Assembly (NCBI RefSeq): GCF_037975245.1
Contig: NC_092563.1
Span: forward strand, 27,551,960 to 27,615,959
DNA length: 64,000 bases
Direction: 5' to 3'
Source of the DNA: Apostichopus japonicus
Taxonomy: Eukaryota; Echinodermata; Holothuroidea; Aspidochirotida; Stichopodidae
Both the position numbers and the translations under genes were made by a program. The notes below the pieces were generated by a model. The model saw only the letters and a list, made by a program, of their open reading frames with translations, was not told the DNA's origin and ran no database searches. Numbering within the stretch: position 1 is the first letter of the stretch; the number at the start of each line of letters is the position of its first letter. Positions 1 through 64,000 of this stretch are shown in pieces.

Positions 1-774
1 TCTCTTACACAATATAAGACAAATCATCATAGCCTGTGGTCAAACTATAACTTCCCTGTTCATAGTTTCTAATCCCTAATGTTGTACCTCATTGAGACCA
101 TCAACTGTCTGTTTTAACATTTGACGAAGTCTGCCATCAATTTGGAAGAATTATGGGACAATAAGTGAAATGAAACTTTAAAACAGCTGATTGTATTAGA
201 CATTACTGTACGTAACATGACTGTACACAACAAAGCAGTACATATATATTATATTTCCTATCAGTGCCAATCAATTAACTAGGGCCGTGCTCCATATTCA
301 ATGCTACAAAGTGTTTCTTCATATCAAACTACGCACGGGCAGCTTGTTAATGAGATAAAAAGATTAGATAAAGAGATAAGATAAAGGATTGTCAAATAAC
401 AACAAGAAGGACAATTGCCCCAATTCCCAACACTCAAAGTCAGATCGGGATTCTGTTGGAAGCTGGTCAGTTTCTTGTTGTTTTATCTGTGATATTTAGT
501 ACTCTATCACCTGAAGTCCAAGAATAATTCTTTAATTTTTATTTGTGATAGTTTTGTCTTCATAATGAATAGTAACTGCTCCATTACCATTATCAATGCA
601 CACCAAATAGACAAGTCATATGAACCAATCAAGAACTTCTAATAACAAATTATCCTTTTGCATGATATATGTATATTCATATAGTGCTGAATCTACCAAC
701 ATGGACTAATGTTTTTGGTATTTTCAGCCAAATTCAAGAAAGGCTTATCAGTCTGAAGAAACAATATCAGAGGG

Positions 775-910
775 ATACAGGGCAGAGTTTACTCAGAGCT
801 ACAGGGCAGAGTTTACTCAGAGTTACAGGGCAGAGTTTACTCAGAGTTACAGGGCAGAGTTTACTCAGAGTTACAGAGCAGACTTTACTCAGAGTTACAG
901 GGCAGAGTTT
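775..910 (+). repeat. 24-bp minisatellite, about 5.7 copies
   Basis: Unit TTACAGGGCAGAGTTTACTC plus AGAG. The unit length is a multiple of three, so it reads as a repeating peptide (RVTGQSLL), but there is no sign of a gene. Confidence 0.9.
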
Positions 911-1828
911 AGGTTGTCCTTAAAGCAAATCTGGTCACCCAAAAACTAAGTCACAGACAATCTGACAGCCTTTAGAAATCAATACTGTAGGCCGAGGGTA
1001 AGTCAGGTGTGTTATCTCCCAGTGTTTGGAATACTATTTTTGCATCCGTCAAGTAATACTAAATTTCTTAAACATTAAATGAAAGTAAGGAAGTTGACAA
1101 AACTCTCAATAATAACAGAACAATACAAACAAGCACAGGGTTCCAACCAAATAACTGACAGAGTCCATGATTTTCCTGCTTCTTCTGTTACCACTTGCCA
1201 TGTCTGATGCTGATAGGAACAACATTTCCGTTTTAACAACTATCCGTGAAATAAATTCCATTTATAACCTGTCATTAGGTTACCATTTCCTTTGTTTCTT
1301 TCTTTTCTTGTCCTATAGAATTACTCTTGGCTTCTCACTTTAATACATGTACAGAGCTTCTTTGTTTCGATACACTATTACATTGCAAGCAAACCTCACA
1401 CAACTATTTCCAAGGCTTGCCAAATGGGAAAAAAAACAACATATCCTCCGAAGTAGGAATAAAGATTTGAATCAGATTCAAAAAATCATGCCTAACAACA
1501 ACAGTATCAAACAACAGTCCATTCTGTACTTCCTACTGCAAAACAATTTACAAAACTGTTCTGAAGAATGCTTAGGTAAAATATATCAATTGTGTTTCTG
1601 TATTGCTCATTTTAATAGGCCTGTCAAAAATTCGAAAAATAGAAAAGTGCTAATACTTAAGCTTGTGTAGGTCAATATATCAAACTCCTGGGTCCTGACC
1701 TTTTGACCACAAAATAGGCAGATACTGCCTCAGGTTGTCTTGAAAGAGCAGAGATTGACAAATGCATTACTACCTACAGACATTCCAGTAGTCTACATGA
1801 TTTGCTTGTGTGCGTGTGTGTGTATGTG

Positions 1829-2012
1829 TGCGTTTGTTTTGTATTCTGACCGAGGACTTGAACAGAAGAATTCCAGGTCCTCGGTTGTGATTTCTAAAGA
1901 ATCACCACGTCCTCGGAAGAATTCTATTGTGTGGGGTATTGTTAAGGTTAGGGTACGTGGATTTGAACAATGGAAAATACAATGGGATCCTCGGTCTGAA
2001 TGTAATACAAAC
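1829..2012. mobile_element. Small MITE between GT runs
   Basis: Inverted ends: TTTGTTTTGTATTC-TGACCGAGGAC on the left, with GATCCTCGGTCTGAATG and TAATACAAAC on the right. CCGAGGAC or its complement recurs four times inside. Both sides abut (GT)n runs, so a target duplication cannot be told apart. Confidence 0.6.
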
Positions 2013-2232
2013 ATGTGTGTGTGTGTGTGTGCTGCTGTCTTACCATTGACAATTTCATCTTCACCATGGCAAAAATATCAAATATCAGGCCCTTCAAATT
2101 TTCATAGAAACCTTCAAACGTGCTTTATGCTCTCATTGTTGTGACAAAAACAACCCCTGAAATAAATGAAAAAACTGCCCATGTTGTTGGGAAGTGTGGA
2201 ATCAGAGCCTGATGAGATACGTCAATACTTAC

Positions 2233-2369
2233 ATTTGACAATGCTGGTCTCTCCATCGTAACTGATTCTCTGGAAGTTGGTCTTACAAGGTTTGCCATCA
2301 GGGCTGACCCTACAGATTCCAATCTTGTGAGACACGATGAAAATAGGCTCATTGCATTCCACACTGTGA
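2233..2369 (-). CDS. RPUSD2: RPUSD2 exon 7 (last in window)
   Basis: 137 nt coding HSVECNEPIFIVSHKIGICR, then VSPDGKPCKTNFQRISYDGE and TSIVK. Acceptor AATTTTAG, donor AAAT|gtaagt, so at least one further exon lies to the left, beyond the window. Confidence 0.93.
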
Positions 2370-5300
2370 CTAAAATTAAAGAGGATAAACACATTCTCTT
2401 TACACAAATTTTCTTCATATTTTCACTAATGTTCGTACCAAATGATGAAGCAACTTATTATTCTTAAATCATTAAATTCATTAAGTCATTACACTGTACA
2501 GCTTATTCATGGTTTCAAATTGACACAATGTTATAACAGTAGCTACTAACAGGCTCATTGATGACAATTACAGTATGTATTTATACATCGAAGTAATACA
2601 CTTTTTATTCAGCAGAAGTTCCCTTGTTCAGTAAGAAAAATAAACTTTACTCTCTCCTGGTTCAATGAATTGTCAATCAGTGTAGCAAGATTTGAGAATA
2701 AATACAGCTGTCGCCAATTGCTTGAACCCTTTGATGTCAAAAAAAAATTGCATAAAAGCATCTAGGATGCATGATCGTGCAAAATGGAGATGGGTATTCT
2801 CATATGTAGAGATAACTGGATATTTTACATGTTCCGCATTGGTTCTACAATAATACACCACCAAAGATAGGCTAGTATTAAAGACAACTGTCGAAACAGA
2901 CTTTCCTTGAGACCGATATAGATCACTGAGAAGCCTATGGTTTGACAGACAAGCCTAACAGACATAGCATTCAATCTTACATTCTGTCAAAAACTTATTT
3001 CTTGTTTTATTGTGTTTTGTTTCTTGTTTGTTGTTTTACTTTATTTTGGACCAGGACAATGAGCGATCTTGAGCAATATGTAGGGACCAACCTCCAGCTG
3101 AACTTTATATGCGTTAGACAGTTCATGATGAACAAAAAAATTCAGCTCTGAAAACAGTACTATTTAAATGCATTTGTACCTCAACTGAATAGTTCAACTT
3201 TTCCTTGAAAAATGAAAAACAAATCCAAATTCAAATAGAAGATGATCTTTTGATGGTCAGGTTCAAATGTAAACTATTTTTTTAAATTGCATAAAAAAAG
3301 TACTTTACAATAGCAAATCATAAAAAGTAAAATCAACATCCTGCAATTTAAATTGCAACTATTAAAATCTAGATTATCTAACTATAAACTCTGACATACC
3401 TTGGAAATTCACCAACAACTTTACACACATAGGTTTTCTTTAGCTTCCTCTCCCTGACATATGCATCAACTCTCTGAGAGACAGCTTTGGTTCTGAAAAC
3501 AAATAAGAATCAGTTGTTTCTTCAAACTGACATGGCAATAAAACTGCAATAAATAATATACAAGAAAAAATGGTAAAGATACATGAACCAGCAAGGAAAC
3601 AGAAAAAAAAAATACAGTGAGAAAATTTTATAGACAACTTGCAATTTTCCATAATGTTCTAGTAAAGACAACAAGTATTTCTAACTGGTTCTGTAAGACA
3701 TTGACAGATTCTGTTAATTCTTTTCTTTCAATAGCTCTCATCATGCATACTTAGCTGTCCTTAACTTAAAGGGTGTGAAGACTCGCGCACAAAGAAACGT
3801 CTCATGCCAGTAATCTGACCTAGTTTAGAATGAGGTGTAACAGAAGTGTTAGACACCACCATCGATCCCAGAAAATACACACACAGCTTGCTACCGTCCG
3901 TTATTAGACACTAGTGTACAGTCAATACATACAGCTACGGTCAATACCTACAACACAGTGTAGCCTACATAGCAGCGTGGACATCTCAGGTCTAGATAAA
4001 AGATAGCAAGGTATCACGTTTCATTACTGTCTGCATTTTATAGCGACAACAAGAAAACGTCACGGAAAGTTAACTTTTTTCAGAGCGTGGCACGCGGTTT
4101 GGGGCTAGTGTTCAATGCCTTTAAATACATCTAGTGCCACTGTTTGTTGGGGGTTTTTTTTCCTTACATTTTCTGCATTTTTAAATGGATATGGTTCTTT
4201 TTCATTATGAAGCTTAGACAATACCTATGACCATATATACATGTATATGAAGTGGATGCATTGGTATGTATCGACATGGAGATCAACCAATTAAAATGGC
4301 CGCAACTCAGCTATATGTATAATGAAATATTGCTAATTGCTCAGCCAACCTTGTGTATCCTGTTTGAGAAAACACACATAATTATGCATAAATTAAATTT
4401 GAAATCGGAAATTAATACCCAAACAATAGGAATGTGAATAGTTTATACTTTTATAATTCAAACATTTAGGAATAATTTCTTACTTTGCAAACATGAGTAG
4501 TCCTGACGTGAGCCTATCGAGTCTATGGATCGCTGTTGAGGAAGACGAAATATGGTTTCAAGAAAAGGAACGCAAAATAACATACTGCAGCTTAAAGCTA
4601 ATCCACCCAAACATGGAGACCTCAATAACTCCATGATCCAACTCTTTGATGGATTTTAGAAACAGCAATGAATTTTTCACAGATTGATTAAACTTGATAA
4701 AGCATTTGTTTCCTTCAGGTGAGTACTCCTCATATGTATTCTTTTTTCTGCATTTCTTCTTAATGTTTATGTTGTTTTGTCCTCATTTTTAATTTTCATA
4801 TCAATATTTGCATTTCTCTCAGACTGTGTATTGAGAAGTATGCATCTCATCCTACACACAGCAATTTCCGGTTTTATTCTCTTTGATCGCTTGCTCCAAT
4901 ATTTGAGGCAGGCTTCAAAATGTAGACAGGTGTTTACTTTCATTCATATCTAAAGTTTGACATAATATTTCGCCAAGAATCCCATAGTACTGTGGACGAT
5001 GAAACATTTCGGCGTAATAAATGGGATGTTAAACTTTTGTTTTCACGCAAATCCATGCGTAGTAAAGGTGTCTGCATTTTATTAGAGCCCCCTATTGACA
5101 TTGTTAGGCTAAAAATGTCAACAAGACGACTGTTATGCAATTGTGGATGTTACCTTAGCCGATTGCATTTAATATAACTACGCTGGTCTGTTTGTATGGG
5201 GCAGATCTGGTCCAGCCCTTTGTTTATTAAAATTTAATCTTCTAAATACATGCAAGGACCAAAACTCTGGAACAATATCCCTCTAACTATCCGGCCATCC

Positions 5301-7545
5301 CAGACGGTTACTACTTTCAAAAGTAATCTCAAACTCATATTTTCTAGAGTCATTTTGATCATTGTATTTGTACTGTGTTTTCATTTCTGCCATGTATTTG
5401 ACAATATGTTTTTGTTCTCTTTTGTTGTTAAGCGCTATAATCCTTTGCGCTATATCAAACATTGTATTCATGATTATTATTATTAATTTATGGCTTTTAT
5501 GGGGATTATTGGCGGGGTGTAAACTTTATTCTCAGTTTAGAGTTTCATAAGCTGGAAATTCAATAACTCCCTCCTTGATGACATTAGTTATAATAATTTT
5601 ATAATAATGATATTATTTTTATGAAAAATCCACGACACTGATAATTTTAATCCTTCACTTTTTAGGTAGGAATTGATTAATTTGTAAAAGGGACTATCGT
5701 TTTCAGCAAGAAAGAGGCGGTGCAACAAAAAAGAGCTTCCCACTCACATTTCTAATTTGGAAAAAGATCATAATGCAATTAGTCTAACGAAGCTAATCAT
5801 TCTTTATAAGAACAAATAAACTTCAGCATTTATGAGCGGAAACTGAAATTGGTATTCTAGTAGGGCAAGGTGGGGTGATAAGAAAGTATCAAATATGTCC
5901 TAAATTTGGAAAATAGAAACAAGTTCGTAAACACCAATTGCTTCTTTCGTCAGGATAATGAATTCAACCGAGGATATTTTTAAAATGCTCTGGAGTACTT
6001 TTATTATTCCCTTTACAAAGATGAACATCATGATTTCGAATGTTTTCCGGAGTGAAGTAGAACTAAAGAACTCTTTGACCAATATAGAGTCCAATTCATG
6101 CTACATAGAATTGACAACTGAAGAATACAATGATCCATAAGGAGGTCACGTTTGCTCATGACACATTAAATAAGGACAGTAAGGATATCTCTTACCATGG
6201 TTTTCCAGACAAATTTAATTCTCCATTAGCCTCTGAAGAAGATCCCACTGGGACTGAAACATCAGGCCCTCTAACGTTTTCACAAAGTTCACTTACTGCC
6301 CTTGTGCTCTCTATAGGGGCCTTATTTCAGCCATCCCTACTAGTTGGTAAAACTAACTGGGTGTACCCATATTAAACGAAAGTCTTTGAAGTTTGCTGAA
6401 CAATAAGGTATGTGTTTTCTTAGTTTGTTTACAGCAAGAGTATTAAATAAAAGCCAAAAGCATTACAAAATGGGACATCACTTGTAATGAGAGTGATGAC
6501 GTTTGGTGCAATATTTGCCTTTGACAATGGTATTCCATCACAGTAGCTCAAGTTCAATAATTCCATGTTAGTTTTATGCACTGTATTCTTGGGACAGACG
6601 CTTAGTTTTATTGAAGAGGGTCCCAGGGGTCCCAATTTTTGAGGCAGGACATGAGAGAGAATAAAACGTGTCACTTACTATGGAGGCGGGTCAAGTTGTG
6701 CTCCTTTGCCAGAAGAAACACTATAGTATTGTGTCTGTACTTCCCACATGGATGGACCTGGGTTAAAGATGATAACACAAAAATATTAATACATCAAAAA
6801 GAACATAAATTTACATCAAATTCAAGCAATGGACGTATTGCCGATGATTACAGAAGTGCATTTACATTTTCCAGAGTACGACTGTAAGGATATGAAACTG
6901 AGAATATTGATGTAATCTACAAACATAGAAGGATCCTGCGATGGTTCCTATCACCTTGGTGAAGCGTTTACAACTGACACCTTTGTGTCACGTTTAGAGC
7001 TTTGATGTTCTTATCTACTGCTGTTAATGTATGCGGAGCGACCCCTGGTTACACTGTATGCAGAGCACCATGGTTTCTGACTGTTACCACACCTCCCCAC
7101 CCCAACCCCACCAGCATAGATATGGTAATATACAAAATAATATATATACAACTTTATAATCATAAAGGCACAATCAGACTCAACAAAACTAGTTTACCAG
7201 TGGCTGAACATTTTAATCTTCCACAACACAATATCAACTGTCTTAAGTTTGCCATAATCCTGGGTAATTTGTCTGACCATAATAAAAGAAACTAGAAGGA
7301 AGTCAAATTGATCCTTTAAGTATGTTCACACTGTCATGGTCTCAATAGGGATATGGCTTTTCTATCCTGGTTCAAGCACTTTGAGCAGTCTGGGACTTAG
7401 GGTGGACTAACGTGATTTCAATCACTCTTTATACACCTGACGAAGGACCAGGGTGTTGGAAAATTTGCGTAGCGGGTAGTTATATCTATTCTATTCTAAA
7501 TATTATGTTGGATTTAACAGCATTTCATGTTGTCCTTATCTTTTC

Positions 7546-7589
<44 letters not shown>

Positions 7590-7649
7590 TAGTGGTCCAT
7601 ACTGATAATATAAAAGATAAACAAGCGAATATGTAATATTCGCTTGTTA

Positions 7650-7688
<39 letters not shown>

Positions 7689-10600
7689 AGAGAAAACCAG
7701 AGAAATAAGATATGATAAGGAGTAAGTTTTAGAAAATATAATGGAATTTTCGGTCCCCATGGGACCTTCGTCAGCAAGACTTGGCAGTCGAATGCAAAGT
7801 ACAAAATGTGACACAATGAAAGTATGACGCTAGATAAGTGTAAGTTGCAATGATGGAATTAAAACCAAATAAACCATGACTATACAGGAAGCGGATTAAG
7901 GAGCAAAGGACGGATTACATCTGCTTGTAGAACTGATAGTTGTTAAGGGGTCCCAAGTCTTTGTTGAGGCTGGTGATGTGAGACTTAATACGAAAGATCC
8001 AATCGATTGCTTTACATTTACGTTCAGTAGTTGATTTGAAGTTCGAGGCAATTAAAATACATTTTAGGTTTTTTAGAGAATGACTATGAAGATTGAAATG
8101 TTTAGAAACTGGGAATCCTGCAAAATTATCACGAATAGATTTTTTGTGATTATTAAAAAGTAAGCGGAACCGGGAGCCTGTTTCACCTACATAAATGCCC
8201 TCTTTGCAAAGTACACAATAGAAAATGTGAATAACATTAATAGAATCACAAGAGTGGGAAGGGGTCTTAGACTAGAGTCAACATTGGGAATCTTGACCAC
8301 GGTGCCTGGGGTAATATGGGGCATCTAGGTTTACCGCAAGGAAAATTGCCTGCGGAACAGGCTCCCGGTTCCGCTTGCGTTTTAAATAGAATTAAACTAT
8401 TTCCATCATCCAATGAGTCTAAAACATGACTTTAGGACATCAAAACATACTCTGTTAACGTATGTTATGGTGTCTCCTTTTTTGGTGTCTTCATAACATA
8501 CGTTAACAATATATGCACTTTGAATGTAAATTATTGAGAAGACTGAGAACTTCCATGTTAGGAAACACTTCATTTCCAAGTAGTTCTAAGGTACTCTATC
8601 TAACTAGTTGATGAAATTTTTCATTGAGCCAGTGGCTTAGTTCTATAACTCCAAATTCCTGTTGTGTTGTTAACGTATGTTATGGTGTCCTAAATGATCA
8701 GCCTCATTAACTTACAATGGAATGTGATAAGTACTTCAATTTTTTTTTTGTGTCATAAGATATCATTTGACATTGCTCATATATATTCCCCTTCACTTTA
8801 ATGGAGAAGGGGCTATGTTTATAGACAACTGTAGGACACCGAGTAACATACGTTAACATCATCACTTGTCTTTTTTATTTGCCTCAAATCCACCTTTCTT
8901 GATACTGTATTATCTTTTAACATTACTAATTGTGTTCTACATTCACCGGAGAACCAGAATCAGCACTCAAAAAGATACCTTTGTGTAATTCATTTTTGAA
9001 CATGCATGTCACACTTAAGTAACCCAGTATCATATTATGACATATATATATATATATCCTGTGCTTCACCAAATTCAAATTTTTATCTGAATTGTATATA
9101 TATATATATTCCTTTAGTGTTCTGTACCCGCCTTGTGTACATGCGTATAGATTAATTGGCAGAAAGACTGAACACCTGATTTACAAAAGAGATATAATAT
9201 TGATGATTATTATTTACTCACTGGAATTGATGGAGGTTTATTAACCACTACAAACTCATCTGTGTTTTCCACTATTTCAATAGGGTCAGAGGTCACAGGA
9301 GGTTCGTGTCTGTGAACTTTAGAGTGAAGAAAATCGTTGCTCTTTACGACGTAATCTGCCGTTGTTTTTTGTCCGTTGACCTTAATCAACCCCATCTGAA
9401 TCGCTTTGGCCTGAAAACATGAAAACAATAGAATCACAACAGGGACAAAACAATAGATAAATACAGATTTAGAATACAAGCAACCATTTATTAAGAAAAA
9501 CTTACAAAACCTAGGTCTGTTTAATTGTTAACGCTTAATAACTACTGATTATGGTTTCTTCTCACCCAGAAAGCAGGGCACCATCAGCTGATACTTAAAG
9601 GTCGTCACTATCGGTTCCACATATGCTAGACATTAAAAATAATGGTCATTCAACAAGCATTTTACTGTCGCCGTCAAAGTATATTTCCTCACTATAACAT
9701 TTCACAGTCTGAGTCTGAAGATAATCATTTTCTATTAAAGCATTCTCAGCCTAGCCTCAGTGATGATATTTGTTTTGGAAGAGAAAAACATGACATAAAT
9801 TTAAATACTGCAAGCAATCAAATCCCAACAATTTGCAGAAGATTTGACATGGTGAGGGTGGAGGGGGTTGAGGAGAGGGAAGTGGAGGGGAGGGTGAATA
9901 TTATTGCCTTGGTCTTTCTGTGTATAAGTTTTTAAAAGATAAAAAAGTAGCTCATTTTACTGATGTGTTTTTTGACAGCAAATTTAGTCAGAGGAGGTCG
10001 AGACCAGTTTGTCCATGGTAATACTTGTAATTTAATGCAAATTATGAGTCAGGGCTAAAATTTATCGGTCGTCCAATCGTCCGAGATGACCAAAAATCAC
10101 GTCGGACAACCTAAAACCCTGCTTCGGTGGTCCAACAGACGACTAGCTTATTTGCCATAAATGTTCAACACTTCGAACAACACTCGGAAAATCCCCATTC
10201 TTTTAAATCAAATCTGCCCAAAAAAGTGAGAACAGCTCGTTGGTATTGCCCTCCATATTAGAAACAACATAAGAAATAAATCACATTTTGGTACGTTCTG
10301 TACACCCTTTGCATTGCTAACTTGCAGTTAGCACATTTTTTTATTAGTAAAGAAAGAAAGTGCAAATATGCACTAATGGTTACATAAAGTTTGGTTAATT
10401 CGTACACTACAGACCCTGGCGGCCGTGACCACGCTTGCTTCCTACCTCACGGCCGCACACACATATGATAGGCTAGCTGATGTATAAGGTGTATGCAGTA
10501 CTATACCATCCATGGGGGCATACCGCATGCTTGGTTATGTTGCTGCAGTGTACTTGCTGTATACCCTGGGCTTACCCTCTGTCTCTGGACATGATCGGGA

Positions 10601-13584
10601 ATGATTACGGAAATCAGTATTCACTACCAGAGAATTCCTGCAACCCAACATGATTTATCATGAACAGTGTCATACACCACATTAAATGTCTATAACATTA
10701 CACTACACTTCTGATCTCTGTAAGATTAGTCACTAAGAGTAAGACTTAAACCTCAGGCTGATAGACTAGGCCTACATAGTCTAGTTACTGTACTAACCTA
10801 CAAGGCTACATGTAAATTGATACATTGTAATATTACTGACGTATGGCTCTCGCGCAAGGCGCGCCACTTTAAGAAAGTGTTGGAAAATCGCAGGATGTAC
10901 GTAACTAACATAATAGTCCCTAGGCATATTTTTAGTAAATTTAGTGCACGCATTGTGTGAGGTGTACCATGTCAGGCAACTCCAGAAGTATTTTTTGGTG
11001 CTTTCATTTGACAACCAAAAATCCTTCGGATGACCAATTATGAAGGCAAGGTTGTCCGAAGGACAAACTTAACATTTTCTGAAAAATTAGCCCTGTGAGT
11101 GCAGGGTAAATACCAAAATAATCTGTATTGCACATTCATAAATGCCTTAACCAACTTTCTGTATACTGGACCAGTCTCGAATGCGATTCGAGACTGGTAG
11201 AGTGTATAGAGAGGAGAATTGCCTCAGGATCGAAATGTTAGACAAACACTGGTTTGTTGCCGTGGCAATCATGAAGTCATAATTAAAAGAAATGAAGACA
11301 TGGTGAAACGTTGCCATGAGTATATGCAAATATGTTTATGGGCAAAGAAATGTTCCAAATTGCAAAAGAATACTGTACAGTATATATAGCCTACTTGCAA
11401 TTAACTATACACCTATCACTGCATACGTGCTACAGTGATAACTGAGCTAAGCAACAGCAGGTTTGATTCAAGAACCATATCAACTTAGAGTGGCCACCGC
11501 TGCAAAGCAAGTATCCGCTCCAACTGCACAGACTCCTCAACAGCACAAAAAAGGTCAATGTCAGCAACCTTATTGAAGTGCTTCAACGAAGAACCGAAGC
11601 GTAAAGCATCCTATGTTGACACTAACAGTAACAGAAGAAACCTTGTTGCTAAGCCTAACAATAACGTTAGCACTACTACTACTACTAGCAGTAACAACAT
11701 GACTGACCAGGGACTAGGCCTAGCGATCTTTCAGACTCGCAATAACACTGCGGTTACTACAAGTACAAACCTGTCGAACAATGGGGCTCGGAACCTCTTC
11801 AAAAACTGCTCATTCTCAGGCCCAGGAAACGTTTATTTGAACGGTTCATCTACCGACCAGGGATAGACGAGTTCTACTCAAAAGAATGTTAGCAACAGGC
11901 AACGTTGCTAGCCTAACTGTTGTAGCATTTACAGACTTTCCAGAACACACACAACTCAGCATCTGTTTATTGCACAATTTGACCTAGTAGGTCAAAAAAA
12001 CGTTTGAAAATGTTATCTTTAGAAATTTGTTCATCTGTTCTTATTTAATTTGCATTTCCCTCCATTTTTTAGTGTTTGAATTGATTAAAGTACAAAAATT
12101 TAAGACCAAACAACACTGCTTCATTCGTATTTTTTCACTCTTAATGTTTGTCGGAAGAAAATGCTGTTTTACATGAGGTGACTATTACGTCATTCAGGAA
12201 AAAGATCAAGGGAGGCATAAGGAGAATTAAATACAGATCAGCAAAAATTAGCGAAAAAAATGCCGTTTTCTAACATTTGTGAGGGTCATTTATGAATGGG
12301 GATAAAAACGAGGGTACCTGGTCTTAAATTTGATTTGAGACCTCTGATGACGTCATCGAGAAGGGCAGCGGACCGAGGCGATAGCCTCGGTCCGCTCAAC
12401 CTCCTCGATGACGTCATCATCGGTCTCAAATCAAATTTAAGACCGGTTCCCCTCGTATTTATCCCCTAATTAACATGTGATCAGATGCAATCTATTTTTA
12501 TCTAAATTGCAAATTATTGAAAGAACTATTCTACTTACATAAAATTCTGGTGTTTCTAGTCGGAACTCTGTCTTGAATATGTCCAGTAACTTTCTCTCAT
12601 ACCATCTACCTTTTGCGTGAGTTTCAAAGGCATAGACATAGGGGACAACCCTTCTGAAACCTAACAAAGAGGAAAGAAACACCATGAAAGAAAGAAACAA
12701 AACAAATACAGATTTATTAACTAATGTTGACATGTGGACAAAAAATGGCCGAGGATCACACAGGGACTTGACTCTGGCCATGAGAAATCAATGTTGCTGC
12801 TGGTAAACAATGTATTGTCAAGAATAAATTCAACACAACCAAAGTTTTAGCATTATTTTGATAAGTTAAACCCTTGATTCTTCTCTAAAGTGGACCACAG
12901 TAGCTAGCCTGTTACGATGTAAGGGCAATGCTTTCCAAATGCTCTCCTTTCTTTTACAATCTTCTTGTTAATTTATCCTTGAAAGTAGGATGTTTGCTAA
13001 GCTGTGAAGGTTGTCTGTACAGGTACAGTAGGTAGAAATTCCTCAAAATTCACTGTTTTTGTAGAAATAAAGGTTGGTTAACTAGTTTTTCTCAAAGAAA
13101 TCAAAAAATGTTTGCAGCACTCTGTTGTTGCCACATGCACAAAATACCACCAAGATTCGGAAAATTTCCAGCAATATTTTTCAGTGATAATCTTTGGCCA
13201 GTGGCCACAGGAATATATCGCAATAACTAAGATGATTTGAAGTGTTTGAAACTCCTTAACATATCATAAACAAGATCAAGGTATTCTGCAAACCTGCATC
13301 AAGAAAGTAGCTGGTTTCACCAAACCGTTCTTCGTAGCTAGACTTAAACATCTTCTTTGGATGATTCCTAACATCTTTAGATAATGGTTTTCGTTTTCCT
13401 CTAGTAGGAACAATCTCTTCATCCTTGCAGTTGACTAATATTTGCTTGGCAGTTGTTGCCTCTACAGACGATAAGGACATCATTTTCAATCTCCCAGAGA
13501 GAGATCCTAGTATGCTTGGCAATCTCAAAGACATGTACCACTGATTTGTCTTTGCAAAACACAGAAACTTTGATGGCACTGGAT
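2233..13584 (-). CDS. RPUSD2: RPUSD2-type RNA pseudouridine synthase, seven exons (C-terminus beyond left edge)
   Basis: Spliced gene for a RluA-family pseudouridine synthase, which isomerises uridine in RNA. Seven minus-strand exons join in consistent phase to about 319 residues. In order: a basic N-terminal stretch (RGKRKPLSKD); the family motif ERFGETSYFLDAGFRRV; an S4-like region with KGRW, LLDIF and VHRHEPPV; a strand with VVVNKPPSIPVHPCGKYRHN; the catalytic loop HRLDRLTSG with the active-site Asp (exon 5); then ERKLKKTYVCKVVGEFP and GICRVSPDGKPCKTNFQR. All follow vertebrate RPUSD2 in order, from memory of the family. The closing segment (PLTGRTHQIRVHL region) was not found in positions 1-2232 and is presumably off the edge. 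The start is uncertain: exon 1 has a plausible upstream acceptor, so a 5' exon may exist; the first in-frame Met of exon 1 (MSLRLPS) is the alternative. Introns hold many transposon remnants. Confidence 0.92.
3400..3492 (-). CDS. RPUSD2: RPUSD2 exon 6
   Basis: 93 nt coding TKAVSQRVDAYVRERKLKKT then YVCKVVGEFP. Acceptor TTTTCAG, donor CCAAG|gtatgt. Phase fits exons 5 and 7. Confidence 0.93.
3785..4105 (+). repeat. Dispersed ~310-bp repeat, copy 1
   Basis: Matches the reverse complement of 53385-53690 over most of its length. Shared blocks include GTAATCTGACCTAGTTT, GAGGTGTAACAGAAGTGTTA, ACACACAGCTTGCTACC and TAGACACTAGTGTAC. A genome-wide repeat (SINE- or MITE-like); no promoter boxes recognised. 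Confidence 0.85.
4484..4532 (-). CDS. RPUSD2: RPUSD2 exon 5, catalytic motif
   Basis: Only 49 nt, coding IHRLDRLTSGLLMFA and the first two bases of Lys. It contains the RluA-family HRLDRxTSG loop; the Asp is the catalytic residue. Acceptor CTCAACAG, donor GCAAA|gtaaga. Confidence 0.93.
4533..6678. other. RPUSD2 intron 4
   Basis: AT-rich intron holding a LINE 3' end (5240-5482). Short open frames at 4992-5177 and 6130-6375 show no recognised family. Confidence 0.7.
5240..5482 (+). mobile_element. L2/CR1-like LINE 3' fragment
   Basis: Codes QGPKLWNNIPLTIRPSQTV and TTFKSNLKLIF, the usual C-terminal end of a non-LTR reverse transcriptase ORF (RGPKLWNSLP...FKxxLK). It is followed by an AAGCGCTATAATCCTTTGCG 3'-UTR hairpin-like motif and a short ATT repeat, as in L2-type elements (family knowledge). 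5'-truncated. Confidence 0.75.
6679..6757 (-). CDS. RPUSD2: RPUSD2 exon 4
   Basis: 79 nt coding VHPCGKYRHNTIVFLLAKEH then NLTRLH. Acceptor AACCCAG, donor CATA|gtaagt. It follows exon 3 directly (PPSIP-VHPCG), the conserved family junction. Confidence 0.92.
7140..7485 (+). pseudogene. Penelope-like element 3' fragment (GIY-YIG endonuclease tail), broken
   Basis: Reads LPVAEHFNLPQHNINCLKFA then IILGNL. After stops and frameshifts it continues LNRDMAFLSWFKHF and PDEGPGCWKICVAG. PVAxHFNxxxHxxxxLK and the DEGP tail are typical of the Penelope endonuclease end. Opposite in orientation to the fragment at 7740-8260. Confidence 0.7.
7545..7690. repeat. TA microsatellite pair around a perfect hairpin
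   Basis: (TA)n runs at 7550-7584 and 7656-7684 flank a hairpin at 7609-7659. The arms are TATAAAAGAT-AACAAGCGAATAT and complement, with one mismatch, and the loop is GTA. The cruciform-prone sequence lies between the two inverted Penelope fragments. Confidence 0.85.
7740..8260 (-). pseudogene. Penelope-like element GIY-YIG endonuclease fragment
   Basis: Minus-strand frame open from ~8260 to a stop at 7915-7917. It reads INVIHIFYCVLCKEGIYVGE, then TGSRFRLLFNNHKKSIRDNF, PVSKHFNLHSHSLKNLKCIL and IDWIFRIKSHITSLNKDLG. CxxC-x-IYVGETG is the GIY-YIG core with the upstream Cys pair used by Penelope elements, and R in SRFRLLFNNH fits the catalytic Arg. A further DEGPMGTENS piece follows at 7745-7775. 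The RT domain is absent: a 5'-truncated copy. Confidence 0.85.
8357..8384 (+). repeat. Inverted short copy of the Penelope GIY-YIG segment
   Basis: ACAGGCTCCCGGTTCCGCTT repeats, in opposite orientation, the sequence at 8160-8181 inside the Penelope fragment. Perhaps the trace of a second, inverted copy. Confidence 0.6.
8455..8506. mobile_element. Tiny TTAA-ended inverted repeat element
   Basis: TTAACGTATGTTATGGTGTC ... inverted end ATAACATACGTTAA; 52 bp in all. Same terminus as the element at 8670-8856. Confidence 0.6.
8670..8856. mobile_element. TTAA-type MITE (~187 bp)
   Basis: Ends TTAACGTATGTTATGGTGTC and inverted GGACACCGAGTAACATACG plus TTAA. TTAA targets are used by piggyBac and Kolobok superfamilies (family knowledge); the class is not decided. 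Confidence 0.65.
9222..9410 (-). CDS. RPUSD2: RPUSD2 exon 3
   Basis: 189 nt, phase 0 at both ends. Codes AKAIQMGLIKVNGQK, then NDFLHSKVHRHEPPV and EFVVVNKPPSIP. Acceptor TTTTCAG, donor CCA|gtgagt. It completes the S4-like region and enters the pseudouridine synthase fold. Confidence 0.94.
10050..11095. mobile_element. TIR element, 1,046 bp, CAGGGCTAA ends
   Basis: Left end CAGGGCTAAAATTT, right end AAAAATTAGCCCTG, flanked by TGAGT (10045-10049, 11096-11100). Next to both termini are GTCCGA/TCGGAC-type motifs (CGTCCGAGATGACC; GTTGTCCGAAGGAC). No transposase frame seen. The 5-bp duplication and CAGGG end suggest a hAT-related non-autonomous element; class uncertain. Confidence 0.7.
11170..11198. 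repeat. Perfect 13-bp hairpin
   Basis: ACCAGTCTCGAAT, loop GCG, then the exact complement ATTCGAGACTGGT. Function unknown. Confidence 0.85.
11558..11866 (+). CDS. Hypothetical 102-codon ORF, Thr/Ser/Asn-rich
   Basis: Reads MSATLLKCFNEEPKRKASYV ... NARNLFKNCSFSGPGNVYLN-like near the end. A low-complexity Thr/Ser/Asn middle is followed by a more protein-like C-terminal segment (LFKNCSF...GNVYLNG). No family recognised. Upstream is a TATATATAG at 11380. It lies in an RPUSD2 intron on the opposite strand. It may be chance or a transposon relic. Confidence 0.25.
   Translation: MSATLLKCFNEEPKRKASYVDTNSNRRNLVAKPNNNVSTTTTTSSNNMTDQGLGLAIFQTRNNTAVTTSTNLSNNGARNLFKNCSFSGPGNVYLNGSSTDQG
12298..12466. mobile_element. 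Palindromic foldback element with CRE-like sites
   Basis: Nearly the whole 169 bp is one hairpin. Arms of ~78 bp begin GGGGATAAAAACGAGGG, run through TCTTAAATTTGATTTGAGAC and TGATGACGTCATCGAG, and meet at GGACCGAGGC-GATA-GCCTCGGTCC. Each arm carries a full TGACGTCA, the CREB/ATF consensus. Confidence 0.85.
12539..12660 (-). CDS. RPUSD2: RPUSD2 exon 2
   Basis: 122 nt coding FRRVVPYVYAFETHAKGRW through ETPEFY. Acceptor TTGTTAG, donor TAT|gtaagt. Joined to exon 1 it restores a Gly codon across the junction, giving DAG-FRRV. Start of the S4-like region. Confidence 0.93.
13294..13584 (-). CDS. RPUSD2: RPUSD2 exon 1 (first recognised)
   Basis: About 96 codons ending in ETSYFLDAG, with donor GCAG|gtttgc (phase 1). 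The upstream side has a TTTTCAG acceptor-like site at 13585-13590. The exon may therefore be internal, or it may carry the start at MSLRLPS, whose Arg/Ser/Leu-rich N-terminus could be an organelle presequence. The N-terminal half is basic and poorly conserved, as in other RPUSD2 proteins. Confidence 0.8.
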
Positions 13585-14125
13585 CTGAAAATTGATAAGG
13601 TAGAAATATAAAGAAACAGAATCTCAACATATGACCTTGATTTGCCGTCAGTTTTATATTATTAGGAATTGGCATTAGCTACTTAATGTTACTTAACTTT
13701 GCATGGCCATGTTATATGATCTTGATATTAATTTTTTGGAAGAAAATCAGTCCTCAGTTATATTTAAATGAGAATGGTTGCCCAGGTCCATTAAAGAGTA
13801 TGAAAGAGTAAGACAAGCATGTTAGGCATTGTAACAGGATTAAAAAGCTTCTGTGGTAAGCATCCCCTTTTCTCATTATATCTTTGCTGTGGCATTCTTT
13901 TCAGACTTTTAACACTTTCTCAACTAGGAGTAGGACCTAACATAGTCAGTGAAAAAGAGATTATATTCAATCATCTCAAGTTAGGACAGTCATTTACTCA
14001 GTGCAGCCTGAGACTCCCAACGTATGCCACACAGTATAATAACTGCCAGAGCCGGGTTTACTAAATCAGAGAAATAATTGGTTATACTAATTACATTTGA
14101 TGTTTGCACTGGTGGGTAAGTAAAG

Positions 14126-14727
14126 CAGAGATGCCAAGGTCAGATGTTTTTTAGGCGGGTGAAAATTGTCTGGTGCTGTTGGTTACGTACACCATCTAAG
14201 CGGAGCGCCACCATGGGTTGGCGCGAAGCGTACAAGAAAATTTTGGGATCTTACGGCCCCTCAGATGGCCGGAAACATCACTTCCCGGGTCATCTAAGCT
14301 GAATCTATACTGTCTCCATATTTGTATTGTGTCTATTTTTTTTCATTCCAGAGGAAAAAATATCTTGAAATAAAAAAAATCTCTGAAATTTTGCGGACGC
14401 TGTAGCGTTCACGTGTGTCGTAACGGTATTATTTTTCACGAATCGTATAGGTAACGTTGCTTTCAGCCGGGCATATTTAGCACGATCGGCTCTGAGTAAT
14501 TTCCGATCCTGGCTGTTCTGAGATAATTCGCATTTTGGTGTGATGAAATGAATTTCACGCTAGCAATGATACACTTTCACAGGAAAAACTCTGTGGGCCT
14601 ACAATGCGGGAGATTCTTCAAAAATGCGGGAGTTTTTGGGAAAATGCGGGAGATTCGGACAGGTGGGCGGGTGACGACCCGAAAATGCGGGTGACACCCG
14701 CCCAAAGCGGGTGACTTGGCAGCACTG
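14126..14727. mobile_element. MITE, 602 bp, containing the shared ~100-bp module
   Basis: Inverted ends CAGAGATGCCAAGGTCA and TGACTTGGCAGCACTG, flanked by GTAAAG (14120-14125, 14728-14733). The right part holds repeated GCGGGAG and GCGGGTGAC motifs. It carries copy 1 of the shared module at 14191-14288. A 6-bp duplication and CAG terminus are also seen in the nested MITE at 24452. Confidence 0.75.
14191..14288 (-). repeat. Shared ~100-bp module, copy 1
   Basis: Reverse complement of the module found at 57490, 58113 and 58280. Core CTTGTACGCTTCGCGCCAAC then CCATGGTGGCGCTCCGCTTA. Confidence 0.85.
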
Positions 14728-14970
14728 GTAAAGCCGACTTGACCATCAATACTAATAATTTGCACTTAGGCCATAGGCCTCATGCAATCCTTTTAAGTTA
14801 TTGCCTTCACTTTTACACAAGTACTGTGTGAGAAAGTCTGCAGTTTCACGTCCTCCTGAGCTATGTTATCAGGACAACAGGGAGTCTGACACTTTTGATC
14901 TGTGTTGCACGACAATGGGGACCACCATCATTCCTACAGAGGTGACCTAGATTAGACCCAATTTACTTGT

Positions 14971-15591
14971 GGAGTAATTATAGAATACAGGGCCACTCGA
15001 TGATACTATCTGAGCATCCGGATGCGCGGATGCTCAGTCTCACCCCAGTACGTATTTGAGTATAAAATGTCAAAGTCCCAGTTCTTTCTTTTTGAGTGGA
15101 TGCGCGGATGCGTGGATGCGGAGTCAAAAATTTCTTAAGTCCTTTCCTAGTACTTCTGTGGTGGAATTTTAGAGGGCGTCACACATGTACGGATGCCTTT
15201 TAAGAACGACACACTCTTGATGTGGAATATCTTCGTACATACGGGACTTTCAGTATTGGAAATACGTGATGGTATGTGTCGAAACTTTTCGAAAATTATT
15301 TAAGTCCATTCCTAGTACTCCCGGAGTGGATGCGCGGATGCGCGGATGCGGAGTCAAAATGAAATACGTGATGGTGTATCGTATATGGGGAAACTTTCGA
15401 AAATTATCTAAGTCCTTTCCTAGTACTCCCAGGGTGGATGCGCGGATGCGCGGATGCGGAGTCAAAATGAAATACGTGATGGAATTTTAGAGGGCGTCAT
15501 ACGTGTACGGACATGTACAGACACACCGCGCATCCGCGCATCCGGATGCTGGGAAGAGTTAATGAATGGCCCTGTATTCTATAATTGTACC
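14971..15591. mobile_element. MITE, 621 bp, with GCGGATGC tandem repeats (Merlin-like by ends)
   Basis: 25-bp inverted ends sharing AATTATAGAATACAGGGCCA and starting GG, flanked by TTACTTGT (14963-14970, 15592-15599). A GG start and 8-bp duplication fit the Merlin superfamily (family knowledge), tentatively. Inside, a ~115-bp unit with GTGGATGCGCGGATGCGCGG repeats nearly three times. Palindromic GCATCCGGATGCGCGGATGC-type blocks sit at both ends. Confidence 0.75.
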
Positions 15592-16027
15592 TTACTTGTT
15601 GCTAATGTTATACTATAGCCCACATATCCTAACTAGGCCTACGTTGGTATTTGTGGCACGTGGATATTAATTTACAATACGAAATGTTATTCATTATTGA
15701 CACGGTGGAATCCTACCTCTTTCTTCGTTATGTGCATCAGCCTTCCTTTCCTCGAGGTGTTTTTGCATTAGTTGAGTTTTGAAGAAAAATTCGGGCTACT
15801 CTGAGGTTCCCACACTGGAGACATAACACTAGTGGTTATTGTGCAACTTGTGTCTGCTGCATGTAAACTTTAATGTAGTTCTAAGGCCCTGCCCAGAAAA
15901 GGATTTTTTCTATGCTAAATTTATAACCTATGACAATGGTGAAAAAAATCACATCTAGCATGCCTTATTACGCTTAGCAGATTATTCAATTTAGAAAATG
16001 GTCAATTATAACATCAAGTGCAATTTC

Positions 16028-16036
16028 ATAAACAGA
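16028..16036. repeat. Target-site duplication, left (ATAAACAGA)
   Basis: Directly abuts the left TIR; identical to 52824-52832 at the far end. The next base (G) also matches, so the duplication is 9 or 10 bp. Nine gives termini of equal length. Confidence 0.75.
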
Positions 16037-16230
16037 GCCTCATTGAAGGTAGCAGCCACTAAGAGCAGACACTAACAGCAGCCACTAAGAAAAAAGGACA
16101 GTAAGACATGACACACAGTACTACAACTGCGGTGCCTCATTGAAGGTAGCAGCCACTAAGAGCAGACACTAACAGCAGCCACTAAGAAAAAAGGACAGTA
16201 AGACATGACACACAGTACTACAACTGCGGT
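16037..16230 (+). repeat. Left terminal repeat, exact 97-bp tandem duplication
   Basis: Two copies that look identical, 16037-16133 and 16134-16230. Each holds three 13-bp sub-repeats (AGCAGCCACTAAG, AGCAGACACTAAC, AGCAGCCACTAAG), then a spacer ending in AACTGCGGT. The sub-repeats are plausible transposase-binding sites (inference). Confidence 0.85.
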
Positions 16231-16299
16231 CGTGTGTGTTTGTTATAACCAGTGTTACCAGCGACAGTTGACGAAAAAACGCTAGATTGGCGAAAATAA

Positions 16300-19200
16300 A
16301 ACCCCAAACGCGCTGTATATACTTAATGTGTAATGATCAGAAAAATGATTTTTTTTTCAAAATCGATTAACTTTAGTTATGGAGCCTACTAGGATGTCCG
16401 GTTAGCACCATACTAAAGTAGACAGGTTCATCTTTCACGTGGTATACCTCTACTATCGGTAACAAAAATGATTTCTTGACCAAAAGTGGCCTTAAAGTTT
16501 AAACCCCGATACGGACATCACTAAACGCGCTGTATCTAAGGTGTAATGATCTAAAAAAATGATTTTTTTTCCCTTCAAAATCGATTAACTTTAGTTATGG
16601 AGCCTACTAGGATGTCCGGTTAGCACCACATTAAAGTAGAAAGGTTCCTCTTTTACGTGGTATACCTCCACTATCGGTAACAAAAATGATTTCTTGACCG
16701 AAAATGGCCTTAAAGTTTTAACCCCGATCCGGACATCTCTAAACGCGCTGTATATACGTTATGTGTAATGATCAGAAAAATGGTTAATTTTTATTTTTTT
16801 CAAAATCGATTAACTTTAGTTATGGAGCCTACTAGGATGTCCGGTTAGCACCACATTAAAGTAGAAAGGTTCCTCTTTTACGTGGTATACCTCTACTATC
16901 GGTAACAAAAATGATTTCTTGACCAAAAGTGACCTTGAAGTTTTAACCCCGATACAGACCCTTCTCTAAACGCGCTGTATATACGTTATGTGTAATGATC
17001 AGAAAAATGGTTAATTTTTATTTTTTTCAAAATCGATTTACTTTAGTTATGGAGCCTACTAGGATGTCCGGTTAGCACCACATTAAAGTAGACAGGTTCC
17101 TCTTTCACGTGGTATACCTCTACTATCGGTAACAAAAATGATTTCTTGACCAAAAGTGACCTTGAAGTTTTAACCCCGATACAGACCCTTCTCTAAACGC
17201 GCTGTATATACGTTATGTGTAATGATCAGAAAAATGGTTAATTTTATTTTTTTCAAAATCGATTAACTTTAGTTATGGAGCCTACTAGGATGTCCGGTTA
17301 GCACCACATTAAAGTAGACAGGTTCATCTTTTACGTGGTATACCTCTACTATCGGTAACAAAAATGATTTCTTGACCGAAAATGGCCTTAAAGTTTTAAC
17401 CCCGATCCGGACATCTCTAAACGCGCTGTATATACGTTATGTGTAATGATCAGAAAAATGGTTAATTTTTATTTTTTTCAAAATCGATTTACTTTAGTTA
17501 TGGAGCCTACTAGGATGTCCGGTTAGCACCACATTAAAGTAGACAGGTTCCTCTTTCACGTGGTATACCTCTACTATCGGTAACAAAAATGATTTCTTGA
17601 CCAAAAGTGACCTTGAAGTTTTAACCCCGATACAGACCCTTCTCTAAACGCGCTGTTTATACGTAATGTGTAATGATCAGAAAAATGGTTAATTTTATTT
17701 TTTTCAAAATCGATTAACTTTAGTTATGGAGCCTACTAGGATGTCCGGTTAGCACCACATTAAAGTAGACAGGTTCATCTTTTACGTGGTATTCCTCTAC
17801 TATCGGTAACAAAAATGATTTCTTGACCGAAAATGGCCTTAAAGTTTTAACCCCGATCCGGACATCTCTAAACGCGCTGTATATACGTTATGTGTAATGA
17901 TCAGAAAAATGGTTAATTTTTATTTTTTCAAAATCGATTAACTTTAGTTATGGAGCCTACTAGGATGTCCGGTTAGCACCATATTAAAGTAGAAAGGTTC
18001 CTCTTTTACGTGGTATACCTCCACTATCGGTAACAAAAATGATTTCTTGACCAAAAGTGACCTTGAAGTTTTAACCCCGATACAGACCCTTCTCTAAACG
18101 CGCTGTATATACGTTATGTGTAATGATCAGAAAAATGGTTAATTTTTATTTTTTTCAAAATCGATTTACTTTAGTTATGGAGCCTACTAGGATGTCCGGT
18201 TAGCACCACATTAAAGTAGACAGGTTTCTCTTTCACGTGGTATACCTCTACTATCGGTAACAAAAATGATTTCTTGACCAAAAGTGACCTTGAAGTTTTA
18301 ACCCCGATACAGACCCTTCTCTAAACGCGCTGTATATACGTTATGTGTAATGATCAGAAAAATGGTTAATTTTTATTTTTTCAAAATCGATTAACTTTAG
18401 TTATGGAGCCTACTGGCATGTCCGGTTAGCACCACATTAAAGTAGACAGGTTCATCTTTCACGTGGTATACCTCTACTATCGGTAACAAAAATGATTTCT
18501 TGACCAAAAATGGCCTTAAAGTTTTAACCCCGATACGGACCACTCTCTAAACGCGCTGTATATACGTAGTGTGTAATGATCAGAAAAATGGTTAATTTTT
18601 ATTTTTTCAAAATCGATTAACTTTAGTTATGGAGCCTACTGGCATGTCCGAATAGGACCACATTAAAGTAGAAAGGTTCCTCTCTCACGTGGTATACCTC
18701 TACTATCGGTAACAAAAATGATTTCTTGACCAAAAATGGCCTTAAAGTTTTAACTCCGATACGGACCACTCTCTAAACGCGCTGTATATACGTTATGTGT
18801 AATGATCAGAATTTCTTTTTTCTCTTCAAAATCGTTTAACTTTAGTTATGGAGCCTACTAGGATGTCCGAATAGGACCACATTAAAGTAGAAAGGTTCCT
18901 CTCTCACATGGTATACCTCTTCTATCGGTAACAAAAATGATTTCTTGACCAAAAATGACCTAAAAGTTTTAACTCCGATACGGACCACTCTCTAAACGCG
19001 CTGTATATACGTTATGTGTAATGATCAGAATTTCTTTTTTTTCTTCAAAATCGTTTAACTTTAGTTATGGAGCCTACTAGGATGTCCGAATAGGACCACA
19101 TTAAAGTAGAAAGGTTCCTCTCTCACATGGTATACCTCTTCTATCGGTAACAAAAATGATTTCTTGACCAAAAATGACCTTAAAGTTTTAACTCCGATAC

Positions 19201-19465
19201 GGACCACTCTCTAAACGCGCTGTATATACGTTATGTGTAATGATCAGAATTTCTTTTTTTTCTTCAAAATCGTTTAACTTTAGTTATGGAGCCTACTAGG
19301 ATGTCCGAATAGGACCACATTAAAGTGGAAAGGTTCCTCTTTCACGTGGTATTCCTCTACTATCGGTAACAAAAATGATTTCTTGACCAAAAGTGGCCTT
19401 AAAGTTTTAACCCTGATACGGACATCTCTAAACGCGCTGTATATACGTTATGTGTAATGATCCAA
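16300..19465 (-). repeat. Satellite array 1, unit A (~225-bp monomer, ~14 copies)
   Basis: Tandem monomers marked by CTAAACGCGCTGTATATACG, TAATGATCAGAAAAATGG, TATGGAGCCTACTAGGATGT and CTATCGGTAACAAAAATGAT, spaced 216-228 bp. Orientation is opposite to array 2. The three or four monomers nearest the core (18800-19450) form a diverged subgroup (AATAGGACCAC in place of GTTAGCACCAC). Confidence 0.95.
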
Positions 19466-20875
19466 AAAATGATTAATTCCTGTGTGGGCAATTGGGCCTT
19501 TGAGGTTGCTGCATGGGTCCCGTTACAGTTAAAATATGAAGTCGTTGGTATTTTTGGATACCGCAATGTCCAATAGGGCCAACACCTCTAAACGAATTAT
19601 CCTGCTTTTTGTTAACATAATCAAATCACGTGTGGGCCATGGGCCCTTTAGGCCATGGTAGAGGATAAATTTGTAGTCATAGGTTTTTCTTTTTTTAATA
19701 CCCGACAACCTTATGGTCCAGCGCCAATAAAAAGAAATCATACTGCTCTCTTTTCACATGATTAAATCATGTGTGGGCCACGGGCCCTTTCTGGCTGCTG
19801 TATGGGTCCTGGTACATCATAAAGTTGTTGTTATTAGTATTTTTGGATACCCCAATTTCCAAAGGGTCCAATGCCACTTTAAGAATCACCCTGCTCTCAT
19901 TTCACATAAATGAATCATATGTGGGCCACAGGCCTTTTTTGGTTGCTGCCTGCATGGGCCCATGTACATCATAAAGTTGCTGTAATTAGTATTTTGGGAC
20001 ACCCCAATGTTTAACTGGTGTACCGCAAAATGAATTATCCTTGTCTCTTTTCGCATGATTAATACCATTTTGATGGGCCCTTCTGCAGGGCCCGTCACAA
20101 GGTACAATTACTTTCATTGCTATGGTTCTAAAAGTATCTTACTTTGAGTTTTATCCAGCGCTTTTGCCTTGCGTCTTTCACATGATTAAATCAACATTTG
20201 AGCCCCCTATTTTAATTGAAGGCACATTTAGACTACATACACGCACATTGTGTGGCACGGCAGCAACACATAACCTTGAATCCTGGTCATAAACGGACAT
20301 AAGCTGCCCATTAAACCCTCTGTCTCTTTTCAAATCTTCTGGGTTCCCGGTCCAGTTGAGTATCGAATCGATGCAGACTGGGTTGAAAGTAAACGCGGGC
20401 CAAGTGCAGTGCAATGCAATAAACTAGGCTCACATCACTGCAAGATGCGAGCCATCATAATGACGTCACAGGTCGATTTACTGCAAATTTATCCTCTACC
20501 ATGGCCCAGACAACCTCAAGGGCCCATGGCCCACGCGTGATTTGATTATGTGCAAAGACACAAGGATTATTCTATAGTTGCATTGGACCCTTTATACATT
20601 GGAGAAACCAAAAAATACCATCTACGACTTTTATCTGTACCGGGCCCCAGGCAACAGCCATAAAGTGCCCATGGCCCACACATGATTTGATTATGTTAAC
20701 AAAATCAGGATAATTCTTTTAGAGGTGTTGGCCCTATTGGACATTGCGGTATCTAAAAATACCAACGACTTCATTTTTAACTGTAACGGGGCCCATGCAG
20801 CAACCTCAAAGGCCCAATTGCCCACACAGGAATTAATCATTTTTTGGATCATTACACATAACGTATATATATGTT
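19466..20875. repeat. Inverted-repeat core with ~145-170 bp GGGCC-rich repeats, unit A
   Basis: The left arm (19453-19650: ATGATTAATTCCTGTGTGGG, CAATTGGGCCTTTGAGG, TTTTTGGATACCGCAATGTC) returns as reverse complement at 20690-20875. Between them, imperfect tandem units repeat a GTGTGGGCCACGGGCCC-like motif at 19625, 19771 and 19917 and inverted near 20520 and 20670. Satellite-1 sequence touches both outer ends, so the core looks inserted into, or used as the flip point of, the satellite. No coding function seen. Confidence 0.8.
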
Positions 20876-21259
20876 GAATTTGACATGTTGATAGACGTAA
20901 TGACATATTGGTATTTTGTCTCGATATGTTCATATGGAATTGTAACATGTTGATATCGAATTGGACATATATATTAACTTGGACACTCCACTTTCTTTTT
21001 CGACATTTATGGAACGTTTGGCTCTCCGTACTCTTCGACTGTCTTTGTGTTATGTTTTCACTTAGTTTTGTATGATCTGATCATCTGATCACTGTATCGT
21101 CTCTGTATTCCAATCAAGTCTTGGTAATAAACAGAAAGTAATTCATCAATTCTTTTCATGTTGCGATCACTCAGCTGATTAGATTTAAGAACTTTCATTC
21201 TCGATTCAGCATGACCAATTGTTCGTGGTACCGAAACTTTACGAACGTTTCTGGTAATA

Positions 21260-21470
21260 TGTAATAGATTAACTAAACGACTGGCAAATATTCTATACTC
21301 TATAAGGTCACTTTTATGTATATACTCCATAAGATATATCTACCCCGAGGTCACCTTTGTCATTCAGTTATACACGAACCATCGAATAGAAGAGAAGTAT
21401 AATCTCACCTACGCGTATTGAATGTGTTTTATTATTTTGTCTCACCCTGTACTGAAGCGGGATCACGACA
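21260..21470 (+). repeat. 5' LTR
   Basis: 211 bp, begins TGTAATAGATTAAC and ends GGGATCACGACA. By eye identical to the 3' LTR. The leader AAAAGTGGCGACGAGGAT that follows includes the presumed primer-binding region. Confidence 0.95.
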
Positions 21471-21542
21471 AAAAGTGGCGACGAGGATTAATTTTCTACA
21501 GGAAATATTTTTCTTCAACTTATACATCTTTCATTATTAATT

Positions 21543-23816
21543 ATGGCTTTATTTGGGAAGCTAGAGGAGTTTCGCGAAGGAAGGGAAGAATGGATCCAAT
21601 ATGTTGAGCGCCTTGAACATTTCTTCGCAGCTAACAGTATTGCGGATGAAGCAAAGAAACGTTCCATCTTTCTCAGTATTGTGGGACCCGATTCCTATAA
21701 ATTGTTAAGGAATTTAGTTTCCCCGGAAAAACCAGGTGAAAAAACATTCACAGAGTTGGTTGAAATTATGACCAAACACCAAAGCCCCGCTCCATCGGAG
21801 ACAGTTCAACGTTGTAAGTTCAACAGCCGATTTCGAAAATCCGGTGAGTCAATCGCTACCTTCGTTTCTGAACTGAAGTCGTTATCAGAATTCTGTAATT
21901 ATGGTAACACTCTTAATGATATGCTTAGAGACCGATTGGTTTGTGGGATTAACGATGATAGAATCCAACGTAATTTGTTGGCTCAACCTAAACTCACATT
22001 TGCTAAAGCATTAGAAATAGCCACTAGCCAAGAAACGGCAGCCCGGAACGCGCAACACCTGAAGGAGGCCTTTCAACAGCCCCTGGCGACACCTCTGACC
22101 CAAGAGTCGGTCATGCACATCCCTAAAGGTCACAAAGGTCAGAAAGTTACCTCGCAGTCCGAGAAATATCGCAATCGAAAGGAGTGGTCGTCAAAACAAA
22201 AGTGTTATCGCTGTGGAAACAATAATCACGAGCAGAAGGATTGCTGGTTCAAAGATAAGGACTGTCATAATTGTGGAAAGAGAGGACATATTGCCAAAGT
22301 TTGTAGGAGTAAGATATCTAAGGTGAAGCAGGTCAATGAAGACACTGGACAAGCTAACGATAAATTATTTGATCTGTTCAACGTAAATGACGGTAGAGCA
22401 CCATTAGCGGTGGACATAAAGATTGATGGACAGAGTGTAAGGATGGAAGTGGATACAGGAGCTTCTATGTCGATTGTTTCAGAGGAAACTTTCAAGGCTA
22501 ATTGGCCAAACAAAAAGTGGCACAAAACAGATATTATTCTTCGGACGTATACCGGAGCCACGGTAGAAATTTTAGGTGAAACTGAAGTGACCGTCGAATA
22601 TCAGCGACAAAAATGCAAGTTGCGGTTAATCGTTATTCGTGGTGAGGGAGCAAGTCTTCTTGGTCGCGACTGGCTTCAGAAAATTCGGCTTGACTGGAAT
22701 AGTTTCTACGTCAATAACGTGACCAGGGAACGACTGTCAGATTTGCTGAACGCCCATAGTGAAATTGAAAAGTTAGTGAAAGAATGCCCGGTCTGTCAAG
22801 AAAGCAGACCTAATCCCCCTAAAGCACCATTACATTCATGGCCACAACCCAATCGACCATGGTCCCGAATTCATATAGATTTTGCTGGACCGTTCATGGG
22901 ACACATGTTGTTGGTTATAGTTGATGCTTACTCAAAATGGATCGAAGTTCATGTAATGAATAACTCAACTACCAAATCCACCATACAAAATTTGCGTAAA
23001 ACTTTTTCACAATTGGGAGTACCTGAAATGATAGTTAGTGATAATGGATCATGTTTCACAAGCTCAGAGTTTAAAACGTTTTGTGAAATGAATGGCATTC
23101 GACATGTAACTACTGCCCCATATCACCCGGCATCAAATGGACTGGCTGAACGAGCAGTCCAAACTGTCAAACAAGGGGTAAAGAGAATGAGAGATGGAAA
23201 CTTACAGGACAAAGTCTCACGATTTCTCTTCAAATACAGAATAACCCCTCAAACCACGACAGGAGAATCTCCGTCACAATTGTTAATGGGTCGCTCCTTA
23301 CGTTCTCGTATGGACCTGATCCACCCAGATTTATATCAGAGAGTTCAAGCAAAACAGGAACAGCAAAAGAGGCAACATGACAAGTCGAGTGTCAATCGAT
23401 CATTTGAGTTAGGTGACAAAGTTTTTGCTAAGAACTTTGCGATCAGAGGTCAAAAGTGGCTTATTGGTCACATCGTTGAAAAGACTGGACCGATTTCATT
23501 TAAGGTTAAGTTAGAAAACGGTAACGTGGTAAGACGACATCAAGATCAGATTAGGAAATGCCATTTGAGTAACTCAGTTAATCCATTACCACCTAAGGAC
23601 ACCAACATTCAGCCGCCTTCAATCATAGAGATTGATGCCAATGATTTGCCCGTAGCAGATAATTCTGATTCTGACACAGAACCACCTCAAGCAGTTGGTG
23701 ATGTTGCCGAAGCCTATGACGTTGAGTCACATGCTTCAGACGTACCTGATTTAGATAATACACCTAAGTCATACCCAAAGCGTAATCGCAAAAGGCCTGA
23801 TTATTACCGGCCTTAA
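21543..23816 (+). CDS. Gag-protease-integrase polyprotein of LTR element, RT/RNase H deleted in frame
   Basis: 757 codons from ATG 21543. Residues ~1-200 are a retrotransposon Gag domain. Two CCHC zinc knuckles follow (~residues 222-260: CYRCGNNNHEQKDC and CHNCGKRGHIAKVC). The aspartic protease has active site VDTGAS at ~302 and the C-terminal LLGRDWL at ~376. The frame then passes within about 20 residues into the end of the integrase zinc-finger region (CPVC; the two His positions are lost). The integrase core keeps the catalytic triad: D in HIDFAGP, D in VSDNGS, E in SNGLAERAVQ. A GPY/F-like module (GPISFKVKL) and an acidic tail follow. A full-length relative would hold about 600 further residues of RT and RNase H between protease and integrase (family knowledge). 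The frame has no stop or frameshift, so the deletion product itself has been maintained or is very recent. Confidence 0.95.
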   Translation: MALFGKLEEFREGREEWIQYVERLEHFFAANSIADEAKKRSIFLSIVGPDSYKLLRNLVSPEKPGEKTFTELVEIMTKHQSPAPSETVQRCKFNSRFRKSGESIATFVSELKSLSEFCNYGNTLNDMLRDRLVCGINDDRIQRNLLAQPKLTFAKALEIATSQETAARNAQHLKEAFQQPLATPLTQESVMHIPKGHKGQKVTSQSEKYRNRKEWSSKQKCYRCGNNNHEQKDCWFKDKDCHNCGKRGHIAKVCRSKISKVKQVNEDTGQANDKLFDLFNVNDGRAPLAVDIKIDGQSVRMEVDTGASMSIVSEETFKANWPNKKWHKTDIILRTYTGATVEILGETEVTVEYQRQKCKLRLIVIRGEGASLLGRDWLQKIRLDWNSFYVNNVTRERLSDLLNAHSEIEKLVKECPVCQESRPNPPKAPLHSWPQPNRPWSRIHIDFAGPFMGHMLLVIVDAYSKWIEVHVMNNSTTKSTIQNLRKTFSQLGVPEMIVSDNGSCFTSSEFKTFCEMNGIRHVTTAPYHPASNGLAERAVQTVKQGVKRMRDGNLQDKVSRFLFKYRITPQTTTGESPSQLLMGRSLRSRMDLIHPDLYQRVQAKQEQQKRQHDKSSVNRSFELGDKVFAKNFAIRGQKWLIGHIVEKTGPISFKVKLENGNVVRRHQDQIRKCHLSNSVNPLPPKDTNIQPPSIIEIDANDLPVADNSDSDTEPPQAVGDVAEAYDVESHASDVPDLDNTPKSYPKRNRKRPDYYRP

Positions 23817-23893
23817 TTATTGTAAATGAAATGTATATACTCATCTATAACCTTGCCACAGATAATTTCAAAACGAGAAACTTAATGTTCTAA

Positions 23894-23908
23894 TTAAGAG
23901 GGGAGGAG
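23894..23908 (+). other. Polypurine tract
   Basis: AAGAGGGGAGGAG directly before the 3' LTR, the usual plus-strand primer position. Confidence 0.8.
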
Positions 23909-24119
23909 TGTAATAGATTAACTAAACGACTGGCAAATATTCTATACTCTATAAGGTCACTTTTATGTATATACTCCATAAGATATATCTACCCCGAGGT
24001 CACCTTTGTCATTCAGTTATACACGAACCATCGAATAGAAGAGAAGTATAATCTCACCTACGCGTATTGAATGTGTTTTATTATTTTGTCTCACCCTGTA
24101 CTGAAGCGGGATCACGACA
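23909..24119 (+). repeat. 3' LTR
   Basis: 211 bp, preceded by the purine tract AAGAGGGGAGGAG and followed by TAATA. Identity to the 5' LTR implies recent insertion. Confidence 0.95.
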
Positions 24120-24277
24120 TAATACTATTTATATCCACATCTATATTTATATGTCGGTTCAAGTCACCGAGAAGTAACCCAGACCAAAAAGCAGATGACG
24201 GTAATAAAACAGTATCCAATTCTTTCATAAGTACTGGAGAGTAAAATAGATTGGGATCATACATTTGTTCTTGTATT

Positions 24278-25282
24278 CACTGGCGGATCCAAGGGGGGGC
24301 CAAGGGGGGCCATGCCCCCCCCCCCCAAAGGTGAGCAAAAAAGTGTTTCCGAACATCCGCTAAATCGTATGATTGGAAATTTAAAAAATCGAGAGGAATA
24401 GCAGTGGTAGACTAGTCTAAACCTTTTTGTTTTCTGGTTTAAAATTAAATGCAGAGCTCCCAACTGACCCGCGATTCGCGGGAATTAGACCCGCAGTCTA
24501 ACACCCAAACCCGCTGACCCGCACAAGCGTGCGAAAAAACCGCATTGTAATTGTCAAGTATACATAAAAAAATTTGCATCGAATTTTGACTTAGCAACCA
24601 TCATTTCTTTAGCATTTAGCATAATAGAGTATAAAACCTCCTTTACAGCATCATTTGAACCTTTGAATTGGGGCGAGCAGCGAACATTTTCATGCCACGG
24701 GAAAGAATGAATTATCACCTACTATTCAATTTATTGATGTTACACAAAAAAAAATGCATATTTCTCAGAAAATTTTGGGTGACAAAAGCCTTTCTAAGTG
24801 CCACCATTTTACATGTAGGCATCACCAGGATTCCAAAAAAATTCAATAGGGGAGGGGGACACCCCCTCCCCTTATACCCCTCCCCCAGGACGGCGATTCG
24901 TGGCATGGACCAGCATTTGCCTTCTCAAGAGTTGGGAGCTATGTAAATGTATGAGCATGAGGATTTACAGTTTAACACCATTTTGCAGTTACAGGCTGGT
25001 TGTAAGAAATTTATAACCTATGAGAAATAAAATTTCTTGAGAAAGATGATCCCAACTTTCTTTTATAAATATTTTAGAAAATTACACCTGGGAAACATTT
25101 TTTTTAGAAGTAAATTAACATCACCATTGTACACTTTTGTCGCACCAAATTGCATCTGAGGGCATTCAGCAATAGAAAATTTTCCAAAGGGGAGGGGGCA
25201 CCCCATCCCCTTAGACCCCTCCCCCATATCACTCTAATGCCACTTTGGCCCCTCCCAAACAGAGGCCCTGGATCCGCCAGTG
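24278..25282. mobile_element. hAT-type MITE, ~1.0 kb, unit A
   Basis: TIR CACTGGCGGATCC with matching end GGATCCGCCAGTG and 8-bp target duplication CTTGTATT (24270-24277, 25283-25290). Subterminal G/C runs (GGGGGGGCC, CCCCTCCC). No transposase frame. It interrupts the transposase-like exon of the host element and hosts a nested MITE at 24452-24943. Confidence 0.9.
24452..24943. mobile_element. MITE nested inside the hAT MITE, unit A
   Basis: Left terminus CAGAGCTCCCAACT, right terminus AGTTGGGAGCTATG (inverted, one mismatch), flanked by TAAATG (24446-24451, 24944-24949), a 6-bp duplication. Just inside lies the small hairpin ACCCGCGATTCGCGGG. No coding frame assigned; class uncertain. Confidence 0.7.
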
Positions 25283-25290
25283 CTTGTATT

Positions 25291-25803
25291 TGATATGCTA
25301 CTGGATGTAACTAAGTGTGAATATAGGGTTTGTCATGTCTCATAGAGAGTCTGTTTAACTTATAAGACGTTTTATTGTTGTGATAATATTACAAATTATA
25401 CTTTTACAAAGAGGTAATGAGAAGAGAGATTAATATCGTCAGTCATTCTTTAGAACCTCAAGATCATACTGCAGGATGATTCGTACTAGTTAACAAAAGT
25501 ATCCGATCGTGTGTTAAATGTACAATGTATTCCACACAGACTTCATGTTGGTTATATGTGGTCTTATGGTACGATGTGAAGATTTTCTTGTCATGCCTCA
25601 AAAAGGTAAATGACTAACTTCTTTTGAAAGAGAATACAGTACGACAAAAAGTTATCAATTTTATTTGATTACATATTTTGTCTATATAGTCTGATATTTC
25701 GGTACAGGTGGAGCACAGAAGTAGATTTGATACAAACAGTAGCTATGGAGCACAAATATTCAGTTTGTTCCGACAAGAAGGACAAAATCATAATTAAATC
25801 TAA
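25291..25803. other. Single-copy spacer of the unit (unit A)
   Basis: AT-rich segment between the hAT MITE and satellite array 2. The minus strand may hold the intron upstream of the transposase-like exon (acceptor CACACTTAG near 25310). No other coding signal seen. Confidence 0.5.
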
Positions 25804-28800
25804 TCAAGAAATCAGTTTTGTTAGGGGTCTGTATCGGGGTTAAAATTTTAAGGCCATTTTTGGTCAAGAAATCATTTTTGTTACCGATAGTAGAGGTATA
25901 TCACGTGAAAGATGAACCTGTCTACTTTAATGTGGTGCTAACCAGACATGCCAGTAGGCTCCATAACTAAAGTTAATCGATTTTGAAGGGGAAAAAAATT
26001 TGGGATCATTACATGTTACGTATATACAGTGCTTTTAGAGATGTCCGTATCGGGTTTAAAACTTTGAGGCCATTTTTGGTCAAGAAATCATTTTTGTTAC
26101 CGATAATAGAGATATACCACGTAAAAGAGGAACCTTTCTACTTTAATGTGGTACTAACCGGGCATCCTAGTAGGCTCCATAACTAAAGTTAATCGATTTT
26201 GAAAAAAATAAAAATTATAAATTTATCTGATCATTACACATAACGTATATACTGCGCGCTTAGAGATGTCCGTATCGGGGTTAAAACTTTAAGGCCATTT
26301 TTGGTCAAGAAATCATTTTTGTTACCGATAGTAGAGGTATACCACGTGAAAGAGGAACCTTTCTACTTTAATGTGGTGCTAACCGGACATCCTAGTAGGC
26401 TCCATAACTAAAGTTAATCGATTTTGAAAAAAAATTAAATTAACCATTTTTCTGATCATTACACACTACGTATATACAGCGCGTTTAGAGATGTCCGTAT
26501 CGGGGTTAAAACTTTAAGGCCATTTTTGGTCAAGAAATCATTTTTGTTACCGATAATAGAGGTATATCACGTGAAAGATGAACCTGTCTACTTTAATGTG
26601 ATGCTAACCGGACATGTCAGTAGGCTCCATAACTAAAGTTAATCGATTTTGAAAAAAATAAAAATTAACCATTTTTCTTATCATTAAACACTACGTATAT
26701 ACAGCGCGTTTAGAGATGTCCGTATCGGGGTTAAAACTTTAAGGCCATTTTTGGTCAAGAAATCATTTTTGTTACCGATAATAGAGGTATATCACGTGAA
26801 AGATGAACCTGTCTACTTTAATGTGGTGCTAACCGGACATCCTAGTAGGCTCCATAACTAAAGTTAATCGATTTTGAAAAAAATTTAAATTAACCATTTT
26901 TCTGATCATTACACACTACGTATATACAGCGCGTTTAGAGATGTCCGTATCGGGGTTAAAACTTTAAGGCCATTTTGGGTCAAGAAATCATTTTTGTTAC
27001 CGATAGTAGAGGTATATCACGTGAAAGATGAACCTGTCTACTTTAATGTGGTGCTAACCGGACATGCCAGTAGGCTCCATAACTAAAGTTAATCGATTTT
27101 GAAAAAATAAAAATTAACCATTTTTCTGATCATTACACACTTCGTATATACAGCGCGTTTAGAGATGTCCGTATCGGGGTTAAAACTTTAAGGGAATTTT
27201 TGGTCAAGAAATCATTTTTGTTACTGATAGTAGAGGTATACCACGTGAAAGAGGAACCTTTTTACTTTAATTTGGTCTTTTTCGGACATCCTAGTAGGCT
27301 CCATAACTAAAGTTAATCGATTTTGGAAAAAAAACAATCATTTTTTGGATCATTACACATTAGATATACAGCGCGTTTAGAGATGTCCGTATCGGGGTTA
27401 AAACTTTAAGGCCATTTTTGGTCAAGAAATCATTTTTGTTACCGATAATAGAGGTATATCACGTGAAAGATGAACCTGTCTACTTTAATGTGGTGCTAAC
27501 CGGACATGCCAGTAGGCTCCATAACTAAAGTTAATCGATTTTGGAAAAAAATAAAAATTATAAATTTATCTGATCATTACAAGTAACGTATATACAGCGC
27601 GTTTAGAGATGTCCGTATCGGGGTTAAAACTTTAAGGGAATTTTTGGTCAAAAAATAATTTTTGTTACTGATAGTAGAGGTATACCACGTGAAAGAGGAA
27701 CCTTTTTACTTTAATTTGGTCTTTTTCGGACATCCTAGTAGGCTCCATAACTAAAGTTAATCGATTTTGGAAAAAAAACAATCATTTTTTGGATCATTAC
27801 ACATTAGATATACAGCGCGTTTAGAGATGTCCGTATCGGGGTTAAAACTTTAAGGCCATTTTTGGTCAAGAAATCATTTTTGTTACCGATAGTAGAGGTA
27901 TACCACGTAAAAGAGGAACCTTTCTACTTTAATGTGGTGCTAACCGGACATGCCAGTAGGCTCCATAACTAAAGTAAATCGATTTTGAAAAAAATAAAAA
28001 TTAACCATTTTTCTGATCATTACACATAACGTATATACTGCGCGTTTAGAGAAGGGTCTGTATCGGGGTTAAAACTTTAAGGCCATTTTTGGTCAAGAAA
28101 TCATTTTTGTTACCGATAGTAGAGGTATACCACGTAAAAGAGGAACCTTTCTACTTTAATGTGGTGCTAACCGGACATGCCAGTAGGCTCCATAACTAAA
28201 GTTAATCGATTTTGAAAAAATAAAAATTAACCATTTTCTGATCATTACACATAACGTATATACTGCGCGTTTAGAGATGTCCGTATCGGGGTTAAAACTT
28301 TAAGGCCATTTTTGGTCAAGAAATCATTTTTGTTACCGATAGTAGAGGTATACCACGTAAAAGAGGAACCTTTCTACTTTAATGTGGTGCTAACCGGACA
28401 TGCCAGTAGGCTCCATAACTAAAGTTAATCGATTTTGAAAAAATAAAAATTAACCATTTTTCTTATAATTACATGTTACGTATATACAGCGCGTTTAGAG
28501 ATGTCCGTATCGGGGTTAAAACTTTAAGGCCATTTTTGGTCAAGAAATCATTTTTGTTACCGATAGTAGAGGTATACCACGTGAAAGATGAACCTGTCTA
28601 CTTTAATGTGGTGCTAACCGGACATGCCAGTAGGCTCCATAACTAAAGTTAATCGATTTTGAAAAAATAAAAATTAACCATTTTCTGATCATTACACATT
28701 ACGTATATACAGCGCGTTTAGAGATGTCCGTATCGGGGTTAAAACTTTAAGGGAATTTTTGGTCAAGAAATCATTTTTGTTACCGATAGTAGAGGTATAC

Positions 28801-31800
28801 CACGTAAAAGAGGAACCTTTCTACTTTAATGTGGTGCTAACCGGACATCCTAGTAGGCTCCATAACTAAAGTTAATCGATTTTGAAAAAAATAAAATTAA
28901 CCATTTTTCTGATCATTACACATAACGTATATACTGCGCGTTTAGAGAAGGGTCTGTATCGGGGTTAAAACTTCAAGGTCACTTTTGGTCAAGAAATCAT
29001 TTTTGTTACCGATAGTAGAGGTATACCACGTAAAAGAGGAACCTTTCTACTTTAATGTGGTGCTAACCGGACATGCCAGTAGGCTCCATAACTAAAGTTA
29101 ATCGATTTTGAAAAAATAAAAATGAACCATTTTCTGATCATTACACATTACGTATATACAGCGCGTTTAGAGATGTCCGTATCGGGGTTAAAACTTTAAG
29201 GCCATTTTTGGTCAAGAAATCATTTTTGTTACCGATAGTAGAGGTATACCACGTAAAAGAGGAACCTTTCTACTTTAATGTGGTGCTAACCGGACATGCC
29301 AGTAGGCTCCATAACTAAAGTTAATCGATTTTGAAAAAATAAAAATTAACCATTTTTCTTATAATTACATGTTACGTATATACAGCGCGTTTAGAGATGT
29401 CCGTATCGGGGTTAAAACTTTAAGGCCATTTTTGGTCAAGAAATCATTTTTGTTACCGATAGTAGAGGTATACCACGTGAAAGATGAACCTGTCTACTTT
29501 AATGTGGTGCTAACCGGACATGCCAGTAGGCTCCATAACTAAAGTTAATCGATTTTGAAAAAAAAAAAAAATTAACCATTTTTCTGATCATTACACACTA
29601 CGTATATACAGCGCGTTTAGAGATGTCCGTATCGGGGTTAAAACTTTAAGGCCAGATTTGGTCAAGAAATCATTTTTGTTACCGATAATAGAGGTATATC
29701 ACGTGAAAGATGAACCTGTCTACTTTAATGTGGTGCTAACCGGACATGCCAGTAGGCTCCATAACTAAAGTTAATCGATTTTGAAAAAAATAAAAATTAA
29801 CCATTTTTCTGATCATTACACACTACGTATATACAGCGCGTTTAGAGATGTCCGTATCGGGGTTAAACTTTAAGGCCATTTTTGGTCAAGAAATCATTTT
29901 TGTTACCGATAGTAGAGGTATATCACGTGAAAGATGAACCTGTCTACTTTAATGTGGTGCTAACCAGACATGCCAGTAGGCTCCATAACTAAAGTTAATC
30001 GATTTTGAAAAAATAAAAATTAACCATTTTTCTGATCATTACACATTACGTATATACAGCGCGTTTAGAGATGTCCGTATCGGGGTTAAAACTTTAAGGC
30101 CATTTTTGGTCAAGAAATCATTTTTGTTACCGATAGTAGAGGTATACTACGTAAAAGAGGAACCTTTCTACTTTAATGTGGTGCTAACCGGACATCCTAG
30201 TAGGCTCCATAACTAAAGTTAATCGATTTTGAAAAAAATAAAATTAACCATTTTTCTGATCATTACACATAACGTATATACAGCGCGTTTAGAGAAGGGT
30301 CTGTATCGGGGTTAAAACTTCAAGGTCACTTTTGGTCAAGAAATCATTTTTGTTACCGATAGTAGAGGTATACCACGTAAAAGAGGAACCTTTCTACTTT
30401 AATGTGGTGCTAACCGGGCATCCTAGTAGGCTCCATAACTAAAGTTAATCGATTTTGAAAAAATAAAAATTAACCATTTTTCTGATCATTACACATAACG
30501 TATATACAGCACGTTTAGAGATGTCCGTATCGGGGTTAAAACTTTAAGGCCACTTTTGGTCAAGAAATCATTTTTGTTACCGATAGTAGAGTTATATCAC
30601 GTGAAAGATGAACCTGTCTACTTTAATGTGGTGCTAACCGGACATCCTAGTAGGCTCCATAACTAAAGTTAATCGATTTTGAAAAAAATAAAAATCATAA
30701 ATTTTTCTGATCATTACACATAACGTATATACAGCGCGTTTAGAGATGTCCGTATCGAGGTTAAAACTTCAAGGTCACTTTTGGTCAAAAAATCAGTTTT
30801 GTTACCGATAGTAGAGGTATACCACGTGAAAGATGAACCTGTCTACTTTAATGTGATGCTAACCGGACATGCCAGTAGGCTCCATAACTAAAGTTAATCG
30901 ATTTTGAAAAAATAAAAATTAACCATTTTTCTTATCATTACACATTACGTATATACAGCGCGTTTAGAGATGTCCGTATCGGGGTTAAAACTTTAAGGCC
31001 ATTTTTGGTCAAGAAATCATTTTTGTTACCGATAGTAGAGGTATACCACGTGAAAGATGAACCTGTCTACTTTAATGTGGTGCTAACCGGACATGCCAGT
31101 AGGCTCCATAACTAAAGTTAATCGATTTTGAAAAAAATAAAAATCAGAAATTTATCTGATCATTACACATAACGTATATACAGCGCGTTTAGAGATTTCC
31201 GTATCGGGGTTAAAACTTTAAGGCCATTTTTGGTCAAGAAACCATTTTTGTTACCGATAGTAGAGGTATACCACGTGAAAGATGAACCTGTCTACTTTAA
31301 TGTGGTGCTAACCGGACATGCCAGTAGGCTCCATAACTAAAGTTAATCGATTTTGAAAAAATAAAAATTAACCATTTTCTGATCATTACACATTACGTAT
31401 ATACAGCGCGTTTAGAGATGTCCGTATCGGGGTTAAAACTTTAAGGCCATTTTTGGTCAAGAAATCATTTTTGTTACCGATAGTAGAGGTATACCACGTA
31501 AAAGAGGAACCTTTCTACTTTAATGTGGTGCTAACCGGACATCCTAGTAGGCTCCATAACTAAAGTTAATCGATTTTGAAAAAAATAAAATTAACCATTT
31601 TTCTGATCATTACACATAACGTATATACTGCGCGTTTAGAGAAGGGTCTGTATCGGGGTTAAAACTTCAAGGTCACTTTTGGTCAAGAAATCATTTTTGT
31701 TACCGATAGTAGAGGTATACCACGTAAAAGAGGAACCTTTCTACTTTAATGTGGTGCTAACCGGGCATCCTAGTAGGCTCCATAACTAAAGTTAATCGAT

Positions 31801-34800
31801 TTTGAAAAAATAAAAATTAACCATTTTTCTGATCATTACACATAACGTATATACAGCACGTTTAGAGATGTCCGTATCGGGGTTAAAACTTTAAGGCCAC
31901 TTTTGGTCAAGAAATCATTTTTGTTACCGATAGTAGAGTTATATCACGTGAAAGATGAACCTGTCTACTTTAATGTGGTGCTAACCGGACATCCTAGTAG
32001 GCTCCATAACTAAAGTTAATCGATTTTGAAAAAAATAAAAATCATAAATTTTTCTGATCATTACACATAACGTATATACAGCGCGTTTAGAGATGTCCGT
32101 ATCGAGGTTAAAACTTCAAGGTCACTTTTGGTCAAAAAATCAGTTTTGTTACCGATAGTAGAGGTATACCACGTGAAAGATGAACCTGTCTACTTTAATG
32201 TGATGCTAACCGGACATGCCAGTAGGCTCCATAACTAAAGTTAATCGATTTTGAAAAAATAAAAATTAACCATTTTTCTTATCATTACACATTACGTATA
32301 TACAGCGCGTTTAGAGATGTCCGTATCGGGGTTAAAACTTTAAGGCCATTTTTGGTCAAGAAATCATTTTTGTTACCGATAGTAGAGGTATACCACGTGA
32401 AAGATGAACCTGTCTACTTTAATGTGGTGCTAACCGGACATGCCAGTAGGCTCCATAACTAAAGTTAATCGATTTTGAAAAAAATAAAAATCAGAAATTT
32501 ATCTGATCATTACACATAACGTATATACAGCGCGTTTAGAGATGTCCGTATCGGGGTTAAAACTTTAAGGCCATTTTTGGTCAAGAAACCATTTTTGTTA
32601 CCGATAGTAGAGGTATACCACGTGAAAGATGAACCTGTCTACTTTAATGTGGTGCTAACCGGACATGCCAGTAGGCTCCATAACTAAAGTTAATCGATTT
32701 TGAAAAAATAAAAATTAACCATTTTCTGATCATTACACATTACGTATATACAGCGCGTTTAGAGATGTCCGTATCGGGGTTAAAAGTTAAGGCCATTTTT
32801 GGTCAAGAAATCATTTTTGTTACCGATAGTAGAGGTATACCACGTGAAAGATGAACCTGTCTACTTTAATGTGGTGCTAACCGGACATGTCAGTAGGCTC
32901 CATAACTAAAGTTAATCGATTTTGAAAAAAATAAAAATTAACCATTTTTCTGATCATTACACACTACGTATATACAGCGCGTTTAGAGATGTCCGTATCG
33001 GGGTTAAAACTTTAAGGCCATTTTTGGTCAAGAAATCATTTTTGTTACCGATAATAGAGGTATATCACGTGAAAGATGAACCTGTCTACTTTAATGTGGT
33101 GCTAACCGGACATGCCAGTAGGCTCCATAACTAAAGTTAATCGATTTTGAAAAAAATTAAAATTAACCATTTTTCTGATCATTACACACTACGTATATAC
33201 AGCCCGTTTAGAGATGTCCGTATCGGGGTTAAAACTTTAAGGCCACTTTTGGTCAAGAAATTATTTTTGTTACCGATAGTAGAGGTATATCACGTGAAAG
33301 ATGAACCTGTCTACTTTAATGTGGTGCTAACCGGACATGCCAGTAGGCTCCATAACTAAAGTTAATCGATTTTGAAAAAATAAAAATTAACCATTTTTCT
33401 GATCATTACACACTTCGTATATACAGCGCGTTTAGAGATGTCCGTATCGGGGTTAAAACTTTAAGGCCATTTTTGGTCAAGAAATCATTTTTGTTACCGA
33501 TAATAGAGGTATATCACGTGAAAGATGAACCTGTCTACTTTAATGTGGTGCTAACCGGACATGCCAGTAGGCTCCATAACTAAAGTTAATCGATTTTGAA
33601 AAAAATTAAAATTAACCATTTTTCTGATCATTACACACTACGTATATACAGCGCGTTTAGAGATGTCCGTATCGGGTTTAAAACTTTGAGGCCATTTTTG
33701 GTCAAGAAATCATTTTTGTTACCGATAGTAGATGTATACCACGTGAAAGAGGAACCATTCTACTTTAATGTGGTGCTAACCGGACATGCCAGTAGAGTCC
33801 ATAACTAAAGTTAATCGATTTTGAAGAGAAAAAAATCATTTTTTGGATCATTACACATTAGATATACAACGCGTTTAGAGATGTCCGTATCGGGGTTAAA
33901 ACTTTAAGGCCATTTTTGGTCAAGAAATCATTTTTGTTACCGATAGTAGAGGTATATCACGTGAAAGATGAACCTGTCTACTTTAATGTGGTGCTAACCA
34001 GACATGCCAGTAGGCTCCATAACTAAAGTTAATCGATTTTGAAGGGGAAAAAAATTTGGGATCATTACATGTTACGTATATACAGCGCGTTTAGAGATGT
34101 CCGTATCGGGTTTAAAACTTTGAGGCCATTTTTGGTCAAGAAATCATTTTTGTTACCGACAGTAGATGTATACCACGTGAAAGAGGAACCATTCTACTTG
34201 AATGTGGTGCTAACCGGACATGCCAGTAGGCTCCATAACTAAAGTTAATCGATTTTGAAGGGAAAAAAAATCATTTTTTGGATCATTACACATTAGATAT
34301 ACAACGCGTTTAGAGATGTCCGTATCGGGGTTAAAACTTTAAGGCCACTTTTGGTCAAGAAATCATTTTTGTTACCGATAGTAGAGGTACATCACGTGAA
34401 ACATGAACCTTTCTACATTAATGTGGTCCTATTCGGACATCCTAGTAGGCTCCATAACTAAAGTTAATCGATTTTGACAAAATAAAAATTAACCATTTTT
34501 CTTATCATTACACATTACGTATATACAGCCCGTTTAGAGATGTCCGTATCGGGGTTAAAACTTTAAGGCCAATTTTGGTCAAGAAATTATTTTTGTTACC
34601 GATAGTAGAGGTATATCACGTGAAAGATGAACCTGTCTACTTTAATGTGGTGCTAACCGGACATGCCAGTAGGCTCCATAACTAAAGTTAATCGATTTTG
34701 AAAAAATAAAAATTAACCATTTTTCTGATCATTACACACACAGCGCGTTTAGAAATGTCCGTATCGGGGTTAAAACTTTAAGGGAATTTTTGGTCAAGAA

Positions 34801-35345
34801 ATCATTTTTGTTACTGATAGTAGAGGTATACCACGTGAAAGAGGAACCTTTTTACTTTAATTTGGTCTTTTTCGGACATCCTAGTAGGCTCCATAACTAA
34901 AGTTAATCGATTTTGGAAAAAAAACAATCATTTTTTGGATCATTACACATTAGATATACAGCGCGTTTAGAAATGTCCGTATCGGGGTTAAAACTTTAAG
35001 GCCACTTTTGGTCAAGAAATCATTTTTGTTACCGATAGTAGAGGTATACCACGTGAAAGAGGAACCTGTCTACATTAATGTGGTGCTAACCAGACATGCC
35101 AGTAGGCTCCATAACTAAAATTAATTGATTTTGAAGAAGAAGAAAAAAATATCAATATTTTAAAACGTTTAGGCCACTTTTGGTCAAAAAAATCGGTTTT
35201 GTTACCCATAGTAGGTATTACACGTGAAAGAAGAAATTGTTTTCTTTGATTTGATGCTAACCGGACCTCCTAACTAGGTCGATAACTCAAATTAACCGAT
35301 TTTGAAATAATAATACGTTTGGATCATAACACATTACCGCGCGTT
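25804..35345 (+). repeat. Satellite array 2, unit A (~225-bp monomer, ~42 copies)
   Basis: Same satellite as array 1 in the opposite orientation, marked by GCGCGTTTAGAGATGTCCGT, AAGAAATCATTTTTGTTACC, CACGTGAAAGATGAACC and AGTAGGCTCCATAACTAAAG. Both edges are degenerate: the first monomer is partial, and 35130-35345 is strongly diverged. The centre is homogeneous, as expected for unequal exchange or gene conversion. Each monomer holds CACGTG or CACGTA and a near-full-length ~70-codon open frame. Confidence 0.95.
30160..32800 (+). repeat. Higher-order repeat in satellite array 2 (six-monomer block, ~1,347 bp, twice)
   Basis: A run of variant monomers recurs at an offset of 1,347 bp; for example the rare variant GTAGAGTTATATCAC occurs at about 30586 and 31933. 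Few single-base differences separate the blocks. The same arrangement is present in unit B at about 47029-49669. Confidence 0.8.
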
Positions 35346-35906
35346 TCGAGCTAATTTTCCCATTTGCATCCCACTCCTGTTAGGATCGAACGGTTTGTAG
35401 CCATCGAATTTCAATAAATCAAAGTGTTACTGGCTGTTTTTTCATACCACTTGTAAGAGGAATAACTTAACATCGTCATTGTACCCCTCTTGACTGTTGC
35501 ATATTCTCATAAATTAATTGTTTAGACATTTGAAAAAAAAAGAAAAAAAATGGTATAAAAATTGCCGCCATTTACGCCTTTCTCCACAAGATTTGGTAGG
35601 ATCACAAGTTTCAGTTCAATATGGATGCAGATTTCGTCCACCATTAAATTCCAAAATTATATTACATGAAAGAGCAACAACTCATCTCTCATATGGTGCA
35701 ATTATTGGCATTTTACAGTATTCATAGCGTTAATTATTATCGCTTTAAAACAGGTACGAAAAAGTAGCAGTCTTGTTATTGTCCGCTAATTTAGGCTGCC
35801 CTTAGTGGCTGCTGGGGATCAACTTTCCCGCCACAGCGTACCCAGCGCTCGTCACAGTGTACAAACATCAGTGGCCAACGGCGTGTAACGTTGATGTATA
35901 CACTAT
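35346..35906. other. Subterminal single-copy segment, unit A
   Basis: Joins satellite array 2 to the right TIR. It holds a 69-codon plus-strand frame (35518-35727, MFRHLKKKEKKWYKNCRHLR...) of no recognised family, and an extra sub-repeat-like CTTAGTGGCTGCTG near 35800 inside the TIR. Coding status is doubtful. Confidence 0.5.
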
Positions 35907-35954
35907 TGGCTGCTGTTAGTGGCTGCTCTTAGTGGCTGCTACGTTCAAACAGGT
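35907..35954 (-). repeat. Right terminal repeat of unit A, at internal A/B junction
   Basis: Reverse complement carries ACCTGTTTGAACGTAGCAGC, then two further 13-bp sub-repeats. It is followed at once by AACTGCGGTCGTG, the start of unit B, without a left terminal repeat. Confidence 0.85.
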
Positions 35955-36032
35955 AACTGCGGTCGTGTGTGTTTGTTATAACCAGTGTTACCAGCGACAG
36001 TTGACGAAAAAACGCTAGATTGGCGAAAATAA

Positions 36033-39000
36033 AACCCCAAACGCGCTGTATATACTTAATGTGTAATGATCAGAAAAATGATTTTTTTTTCAAAATCGAT
36101 TAACTTTAGTTATGGAGCCTACTAGGATGTCCGGTTAGCACCATACTAAAGTAGACAGGTTCATCTTTCACGTGGTATACCTCTACTATCGGTAACAAAA
36201 ATGATTTCTTGACCAAAAGTGGCCTTAAAGTTTAAACCCCGATACGGACATCACTAAACGCGCTGTATCTAAGGTGTAATGATCTAAAAAAATGATTTTT
36301 TTTCCCTTCAAAATCGATTAACTTTAGTTATGGAGCCTACTAGGATGTCCGGTTAGCACCACATTAAAGTAGAAAGGTTCCTCTTTTACGTGGTATACCT
36401 CCACTATCGGTAACAAAAATGATTTCTTGACCGAAAATGGCCTTAAAGTTTTAACCCCGATCCGGACATCTCTAAACGCGCTGTATATACGTTATGTGTA
36501 ATGATCAGAAAAATGGTTAATTTTTATTTTTTTCAAAATCGATTAACTTTAGTTATGGAGCCTACTAGGATGTCCGGTTAGCACCACATTAAAGTAGAAA
36601 GGTTCCTCTTTTACGTGGTATACCTCTACTATCGGTAACAAAAATGATTTCTTGACCAAAAGTGACCTTGAAGTTTTAACCCCGATACAGACCCTTCTCT
36701 AAACGCGCTGTATATACGTTATGTGTAATGATCAGAAAAATGGTTAATTTTTATTTTTTTCAAAATCGATTTACTTTAGTTATGGAGCCTACTAGGATGT
36801 CCGGTTAGCACCACATTAAAGTAGACAGGTTCCTCTTTCACGTGGTATACCTCTACTATCGGTAACAAAAATGATTTCTTGACCAAAAGTGACCTTGAAG
36901 TTTTAACCCCGATACAGACCCTTCTCTAAACGCGCTGTATATACGTTATGTGTAATGATCAGAAAAATGGTTAATTTTATTTTTTTCAAAATCGATTAAC
37001 TTTAGTTATGGAGCCTACTAGGATGTCCGGTTAGCACCACATTAAAGTAGACAGGTTCATCTTTTACGTGGTATACCTCTACTATCGGTAACAAAAATGA
37101 TTTCTTGACCGAAAATGGCCTTAAAGTTTTAACCCCGATCCGGACATCTCTAAACGCGCTGTATATACGTTATGTGTAATGATCAGAAAAATGGTTAATT
37201 TTTATTTTTTTCAAAATCGATTTACTTTAGTTATGGAGCCTACTAGGATGTCCGGTTAGCACCACATTAAAGTAGACAGGTTCCTCTTTCACGTGGTATA
37301 CCTCTACTATCGGTAACAAAAATGATTTCTTGACCAAAAGTGACCTTGAAGTTTTAACCCCGATACAGACCCTTCTCTAAACGCGCTGTTTATACGTAAT
37401 GTGTAATGATCAGAAAAATGGTTAATTTTATTTTTTTCAAAATCGATTAACTTTAGTTATGGAGCCTACTAGGATGTCCGGTTAGCACCACATTAAAGTA
37501 GACAGGTTCATCTTTTACGTGGTATTCCTCTACTATCGGTAACAAAAATGATTTCTTGACCGAAAATGGCCTTAAAGTTTTAACCCCGATCCGGACATCT
37601 CTAAACGCGCTGTATATACGTTATGTGTAATGATCAGAAAAATGGTTAATTTTTATTTTTTCAAAATCGATTAACTTTAGTTATGGAGCCTACTAGGATG
37701 TCCGGTTAGCACCATATTAAAGTAGAAAGGTTCCTCTTTTACGTGGTATACCTCCACTATCGGTAACAAAAATGATTTCTTGACCAAAAGTGACCTTGAA
37801 GTTTTAACCCCGATACAGACCCTTCTCTAAACGCGCTGTATATACGTTATGTGTAATGATCAGAAAAATGGTTAATTTTTATTTTTTTCAAAATCGATTT
37901 ACTTTAGTTATGGAGCCTACTAGGATGTCCGGTTAGCACCACATTAAAGTAGACAGGTTTCTCTTTCACGTGGTATACCTCTACTATCGGTAACAAAAAT
38001 GATTTCTTGACCAAAAGTGACCTTGAAGTTTTAACCCCGATACAGACCCTTCTCTAAACGCGCTGTATATACGTTATGTGTAATGATCAGAAAAATGGTT
38101 AATTTTTATTTTTTCAAAATCGATTAACTTTAGTTATGGAGCCTACTGGCATGTCCGGTTAGCACCACATTAAAGTAGACAGGTTCATCTTTCACGTGGT
38201 ATACCTCTACTATCGGTAACAAAAATGATTTCTTGACCAAAAATGGCCTTAAAGTTTTAACCCCGATACGGACCACTCTCTAAACGCGCTGTATATACGT
38301 AGTGTGTAATGATCAGAAAAATGGTTAATTTTTATTTTTTCAAAATCGATTAACTTTAGTTATGGAGCCTACTGGCATGTCCGAATAGGACCACATTAAA
38401 GTAGAAAGGTTCCTCTCTCACGTGGTATACCTCTACTATCGGTAACAAAAATGATTTCTTGACCAAAAATGGCCTTAAAGTTTTAACTCCGATACGGACC
38501 ACTCTCTAAACGCGCTGTATATACGTTATGTGTAATGATCAGAATTTCTTTTTTCTCTTCAAAATCGTTTAACTTTAGTTATGGAGCCTACTAGGATGTC
38601 CGAATAGGACCACATTAAAGTAGAAAGGTTCCTCTCTCACATGGTATACCTCTTCTATCGGTAACAAAAATGATTTCTTGACCAAAAATGACCTAAAAGT
38701 TTTAACTCCGATACGGACCACTCTCTAAACGCGCTGTATATACGTTATGTGTAATGATCAGAATTTCTTTTTTTTCTTCAAAATCGTTTAACTTTAGTTA
38801 TGGAGCCTACTAGGATGTCCGAATAGGACCACATTAAAGTAGAAAGGTTCCTCTCTCACATGGTATACCTCTTCTATCGGTAACAAAAATGATTTCTTGA
38901 CCAAAAATGACCTTAAAGTTTTAACTCCGATACGGACCACTCTCTAAACGCGCTGTATATACGTTATGTGTAATGATCAGAATTTCTTTTTTTTCTTCAA

Positions 39001-39198
39001 AATCGTTTAACTTTAGTTATGGAGCCTACTAGGATGTCCGAATAGGACCACATTAAAGTGGAAAGGTTCCTCTTTCACGTGGTATTCCTCTACTATCGGT
39101 AACAAAAATGATTTCTTGACCAAAAGTGGCCTTAAAGTTTTAACCCTGATACGGACATCTCTAAACGCGCTGTATATACGTTATGTGTAATGATCCAA
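36033..39198 (-). repeat. Satellite array 1, unit B
   Basis: Same array as 16300-19465 at offset 19,733, with the same order of variant monomers. Confidence 0.95.
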
Positions 39199-40608
39199 AA
39201 AATGATTAATTCCTGTGTGGGCAATTGGGCCTTTGAGGTTGCTGCATGGGTCCCGTTACAGTTAAAATATGAAGTCGTTGGTATTTTTGGATACCGCAAT
39301 GTCCAATAGGGCCAACACCTCTAAACGAATTATCCTGCTTTTTGTTAACATAATCAAATCACGTGTGGGCCATGGGCCCTTTAGGCCATGGTAGAGGATA
39401 AATTTGTAGTCATAGGTTTTTCTTTTTTTAATACCCGACAACCTTATGGTCCAGCGCCAATAAAAAGAAATCATACTGCTCTCTTTTCACATGATTAAAT
39501 CATGTGTGGGCCACGGGCCCTTTCTGGCTGCTGTATGGGTCCTGGTACATCATAAAGTTGTTGTTATTAGTATTTTTGGATACCCCAATTTCCAAAGGGT
39601 CCAATGCCACTTTAAGAATCACCCTGCTCTCATTTCACATAAATGAATCATATGTGGGCCACAGGCCTTTTTTGGTTGCTGCCTGCATGGGCCCATGTAC
39701 ATCATAAAGTTGCTGTAATTAGTATTTTGGGACACCCCAATGTTTAACTGGTGTACCGCAAAATGAATTATCCTTGTCTCTTTTCGCATGATTAATACCA
39801 TTTTGATGGGCCCTTCTGCAGGGCCCGTCACAAGGTACAATTACTTTCATTGCTATGGTTCTAAAAGTATCTTACTTTGAGTTTTATCCAGCGCTTTTGC
39901 CTTGCGTCTTTCACATGATTAAATCAACATTTGAGCCCCCTATTTTAATTGAAGGCACATTTAGACTACATACACGCACATTGTGTGGCACGGCAGCAAC
40001 ACATAACCTTGAATCCTGGTCATAAACGGACATAAGCTGCCCATTAAACCCTCTGTCTCTTTTCAAATCTTCTGGGTTCCCGGTCCAGTTGAGTATCGAA
40101 TCGATGCAGACTGGGTTGAAAGTAAACGCGGGCCAAGTGCAGTGCAATGCAATAAACTAGGCTCACATCACTGCAAGATGCGAGCCATCATAATGACGTC
40201 ACAGGTCGATTTACTGCAAATTTATCCTCTACCATGGCCCAGACAACCTCAAGGGCCCATGGCCCACGCGTGATTTGATTATGTGCAAAGACACAAGGAT
40301 TATTCTATAGTTGCATTGGACCCTTTATACATTGGAGAAACCAAAAAATACCATCTACGACTTTTATCTGTACCGGGCCCCAGGCAACAGCCATAAAGTG
40401 CCCATGGCCCACACATGATTTGATTATGTTAACAAAATCAGGATAATTCTTTTAGAGGTGTTGGCCCTATTGGACATTGCGGTATCTAAAAATACCAACG
40501 ACTTCATTTTTAACTGTAACGGGGCCCATGCAGCAACCTCAAAGGCCCAATTGCCCACACAGGAATTAATCATTTTTTGGATCATTACACATAACGTATA
40601 TATATGTT
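39199..40608. repeat. Inverted-repeat core, unit B
   Basis: Copy of 19466-20875 at offset 19,733. Confidence 0.8.
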
Positions 40609-40790
40609 GAATTTGACATGTTGATAGACGTAATGACATATTGGTATTTTGTCTCGATATGTTCATATGGAATTGTAACATGTTGATATCGAATTGGACA
40701 TATATATTAACTTGGACACTCCACTTTCTTTTTCGACATTTATGGAACGTTTGGCTCTCCGTACTCTTCGACTGTCTTTGTGTTATGTTT

Positions 40791-41132
40791 TCACTTAGTT
40801 TTGTATGATCTGATCATCTGATCACTGTATCGTCTCTGTATTCCAATCAAGTCTTGGTAATAAACAGAAAGTAATTCATCAATTCTTTTCATGTTGCGAT
40901 CACTCAGCTGATTAGATTTAAGAACTTTCATTCTCGATTCAGCATGACCAATTGTTCGTGGTACCGAAACTTTACGAACGTTTCTGGTAATACTATTTAT
41001 ATCCACATCTATATTTATATGTCGGTTCAAGTCACCGAGAAGTAACCCAGACCAAAAAGCAGATGACGGTAATAAAACAGTATCCAATTCTTTCATAAGT
41101 ACTGGAGAGTAAAATAGATTGGGATCATACAT
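40791..41132 (-). CDS. Transposase-like ORF fragment in unit B (113 codons)
   Basis: Minus-strand open frame with a protein-like composition: MYDPNLFYSPVLMKEL near the start, then FWSGLLLGDL, AESRMKVLKSNQLSDRNMKR and IDELLSVYYQDL, ending in RSYKTK. The WSGLLLGDL then ExRMKxLK then IDE pattern resembles C-terminal parts of uncharacterised transposon-borne proteins, from memory and not a firm assignment. Undoing the hAT insertion at 41146 extends the frame upstream about 12 codons (HPVAYQIQEQ) to an acceptor-like CACACTTAG. It is probably the last exon of the element's own gene, so the rest may be lost or elsewhere. It is the only candidate protein of the giant element in unit B. Confidence 0.5.
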   Translation of the reverse strand: MYDPNLFYSPVLMKELDTVLLPSSAFWSGLLLGDLNRHINIDVDINSITRNVRKVSVPRTIGHAESRMKVLKSNQLSDRNMKRIDELLSVYYQDLIGIQRRYSDQMIRSYKTK

Positions 41133-41145
41133 TTGTTCTTGTATT

Positions 41146-42151
41146 CACTGGCGGATCCAAGGGGGGGCCAAGGGGGGCCATGCCCCCCCCCCCCCAAAGG
41201 TGAGCAAAAAAGTGTTTCCGAACATCCGCTAAATCGTATGATTGGAAATTTAAAAAATCGAGAGGAATAGCAGTGGTAGACTAGTCTAAACCTTTTTGTT
41301 TTCTGGTTTAAAATTAAATGCAGAGCTCCCAACTGACCCGCGATTCGCGGGAATTAGACCCGCAGTCTAACACCCAAACCCGCTGACCCGCACAAGCGTG
41401 CGAAAAAACCGCATTGTAATTGTCAAGTATACATAAAAAAATTTGCATCGAATTTTGACTTAGCAACCATCATTTCTTTAGCATTTAGCATAATAGAGTA
41501 TAAAACCTCCTTTACAGCATCATTTGAACCTTTGAATTGGGGCGAGCAGCGAACATTTTCATGCCACGGGAAAGAATGAATTATCACCTACTATTCAATT
41601 TATTGATGTTACACAAAAAAAAATGCATATTTCTCAGAAAATTTTGGGTGACAAAAGCCTTTCTAAGTGCCACCATTTTACATGTAGGCATCACCAGGAT
41701 TCCAAAAAAATTCAATAGGGGAGGGGGACACCCCCTCCCCTTATACCCCTCCCCCAGGACGGCGATTCGTGGCATGGACCAGCATTTGCCTTCTCAAGAG
41801 TTGGGAGCTATGTAAATGTATGAGCATGAGGATTTACAGTTTAACACCATTTTGCAGTTACAGGCTGGTTGTAAGAAATTTATAACCTATGAGAAATAAA
41901 ATTTCTTGAGAAAGATGATCCCAACTTTCTTTTATAAATATTTTAGAAAATTACACCTGGGAAACATTTTTTTTAGAAGTAAATTAACATCACCATTGTA
42001 CACTTTTGTCGCACCAAATTGCATCTGAGGGCATTCAGCAATAGAAAATTTTCCAAAGGGGAGGGGGCACCCCATCCCCTTAGACCCCTCCCCCATATCA
42101 CTCTAATGCCACTTTGGCCCCTCCCAAACAGAGGCCCTGGATCCGCCAGTG
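41146..42151. mobile_element. hAT-type MITE, unit B
   Basis: Copy of 24278-25282 with the same CTTGTATT duplication and 13 instead of 12 C in the C-run. Its presence in both units shows insertion before the unit duplication. Confidence 0.9.
41321..41812. mobile_element. MITE nested inside the hAT MITE, unit B
   Basis: Copy of 24452-24943 at offset 16,869. Confidence 0.7.
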
Positions 42152-42159
42152 CTTGTATT

Positions 42160-42672
42160 TGATATGCTACTGGATGTAACTAAGTGTGAATATAGGGTTT
42201 GTCATGTCTCATAGAGAGTCTGTTTAACTTATAAGACGTTTTATTGTTGTGATAATATTACAAATTATACTTTTACAAAGAGGTAATGAGAAGAGAGATT
42301 AATATCGTCAGTCATTCTTTAGAACCTCAAGATCATACTGCAGGATGATTCGTACTAGTTAACAAAAGTATCCGATCGTGTGTTAAATGTACAATGTATT
42401 CCACACAGACTTCATGTTGGTTATATGTGGTCTTATGGTACGATGTGAAGATTTTCTTGTCATGCCTCAAAAAGGTAAATGACTAACTTCTTTTGAAAGA
42501 GAATACAGTACGACAAAAAGTTATCAATTTTATTTGATTACATATTTTGTCTATATAGTCTGATATTTCGGTACAGGTGGAGCACAGAAGTAGATTTGAT
42601 ACAAACAGTAGCTATGGAGCACAAATATTCAGTTTGTTCCGACAAGAAGGACAAAATCATAATTAAATCTAA
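42160..42672. other. Single-copy spacer of the unit (unit B)
   Basis: Copy of 25291-25803. Confidence 0.5.
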
Positions 42673-45600
42673 TCAAGAAATCAGTTTTGTTAGGGGTCTG
42701 TATCGGGGTTAAAATTTTAAGGCCATTTTTGGTCAAGAAATCATTTTTGTTACCGATAGTAGAGGTATATCACGTGAAAGATGAACCTGTCTACTTTAAT
42801 GTGGTGCTAACCAGACATGCCAGTAGGCTCCATAACTAAAGTTAATCGATTTTGAAGGGGAAAAAAATTTGGGATCATTACATGTTACGTATATACAGTG
42901 CTTTTAGAGATGTCCGTATCGGGTTTAAAACTTTGAGGCCATTTTTGGTCAAGAAATCATTTTTGTTACCGATAATAGAGATATACCACGTAAAAGAGGA
43001 ACCTTTCTACTTTAATGTGGTACTAACCGGGCATCCTAGTAGGCTCCATAACTAAAGTTAATCGATTTTGAAAAAAATAAAAATTATAAATTTATCTGAT
43101 CATTACACATAACGTATATACTGCGCGCTTAGAGATGTCCGTATCGGGGTTAAAACTTTAAGGCCATTTTTGGTCAAGAAATCATTTTTGTTACCGATAG
43201 TAGAGGTATACCACGTGAAAGAGGAACCTTTCTACTTTAATGTGGTGCTAACCGGACATCCTAGTAGGCTCCATAACTAAAGTTAATCGATTTTGAAAAA
43301 AAATTAAATTAACCATTTTTCTGATCATTACACACTACGTATATACAGCGCGTTTAGAGATGTCCGTATCGGGGTTAAAACTTTAAGGCCATTTTTGGTC
43401 AAGAAATCATTTTTGTTACCGATAATAGAGGTATATCACGTGAAAGATGAACCTGTCTACTTTAATGTGATGCTAACCGGACATGTCAGTAGGCTCCATA
43501 ACTAAAGTTAATCGATTTTGAAAAAAATAAAAATTAACCATTTTTCTTATCATTAAACACTACGTATATACAGCGCGTTTAGAGATGTCCGTATCGGGGT
43601 TAAAACTTTAAGGCCATTTTTGGTCAAGAAATCATTTTTGTTACCGATAATAGAGGTATATCACGTGAAAGATGAACCTGTCTACTTTAATGTGGTGCTA
43701 ACCGGACATCCTAGTAGGCTCCATAACTAAAGTTAATCGATTTTGAAAAAAATTTAAATTAACCATTTTTCTGATCATTACACACTACGTATATACAGCG
43801 CGTTTAGAGATGTCCGTATCGGGGTTAAAACTTTAAGGCCATTTTGGGTCAAGAAATCATTTTTGTTACCGATAGTAGAGGTATATCACGTGAAAGATGA
43901 ACCTGTCTACTTTAATGTGGTGCTAACCGGACATGCCAGTAGGCTCCATAACTAAAGTTAATCGATTTTGAAAAAATAAAAATTAACCATTTTTCTGATC
44001 ATTACACACTTCGTATATACAGCGCGTTTAGAGATGTCCGTATCGGGGTTAAAACTTTAAGGGAATTTTTGGTCAAGAAATCATTTTTGTTACTGATAGT
44101 AGAGGTATACCACGTGAAAGAGGAACCTTTTTACTTTAATTTGGTCTTTTTCGGACATCCTAGTAGGCTCCATAACTAAAGTTAATCGATTTTGGAAAAA
44201 AAACAATCATTTTTTGGATCATTACACATTAGATATACAGCGCGTTTAGAGATGTCCGTATCGGGGTTAAAACTTTAAGGCCATTTTTGGTCAAGAAATC
44301 ATTTTTGTTACCGATAATAGAGGTATATCACGTGAAAGATGAACCTGTCTACTTTAATGTGGTGCTAACCGGACATGCCAGTAGGCTCCATAACTAAAGT
44401 TAATCGATTTTGGAAAAAAATAAAAATTATAAATTTATCTGATCATTACAAGTAACGTATATACAGCGCGTTTAGAGATGTCCGTATCGGGGTTAAAACT
44501 TTAAGGGAATTTTTGGTCAAAAAATAATTTTTGTTACTGATAGTAGAGGTATACCACGTGAAAGAGGAACCTTTTTACTTTAATTTGGTCTTTTTCGGAC
44601 ATCCTAGTAGGCTCCATAACTAAAGTTAATCGATTTTGGAAAAAAAACAATCATTTTTTGGATCATTACACATTAGATATACAGCGCGTTTAGAGATGTC
44701 CGTATCGGGGTTAAAACTTTAAGGCCATTTTTGGTCAAGAAATCATTTTTGTTACCGATAGTAGAGGTATACCACGTAAAAGAGGAACCTTTCTACTTTA
44801 ATGTGGTGCTAACCGGACATGCCAGTAGGCTCCATAACTAAAGTAAATCGATTTTGAAAAAAATAAAAATTAACCATTTTTCTGATCATTACACATAACG
44901 TATATACTGCGCGTTTAGAGAAGGGTCTGTATCGGGGTTAAAACTTTAAGGCCATTTTTGGTCAAGAAATCATTTTTGTTACCGATAGTAGAGGTATACC
45001 ACGTAAAAGAGGAACCTTTCTACTTTAATGTGGTGCTAACCGGACATGCCAGTAGGCTCCATAACTAAAGTTAATCGATTTTGAAAAAATAAAAATTAAC
45101 CATTTTCTGATCATTACACATAACGTATATACTGCGCGTTTAGAGATGTCCGTATCGGGGTTAAAACTTTAAGGCCATTTTTGGTCAAGAAATCATTTTT
45201 GTTACCGATAGTAGAGGTATACCACGTAAAAGAGGAACCTTTCTACTTTAATGTGGTGCTAACCGGACATGCCAGTAGGCTCCATAACTAAAGTTAATCG
45301 ATTTTGAAAAAATAAAAATTAACCATTTTTCTTATAATTACATGTTACGTATATACAGCGCGTTTAGAGATGTCCGTATCGGGGTTAAAACTTTAAGGCC
45401 ATTTTTGGTCAAGAAATCATTTTTGTTACCGATAGTAGAGGTATACCACGTGAAAGATGAACCTGTCTACTTTAATGTGGTGCTAACCGGACATGCCAGT
45501 AGGCTCCATAACTAAAGTTAATCGATTTTGAAAAAATAAAAATTAACCATTTTCTGATCATTACACATTACGTATATACAGCGCGTTTAGAGATGTCCGT

Positions 45601-48600
45601 ATCGGGGTTAAAACTTTAAGGGAATTTTTGGTCAAGAAATCATTTTTGTTACCGATAGTAGAGGTATACCACGTAAAAGAGGAACCTTTCTACTTTAATG
45701 TGGTGCTAACCGGACATCCTAGTAGGCTCCATAACTAAAGTTAATCGATTTTGAAAAAAATAAAATTAACCATTTTTCTGATCATTACACATAACGTATA
45801 TACTGCGCGTTTAGAGAAGGGTCTGTATCGGGGTTAAAACTTCAAGGTCACTTTTGGTCAAGAAATCATTTTTGTTACCGATAGTAGAGGTATACCACGT
45901 AAAAGAGGAACCTTTCTACTTTAATGTGGTGCTAACCGGACATGCCAGTAGGCTCCATAACTAAAGTTAATCGATTTTGAAAAAATAAAAATGAACCATT
46001 TTCTGATCATTACACATTACGTATATACAGCGCGTTTAGAGATGTCCGTATCGGGGTTAAAACTTTAAGGCCATTTTTGGTCAAGAAATCATTTTTGTTA
46101 CCGATAGTAGAGGTATACCACGTAAAAGAGGAACCTTTCTACTTTAATGTGGTGCTAACCGGACATGCCAGTAGGCTCCATAACTAAAGTTAATCGATTT
46201 TGAAAAAATAAAAATTAACCATTTTTCTTATAATTACATGTTACGTATATACAGCGCGTTTAGAGATGTCCGTATCGGGGTTAAAACTTTAAGGCCATTT
46301 TTGGTCAAGAAATCATTTTTGTTACCGATAGTAGAGGTATACCACGTGAAAGATGAACCTGTCTACTTTAATGTGGTGCTAACCGGACATGCCAGTAGGC
46401 TCCATAACTAAAGTTAATCGATTTTGAAAAAAAAAAAAAATTAACCATTTTTCTGATCATTACACACTACGTATATACAGCGCGTTTAGAGATGTCCGTA
46501 TCGGGGTTAAAACTTTAAGGCCAGATTTGGTCAAGAAATCATTTTTGTTACCGATAATAGAGGTATATCACGTGAAAGATGAACCTGTCTACTTTAATGT
46601 GGTGCTAACCGGACATGCCAGTAGGCTCCATAACTAAAGTTAATCGATTTTGAAAAAAATAAAAATTAACCATTTTTCTGATCATTACACACTACGTATA
46701 TACAGCGCGTTTAGAGATGTCCGTATCGGGGTTAAACTTTAAGGCCATTTTTGGTCAAGAAATCATTTTTGTTACCGATAGTAGAGGTATATCACGTGAA
46801 AGATGAACCTGTCTACTTTAATGTGGTGCTAACCAGACATGCCAGTAGGCTCCATAACTAAAGTTAATCGATTTTGAAAAAATAAAAATTAACCATTTTT
46901 CTGATCATTACACATTACGTATATACAGCGCGTTTAGAGATGTCCGTATCGGGGTTAAAACTTTAAGGCCATTTTTGGTCAAGAAATCATTTTTGTTACC
47001 GATAGTAGAGGTATACTACGTAAAAGAGGAACCTTTCTACTTTAATGTGGTGCTAACCGGACATCCTAGTAGGCTCCATAACTAAAGTTAATCGATTTTG
47101 AAAAAAATAAAATTAACCATTTTTCTGATCATTACACATAACGTATATACAGCGCGTTTAGAGAAGGGTCTGTATCGGGGTTAAAACTTCAAGGTCACTT
47201 TTGGTCAAGAAATCATTTTTGTTACCGATAGTAGAGGTATACCACGTAAAAGAGGAACCTTTCTACTTTAATGTGGTGCTAACCGGGCATCCTAGTAGGC
47301 TCCATAACTAAAGTTAATCGATTTTGAAAAAATAAAAATTAACCATTTTTCTGATCATTACACATAACGTATATACAGCACGTTTAGAGATGTCCGTATC
47401 GGGGTTAAAACTTTAAGGCCACTTTTGGTCAAGAAATCATTTTTGTTACCGATAGTAGAGTTATATCACGTGAAAGATGAACCTGTCTACTTTAATGTGG
47501 TGCTAACCGGACATCCTAGTAGGCTCCATAACTAAAGTTAATCGATTTTGAAAAAAATAAAAATCATAAATTTTTCTGATCATTACACATAACGTATATA
47601 CAGCGCGTTTAGAGATGTCCGTATCGAGGTTAAAACTTCAAGGTCACTTTTGGTCAAAAAATCAGTTTTGTTACCGATAGTAGAGGTATACCACGTGAAA
47701 GATGAACCTGTCTACTTTAATGTGATGCTAACCGGACATGCCAGTAGGCTCCATAACTAAAGTTAATCGATTTTGAAAAAATAAAAATTAACCATTTTTC
47801 TTATCATTACACATTACGTATATACAGCGCGTTTAGAGATGTCCGTATCGGGGTTAAAACTTTAAGGCCATTTTTGGTCAAGAAATCATTTTTGTTACCG
47901 ATAGTAGAGGTATACCACGTGAAAGATGAACCTGTCTACTTTAATGTGGTGCTAACCGGACATGCCAGTAGGCTCCATAACTAAAGTTAATCGATTTTGA
48001 AAAAAATAAAAATCAGAAATTTATCTGATCATTACACATAACGTATATACAGCGCGTTTAGAGATTTCCGTATCGGGGTTAAAACTTTAAGGCCATTTTT
48101 GGTCAAGAAACCATTTTTGTTACCGATAGTAGAGGTATACCACGTGAAAGATGAACCTGTCTACTTTAATGTGGTGCTAACCGGACATGCCAGTAGGCTC
48201 CATAACTAAAGTTAATCGATTTTGAAAAAATAAAAATTAACCATTTTCTGATCATTACACATTACGTATATACAGCGCGTTTAGAGATGTCCGTATCGGG
48301 GTTAAAACTTTAAGGCCATTTTTGGTCAAGAAATCATTTTTGTTACCGATAGTAGAGGTATACCACGTAAAAGAGGAACCTTTCTACTTTAATGTGGTGC
48401 TAACCGGACATCCTAGTAGGCTCCATAACTAAAGTTAATCGATTTTGAAAAAAATAAAATTAACCATTTTTCTGATCATTACACATAACGTATATACTGC
48501 GCGTTTAGAGAAGGGTCTGTATCGGGGTTAAAACTTCAAGGTCACTTTTGGTCAAGAAATCATTTTTGTTACCGATAGTAGAGGTATACCACGTAAAAGA

Positions 48601-51600
48601 GGAACCTTTCTACTTTAATGTGGTGCTAACCGGGCATCCTAGTAGGCTCCATAACTAAAGTTAATCGATTTTGAAAAAATAAAAATTAACCATTTTTCTG
48701 ATCATTACACATAACGTATATACAGCACGTTTAGAGATGTCCGTATCGGGGTTAAAACTTTAAGGCCACTTTTGGTCAAGAAATCATTTTTGTTACCGAT
48801 AGTAGAGTTATATCACGTGAAAGATGAACCTGTCTACTTTAATGTGGTGCTAACCGGACATCCTAGTAGGCTCCATAACTAAAGTTAATCGATTTTGAAA
48901 AAAATAAAAATCATAAATTTTTCTGATCATTACACATAACGTATATACAGCGCGTTTAGAGATGTCCGTATCGAGGTTAAAACTTCAAGGTCACTTTTGG
49001 TCAAAAAATCAGTTTTGTTACCGATAGTAGAGGTATACCACGTGAAAGATGAACCTGTCTACTTTAATGTGATGCTAACCGGACATGCCAGTAGGCTCCA
49101 TAACTAAAGTTAATCGATTTTGAAAAAATAAAAATTAACCATTTTTCTTATCATTACACATTACGTATATACAGCGCGTTTAGAGATGTCCGTATCGGGG
49201 TTAAAACTTTAAGGCCATTTTTGGTCAAGAAATCATTTTTGTTACCGATAGTAGAGGTATACCACGTGAAAGATGAACCTGTCTACTTTAATGTGGTGCT
49301 AACCGGACATGCCAGTAGGCTCCATAACTAAAGTTAATCGATTTTGAAAAAAATAAAAATCAGAAATTTATCTGATCATTACACATAACGTATATACAGC
49401 GCGTTTAGAGATGTCCGTATCGGGGTTAAAACTTTAAGGCCATTTTTGGTCAAGAAACCATTTTTGTTACCGATAGTAGAGGTATACCACGTGAAAGATG
49501 AACCTGTCTACTTTAATGTGGTGCTAACCGGACATGCCAGTAGGCTCCATAACTAAAGTTAATCGATTTTGAAAAAATAAAAATTAACCATTTTCTGATC
49601 ATTACACATTACGTATATACAGCGCGTTTAGAGATGTCCGTATCGGGGTTAAAAGTTAAGGCCATTTTTGGTCAAGAAATCATTTTTGTTACCGATAGTA
49701 GAGGTATACCACGTGAAAGATGAACCTGTCTACTTTAATGTGGTGCTAACCGGACATGTCAGTAGGCTCCATAACTAAAGTTAATCGATTTTGAAAAAAA
49801 TAAAAATTAACCATTTTTCTGATCATTACACACTACGTATATACAGCGCGTTTAGAGATGTCCGTATCGGGGTTAAAACTTTAAGGCCATTTTTGGTCAA
49901 GAAATCATTTTTGTTACCGATAATAGAGGTATATCACGTGAAAGATGAACCTGTCTACTTTAATGTGGTGCTAACCGGACATGCCAGTAGGCTCCATAAC
50001 TAAAGTTAATCGATTTTGAAAAAAATTAAAATTAACCATTTTTCTGATCATTACACACTACGTATATACAGCCCGTTTAGAGATGTCCGTATCGGGGTTA
50101 AAACTTTAAGGCCACTTTTGGTCAAGAAATTATTTTTGTTACCGATAGTAGAGGTATATCACGTGAAAGATGAACCTGTCTACTTTAATGTGGTGCTAAC
50201 CGGACATGCCAGTAGGCTCCATAACTAAAGTTAATCGATTTTGAAAAAATAAAAATTAACCATTTTTCTGATCATTACACACTTCGTATATACAGCGCGT
50301 TTAGAGATGTCCGTATCGGGGTTAAAACTTTAAGGCCATTTTTGGTCAAGAAATCATTTTTGTTACCGATAATAGAGGTATATCACGTGAAAGATGAACC
50401 TGTCTACTTTAATGTGGTGCTAACCGGACATGCCAGTAGGCTCCATAACTAAAGTTAATCGATTTTGAAAAAAATTAAAATTAACCATTTTTCTGATCAT
50501 TACACACTACGTATATACAGCGCGTTTAGAGATGTCCGTATCGGGTTTAAAACTTTGAGGCCATTTTTGGTCAAGAAATCATTTTTGTTACCGATAGTAG
50601 ATGTATACCACGTGAAAGAGGAACCATTCTACTTTAATGTGGTGCTAACCGGACATGCCAGTAGAGTCCATAACTAAAGTTAATCGATTTTGAAGAGAAA
50701 AAAATCATTTTTTGGATCATTACACATTAGATATACAACGCGTTTAGAGATGTCCGTATCGGGGTTAAAACTTTAAGGCCATTTTTGGTCAAGAAATCAT
50801 TTTTGTTACCGATAGTAGAGGTATATCACGTGAAAGATGAACCTGTCTACTTTAATGTGGTGCTAACCAGACATGCCAGTAGGCTCCATAACTAAAGTTA
50901 ATCGATTTTGAAGGGGAAAAAAATTTGGGATCATTACATGTTACGTATATACAGCGCGTTTAGAGATGTCCGTATCGGGTTTAAAACTTTGAGGCCATTT
51001 TTGGTCAAGAAATCATTTTTGTTACCGACAGTAGATGTATACCACGTGAAAGAGGAACCATTCTACTTGAATGTGGTGCTAACCGGACATGCCAGTAGGC
51101 TCCATAACTAAAGTTAATCGATTTTGAAGGGAAAAAAAATCATTTTTTGGATCATTACACATTAGATATACAACGCGTTTAGAGATGTCCGTATCGGGGT
51201 TAAAACTTTAAGGCCACTTTTGGTCAAGAAATCATTTTTGTTACCGATAGTAGAGGTACATCACGTGAAACATGAACCTTTCTACATTAATGTGGTCCTA
51301 TTCGGACATCCTAGTAGGCTCCATAACTAAAGTTAATCGATTTTGACAAAATAAAAATTAACCATTTTTCTTATCATTACACATTACGTATATACAGCCC
51401 GTTTAGAGATGTCCGTATCGGGGTTAAAACTTTAAGGCCAATTTTGGTCAAGAAATTATTTTTGTTACCGATAGTAGAGGTATATCACGTGAAAGATGAA
51501 CCTGTCTACTTTAATGTGGTGCTAACCGGACATGCCAGTAGGCTCCATAACTAAAGTTAATCGATTTTGAAAAAATAAAAATTAACCATTTTTCTGATCA

Positions 51601-52214
51601 TTACACACACAGCGCGTTTAGAAATGTCCGTATCGGGGTTAAAACTTTAAGGGAATTTTTGGTCAAGAAATCATTTTTGTTACTGATAGTAGAGGTATAC
51701 CACGTGAAAGAGGAACCTTTTTACTTTAATTTGGTCTTTTTCGGACATCCTAGTAGGCTCCATAACTAAAGTTAATCGATTTTGGAAAAAAAACAATCAT
51801 TTTTTGGATCATTACACATTAGATATACAGCGCGTTTAGAAATGTCCGTATCGGGGTTAAAACTTTAAGGCCACTTTTGGTCAAGAAATCATTTTTGTTA
51901 CCGATAGTAGAGGTATACCACGTGAAAGAGGAACCTGTCTACATTAATGTGGTGCTAACCAGACATGCCAGTAGGCTCCATAACTAAAATTAATTGATTT
52001 TGAAGAAGAAGAAAAAAATATCAATATTTTAAAACGTTTAGGCCACTTTTGGTCAAAAAAATCGGTTTTGTTACCCATAGTAGGTATTACACGTGAAAGA
52101 AGAAATTGTTTTCTTTGATTTGATGCTAACCGGACCTCCTAACTAGGTCGATAACTCAAATTAACCGATTTTGAAATAATAATACGTTTGGATCATAACA
52201 CATTACCGCGCGTT
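42673..52214 (+). repeat. Satellite array 2, unit B
   Basis: Same as 25804-35345 at offset 16,869, with the same order of variant monomers. Confidence 0.95.
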
Positions 52215-52775
52215 TCGAGCTAATTTTCCCATTTGCATCCCACTCCTGTTAGGATCGAACGGTTTGTAGCCATCGAATTTCAATAAATCAAAGTGTTACT
52301 GGCTGTTTTTTCATACCACTTGTAAGAGGAATAACTTAACATCGTCATTGTACCCCTCTTGACTGTTGCATATTCTCATAAATTAATTGTTTAGACATTT
52401 GAAAAAAAAAGAAAAAAAATGGTATAAAAATTGCCGCCATTTACGCCTTTCTCCACAAGATTTGGTAGGATCACAAGTTTCAGTTCAATATGGATGCAGA
52501 TTTCGTCCACCATTAAATTCCAAAATTATATTACATGAAAGAGCAACAACTCATCTCTCATATGGTGCAATTATTGGCATTTTACAGTATTCATAGCGTT
52601 AATTATTATCGCTTTAAAACAGGTACGAAAAAGTAGCAGTCTTGTTATTGTCCGCTAATTTAGGCTGCCCTTAGTGGCTGCTGGGGATCAACTTTCCCGC
52701 CACAGCGTACCCAGCGCTCGTCACAGTGTACAAACATCAGTGGCCAACGGCGTGTAACGTTGATGTATACACTAT
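52215..52775. other. Subterminal single-copy segment, unit B
   Basis: Copy of 35346-35906, including the 69-codon frame at 52387-52596. Confidence 0.5.
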
Positions 52776-52823
52776 TGGCTGCTGTTAGTGGCTGCTCTTA
52801 GTGGCTGCTACGTTCAAACAGGT
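52776..52823 (-). repeat. Right terminal repeat of unit B, outer end
   Basis: Looks identical to 35907-35954. Inverted relative to the left terminal repeat at 16037, and followed by the target duplication. Confidence 0.85.
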
Positions 52824-52832
52824 ATAAACAGA
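52824..52832. repeat. Target-site duplication, right (ATAAACAGA)
   Basis: Directly follows the right TIR of unit B. The end of unit A (35954) is not followed by this sequence, so the two units inserted or amplified as one block. Confidence 0.75.
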
Positions 52833-53293
52833 GTCTTCGATATACTTTCGACATACATATAAAACAGTAAACACGGTTCGCTAAAGTTAACAGCTGAACA
52901 AGCACATTCTAAACATCTCGATTGCATTTCCCCATCCTGACTAATATTCAGCATTTGAAGATGGAGCAAGGTTGTTGCGATGTTGCCTGATTGACGACCC
53001 ATACGTTAGTTTGGTTACATTGGTATTGGTAAGTGCCGATTAACTTTCAGTCGCAAACCTTGGACATTGACCGACCCTAATTTAGACTTTAGAGCTTAGT
53101 GCTACAGAGCCATGTATGATAAGGCACTTGCCTAATTTAGGGCAGTTTATTCTTATTTTCAATACCATAAATGCTATGGCTGAAGGGATTTTTGCTACTA
53201 TTGGCAGTTTACTCCTTGTGGTTGTGTTTCAAAAGAAGTTCCCTGTAACGTTGTGCCCAGTCATGGAATATTCTGTAGTGTATGGATCGACAT

Positions 53294-53329
53294 ACCAGCA
53301 TACTGTATATGCATATACAGCATGCTGGT
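53294..53329. repeat. 36-bp palindrome
   Basis: ACCAGCATACTGTATATG followed without a loop by CATATACAGCATGCTGGT; one mismatch over 18-bp arms. Confidence 0.85.
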
Positions 53330-53384
53330 CATTATCATATATGACCCAAACAAAGCACTAATTGCATTGAAGACTTGCCCAAAA

Positions 53385-53690
53385 CCGCGTGCCGCGCACT
53401 GACAAAGTTAATTAACTTTCCGTTTCTTGCAAATGAGGTTTTTCTCTTGTCGTTACAAAATGCAACGTGATACCTTGTTATCTTTAGCTGGACCTGAGAT
53501 GTCCATCGCTGTATCGTTAGTACACTGTGCTGTGGGTATTGACCGCAGCTGTTTGTACTGAGGTACACTAGTGTCTAATTACCGAAGGTAGCAAGCTGTG
53601 TGTGCATTTTCTGGGATCGATGGTGCTGTGTAACACTTCTGTTACACCTCATTCGAAACTAGGTCAGATTACCGGCATTTTTTCACCATT
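53385..53690 (-). repeat. Dispersed ~310-bp repeat, copy 2
   Basis: Inverted relative to copy 1 at 3785-4105, roughly four-fifths identical by eye. Confidence 0.85.
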
Positions 53691-53849
53691 TCAAGACTTT
53701 ATATTGAGCTTTAAATAAAAAAAAATTGAGGTAGACACAAGTAAATTATGGTCAGTTGATGTCAGAGATTTGTACCTCATCCTGTGTGTATTTTTTCTTT
53801 CTTTATTTTCGACCATGGCAAATTTCAACAGGGAGGAAACCACACTGAA

Positions 53850-53897
53850 CATTGGGGATGCCCCATGCCCCCCCCCTCCCCCTTTGAGACGCCACTG
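53850..53897 (-). mobile_element. Lone hAT-like terminus
   Basis: Reverse complement begins CAGTGGCGTCTCAAAGGGGG followed by a G-run, like the ends of the other hAT MITEs here. No partner end was found nearby. Confidence 0.5.
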
Positions 53898-54287
53898 CTT
53901 CCATATAATGACTGTTAAGATAGTCCCTGGCAAAGTTTCCTGCAAGTGTCCAATCCTTTTGTATATTTAGTCCTTCTTCTTGTCACTAGTGTTGTTAAAT
54001 ATTGATGTTGCGCTACATTGTCCTTTATTTATTCTTTGTTCTGCACTTTTATGAGATATTTTCTGTATGGTTTGCTAATATGAGAAATAAATTTGAACTT
54101 AATTAACTTGTATCAGACATTGCACTAGTTACTTGAATAGTAACTATCTCAATAGATAACAATAGCACTGTGCAGTGGGACTTTGTTCTCAACTTAAGTT
54201 TTCAAGTGAAAATGCAACATGTACTATTTCAAAATTGGTACTTTCACAGATTGTTTACCGCACTTATTACGTTTTTCTCTGTTGCAG

Positions 54288-54752
54288 TGTCTCCTTTGGC
54301 GCAAGTCATTATGCCAGGAAACCAGAGGAGGACAGAAGCTGGTGAAGAGTCTGTAACATTACAGAGGCAGCTTAACCTCTTTGACTGCTTTTCTATGGTA
54401 GTTGGCATCATTATTGGTTCAGGGATATTTATATCACCGAAAGGTGTCTTGCAAAGCTCAAACAGTGTCGGCTGGTTCCTTGTTATTTGGGTTTTTTCCG
54501 GAATATTTAGCTGTTTTGGCGCCCTCAGTTATGTCGAGTTAGCGACATCAATTCCTCTATCAGGCGGTGACTATACATACCTTCGTCTTTCTTTTGGAGG
54601 ACTGTTCTCATTTTTAAGGATCTGGACTATTATTGCTGCTGTCAGGACCGGACCTTTAACTCTACTCAGTATCACAGCTGGGACTTACTTGGCTGGAAAG
54701 AGCGCTGTCTGCTCACCGATAGCGGTCAGGCTATTCGCAGCTTGTGTACTCT
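54288..54752 (+). CDS. SLC7-like exon with start codon
   Basis: Acceptor CTGTTGCAG at 54279-54287; ATG at 54311 (MPGNQRRTEAGEESV). Codes the cytosolic N-terminus, TM1 with GSGIF, TM2, TM3 and the AVCSP loop. Donor CTCT|gtaagt, phase 1. The frame is open upstream, but no family similarity is seen there. Confidence 0.9.
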
Positions 54753-57700
54753 GTAAGTTTTCATGGTGTGATATTTGAAACAAACCTTACACGTCTGGGG
54801 CAGAACTACGGAAGACTAATGTGGCCATGACCAAAAAAAACACGGATATATATAGAAGACAAAATTTTTACTACCAAAAACAAAATTTTGACTACGAAAA
54901 ACAACAATAATTTTTTTTTTCGTTGTAAATTTTTCATTTTTATAAATTTTGTTTTCCGTTTTAAAAATTTTGTTTTTGTTTTAATTTTTTTTCCTTCTAT
55001 ATATATCCGTGTTTTTTTTTGGGGGGGGGGCCATGGCCGCATTAGTCTTCCGTACAGAACACAGCTACTGAATTTCTTGTTAAAAGTTGGACAGTTGCCT
55101 ATGGGTTTACCGTCTTGTTAGTAGCAGTACTTAATTTATGAATATTCATGCTTTGATGCAAGGAGTGTTGGTAAAACACCTCCCAATGTTTTAGAAGACC
55201 CCTGTCAATTTGTAATGGCCAGAATCACAGAAGGGATTATTCATCTCAATTGTAGGTCAGTGCCTCGCTAGAATCTTGAAATCCACTCTGAAGCTAAATG
55301 TGGTGGTCCCATACTGGAGCATTACAAATAAAGGTCCTTGAAATTATTTCTCAAAACATGTAACTTTAGTCCTCCAAATTACACCAGCAGGGCACAAACT
55401 TCAAAAATAAGCAAATTATAAAGAAAGCAAGACAACAACATCTGTGGAACACAATCTTTTCTGTATTTGTCCTAAATAGTTTCAATAAATGGGATCAGTG
55501 TTATGGTGGTATAAATAGGTGGAGGGGTATCAAATCATAAACACATAAACAGTAACAGCTTTAGAAGACTAACAGACTGGTGTAATGTTAAAATTCAACT
55601 CATTATGCAGCTTTAGATAAATATTTTCCTGCAAAAGTGCTAATTCAGAAAATAAATGCTTTCTTCACATTAATGTTACTGTCCTCAGTATCATTGTTCT
55701 CTCCTTGCATTACTGGTTGAAAGCTGGGTGCTACATAATGGTAGCTTCAAGTATTGAGAGCCAATATGGTGCATACATGTGTTTCTCAAAATTTGTAAAA
55801 CGCCATCAATTATACAGATGTGCAGTAAGTAAAACTATGCAAGTAGTTCATCTTTATTGATCGAAGGATTCGAAGCCATTGGAATGAATGTAAATCATGT
55901 TAGTAAGGAGAGAAATCATAAATTGACATGCTTTTACTTTCAGATATTAAGGGGATATATGTAAATTTATGCAACTTTTAAGTTCATCGATTTTCATTTG
56001 ATCACCAATATCATTGCAATTCTATTTACTCAGGTGCAGTCACATTCCTAAACTGTTGGAGTGTTTCTCTGTCCAAGAAAGTTCAGAACATTTGCACTGT
56101 GGCCAAGATGTTGGGATTATTGGTTATCATAGTTGCTGGCTTAGCACAACTGCCAAAAGGTACAGTAAGCCAAAATAAAGTAAATTTCTAATTATTTGAA
56201 GATAAATTCAATTCAATTCAAATGAATTTTCTCACATGTACAAAACAGTCAATACAAAAAGAAGTAAGTACTGTACATGTGATGGACGCTAGAAAAAAAC
56301 AAAGGTTGTTTATCAAGCTAGTGACCACAAGAAAAGAATTAAACCACACACACAATTGCATATTTATATCATATGCCTGTTTATATATACCTGCACAGTC
56401 CAGCATACTGTAGCTTTGGAAGCAAATATGGTGCAGTACGCTTTACAGGATCCTTTGAAAAGTTGCTTTATTTCCTCAGGGTAAAGTAAATGCAACCCAG
56501 TGGCGGAGAAACAGGGGGGGTTGGGGGGGTTTTAACCCCCCCACTTTTTGAAGAGGGGGGGTTGGCCCACACAATCAACCCCCCCTAGTTTTTGCCAGTA
56601 ATGTTCTGTTATAGCCTATGTTATGTGCTCCAAATGGCATAATAAATCAAATTATTAAATTTGAAAATGTTAAAGTCATTTCAACCTTTTACCTGGTAGG
56701 CTACATCAACAATTAACGACCGAAAACCGAGTTGGAATTGACCCACACATTATTTCTAGCCCCTTTCCCCCACATTGCGCATTGGAACTTGTAGCTCATA
56801 GCGCTAACTTCACCCCACAACAGACATACACAAAATAACGTTTTGTTGCTGTTGAATAGCTTTGGAACTGTATACACTTGCCAACTTCAACGAGGTGAAG
56901 GAAGGAAAAGAAAAAGAAGAAAGAGAGAAAAGGAGAAAAGGATGGTATAGAAAATACGGCAAGAAAACGGGAAGAGAAAGAGGAACAGTGACAACATTAT
57001 TCGAATTTGTAAAGCAAACAGCAGATATCACATCATATCAGTGAGCATGAAAATGGCGTTCCACGATAAACAGCCTCCAAACCATGGGCGCAGATCCTGG
57101 TGAGGACAGCGGGACGCGTCCCCACCAACTTTTTCAGTAGTGGGGACATGATATACCGTGTCCCCACCAATTTGTCCTGACCAATAGCTGCATTTCAAGT
57201 TCCCCTGTATTGAACTTTGGCGCAGTTTGATCCAGCATTGTGCAAATGACATGCAGCAGTTCTCATTTTATTGTATTTTATCCAGTTGTTAAATATAGGA
57301 CGGAAATCGCATTTGCGGCAGTCTATATTTGTTTTCTGGGAGAGGAACCCAGACCCATCGTATATACAAAAGTCTACTTGGATTATTTGTCCCCTGATTT
57401 TCTTTCTGCGGACGCCCATGTATTTCTCTTAACTAAATTTCTAAGCCATGAGATCTAAAACTTAGGGAGGTTTAGGAGCATCATTAGGTCTGGGAAGTGT
57501 TATTTCCGGCGATCTGGGAGGTATATTTGCCCAAAAAAATCGTACGCTACGCGCGAACCCATGGTCGCGCTCCGCTTAGATAGTGTCATAGAACAGACAC
57601 GCGTCCCCACCATTATCCAAGACTGATCTGCGCCCATGCTCAAAACTGTCGATGTGTGTAGTGTTCAGTTTTGGAAATATCTGGTATATTTTTATTTCCT

Positions 57701-60700
57701 TCAACGAAATTTTTTAGTAACCGTCTGAATTTTCGAAAATTCCCTAACCAACATTCTTCATCATACTTCATCATACTCGTGCAATTTTGACCCGTCTGTT
57801 AGGGTTTGAAGGAGGTTTTTCTATATCGGTTGTCCATAGATGATATTTTGTGTAACATTATGGGTATGTTTTGAAGTGAATTTATTCACGAGAATTGTGA
57901 ATTTTCAAATTCTGAACAGTGGGGCTGACGGATATTGTGGGCCGCGATGAAGAATCACCTACAAAAGCAATGATCCACAGGATATGTGTTGAAGTCCAAC
58001 ATGATGTGTGACTGGTGACAATCTTCAAAAAGGTTATAGATGAGAAAAAAAGTATTTGGAAAAAACTTGGTTCTCAGGCAAAAGTGTACATATGGTTGGT
58101 CAGTTTCAAGCCCGAGAGGTGCCATTTCCGGTGATCGGGGGGTACCAAAACCAGAAATTTGCTTGTACGCTGCGCGCCAACCAATGGTGGCGCTCCGCTT
58201 AAATATTAATACGCCCCCCCCCCTCCCCGGGTTAGAAAATCCTGCATACGCCCCTGGTTAAATGCAGCTTTTCAAGGCCTGGGCAGTGCCATTTACTGCA
58301 ATCTGGGAGGCAATATTTGCCAAAAAATTCTTGTGCACTTCGCGCCAACTTATGGTGGCGCTCAACTTAGATAGTGAGCCAGCAGTTATGACTTTTTATT
58401 TCATCAATGGCCTGCAACCCCCCCACTTCTGACAAGAAATCTCCGCCACTGATGCAACCTTAAGTTGAAGAAATTTACGTGTGAATGGTTTACTTGTGTC
58501 AATGTATAACTTGGTCTTTGTACCATATCCCTTGTATCCTTCCGAAAATATGTTAGCCATTGGATAAGATTTCCTTGTAAAAACTATGACAGCTAACTCT
58601 AAATTATCCCAATCTTACAAAAGACAAAAAGGTTTGTTTATCATCTGTTCTTTGCTACAAATCTAGGAACAACATCCAGCTTTCAGCATCCTTTCCAGAG
58701 GTTTCCGGGGTCACCTGGACCTGTAGACTGGAAGAACTTTCCATCAGCATTCTTCTCTGGAGTATATGCTTTCTCAGGATGGTGAGTTGTTTGCGTGGAA
58801 TACAAAAATATTGCAAGATTCAGTACAGCAGCGATTGGTAAAAAAAATTGTCGGTCTTCCCTTTCAACATTTATATTCCGCATATAAGGTTTTGTGAACC
58901 TCCAGTTTTAAAGTCGGCCAAAATAGTCTATGACGAATTGCCTAGCCAAGTGCTTTAACCACATGCCCACTGGCTGAGCGAAAAGCAGTTTCGGTCGTCG
59001 AAGACGACATTGAGTCATCTTGGGCTGTATGAACCGACCTTAAAGCTTCCCCCATTGTGGCATTGAGTTCTCAGAATTCACAATGCTTTGGCTTTGGACA
59101 AAATTTGTTTAAACACACATGGATTGGTGATGCAAGCAGGAAGTTGCCATTAACAGAAGGTTAATGTTCTAGTCTTGTACATGTAATGTTACCACACATG
59201 CCAGTCTGCTCATTAAACCCCATTATTGATGTATTGTTTTATTTTCATATTTGAATCGACAGGCAAAATCTTCCTCAGGTTACAGAAGAAATTGTTCAAC
59301 CTGGAAAGTAAGTTTAATTTTTATGCAGTTATGCAGGAAATTTATCTTAGTTGCAAACAGCATTTGTTTTTCTGGGTTTTTTGGGGGGGGGGTTTCTCGT
59401 TTGGGGGTTTTAATTGGTGGAAGCTATTGGGGCTGTGCATGTGATTACATTAAAATGACTTCATGACATCTCTGTATGTGCACTGCTATGTATAAAGTTT
59501 TTAATATAGAGTACACCTCATATGATAATGTTAGGTTGTTGGGTACTATTAGATGCATGTTGCAAAATGTTTGAGTAGGTTAATAGACCTCAATATTTAT
59601 TCGTAGTTTTGGAAATTCCACATTCAAGATCAATGTTAATTTTGTTATCATCACAATGGAGGAAACTAATATGATATTCACCTTGGGAAAAGTCGGGAAC
59701 TTGGGAAACTATTTATTCCTTTTCAGCAAATGTTGCCATAATTTGCAACATCTTTTGTGATATTTATCATACAAATAAACAAAGTAGTTCCTATTTAGTT
59801 ATACTTGGATGGCAAGAGAAATTAAGCTTCTAGCTTAGCCAGCTGCTTTTACAGAATTGACCTCAAAAGTACCGTTTTCAATACAGTCTTTTCGAAGCAT
59901 CAGAATTAAAGTGTAGCCCAAACCTTTCGTTTATGCTGATCCTGGCAGTCTATATGGACCCCCCCCCCCAACCACTTCTTCCTGTCCTCCCATCCTTCTT
60001 CTCTCAATTTAGGGCTCCCTCTCTGAAGGCAAAGATAGGATTAGAAGGATTTTTTCTTCTCTTTCAGAACAATGCCAGCAGCTATTTGCCTAGCCATGGG
60101 ATTTGTGACTGTTTTCTATATGTTAACTAATCTGGCCTATCTAGCTGTCCTCACCCCAGCAGAGATGTTAGCATCAGATGCTGTAGCAATGGTGAGAGGA
60201 TAAGTAATGAGTTGGTATCCATATATTTCTGTCAAGTATGAGAGTTGTTATTATGATACATTCTGCTAGTCGAGGATAAGTAATGGGTTGATATCCATAT
60301 ATTCTGTCAAGTTTAAGAGTTGTCATTATGATGCCTTCTGCAAGTCCAGGATAAGTAAAGTGTTGATATCCATATATTCTGTCAAGTTTGAGAGTTGTGA
60401 TTATGATGCCTTCTGCTAGTCCAGGATAAGTAATGAGTTGATATCCATATATTCTGTCAAGTTTGAAAGTTGTTATAATGATGCCTTCTTCTAGTCCAGA
60501 GTATCTTTCTGGTAATTAGTGATCTTTATTTGATGTTCATCAAAGTGCGGTACTAGCTTTGCATGCACTCTTACCCTCAGCTTGTAATTCTTCAGTCCCC
60601 TGACCTAGGACAGTTTCATTTACAAATGTATGCAAAAGGCACAAGGTTTTATGGTAAGCTAGTACTTGGATCATATGCCCCGCAGGCCTGGTAGAGGTTA

Positions 60701-63700
60701 CATGTATCTTTTAACTTGAGTTGGTAAATCTGTGCATGAAGGTGAAGCACGTTTACAGCTTCAAATATTATCCATAAGGGGTAGAGCATGTAGAAGACAA
60801 GATTATCAAGTGTGGTGCAATGTTCACAAACATACAGACTGAATTGTTCAACTAAAGGACAATCATTAATGAAACCTAGAATGATCTATCTCAGGACAAA
60901 CATATTGCTGTAATTCTTGTAACAGAGAGCTAAAAATATCGATGATTTATGAACCTTGAAGATTCAAAGTAAAAGGAACGTTGTTAATTTCGGGTGTGGT
61001 TTCTTGTTCGCAGACATTTGGAGAAGCCGTTCTGGGAAGCTACTGGTGGTTGATGCCTGTGGCCGTCACTCTCTCCTGTTTTGGGTCCATTAATGGCGGC
61101 CTCTTTTGTACTGCCAGGTAATGTTCTCATCTGAAATAAGTGAGATTGGTTAGACTTCTCCAAATGGTCAGCAATAGTACTTGAGCATTTATAATTGTTG
61201 CCTTTATTATATACTGTATCGCTAGCTCCTTCCTAATGCTAATTTTTGTTGTAATTGTGTTTTTTGTTTATTGTATACTGTTCTCATCTTTATTCTTTGG
61301 TATATTGCCCATTTTGGGACATTGGCGTATATATATATTCCTAATGATCCTAATCACAACCAAATTAGCATCAATCATACCCTTCTCTCCTCTCTTAAAC
61401 AGCTGATTTAGTTTTAAGTTACCAACAAGCAGGAGGCTTTTACTTATCTGTGTTATGAAATTGTTACTAGAATATCAATAGCCTACAGTGTATCTATGCA
61501 CAAAGGGAATAAAAAAACACAAAAGTTTTTGTCCTAAAATAACAGATACTCTTGTGTAATTCATAGAGTTTTTACTGATTTCTTCCCAGGTCCTTCTTCG
61601 CTGCCTCTCGTGAGGGTCAACTTCCTCATATTCTTGGAATGGTGCATGTGCATCGCAAGACACCATTGGCTGCTGCCGCGTTATCGGTAAGCATACAGAA
61701 ACACTTTACTGACAGCAGCATGTCTAGTTTGTAACCTTAAAGTTAGTCAGTTATCAAAGAAAATGTGAAATGCATTGAACGTGATATCGTAACAAACTGA
61801 TTAAAGAGATCGAAATGTGTATACAGCTCTTCGTTACTTGGAATTCGATGCAAGATAGCAGGAAACATGTCTTGTTCCTTCCCTTCTCACTTTGCTCCTT
61901 CACCAACACTCTCCCTCACTTCATTTAGTGAGGATCCTATGAAATCATTTTTAAAATGAGATGCTAGGATCCCAACATAACCTGTCATAAGTGAACATAA
62001 TAGTTTCACTTTTGGTTGGTTGATTATTTACACTTTTGTGGTGACAGTAAATAGTGCTGAAAATGTTAACAGCATTCAGTTTTGTTAAAGAACAGCAATG
62101 TTTTGTCACAAGGTATGTAATAAGATCAAAGAAAATAAACAAAGCTGAAAGAAAACAAGGTAAGGTATGCAAACCAAAGATACTTCAAGTTTGTAAAATC
62201 AGTTTGCTGCCAGGTTCTAAATCCATCAAAGGGTCAGCCTCCTCCTTAAGTAGTTTCTTTGCATGTGTGAGGGAGTTGTGTATCATAACCAGTGGTGTTA
62301 TCAAACTTGTGATAGAATGGTGTGTACGAGGGAGTTCTGTATCATAACCAGTGGTGTTTTCAAACTTATGATAGAATGGCGTGTGTGAGGGTGTTCTGTA
62401 TCATAACCAGTGGTGTTTCCAAACTTGTGATAGAATGGCGTGTGTGAGGGTGTTCTGTATCATAACCGGTGGTGTTACCAAACTTGTGATAGAATGGCGT
62501 GTGTGAGGGAGTTCTGTATCATAACCAATGGTGTTTCCAAACTTGTGATAGAATGGCGTGTGTGAGGGTGTTCTGTATCATAACCAGTGGTGTTTCCAAA
62601 CTTGTGATAGAATGGCGTGTGTGAGGGTGTTCTGTATCATAACCGGTGGTGTTACAAAACTTGTGATAGAATGGCGTGTGTGAGGGTGTTCTGTATCATA
62701 ACCAATGGTGTTTCCAAACTTTTGATAGAATGGCATGTGTGAGGGTGTTCTGTATCATAACCGGTGGTGTTACAAAACTTGTGATAGAATGGCGTGTGTG
62801 AGGGTGTTCTGTATCATAACCAATGGTGTTTCCAAACTTGTGATAGAATGGCGTGTGTGAGGGTGTTCTGTATCATAACCAGTGGTGTTATCAAACTTGT
62901 GATAGAATGGTGTGTGTGTGGGAGTTCTGTATCATAACCAGTGGTGTTTGCAAACTTGTGATAGAATGGCGTGTGTGAGGGTGTTCTGTATCATAGCCAG
63001 TGGTGTTTTGAACCTGTGATAGAATGGTGTCTACAAGTTGTGGTTCTTTAGAAAACCTGTAAGACTGTGTTGGTCTTGATAATGTAGCATAGTCAGAGAA
63101 TCTTCATTATCATAAACTTATGAAGCTGTAACAACCACAGTTTGAAGTCAATTTATTCATCTTCAAAGCAGTTTATTGGTTTTAATAAATTTAATGTCGC
63201 AAAGAAATTTGTAACCAGAAACGGGATTCGAACCAGTTATCCCCAGGATTACAATTACTCCTGTAAATATTAATTTAAAAATAACTTTATTTGATTTAAA
63301 TTTTAATGTTAAGTTTAACAGATGTTTGACAATATCTTGATACTGAGGTCCAATAGCAGTGCAGTTCATTTAGCATGGAATATTAAACTTTCACTTCAAA
63401 AGTCCAAAATTTTGACACCCCTAACATTATTTTAAGCAAAATCCAGTAGTAGGTGGAATTAAGTTCAGGAATCTATTCAAAAAGCTGCTTGATGCCTGAT
63501 TAAGAGACCTATTTTATATGTTTGACTTTTTATTGTTTTCCAACTTCCAGTATGTTTGATGATGTTAATGATAGATGATATACAGTTTGATTAACTATCT
63601 CATGTTTGACATCTTTTGTTTTCCAGCTTCCAGTATGTTTGATGATGTTAATGATAGATGATATCTACAGTTTGATTAACTATCTCATGTTTGACATCTT

Positions 63701-63860
63701 TGTTTTCCAGCTTCCAGTATGTTTGATGATGTTAATGATAGATGATATATACAGTTTGATTAACTATCTCAGTTTTAGTCGGTGGATCTTCATCGGTATG
63801 ACCTGTGCAGCAGTTCCTTACTTCAGATTCAAGTATCCACACATTGACAGACCCTTTAAG
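54288..63860 (+). CDS. SLC7-family amino-acid transporter light chain (LAT/xCT type), eight exons, C-terminus beyond right edge
   Basis: Spliced gene for a plasma-membrane amino-acid exchanger of the APC superfamily (SLC7A5-A11 group). These light chains work as a heterodimer with an SLC3 heavy chain. From ATG 54311 the eight exons give 401 residues. TM1 carries the substrate-backbone motif GSGIF (VVGIIIGSGIFISPKGVL). Then come GALSYVELATSIPLSGGDYTYL (TM2-3) and KSAVCSPIAVRL, with the extracellular Cys placed as the SLC3-linking Cys. Further on are AKMLGLLVIIVAG, FSGVYAFSGW (TM6 substrate region), VTEEIVQPGKTMPAAI, SCFGSINGG, ASREGQLP and SLINYLSFSRWIF. Exon phases agree throughout. Later TM segments are off the edge. 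Paralogue (LAT1/2, xCT or b0,+AT) cannot be fixed from this portion. Exon 1 has an acceptor upstream of ATG, implying a 5' non-coding exon. Confidence 0.93.
54753..56033. other. SLC7-like intron 1
   Basis: Holds a MITE at 54807-55054. The rest is AT-rich with no signal seen. Confidence 0.75.
54807..55054. mobile_element. MITE, 248 bp, TACGGAAGACTAATG ends
   Basis: Inverted ends TACGGAAGACTAATGTGGCC and GGCCGCATTAGTCTTCCGTA, flanked by the exact 6-bp duplication CAGAAC (54801-54806, 55055-55060). The interior is A/T homopolymer-rich with an inner inverted repeat around ACACGGATATATATAGAAG. Superfamily not assigned. Confidence 0.85.
56034..56159 (+). CDS. SLC7-like exon 2
   Basis: 126 nt coding AVTFLNCWSVSLSKKVQN, then ICTVAKMLGLLVIIVAGLAQ (TM4-5). 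Acceptor TTTACTCAG, donor AAAAG|gtacag. Confidence 0.93.
57083..57638. mobile_element. MITE nested in the hAT element
   Basis: Inverted ends CATGGGCGCAGATC and GATCTGCGCCCATG. Flanks CTCCAAAC (57075-57082) and CTCAAAAC (57639-57646) are an 8-bp duplication with one mismatch. Subterminal GACGCGTCCCCACCA / GACACGCGTCCCCACCA. Carries module copy 2. Confidence 0.8.
57490..57586 (+). repeat. Shared ~100-bp module, copy 2
   Basis: TGGGAAGTGTTATTTCCGGC, GATCTGGGAGG, then CGTACGCTACGCGCGAACCC and GCGCTCCGCTTAGATAGT. Confidence 0.85.
58113..58204 (+). repeat. Shared ~100-bp module, copy 3
   Basis: GAGAGGTGCCATTTCCGGTG, then TTGCTTGTACGCTGCGCGCC and ATGGTGGCGCTCCGCTTA. Confidence 0.85.
58210..58256 (-). 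mobile_element. Lone hAT-like terminus CAGGGGCGTATGCAGG
   Basis: Reverse complement starts CAGGGGCGTATGCAGGATTT and then a G-run, a common hAT MITE end (family knowledge). No partner seen. Confidence 0.55.
58280..58376 (+). repeat. Shared ~100-bp module, copy 4
   Basis: TGGGCAGTGCCATTTACTGC, AATCTGGGAGG, then CTTGTGCACTTCGCGCCAAC and GGTGGCGCTCAACTTAGATA. Confidence 0.85.
58667..58781 (+). CDS. SLC7-like exon 3
   Basis: 115 nt coding TTSSFQHPFQRFPGSPGPVD, then WKNFPSAFFSGVYAFSG (extracellular loop and TM6). Acceptor AAATCTAG, donor GGATG|gtgagt. Confidence 0.93.
58782..60067. other. SLC7-like introns 3 and 4
   Basis: AT-rich, with G or C homopolymers near 59380 and 59950. Nothing else recognised apart from exon 4. 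Confidence 0.6.
59263..59307 (+). CDS. SLC7-like exon 4 (micro-exon)
   Basis: 45 nt coding QNLPQVTEEIVQPG, the loop after TM6 (compare N-x-x-TEE-x-x-NP in mammalian members). Acceptor ATCGACAG, donor GGAAA|gtaagt. The small size makes it easy to miss. Confidence 0.9.
60068..60191 (+). CDS. SLC7-like exon 5
   Basis: 124 nt coding TMPAAICLAMGFVTVFYMLT, then NLAYLAVLTPAEMLASDAVA and Met (TM7). Acceptor CTTTCAG, donor AATG|gtgaga. A minisatellite starts just after the donor. Confidence 0.93.
60198..60500 (+). repeat. ~75-bp minisatellite, four copies, next to exon 5 donor
   Basis: Units begin AGGATAAGTAATGAGTTG at about 60198, 60274, 60350 and 60424 and include CCATATATTCTGTCAAGTTT. The first starts a few bases after the exon 5 donor. 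Confidence 0.85.
61014..61117 (+). CDS. SLC7-like exon 6
   Basis: 104 nt coding TFGEAVLGSYWWLMPVAVTL, then SCFGSINGGLFCTA (TM8). Acceptor GTTCGCAG, donor CCAG|gtaatg. Confidence 0.93.
61118..61589. other. SLC7-like intron 6
   Basis: No feature seen. Confidence 0.6.
61590..61686 (+). CDS. SLC7-like exon 7
   Basis: 97 nt coding SFFAASREGQLPHILGMVHV, then HRKTPLAAAALS. ASREG-LP is a family signature after TM8. Acceptor TTCCCAG, donor TCG|gtaagc. Confidence 0.93.
62262..63031 (+). repeat. 59-bp minisatellite, about 13 copies
   Basis: Unit GTGTGTGAGGGTGTTCTGTA, TCATAACCAGTGGTGTTTCC, AAACTTGTGATAGAATGGC. Variants (AACCAATGG, AACCGGTGG) alternate in places, hinting at block duplication. Lies in SLC7-like intron 7. 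Confidence 0.95.
63168..63245 (-). other. tRNA-like B-box relic (possible SINE)
   Basis: Minus strand has GGTTCGAATCCCGTTTCTGG, matching the B-box/T-loop of tRNA genes. No paired acceptor stem or A box was found, so this is not a functional tRNA gene. Confidence 0.35.
63544..63795 (+). repeat. Triplicated exon start / splice acceptor, ~83-84 bp period
   Basis: Three tandem copies of the acceptor plus the first ~60 bases of SLC7-like exon 8 begin at 63544, 63627 and 63711. The first has lost the CAG immediately before the repeat (CCAAC). The second and third keep TTTTCCAG. Copies two and three are spaced exactly 84 nt and stay in frame. Confidence 0.85.
63711..63860 (+). CDS. SLC7-like exon 8 (last in window)
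   Basis: 150 nt, phase 0, coding LPVCLMMLMIDDIYSLINYL, then SFSRWIFIGMTCAAVPYFRF and KYPHIDRPFK (TM9-10). Acceptor TTTTCCAG, donor AAG|gtaatg. Its first part and the acceptor are repeated twice upstream (63544, 63627). The copy at 63627 keeps an AG and an open in-frame path of 28 codons, so a longer exon is possible. Confidence 0.9.
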
Positions 63861-64000
63861 GTAATGATTAACCACAACTTTTGGCAATTTCAGGGTCAAA
63901 GCAATGACACATAAATTGCAATTTTTAAGCCAATCCTGTTTTAGTCCTTGGCTTGTCTATGCAGACATTTTTTTTAGCATATTCATTTCATGTGAAGTAA

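Follow-up and report, generated by a model that had tools for sequence, protein, structure and literature searches.

How satellite DNA comes to be scattered through genomes is an old question, and the usual answer is that short arrays travel in small or decayed elements. Two described systems bear most closely on the locus studied here. Tetris of Drosophila virilis is described as a non-autonomous foldback element with an outer domain, ~220-bp repeats in its inverted arms, an inner domain and a variable middle; its target-site duplications (TSDs) are 8-10 bp, and array number differs between copies (PMC4079207). The same account gives arms of up to 1,735 bp and three structurally complete copies, and regards longer Tetris arrays, of up to 66 repeats, as satellite that originated within the element and possibly disrupted it (PMC4079207). 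Tm1 of root-knot nematodes, assigned to Mutator/Foldback, Phantom subclass, is described as having a distinct motif at each end and a 9-bp TSD (PMC3169594). The locus in Apostichopus japonicus very probably belongs to a comparable family, of non-autonomous foldback-type transposons with terminal inverted repeats (TIRs) whose arms consist of ~225-bp satellite arrayed in opposite directions, and is present here as a tandem dimer.

The window (the whole 64,000-nt stretch of DNA that was analysed) had been read in a first-pass annotation as holding a giant satellite-carrying TIR transposon. We find its outermost bases at 16037 and 52823, as claimed there. The flanking duplication, given as 9-10 bp, is a perfect 9-bp ATAAACAGA on the plus strand, where all features below lie unless stated (16028..16036 on the left, 52824..52832 on the right); the longer figure arises because the base G that follows the TSD also matches. 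The three 13-bp sub-repeats described at either terminus are present as GCAGCCACTAA-like units at offsets 15, 28 and 41. A terminus pattern allowing up to three mismatches had four matches in the window, every one exact, with 0.07 expected. Inverted terminal homology proper extends over ~45 bp at 93%; it is the satellite arrays that form the long inverted arms. The left 97 bp occur twice in tandem (16037-16133 and 16134-16230), the first, at 16037..16133, being an extra copy of the left terminus that starts GCCTCATTGAAGGTAGCAGCC and has three 13-bp sub-repeats. Across the family the ends are asymmetric and fixed: the left end begins GCCTCATTGAAGG and the right end, reading inward, ACCTGTTTGAACG, and three 13-bp sub-repeats with the motif GTAGCAGCC come next at either end. 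The bulk of the interior is, as annotated, a single ~225-bp satellite in two opposed orientations, and the opposed arrays are ~90-93% complementary along 3.2 kb. An Rfam search of the window gave no match.

The annotated unit of 36.8 kb did not survive closer inspection, since a second complete right end, absent from the annotation, lies internally at 35954 and the sequence from 35955 to 52823 repeats the element minus its first 88 bp. The window piece is thus a head-to-tail tandem dimer of a ~17-kb element. Copy 1 comprises a 173-bp left end domain (16134..16306; 96.6-99.4% identity in the examined elements that have the full domain), a left array of 14.2 copies of the ~225-bp unit (16306..19478), a 1352-bp hinge whose ~172-bp ends are inverted relative to each other (95-96%), at the switch in satellite orientation (19479..20830), 39 bp of reversed satellite followed by a ~2.09-kb non-satellite module that contains an LTR element (20831..25824), a right array of 41 full monomers on the minus strand (25825..35310), and a 644-bp right end domain, complete to the terminal T (35311..35954). 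Copy 2 opens with what remains of the left end domain from base 89 onward (35955..36038) and continues through a left array (36039..39211), the 1352-bp hinge (39212..40563), the 39 bp of reversed satellite and an LTR-free ~2.09-kb module (40564..42693), and a right array on the minus strand (42694..52179), to a 644-bp right end domain ending in TTCAAACAGGT (52180..52823).

The near-identity of the two copies spans 16.87 kb. They are free of differences over the 5,038 bp up to the LTR insertion point, and the 11,837 aligned bp beyond it contain no mismatch and one 1-bp gap, so that the copies differ solely by this gap and by the 2.86-kb Ty3-type LTR element that copy 1 has acquired. The inserted retroelement (21260..24119) has 211-bp LTRs with no differences between them and a TSD of TAATA. 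Its 774-aa frame matches zinc knuckle, protease and integrase families; a Pfam scan of that frame found no reverse-transcriptase match. Copy 2 holds the exact empty site of this insertion. Because the near-identical copies differ by one clean insertion, the simplest order is that the LTR element entered copy 1 after dimerisation.

The internal right terminus at 35954 and the second, near-identical copy lead us to reject a single 36.8-kb unit, and we consider it highly improbable that one giant transposon moved as a unit with both pairs of satellite arrays. The perfect 9-bp duplication at the outermost ends is compatible with such a move, being predicted also for a dimer transposed as a unit, but tandem duplication after insertion accounts for the same TSD, and all 12 of the other elements of at least 10 kb that were examined in full consist of one unit each. 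A TSD surrounds the pair in the window, and no second dimer of this kind was found among 24 other loci examined in full.

At the dimer junction (35954/35955), the terminal T of the right end directly abuts a left end that has lost 88 bp, and the join shows no visible homology. A join at the exact terminal base, with such a trim and without homology, is as expected for a transposase-cut right end that would have been ligated to the resected left end of a sister copy; one ~17-kb insertion may have become a head-to-tail dimer in this way. The dimer is known from one assembly, and an assembly error, in which haplotypes with and without the LTR element, or an extrachromosomal circle, were joined in the contig, might produce copies that differ merely by the LTR insertion and a 1-bp gap. 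If the assembly is that of PMC10344927, the HiFi reads average 14.7 kb, near the repeat length. However, a haplotype mis-join gives no reason for a junction at the exact base of the right end with 88 bp missing from the left, and such reads could span the 5 and 12 kb that separate the differing features from this junction. We therefore regard an assembly error as unlikely and retain the dimer.

The annotation had proposed searching the genome for other copies whose ends are the same, which 9-bp duplications flank and whose interiors are satellite, and further loci have all three traits. The host assembly (671.6 Mb) contains 144 exact matches to the terminus pattern (87 right-type, 54 left-type and 3 other), and none to a reversed control. 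Genome-wide, 42 adjacent end pairs face each other at distances of up to 60 kb. Among the 41 pairs for which TSDs were examined, the duplication is perfect over 9 bp in 29, matches at 8 of 9 positions in 3, and at 7 or fewer in 9; seven of these last nine are shorter than 3.2 kb and the remaining two measure 5.8 and 10.2 kb. For facing pairs of at least 10 kb, a perfect 9-bp TSD was found in 19 of 21. Perfect TSDs also flank shorter copies, of 2.3-4.5 kb. In a cross-pair control using the 26 elements examined in full, only 2 of 650 comparisons matched, both involving two elements inserted at one and the same position within a host repeat, in mutually opposite orientation. Satellite continuing past the termini, named in the annotation as evidence against an element, was not seen in the ~500-bp flanks of these 26 elements except at C1:18623200, where two elements abut; a flank of C12:22654200 has one 53-bp stretch of left-end sequence, which is not satellite. 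The 144 terminus matches against none in the control, together with the TSD statistics, rule out free-standing satellite with chance ends.

Structurally complete copies follow a common plan of a 173-bp left end, a satellite array, a palindromic hinge, an opposed array and a 644-bp right end. Full-length cores of 9 other elements are 97.8-99.2% identical to the core in the window, and identity of the right-end domain is 95-100% at the 40 scored places (of 102 in all), which include the window's own two. One locus, C14:27135500, is a recombinant that has two right ends and lacks a TSD. On C7, an end pair 57.4 kb apart has a perfect TSD; of 20 points of 60 bp sampled from it, 8 are satellite or hinge and 12 match none of the family's modules, 9 of these 12, over at least ~22 kb, resembling by eye one different tandem repeat. 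Because so much of it samples as another repeat, this pair is not a size record for the ~225-bp satellite. The first-pass reading holds as to a mobile-element family with satellite interiors, but not as to the unit, which is ~17 kb.

Uninterrupted sites support insertion of whole elements. Joining the flanks of the 16.4-kb element C1:17915658 gave uninterrupted matches at 40 places (40 of 140 candidates scored), the best four being ~399/400 identical. These sites are paralogous host repeats within the same assembly, not alleles from other individuals. None lies inside the DNA of the examined elements or loci; it was the whole-genome search that found them.

A perfect TSD might instead mark the arrival of a small element whose arrays later grew in place, with no bulk transposition of satellite. 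Local amplification is clear, the nearest relative of 365 of 684 monomers lying solely in the monomer's own array, and the arrays contain higher-order runs; these observations and the 2.3-4.5-kb copies with perfect TSDs would suit such growth. However, growth from one or two monomers predicts nearly uniform arms, whereas mean monomer divergence inside one arm of large elements is 4-8%, as compared with ~1-2% between full cores of different copies. Monomers ~6% apart within an arm whose cores differ by ~1-2% suggest that arrays of several monomers were carried in, and disfavour growth from one or two. Divergence between same-arm monomers averages 6.2% within an element and 7.4% between elements, and with a 3% cut 3-19 monomer lineages can be told apart in the arms of elements of at least 10 kb. 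Moreover, C11:19173650, the element nearest to the window by core sequence, shares with it six collinear monomers at 0.9%. Four same-arm collinear runs were seen at a 2.5% cut, as against 0-1 per replicate in 20 shuffles of monomer order; the run search found none between opposite arms. We conclude that growth in place as the sole origin of the arms is improbable, and that transposition of whole satellite-armed units is the better account. Monomers at the same position in different elements are barely closer than those at other positions, the outer left being the exception, and since position hardly predicts likeness the arrays have been much rearranged. Arms reach 13.6 kb.

The hinge block occurs in either orientation, the hinge/core lying one way in 9 elements and the opposite way in 3. 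On the core tree this requires three changes, two of them forced by supported branches, and the supported sister of the window element has the opposite orientation. Whether flipped hinges bring flanking satellite along gave no clear signal. The matches listed by a satellite search fall into 13 loci; end pairs enclose 11 of them, and each of the other 2 has a lone exact right end no more than 8 kb away, a count drawn from the 19 of 206 candidate regions that were scored and the best of 511 matches. A bolder and rather doubtful extension is that the arms are not cargo but functional parts of the transposon, that this satellite exists in the genome mainly as transposon arms, and that recombination between arms flips the hinge. 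Opposed arrays would then join the ends by pairing, by forming a cruciform or by binding protein at multiple sites, and, if they did bring the ends together, transposition would select satellite that is long, inverted and self-homogenising.

We saw no transposase gene in the 26 fully examined elements, whose reading frames, the LTR frame aside, are at most 189 aa; these were judged by length, the Pfam scan having covered the LTR frame alone. The search for an autonomous partner compared matches to the MULE domain (PF10551) with exact ends, in addition to reading frames: none of the 38 genomic matches lies inside a facing pair, and at least 155 kb separates every one of them from an exact end. 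The superfamily is therefore assigned from structure. The 9-bp TSD is a Mutator trait. It does not suit the P superfamily (Galileo), which has TSDs of 7-8 bp; the inverted ends and TSD do not suit Helitrons or Helentrons, which have rolling-circle ends and neither TIR nor TSD; and Polintons/Mavericks have a 6-bp TSD and polymerase and integrase genes, whereas the examined elements have no long frames besides the LTR insert. Merlin elements have TSDs of 8-9 bp. Since TSD length alone is indecisive and the autonomous partner was not found, a Merlin-like or undescribed enzyme that makes 8-9-bp duplications keeps an appreciable, if minor, chance. The host genome does contain MULE domains, however, and asymmetric terminal motifs with ~13-bp tandem sub-repeats and 9-bp TSDs fit Tm1, a Phantom-type MULE family with a tandem motif of ~14 bp, as it is described in PMC3169594. 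The Mutator-like comparison made in the annotation agrees with the TSD length and composite asymmetric ends and stays unproven, as no transposase with such ends was found; the transposon is probably Mutator-like, with a transposase acting in trans.

We propose that a Mutator (MULE/Phantom-like) transposase supplied in trans would bind the sub-repeats and move the whole unit, satellite arms included, by cut and paste. Unequal exchange may then shrink, grow and homogenise the arms, recombination between opposed arms could flip the hinge, and in the window the LTR element would have entered after the dimer formed. The family supplies many cleanly bounded, similar copies with multi-kilobase arms, defined ends, 9-bp duplications and uninterrupted sites. 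With such copies in one assembly, bulk cut-and-paste of satellite, the rate of arm change after insertion, and the effect of opposed arms on transposition, favourable or adverse, become directly testable between individuals. The window also carries a caution, in that a giant element called by its outer ends alone may be a tandem dimer.

The family appeared undescribed among the matches listed in the open-licence literature, judged from titles and abstract openings. Several described systems resemble it in part. Galileo and other long-TIR elements have long, internally repetitive inverted arms, and Galileo's tandem repeats contain additional transposase binding sites, but Galileo is a P-superfamily element with TIRs described as slightly over 1 kb (PMC3688188). 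Phantom and Rehavkus MULEs with minisatellites likewise have internal tandem repeats and 8-10-bp or 9-bp TSDs, but their TIRs are listed at 18-613 and 26-400 bp, their minisatellite lies by the transposase gene, and the account given has no opposed multi-kilobase arrays (PMC6446971). TCAST elements of Tribolium have opposed satellite in their TIRs, a non-satellite spacer and target duplications, but are at most 1,181 bp, with about one monomer per arm, a 3-bp duplication and a mariner/Tc1 affiliation (PMC3411249). Helitrons and Helentrons with central satellite arrays also disperse satellite-like arrays, but are described as rolling-circle elements with short central arrays (PMC12628747, PMC8268682), in contrast to the A. 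japonicus family with its inverted ends, 9-bp duplications and two opposed multi-kilobase arrays. On our best reading, the closest known systems are Tetris and Tm1. As in Tm1, each end has its own motif and the TSD is 9 bp, the internal redundant motif is 13 bp against ~14 bp, and Tm1 too has a TSD-less recombinant with the same end twice, like C14:27135500; Tm1 has a transposase-coding member, whereas none was found here, and long satellite arrays are not among the features described for it (PMC3169594). As in Tetris, to which the family is likened by described structure and not by sequence, there are opposed arms of tandem repeats, a variable transposase-free middle and TSDs of the 8-10-bp class; the A. 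japonicus arms are up to ~8 times as long as those described for complete Tetris copies (PMC4079207), and in 19 of the pairs spanning 10 kb or more both termini are retained together with a perfect TSD.

The first-pass annotation proposed a single giant transposon with terminal inverted repeats, and both of its outer boundaries hold to the base, at 16037 on the left (GCCTCATTGAAGGTAGCAGCC) and at 52823 on the right (ending in ...TTCAAACAGGT), with the duplication ATAAACAGA on both sides. Each end carries three ~11-bp units spaced at 13 bp, and the termini share ~45 bp of inverted homology at 93%. The terminus pattern, a motif based on these sub-repeats, matches at four places in the window (0.07 expected), and two of these show that the proposed unit was wrong: the first 97 bp of the left end are present twice, and a full right end lies at 35954, inside the claimed 36.8 kb. 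The kind of element, mobile with satellite arms, was correctly recognised, but its bounds were not; the 36.8 kb is a dimer.

The second unit (copy 2; 35955-52823) repeats the first without the initial 88 bp of the left end. There are no differences between the copies over the 5,038 bp that lead to an LTR insertion point, and 11,837 aligned bp beyond it contain no mismatches and one 1-bp gap. On a larger scale, the copies differ only by a Ty3-type LTR element of 2.86 kb that sits in copy 1 (21260-24119), with two identical 211-bp LTRs and a 5-bp flanking duplication (TAATA). Its single open frame matches zinc knuckle, protease and integrase, with no reverse-transcriptase match in that frame; the element may depend on a partner. 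Copy 2 is the exact empty site for this insertion. The simplest order of events is element insertion, then tandem duplication, then LTR insertion. At the dimer junction, the right end's terminal T directly abuts base 89 of the left end, as would be produced if one sister, cut by a transposase, were fused to a trimmed end of its counterpart.

The window element is not a singleton but a member of a family. The terminus pattern has 144 exact matches in the host assembly and its reversed form none; by end type, 87 are right and 54 left. Forty-two pairs of adjacent ends point towards each other at distances of up to 60 kb; we examined 41 of these for target-site duplications, omitting C19:2820314-2825639, taking the outer pair for the window and counting the element from its terminal G or A. 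The 9-bp duplication is perfect in 29 of 41 pairs, matches at 8 of 9 positions in 3 and at 7 or fewer in 9; among pairs of at least 10 kb, it is perfect in 19 of 21. As a control among the 26 elements fetched whole, the left duplication of each element was compared with the right duplication of every other; 2 of 650 comparisons matched, both due to two elements at the identical spot of one host repeat. A third element lies 2 bp from that spot. Since the flanks of the three insertions are only 79–94% alike, and the elements occur in both orientations, these insertions look independent of one another. The repeat family concerned (e.g. C16:40586135-40586534), of which many copies are 90–100% alike over ~400 bp, has been a repeated target, having taken up three insertions, seemingly independent, within 2 bp of one spot.

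As a query for empty sites, we took the sequences flanking the 16.4-kb element (C1:17915658) and joined them, minus one duplication. An uninterrupted match was found at 40 places (40 of 140 candidates scored); in the best four, all 400 bases are covered, with a score equivalent to one mismatch in 400 (100% when rounded). These places represent further copies of the host repeat in the same assembly rather than alleles of other individuals, and they show the site without the element, with the 9 bp in single copy. The ends, 9-bp duplications and satellite interiors that the first-pass annotation suggested looking for elsewhere are present at further loci.

Structurally complete fetched elements share a common plan, running from a 173-bp left end through plus-oriented satellite, a block built around a 1352-bp hinge, and minus-oriented satellite to a 644-bp right end. 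Arm length in the fetched elements varies between a few hundred bases and 13.6 kb. The hinge has inverted ends of its own (~172 bp, 95–96% in the window) and sits where the satellite turns round, making the whole a foldback. A ~2.1-kb non-satellite module adjoins the hinge in 12 elements, including the window's; of two large copies, C1:18623750 has the hinge and lacks the module, and C2:25661713 retains ~420 bp of the module and lacks the hinge. Within the module, a ~1-kb stretch (24280-25290, with a counterpart in copy 2) is bounded by CACTGGCGGATCC and its inverse, and may resemble a small hAT-type element. Shorter derivatives also occur, e.g. C14:27135500-27138000, which has right-type ends at both sides; its host flanks are inverted and match each other at 93%, extending it into a larger palindrome, perhaps through aberrant transposition. 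At C1:18623750-18640191, two elements lie 8 bp apart within locally repeated host sequence, the first with 8 of 9 duplication bases and the second with none. A 57.4-kb end pair (C7:5618163-5675584) has a perfect 9-bp duplication. Over its initial ~21 kb, sampling gives the satellite and hinge of this family; of the rest, at least ~22 kb samples as another tandem repeat, and one satellite-bearing segment may therefore be nested within another. The window also contains two separate tandem arrays, of 13 59-bp units (62264-63027) and four 75-bp units (60197-60499).

The ~500-bp flanks of the 26 elements contain no satellite, except where two elements abut. Averaged over 684 of the 739 full monomers, with window copy 2 excluded, monomers differ by 6.2% within one arm of one element and by 7.4% between the same arms of different elements. 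By comparison, full-length cores of nine other elements are 97.8–99.2% identical to the window core, with two damaged copies lower; right ends are 95–100% identical (40 places scored of 102 candidates). In elements of at least 10 kb, each arm holds 3–19 monomer lineages at a 3% cut. The element C11:19173650, whose core is the closest relative of the window core, shares six consecutive outer-left monomers with the window at 0.9% difference, and at a 2.5% cut all four same-arm runs join these two elements, versus 0 or 1 run per replicate in 20 order shuffles. Given monomers more diverged than cores, several lineages per arm and collinear runs, we infer that multi-monomer arrays arrived with the element, unless the satellite mutates far faster than the core. 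Local exchange then appears to have altered the arrays, judging from higher-order runs and from the 365 of 684 monomers whose nearest relative is confined to their own array.

Nine elements carry the hinge block in one orientation, and three, among them the window's, carry it in the other. This distribution requires three changes on the core tree; well-supported branches force two of them, and the sister of the window element, itself supported, is oriented the opposite way. Recombination between opposed arms would be the natural cause. Arm sequence exchanged together with the hinge was looked for directly in two ways: one gave no clear signal, and the other found no opposite-arm runs.

We found no transposase; apart from that of the LTR element, reading frames in the fetched elements extend to 189 aa at most. 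None of 38 MULE-domain matches in the host assembly falls inside a facing pair, and the nearest is 155 kb from an exact end. Hence, membership of Mutator is no more than probable. Tm1 is a Phantom-type Mutator family that includes a same-end recombinant without a duplication, and it resembles the window family in its 9-bp duplications, differing motifs at each end and short tandem sub-repeats (PMC3169594). The family provides unusually direct evidence for satellite arrays moving by transposition. Its arm plan is common to Tetris, whose complete copies have arms of at most 1,735 bp built of ~220-bp repeats (PMC4079207). The window element is a foldback element, a variant with far longer arms than complete Tetris copies, those of its family reaching ~8 times that length.
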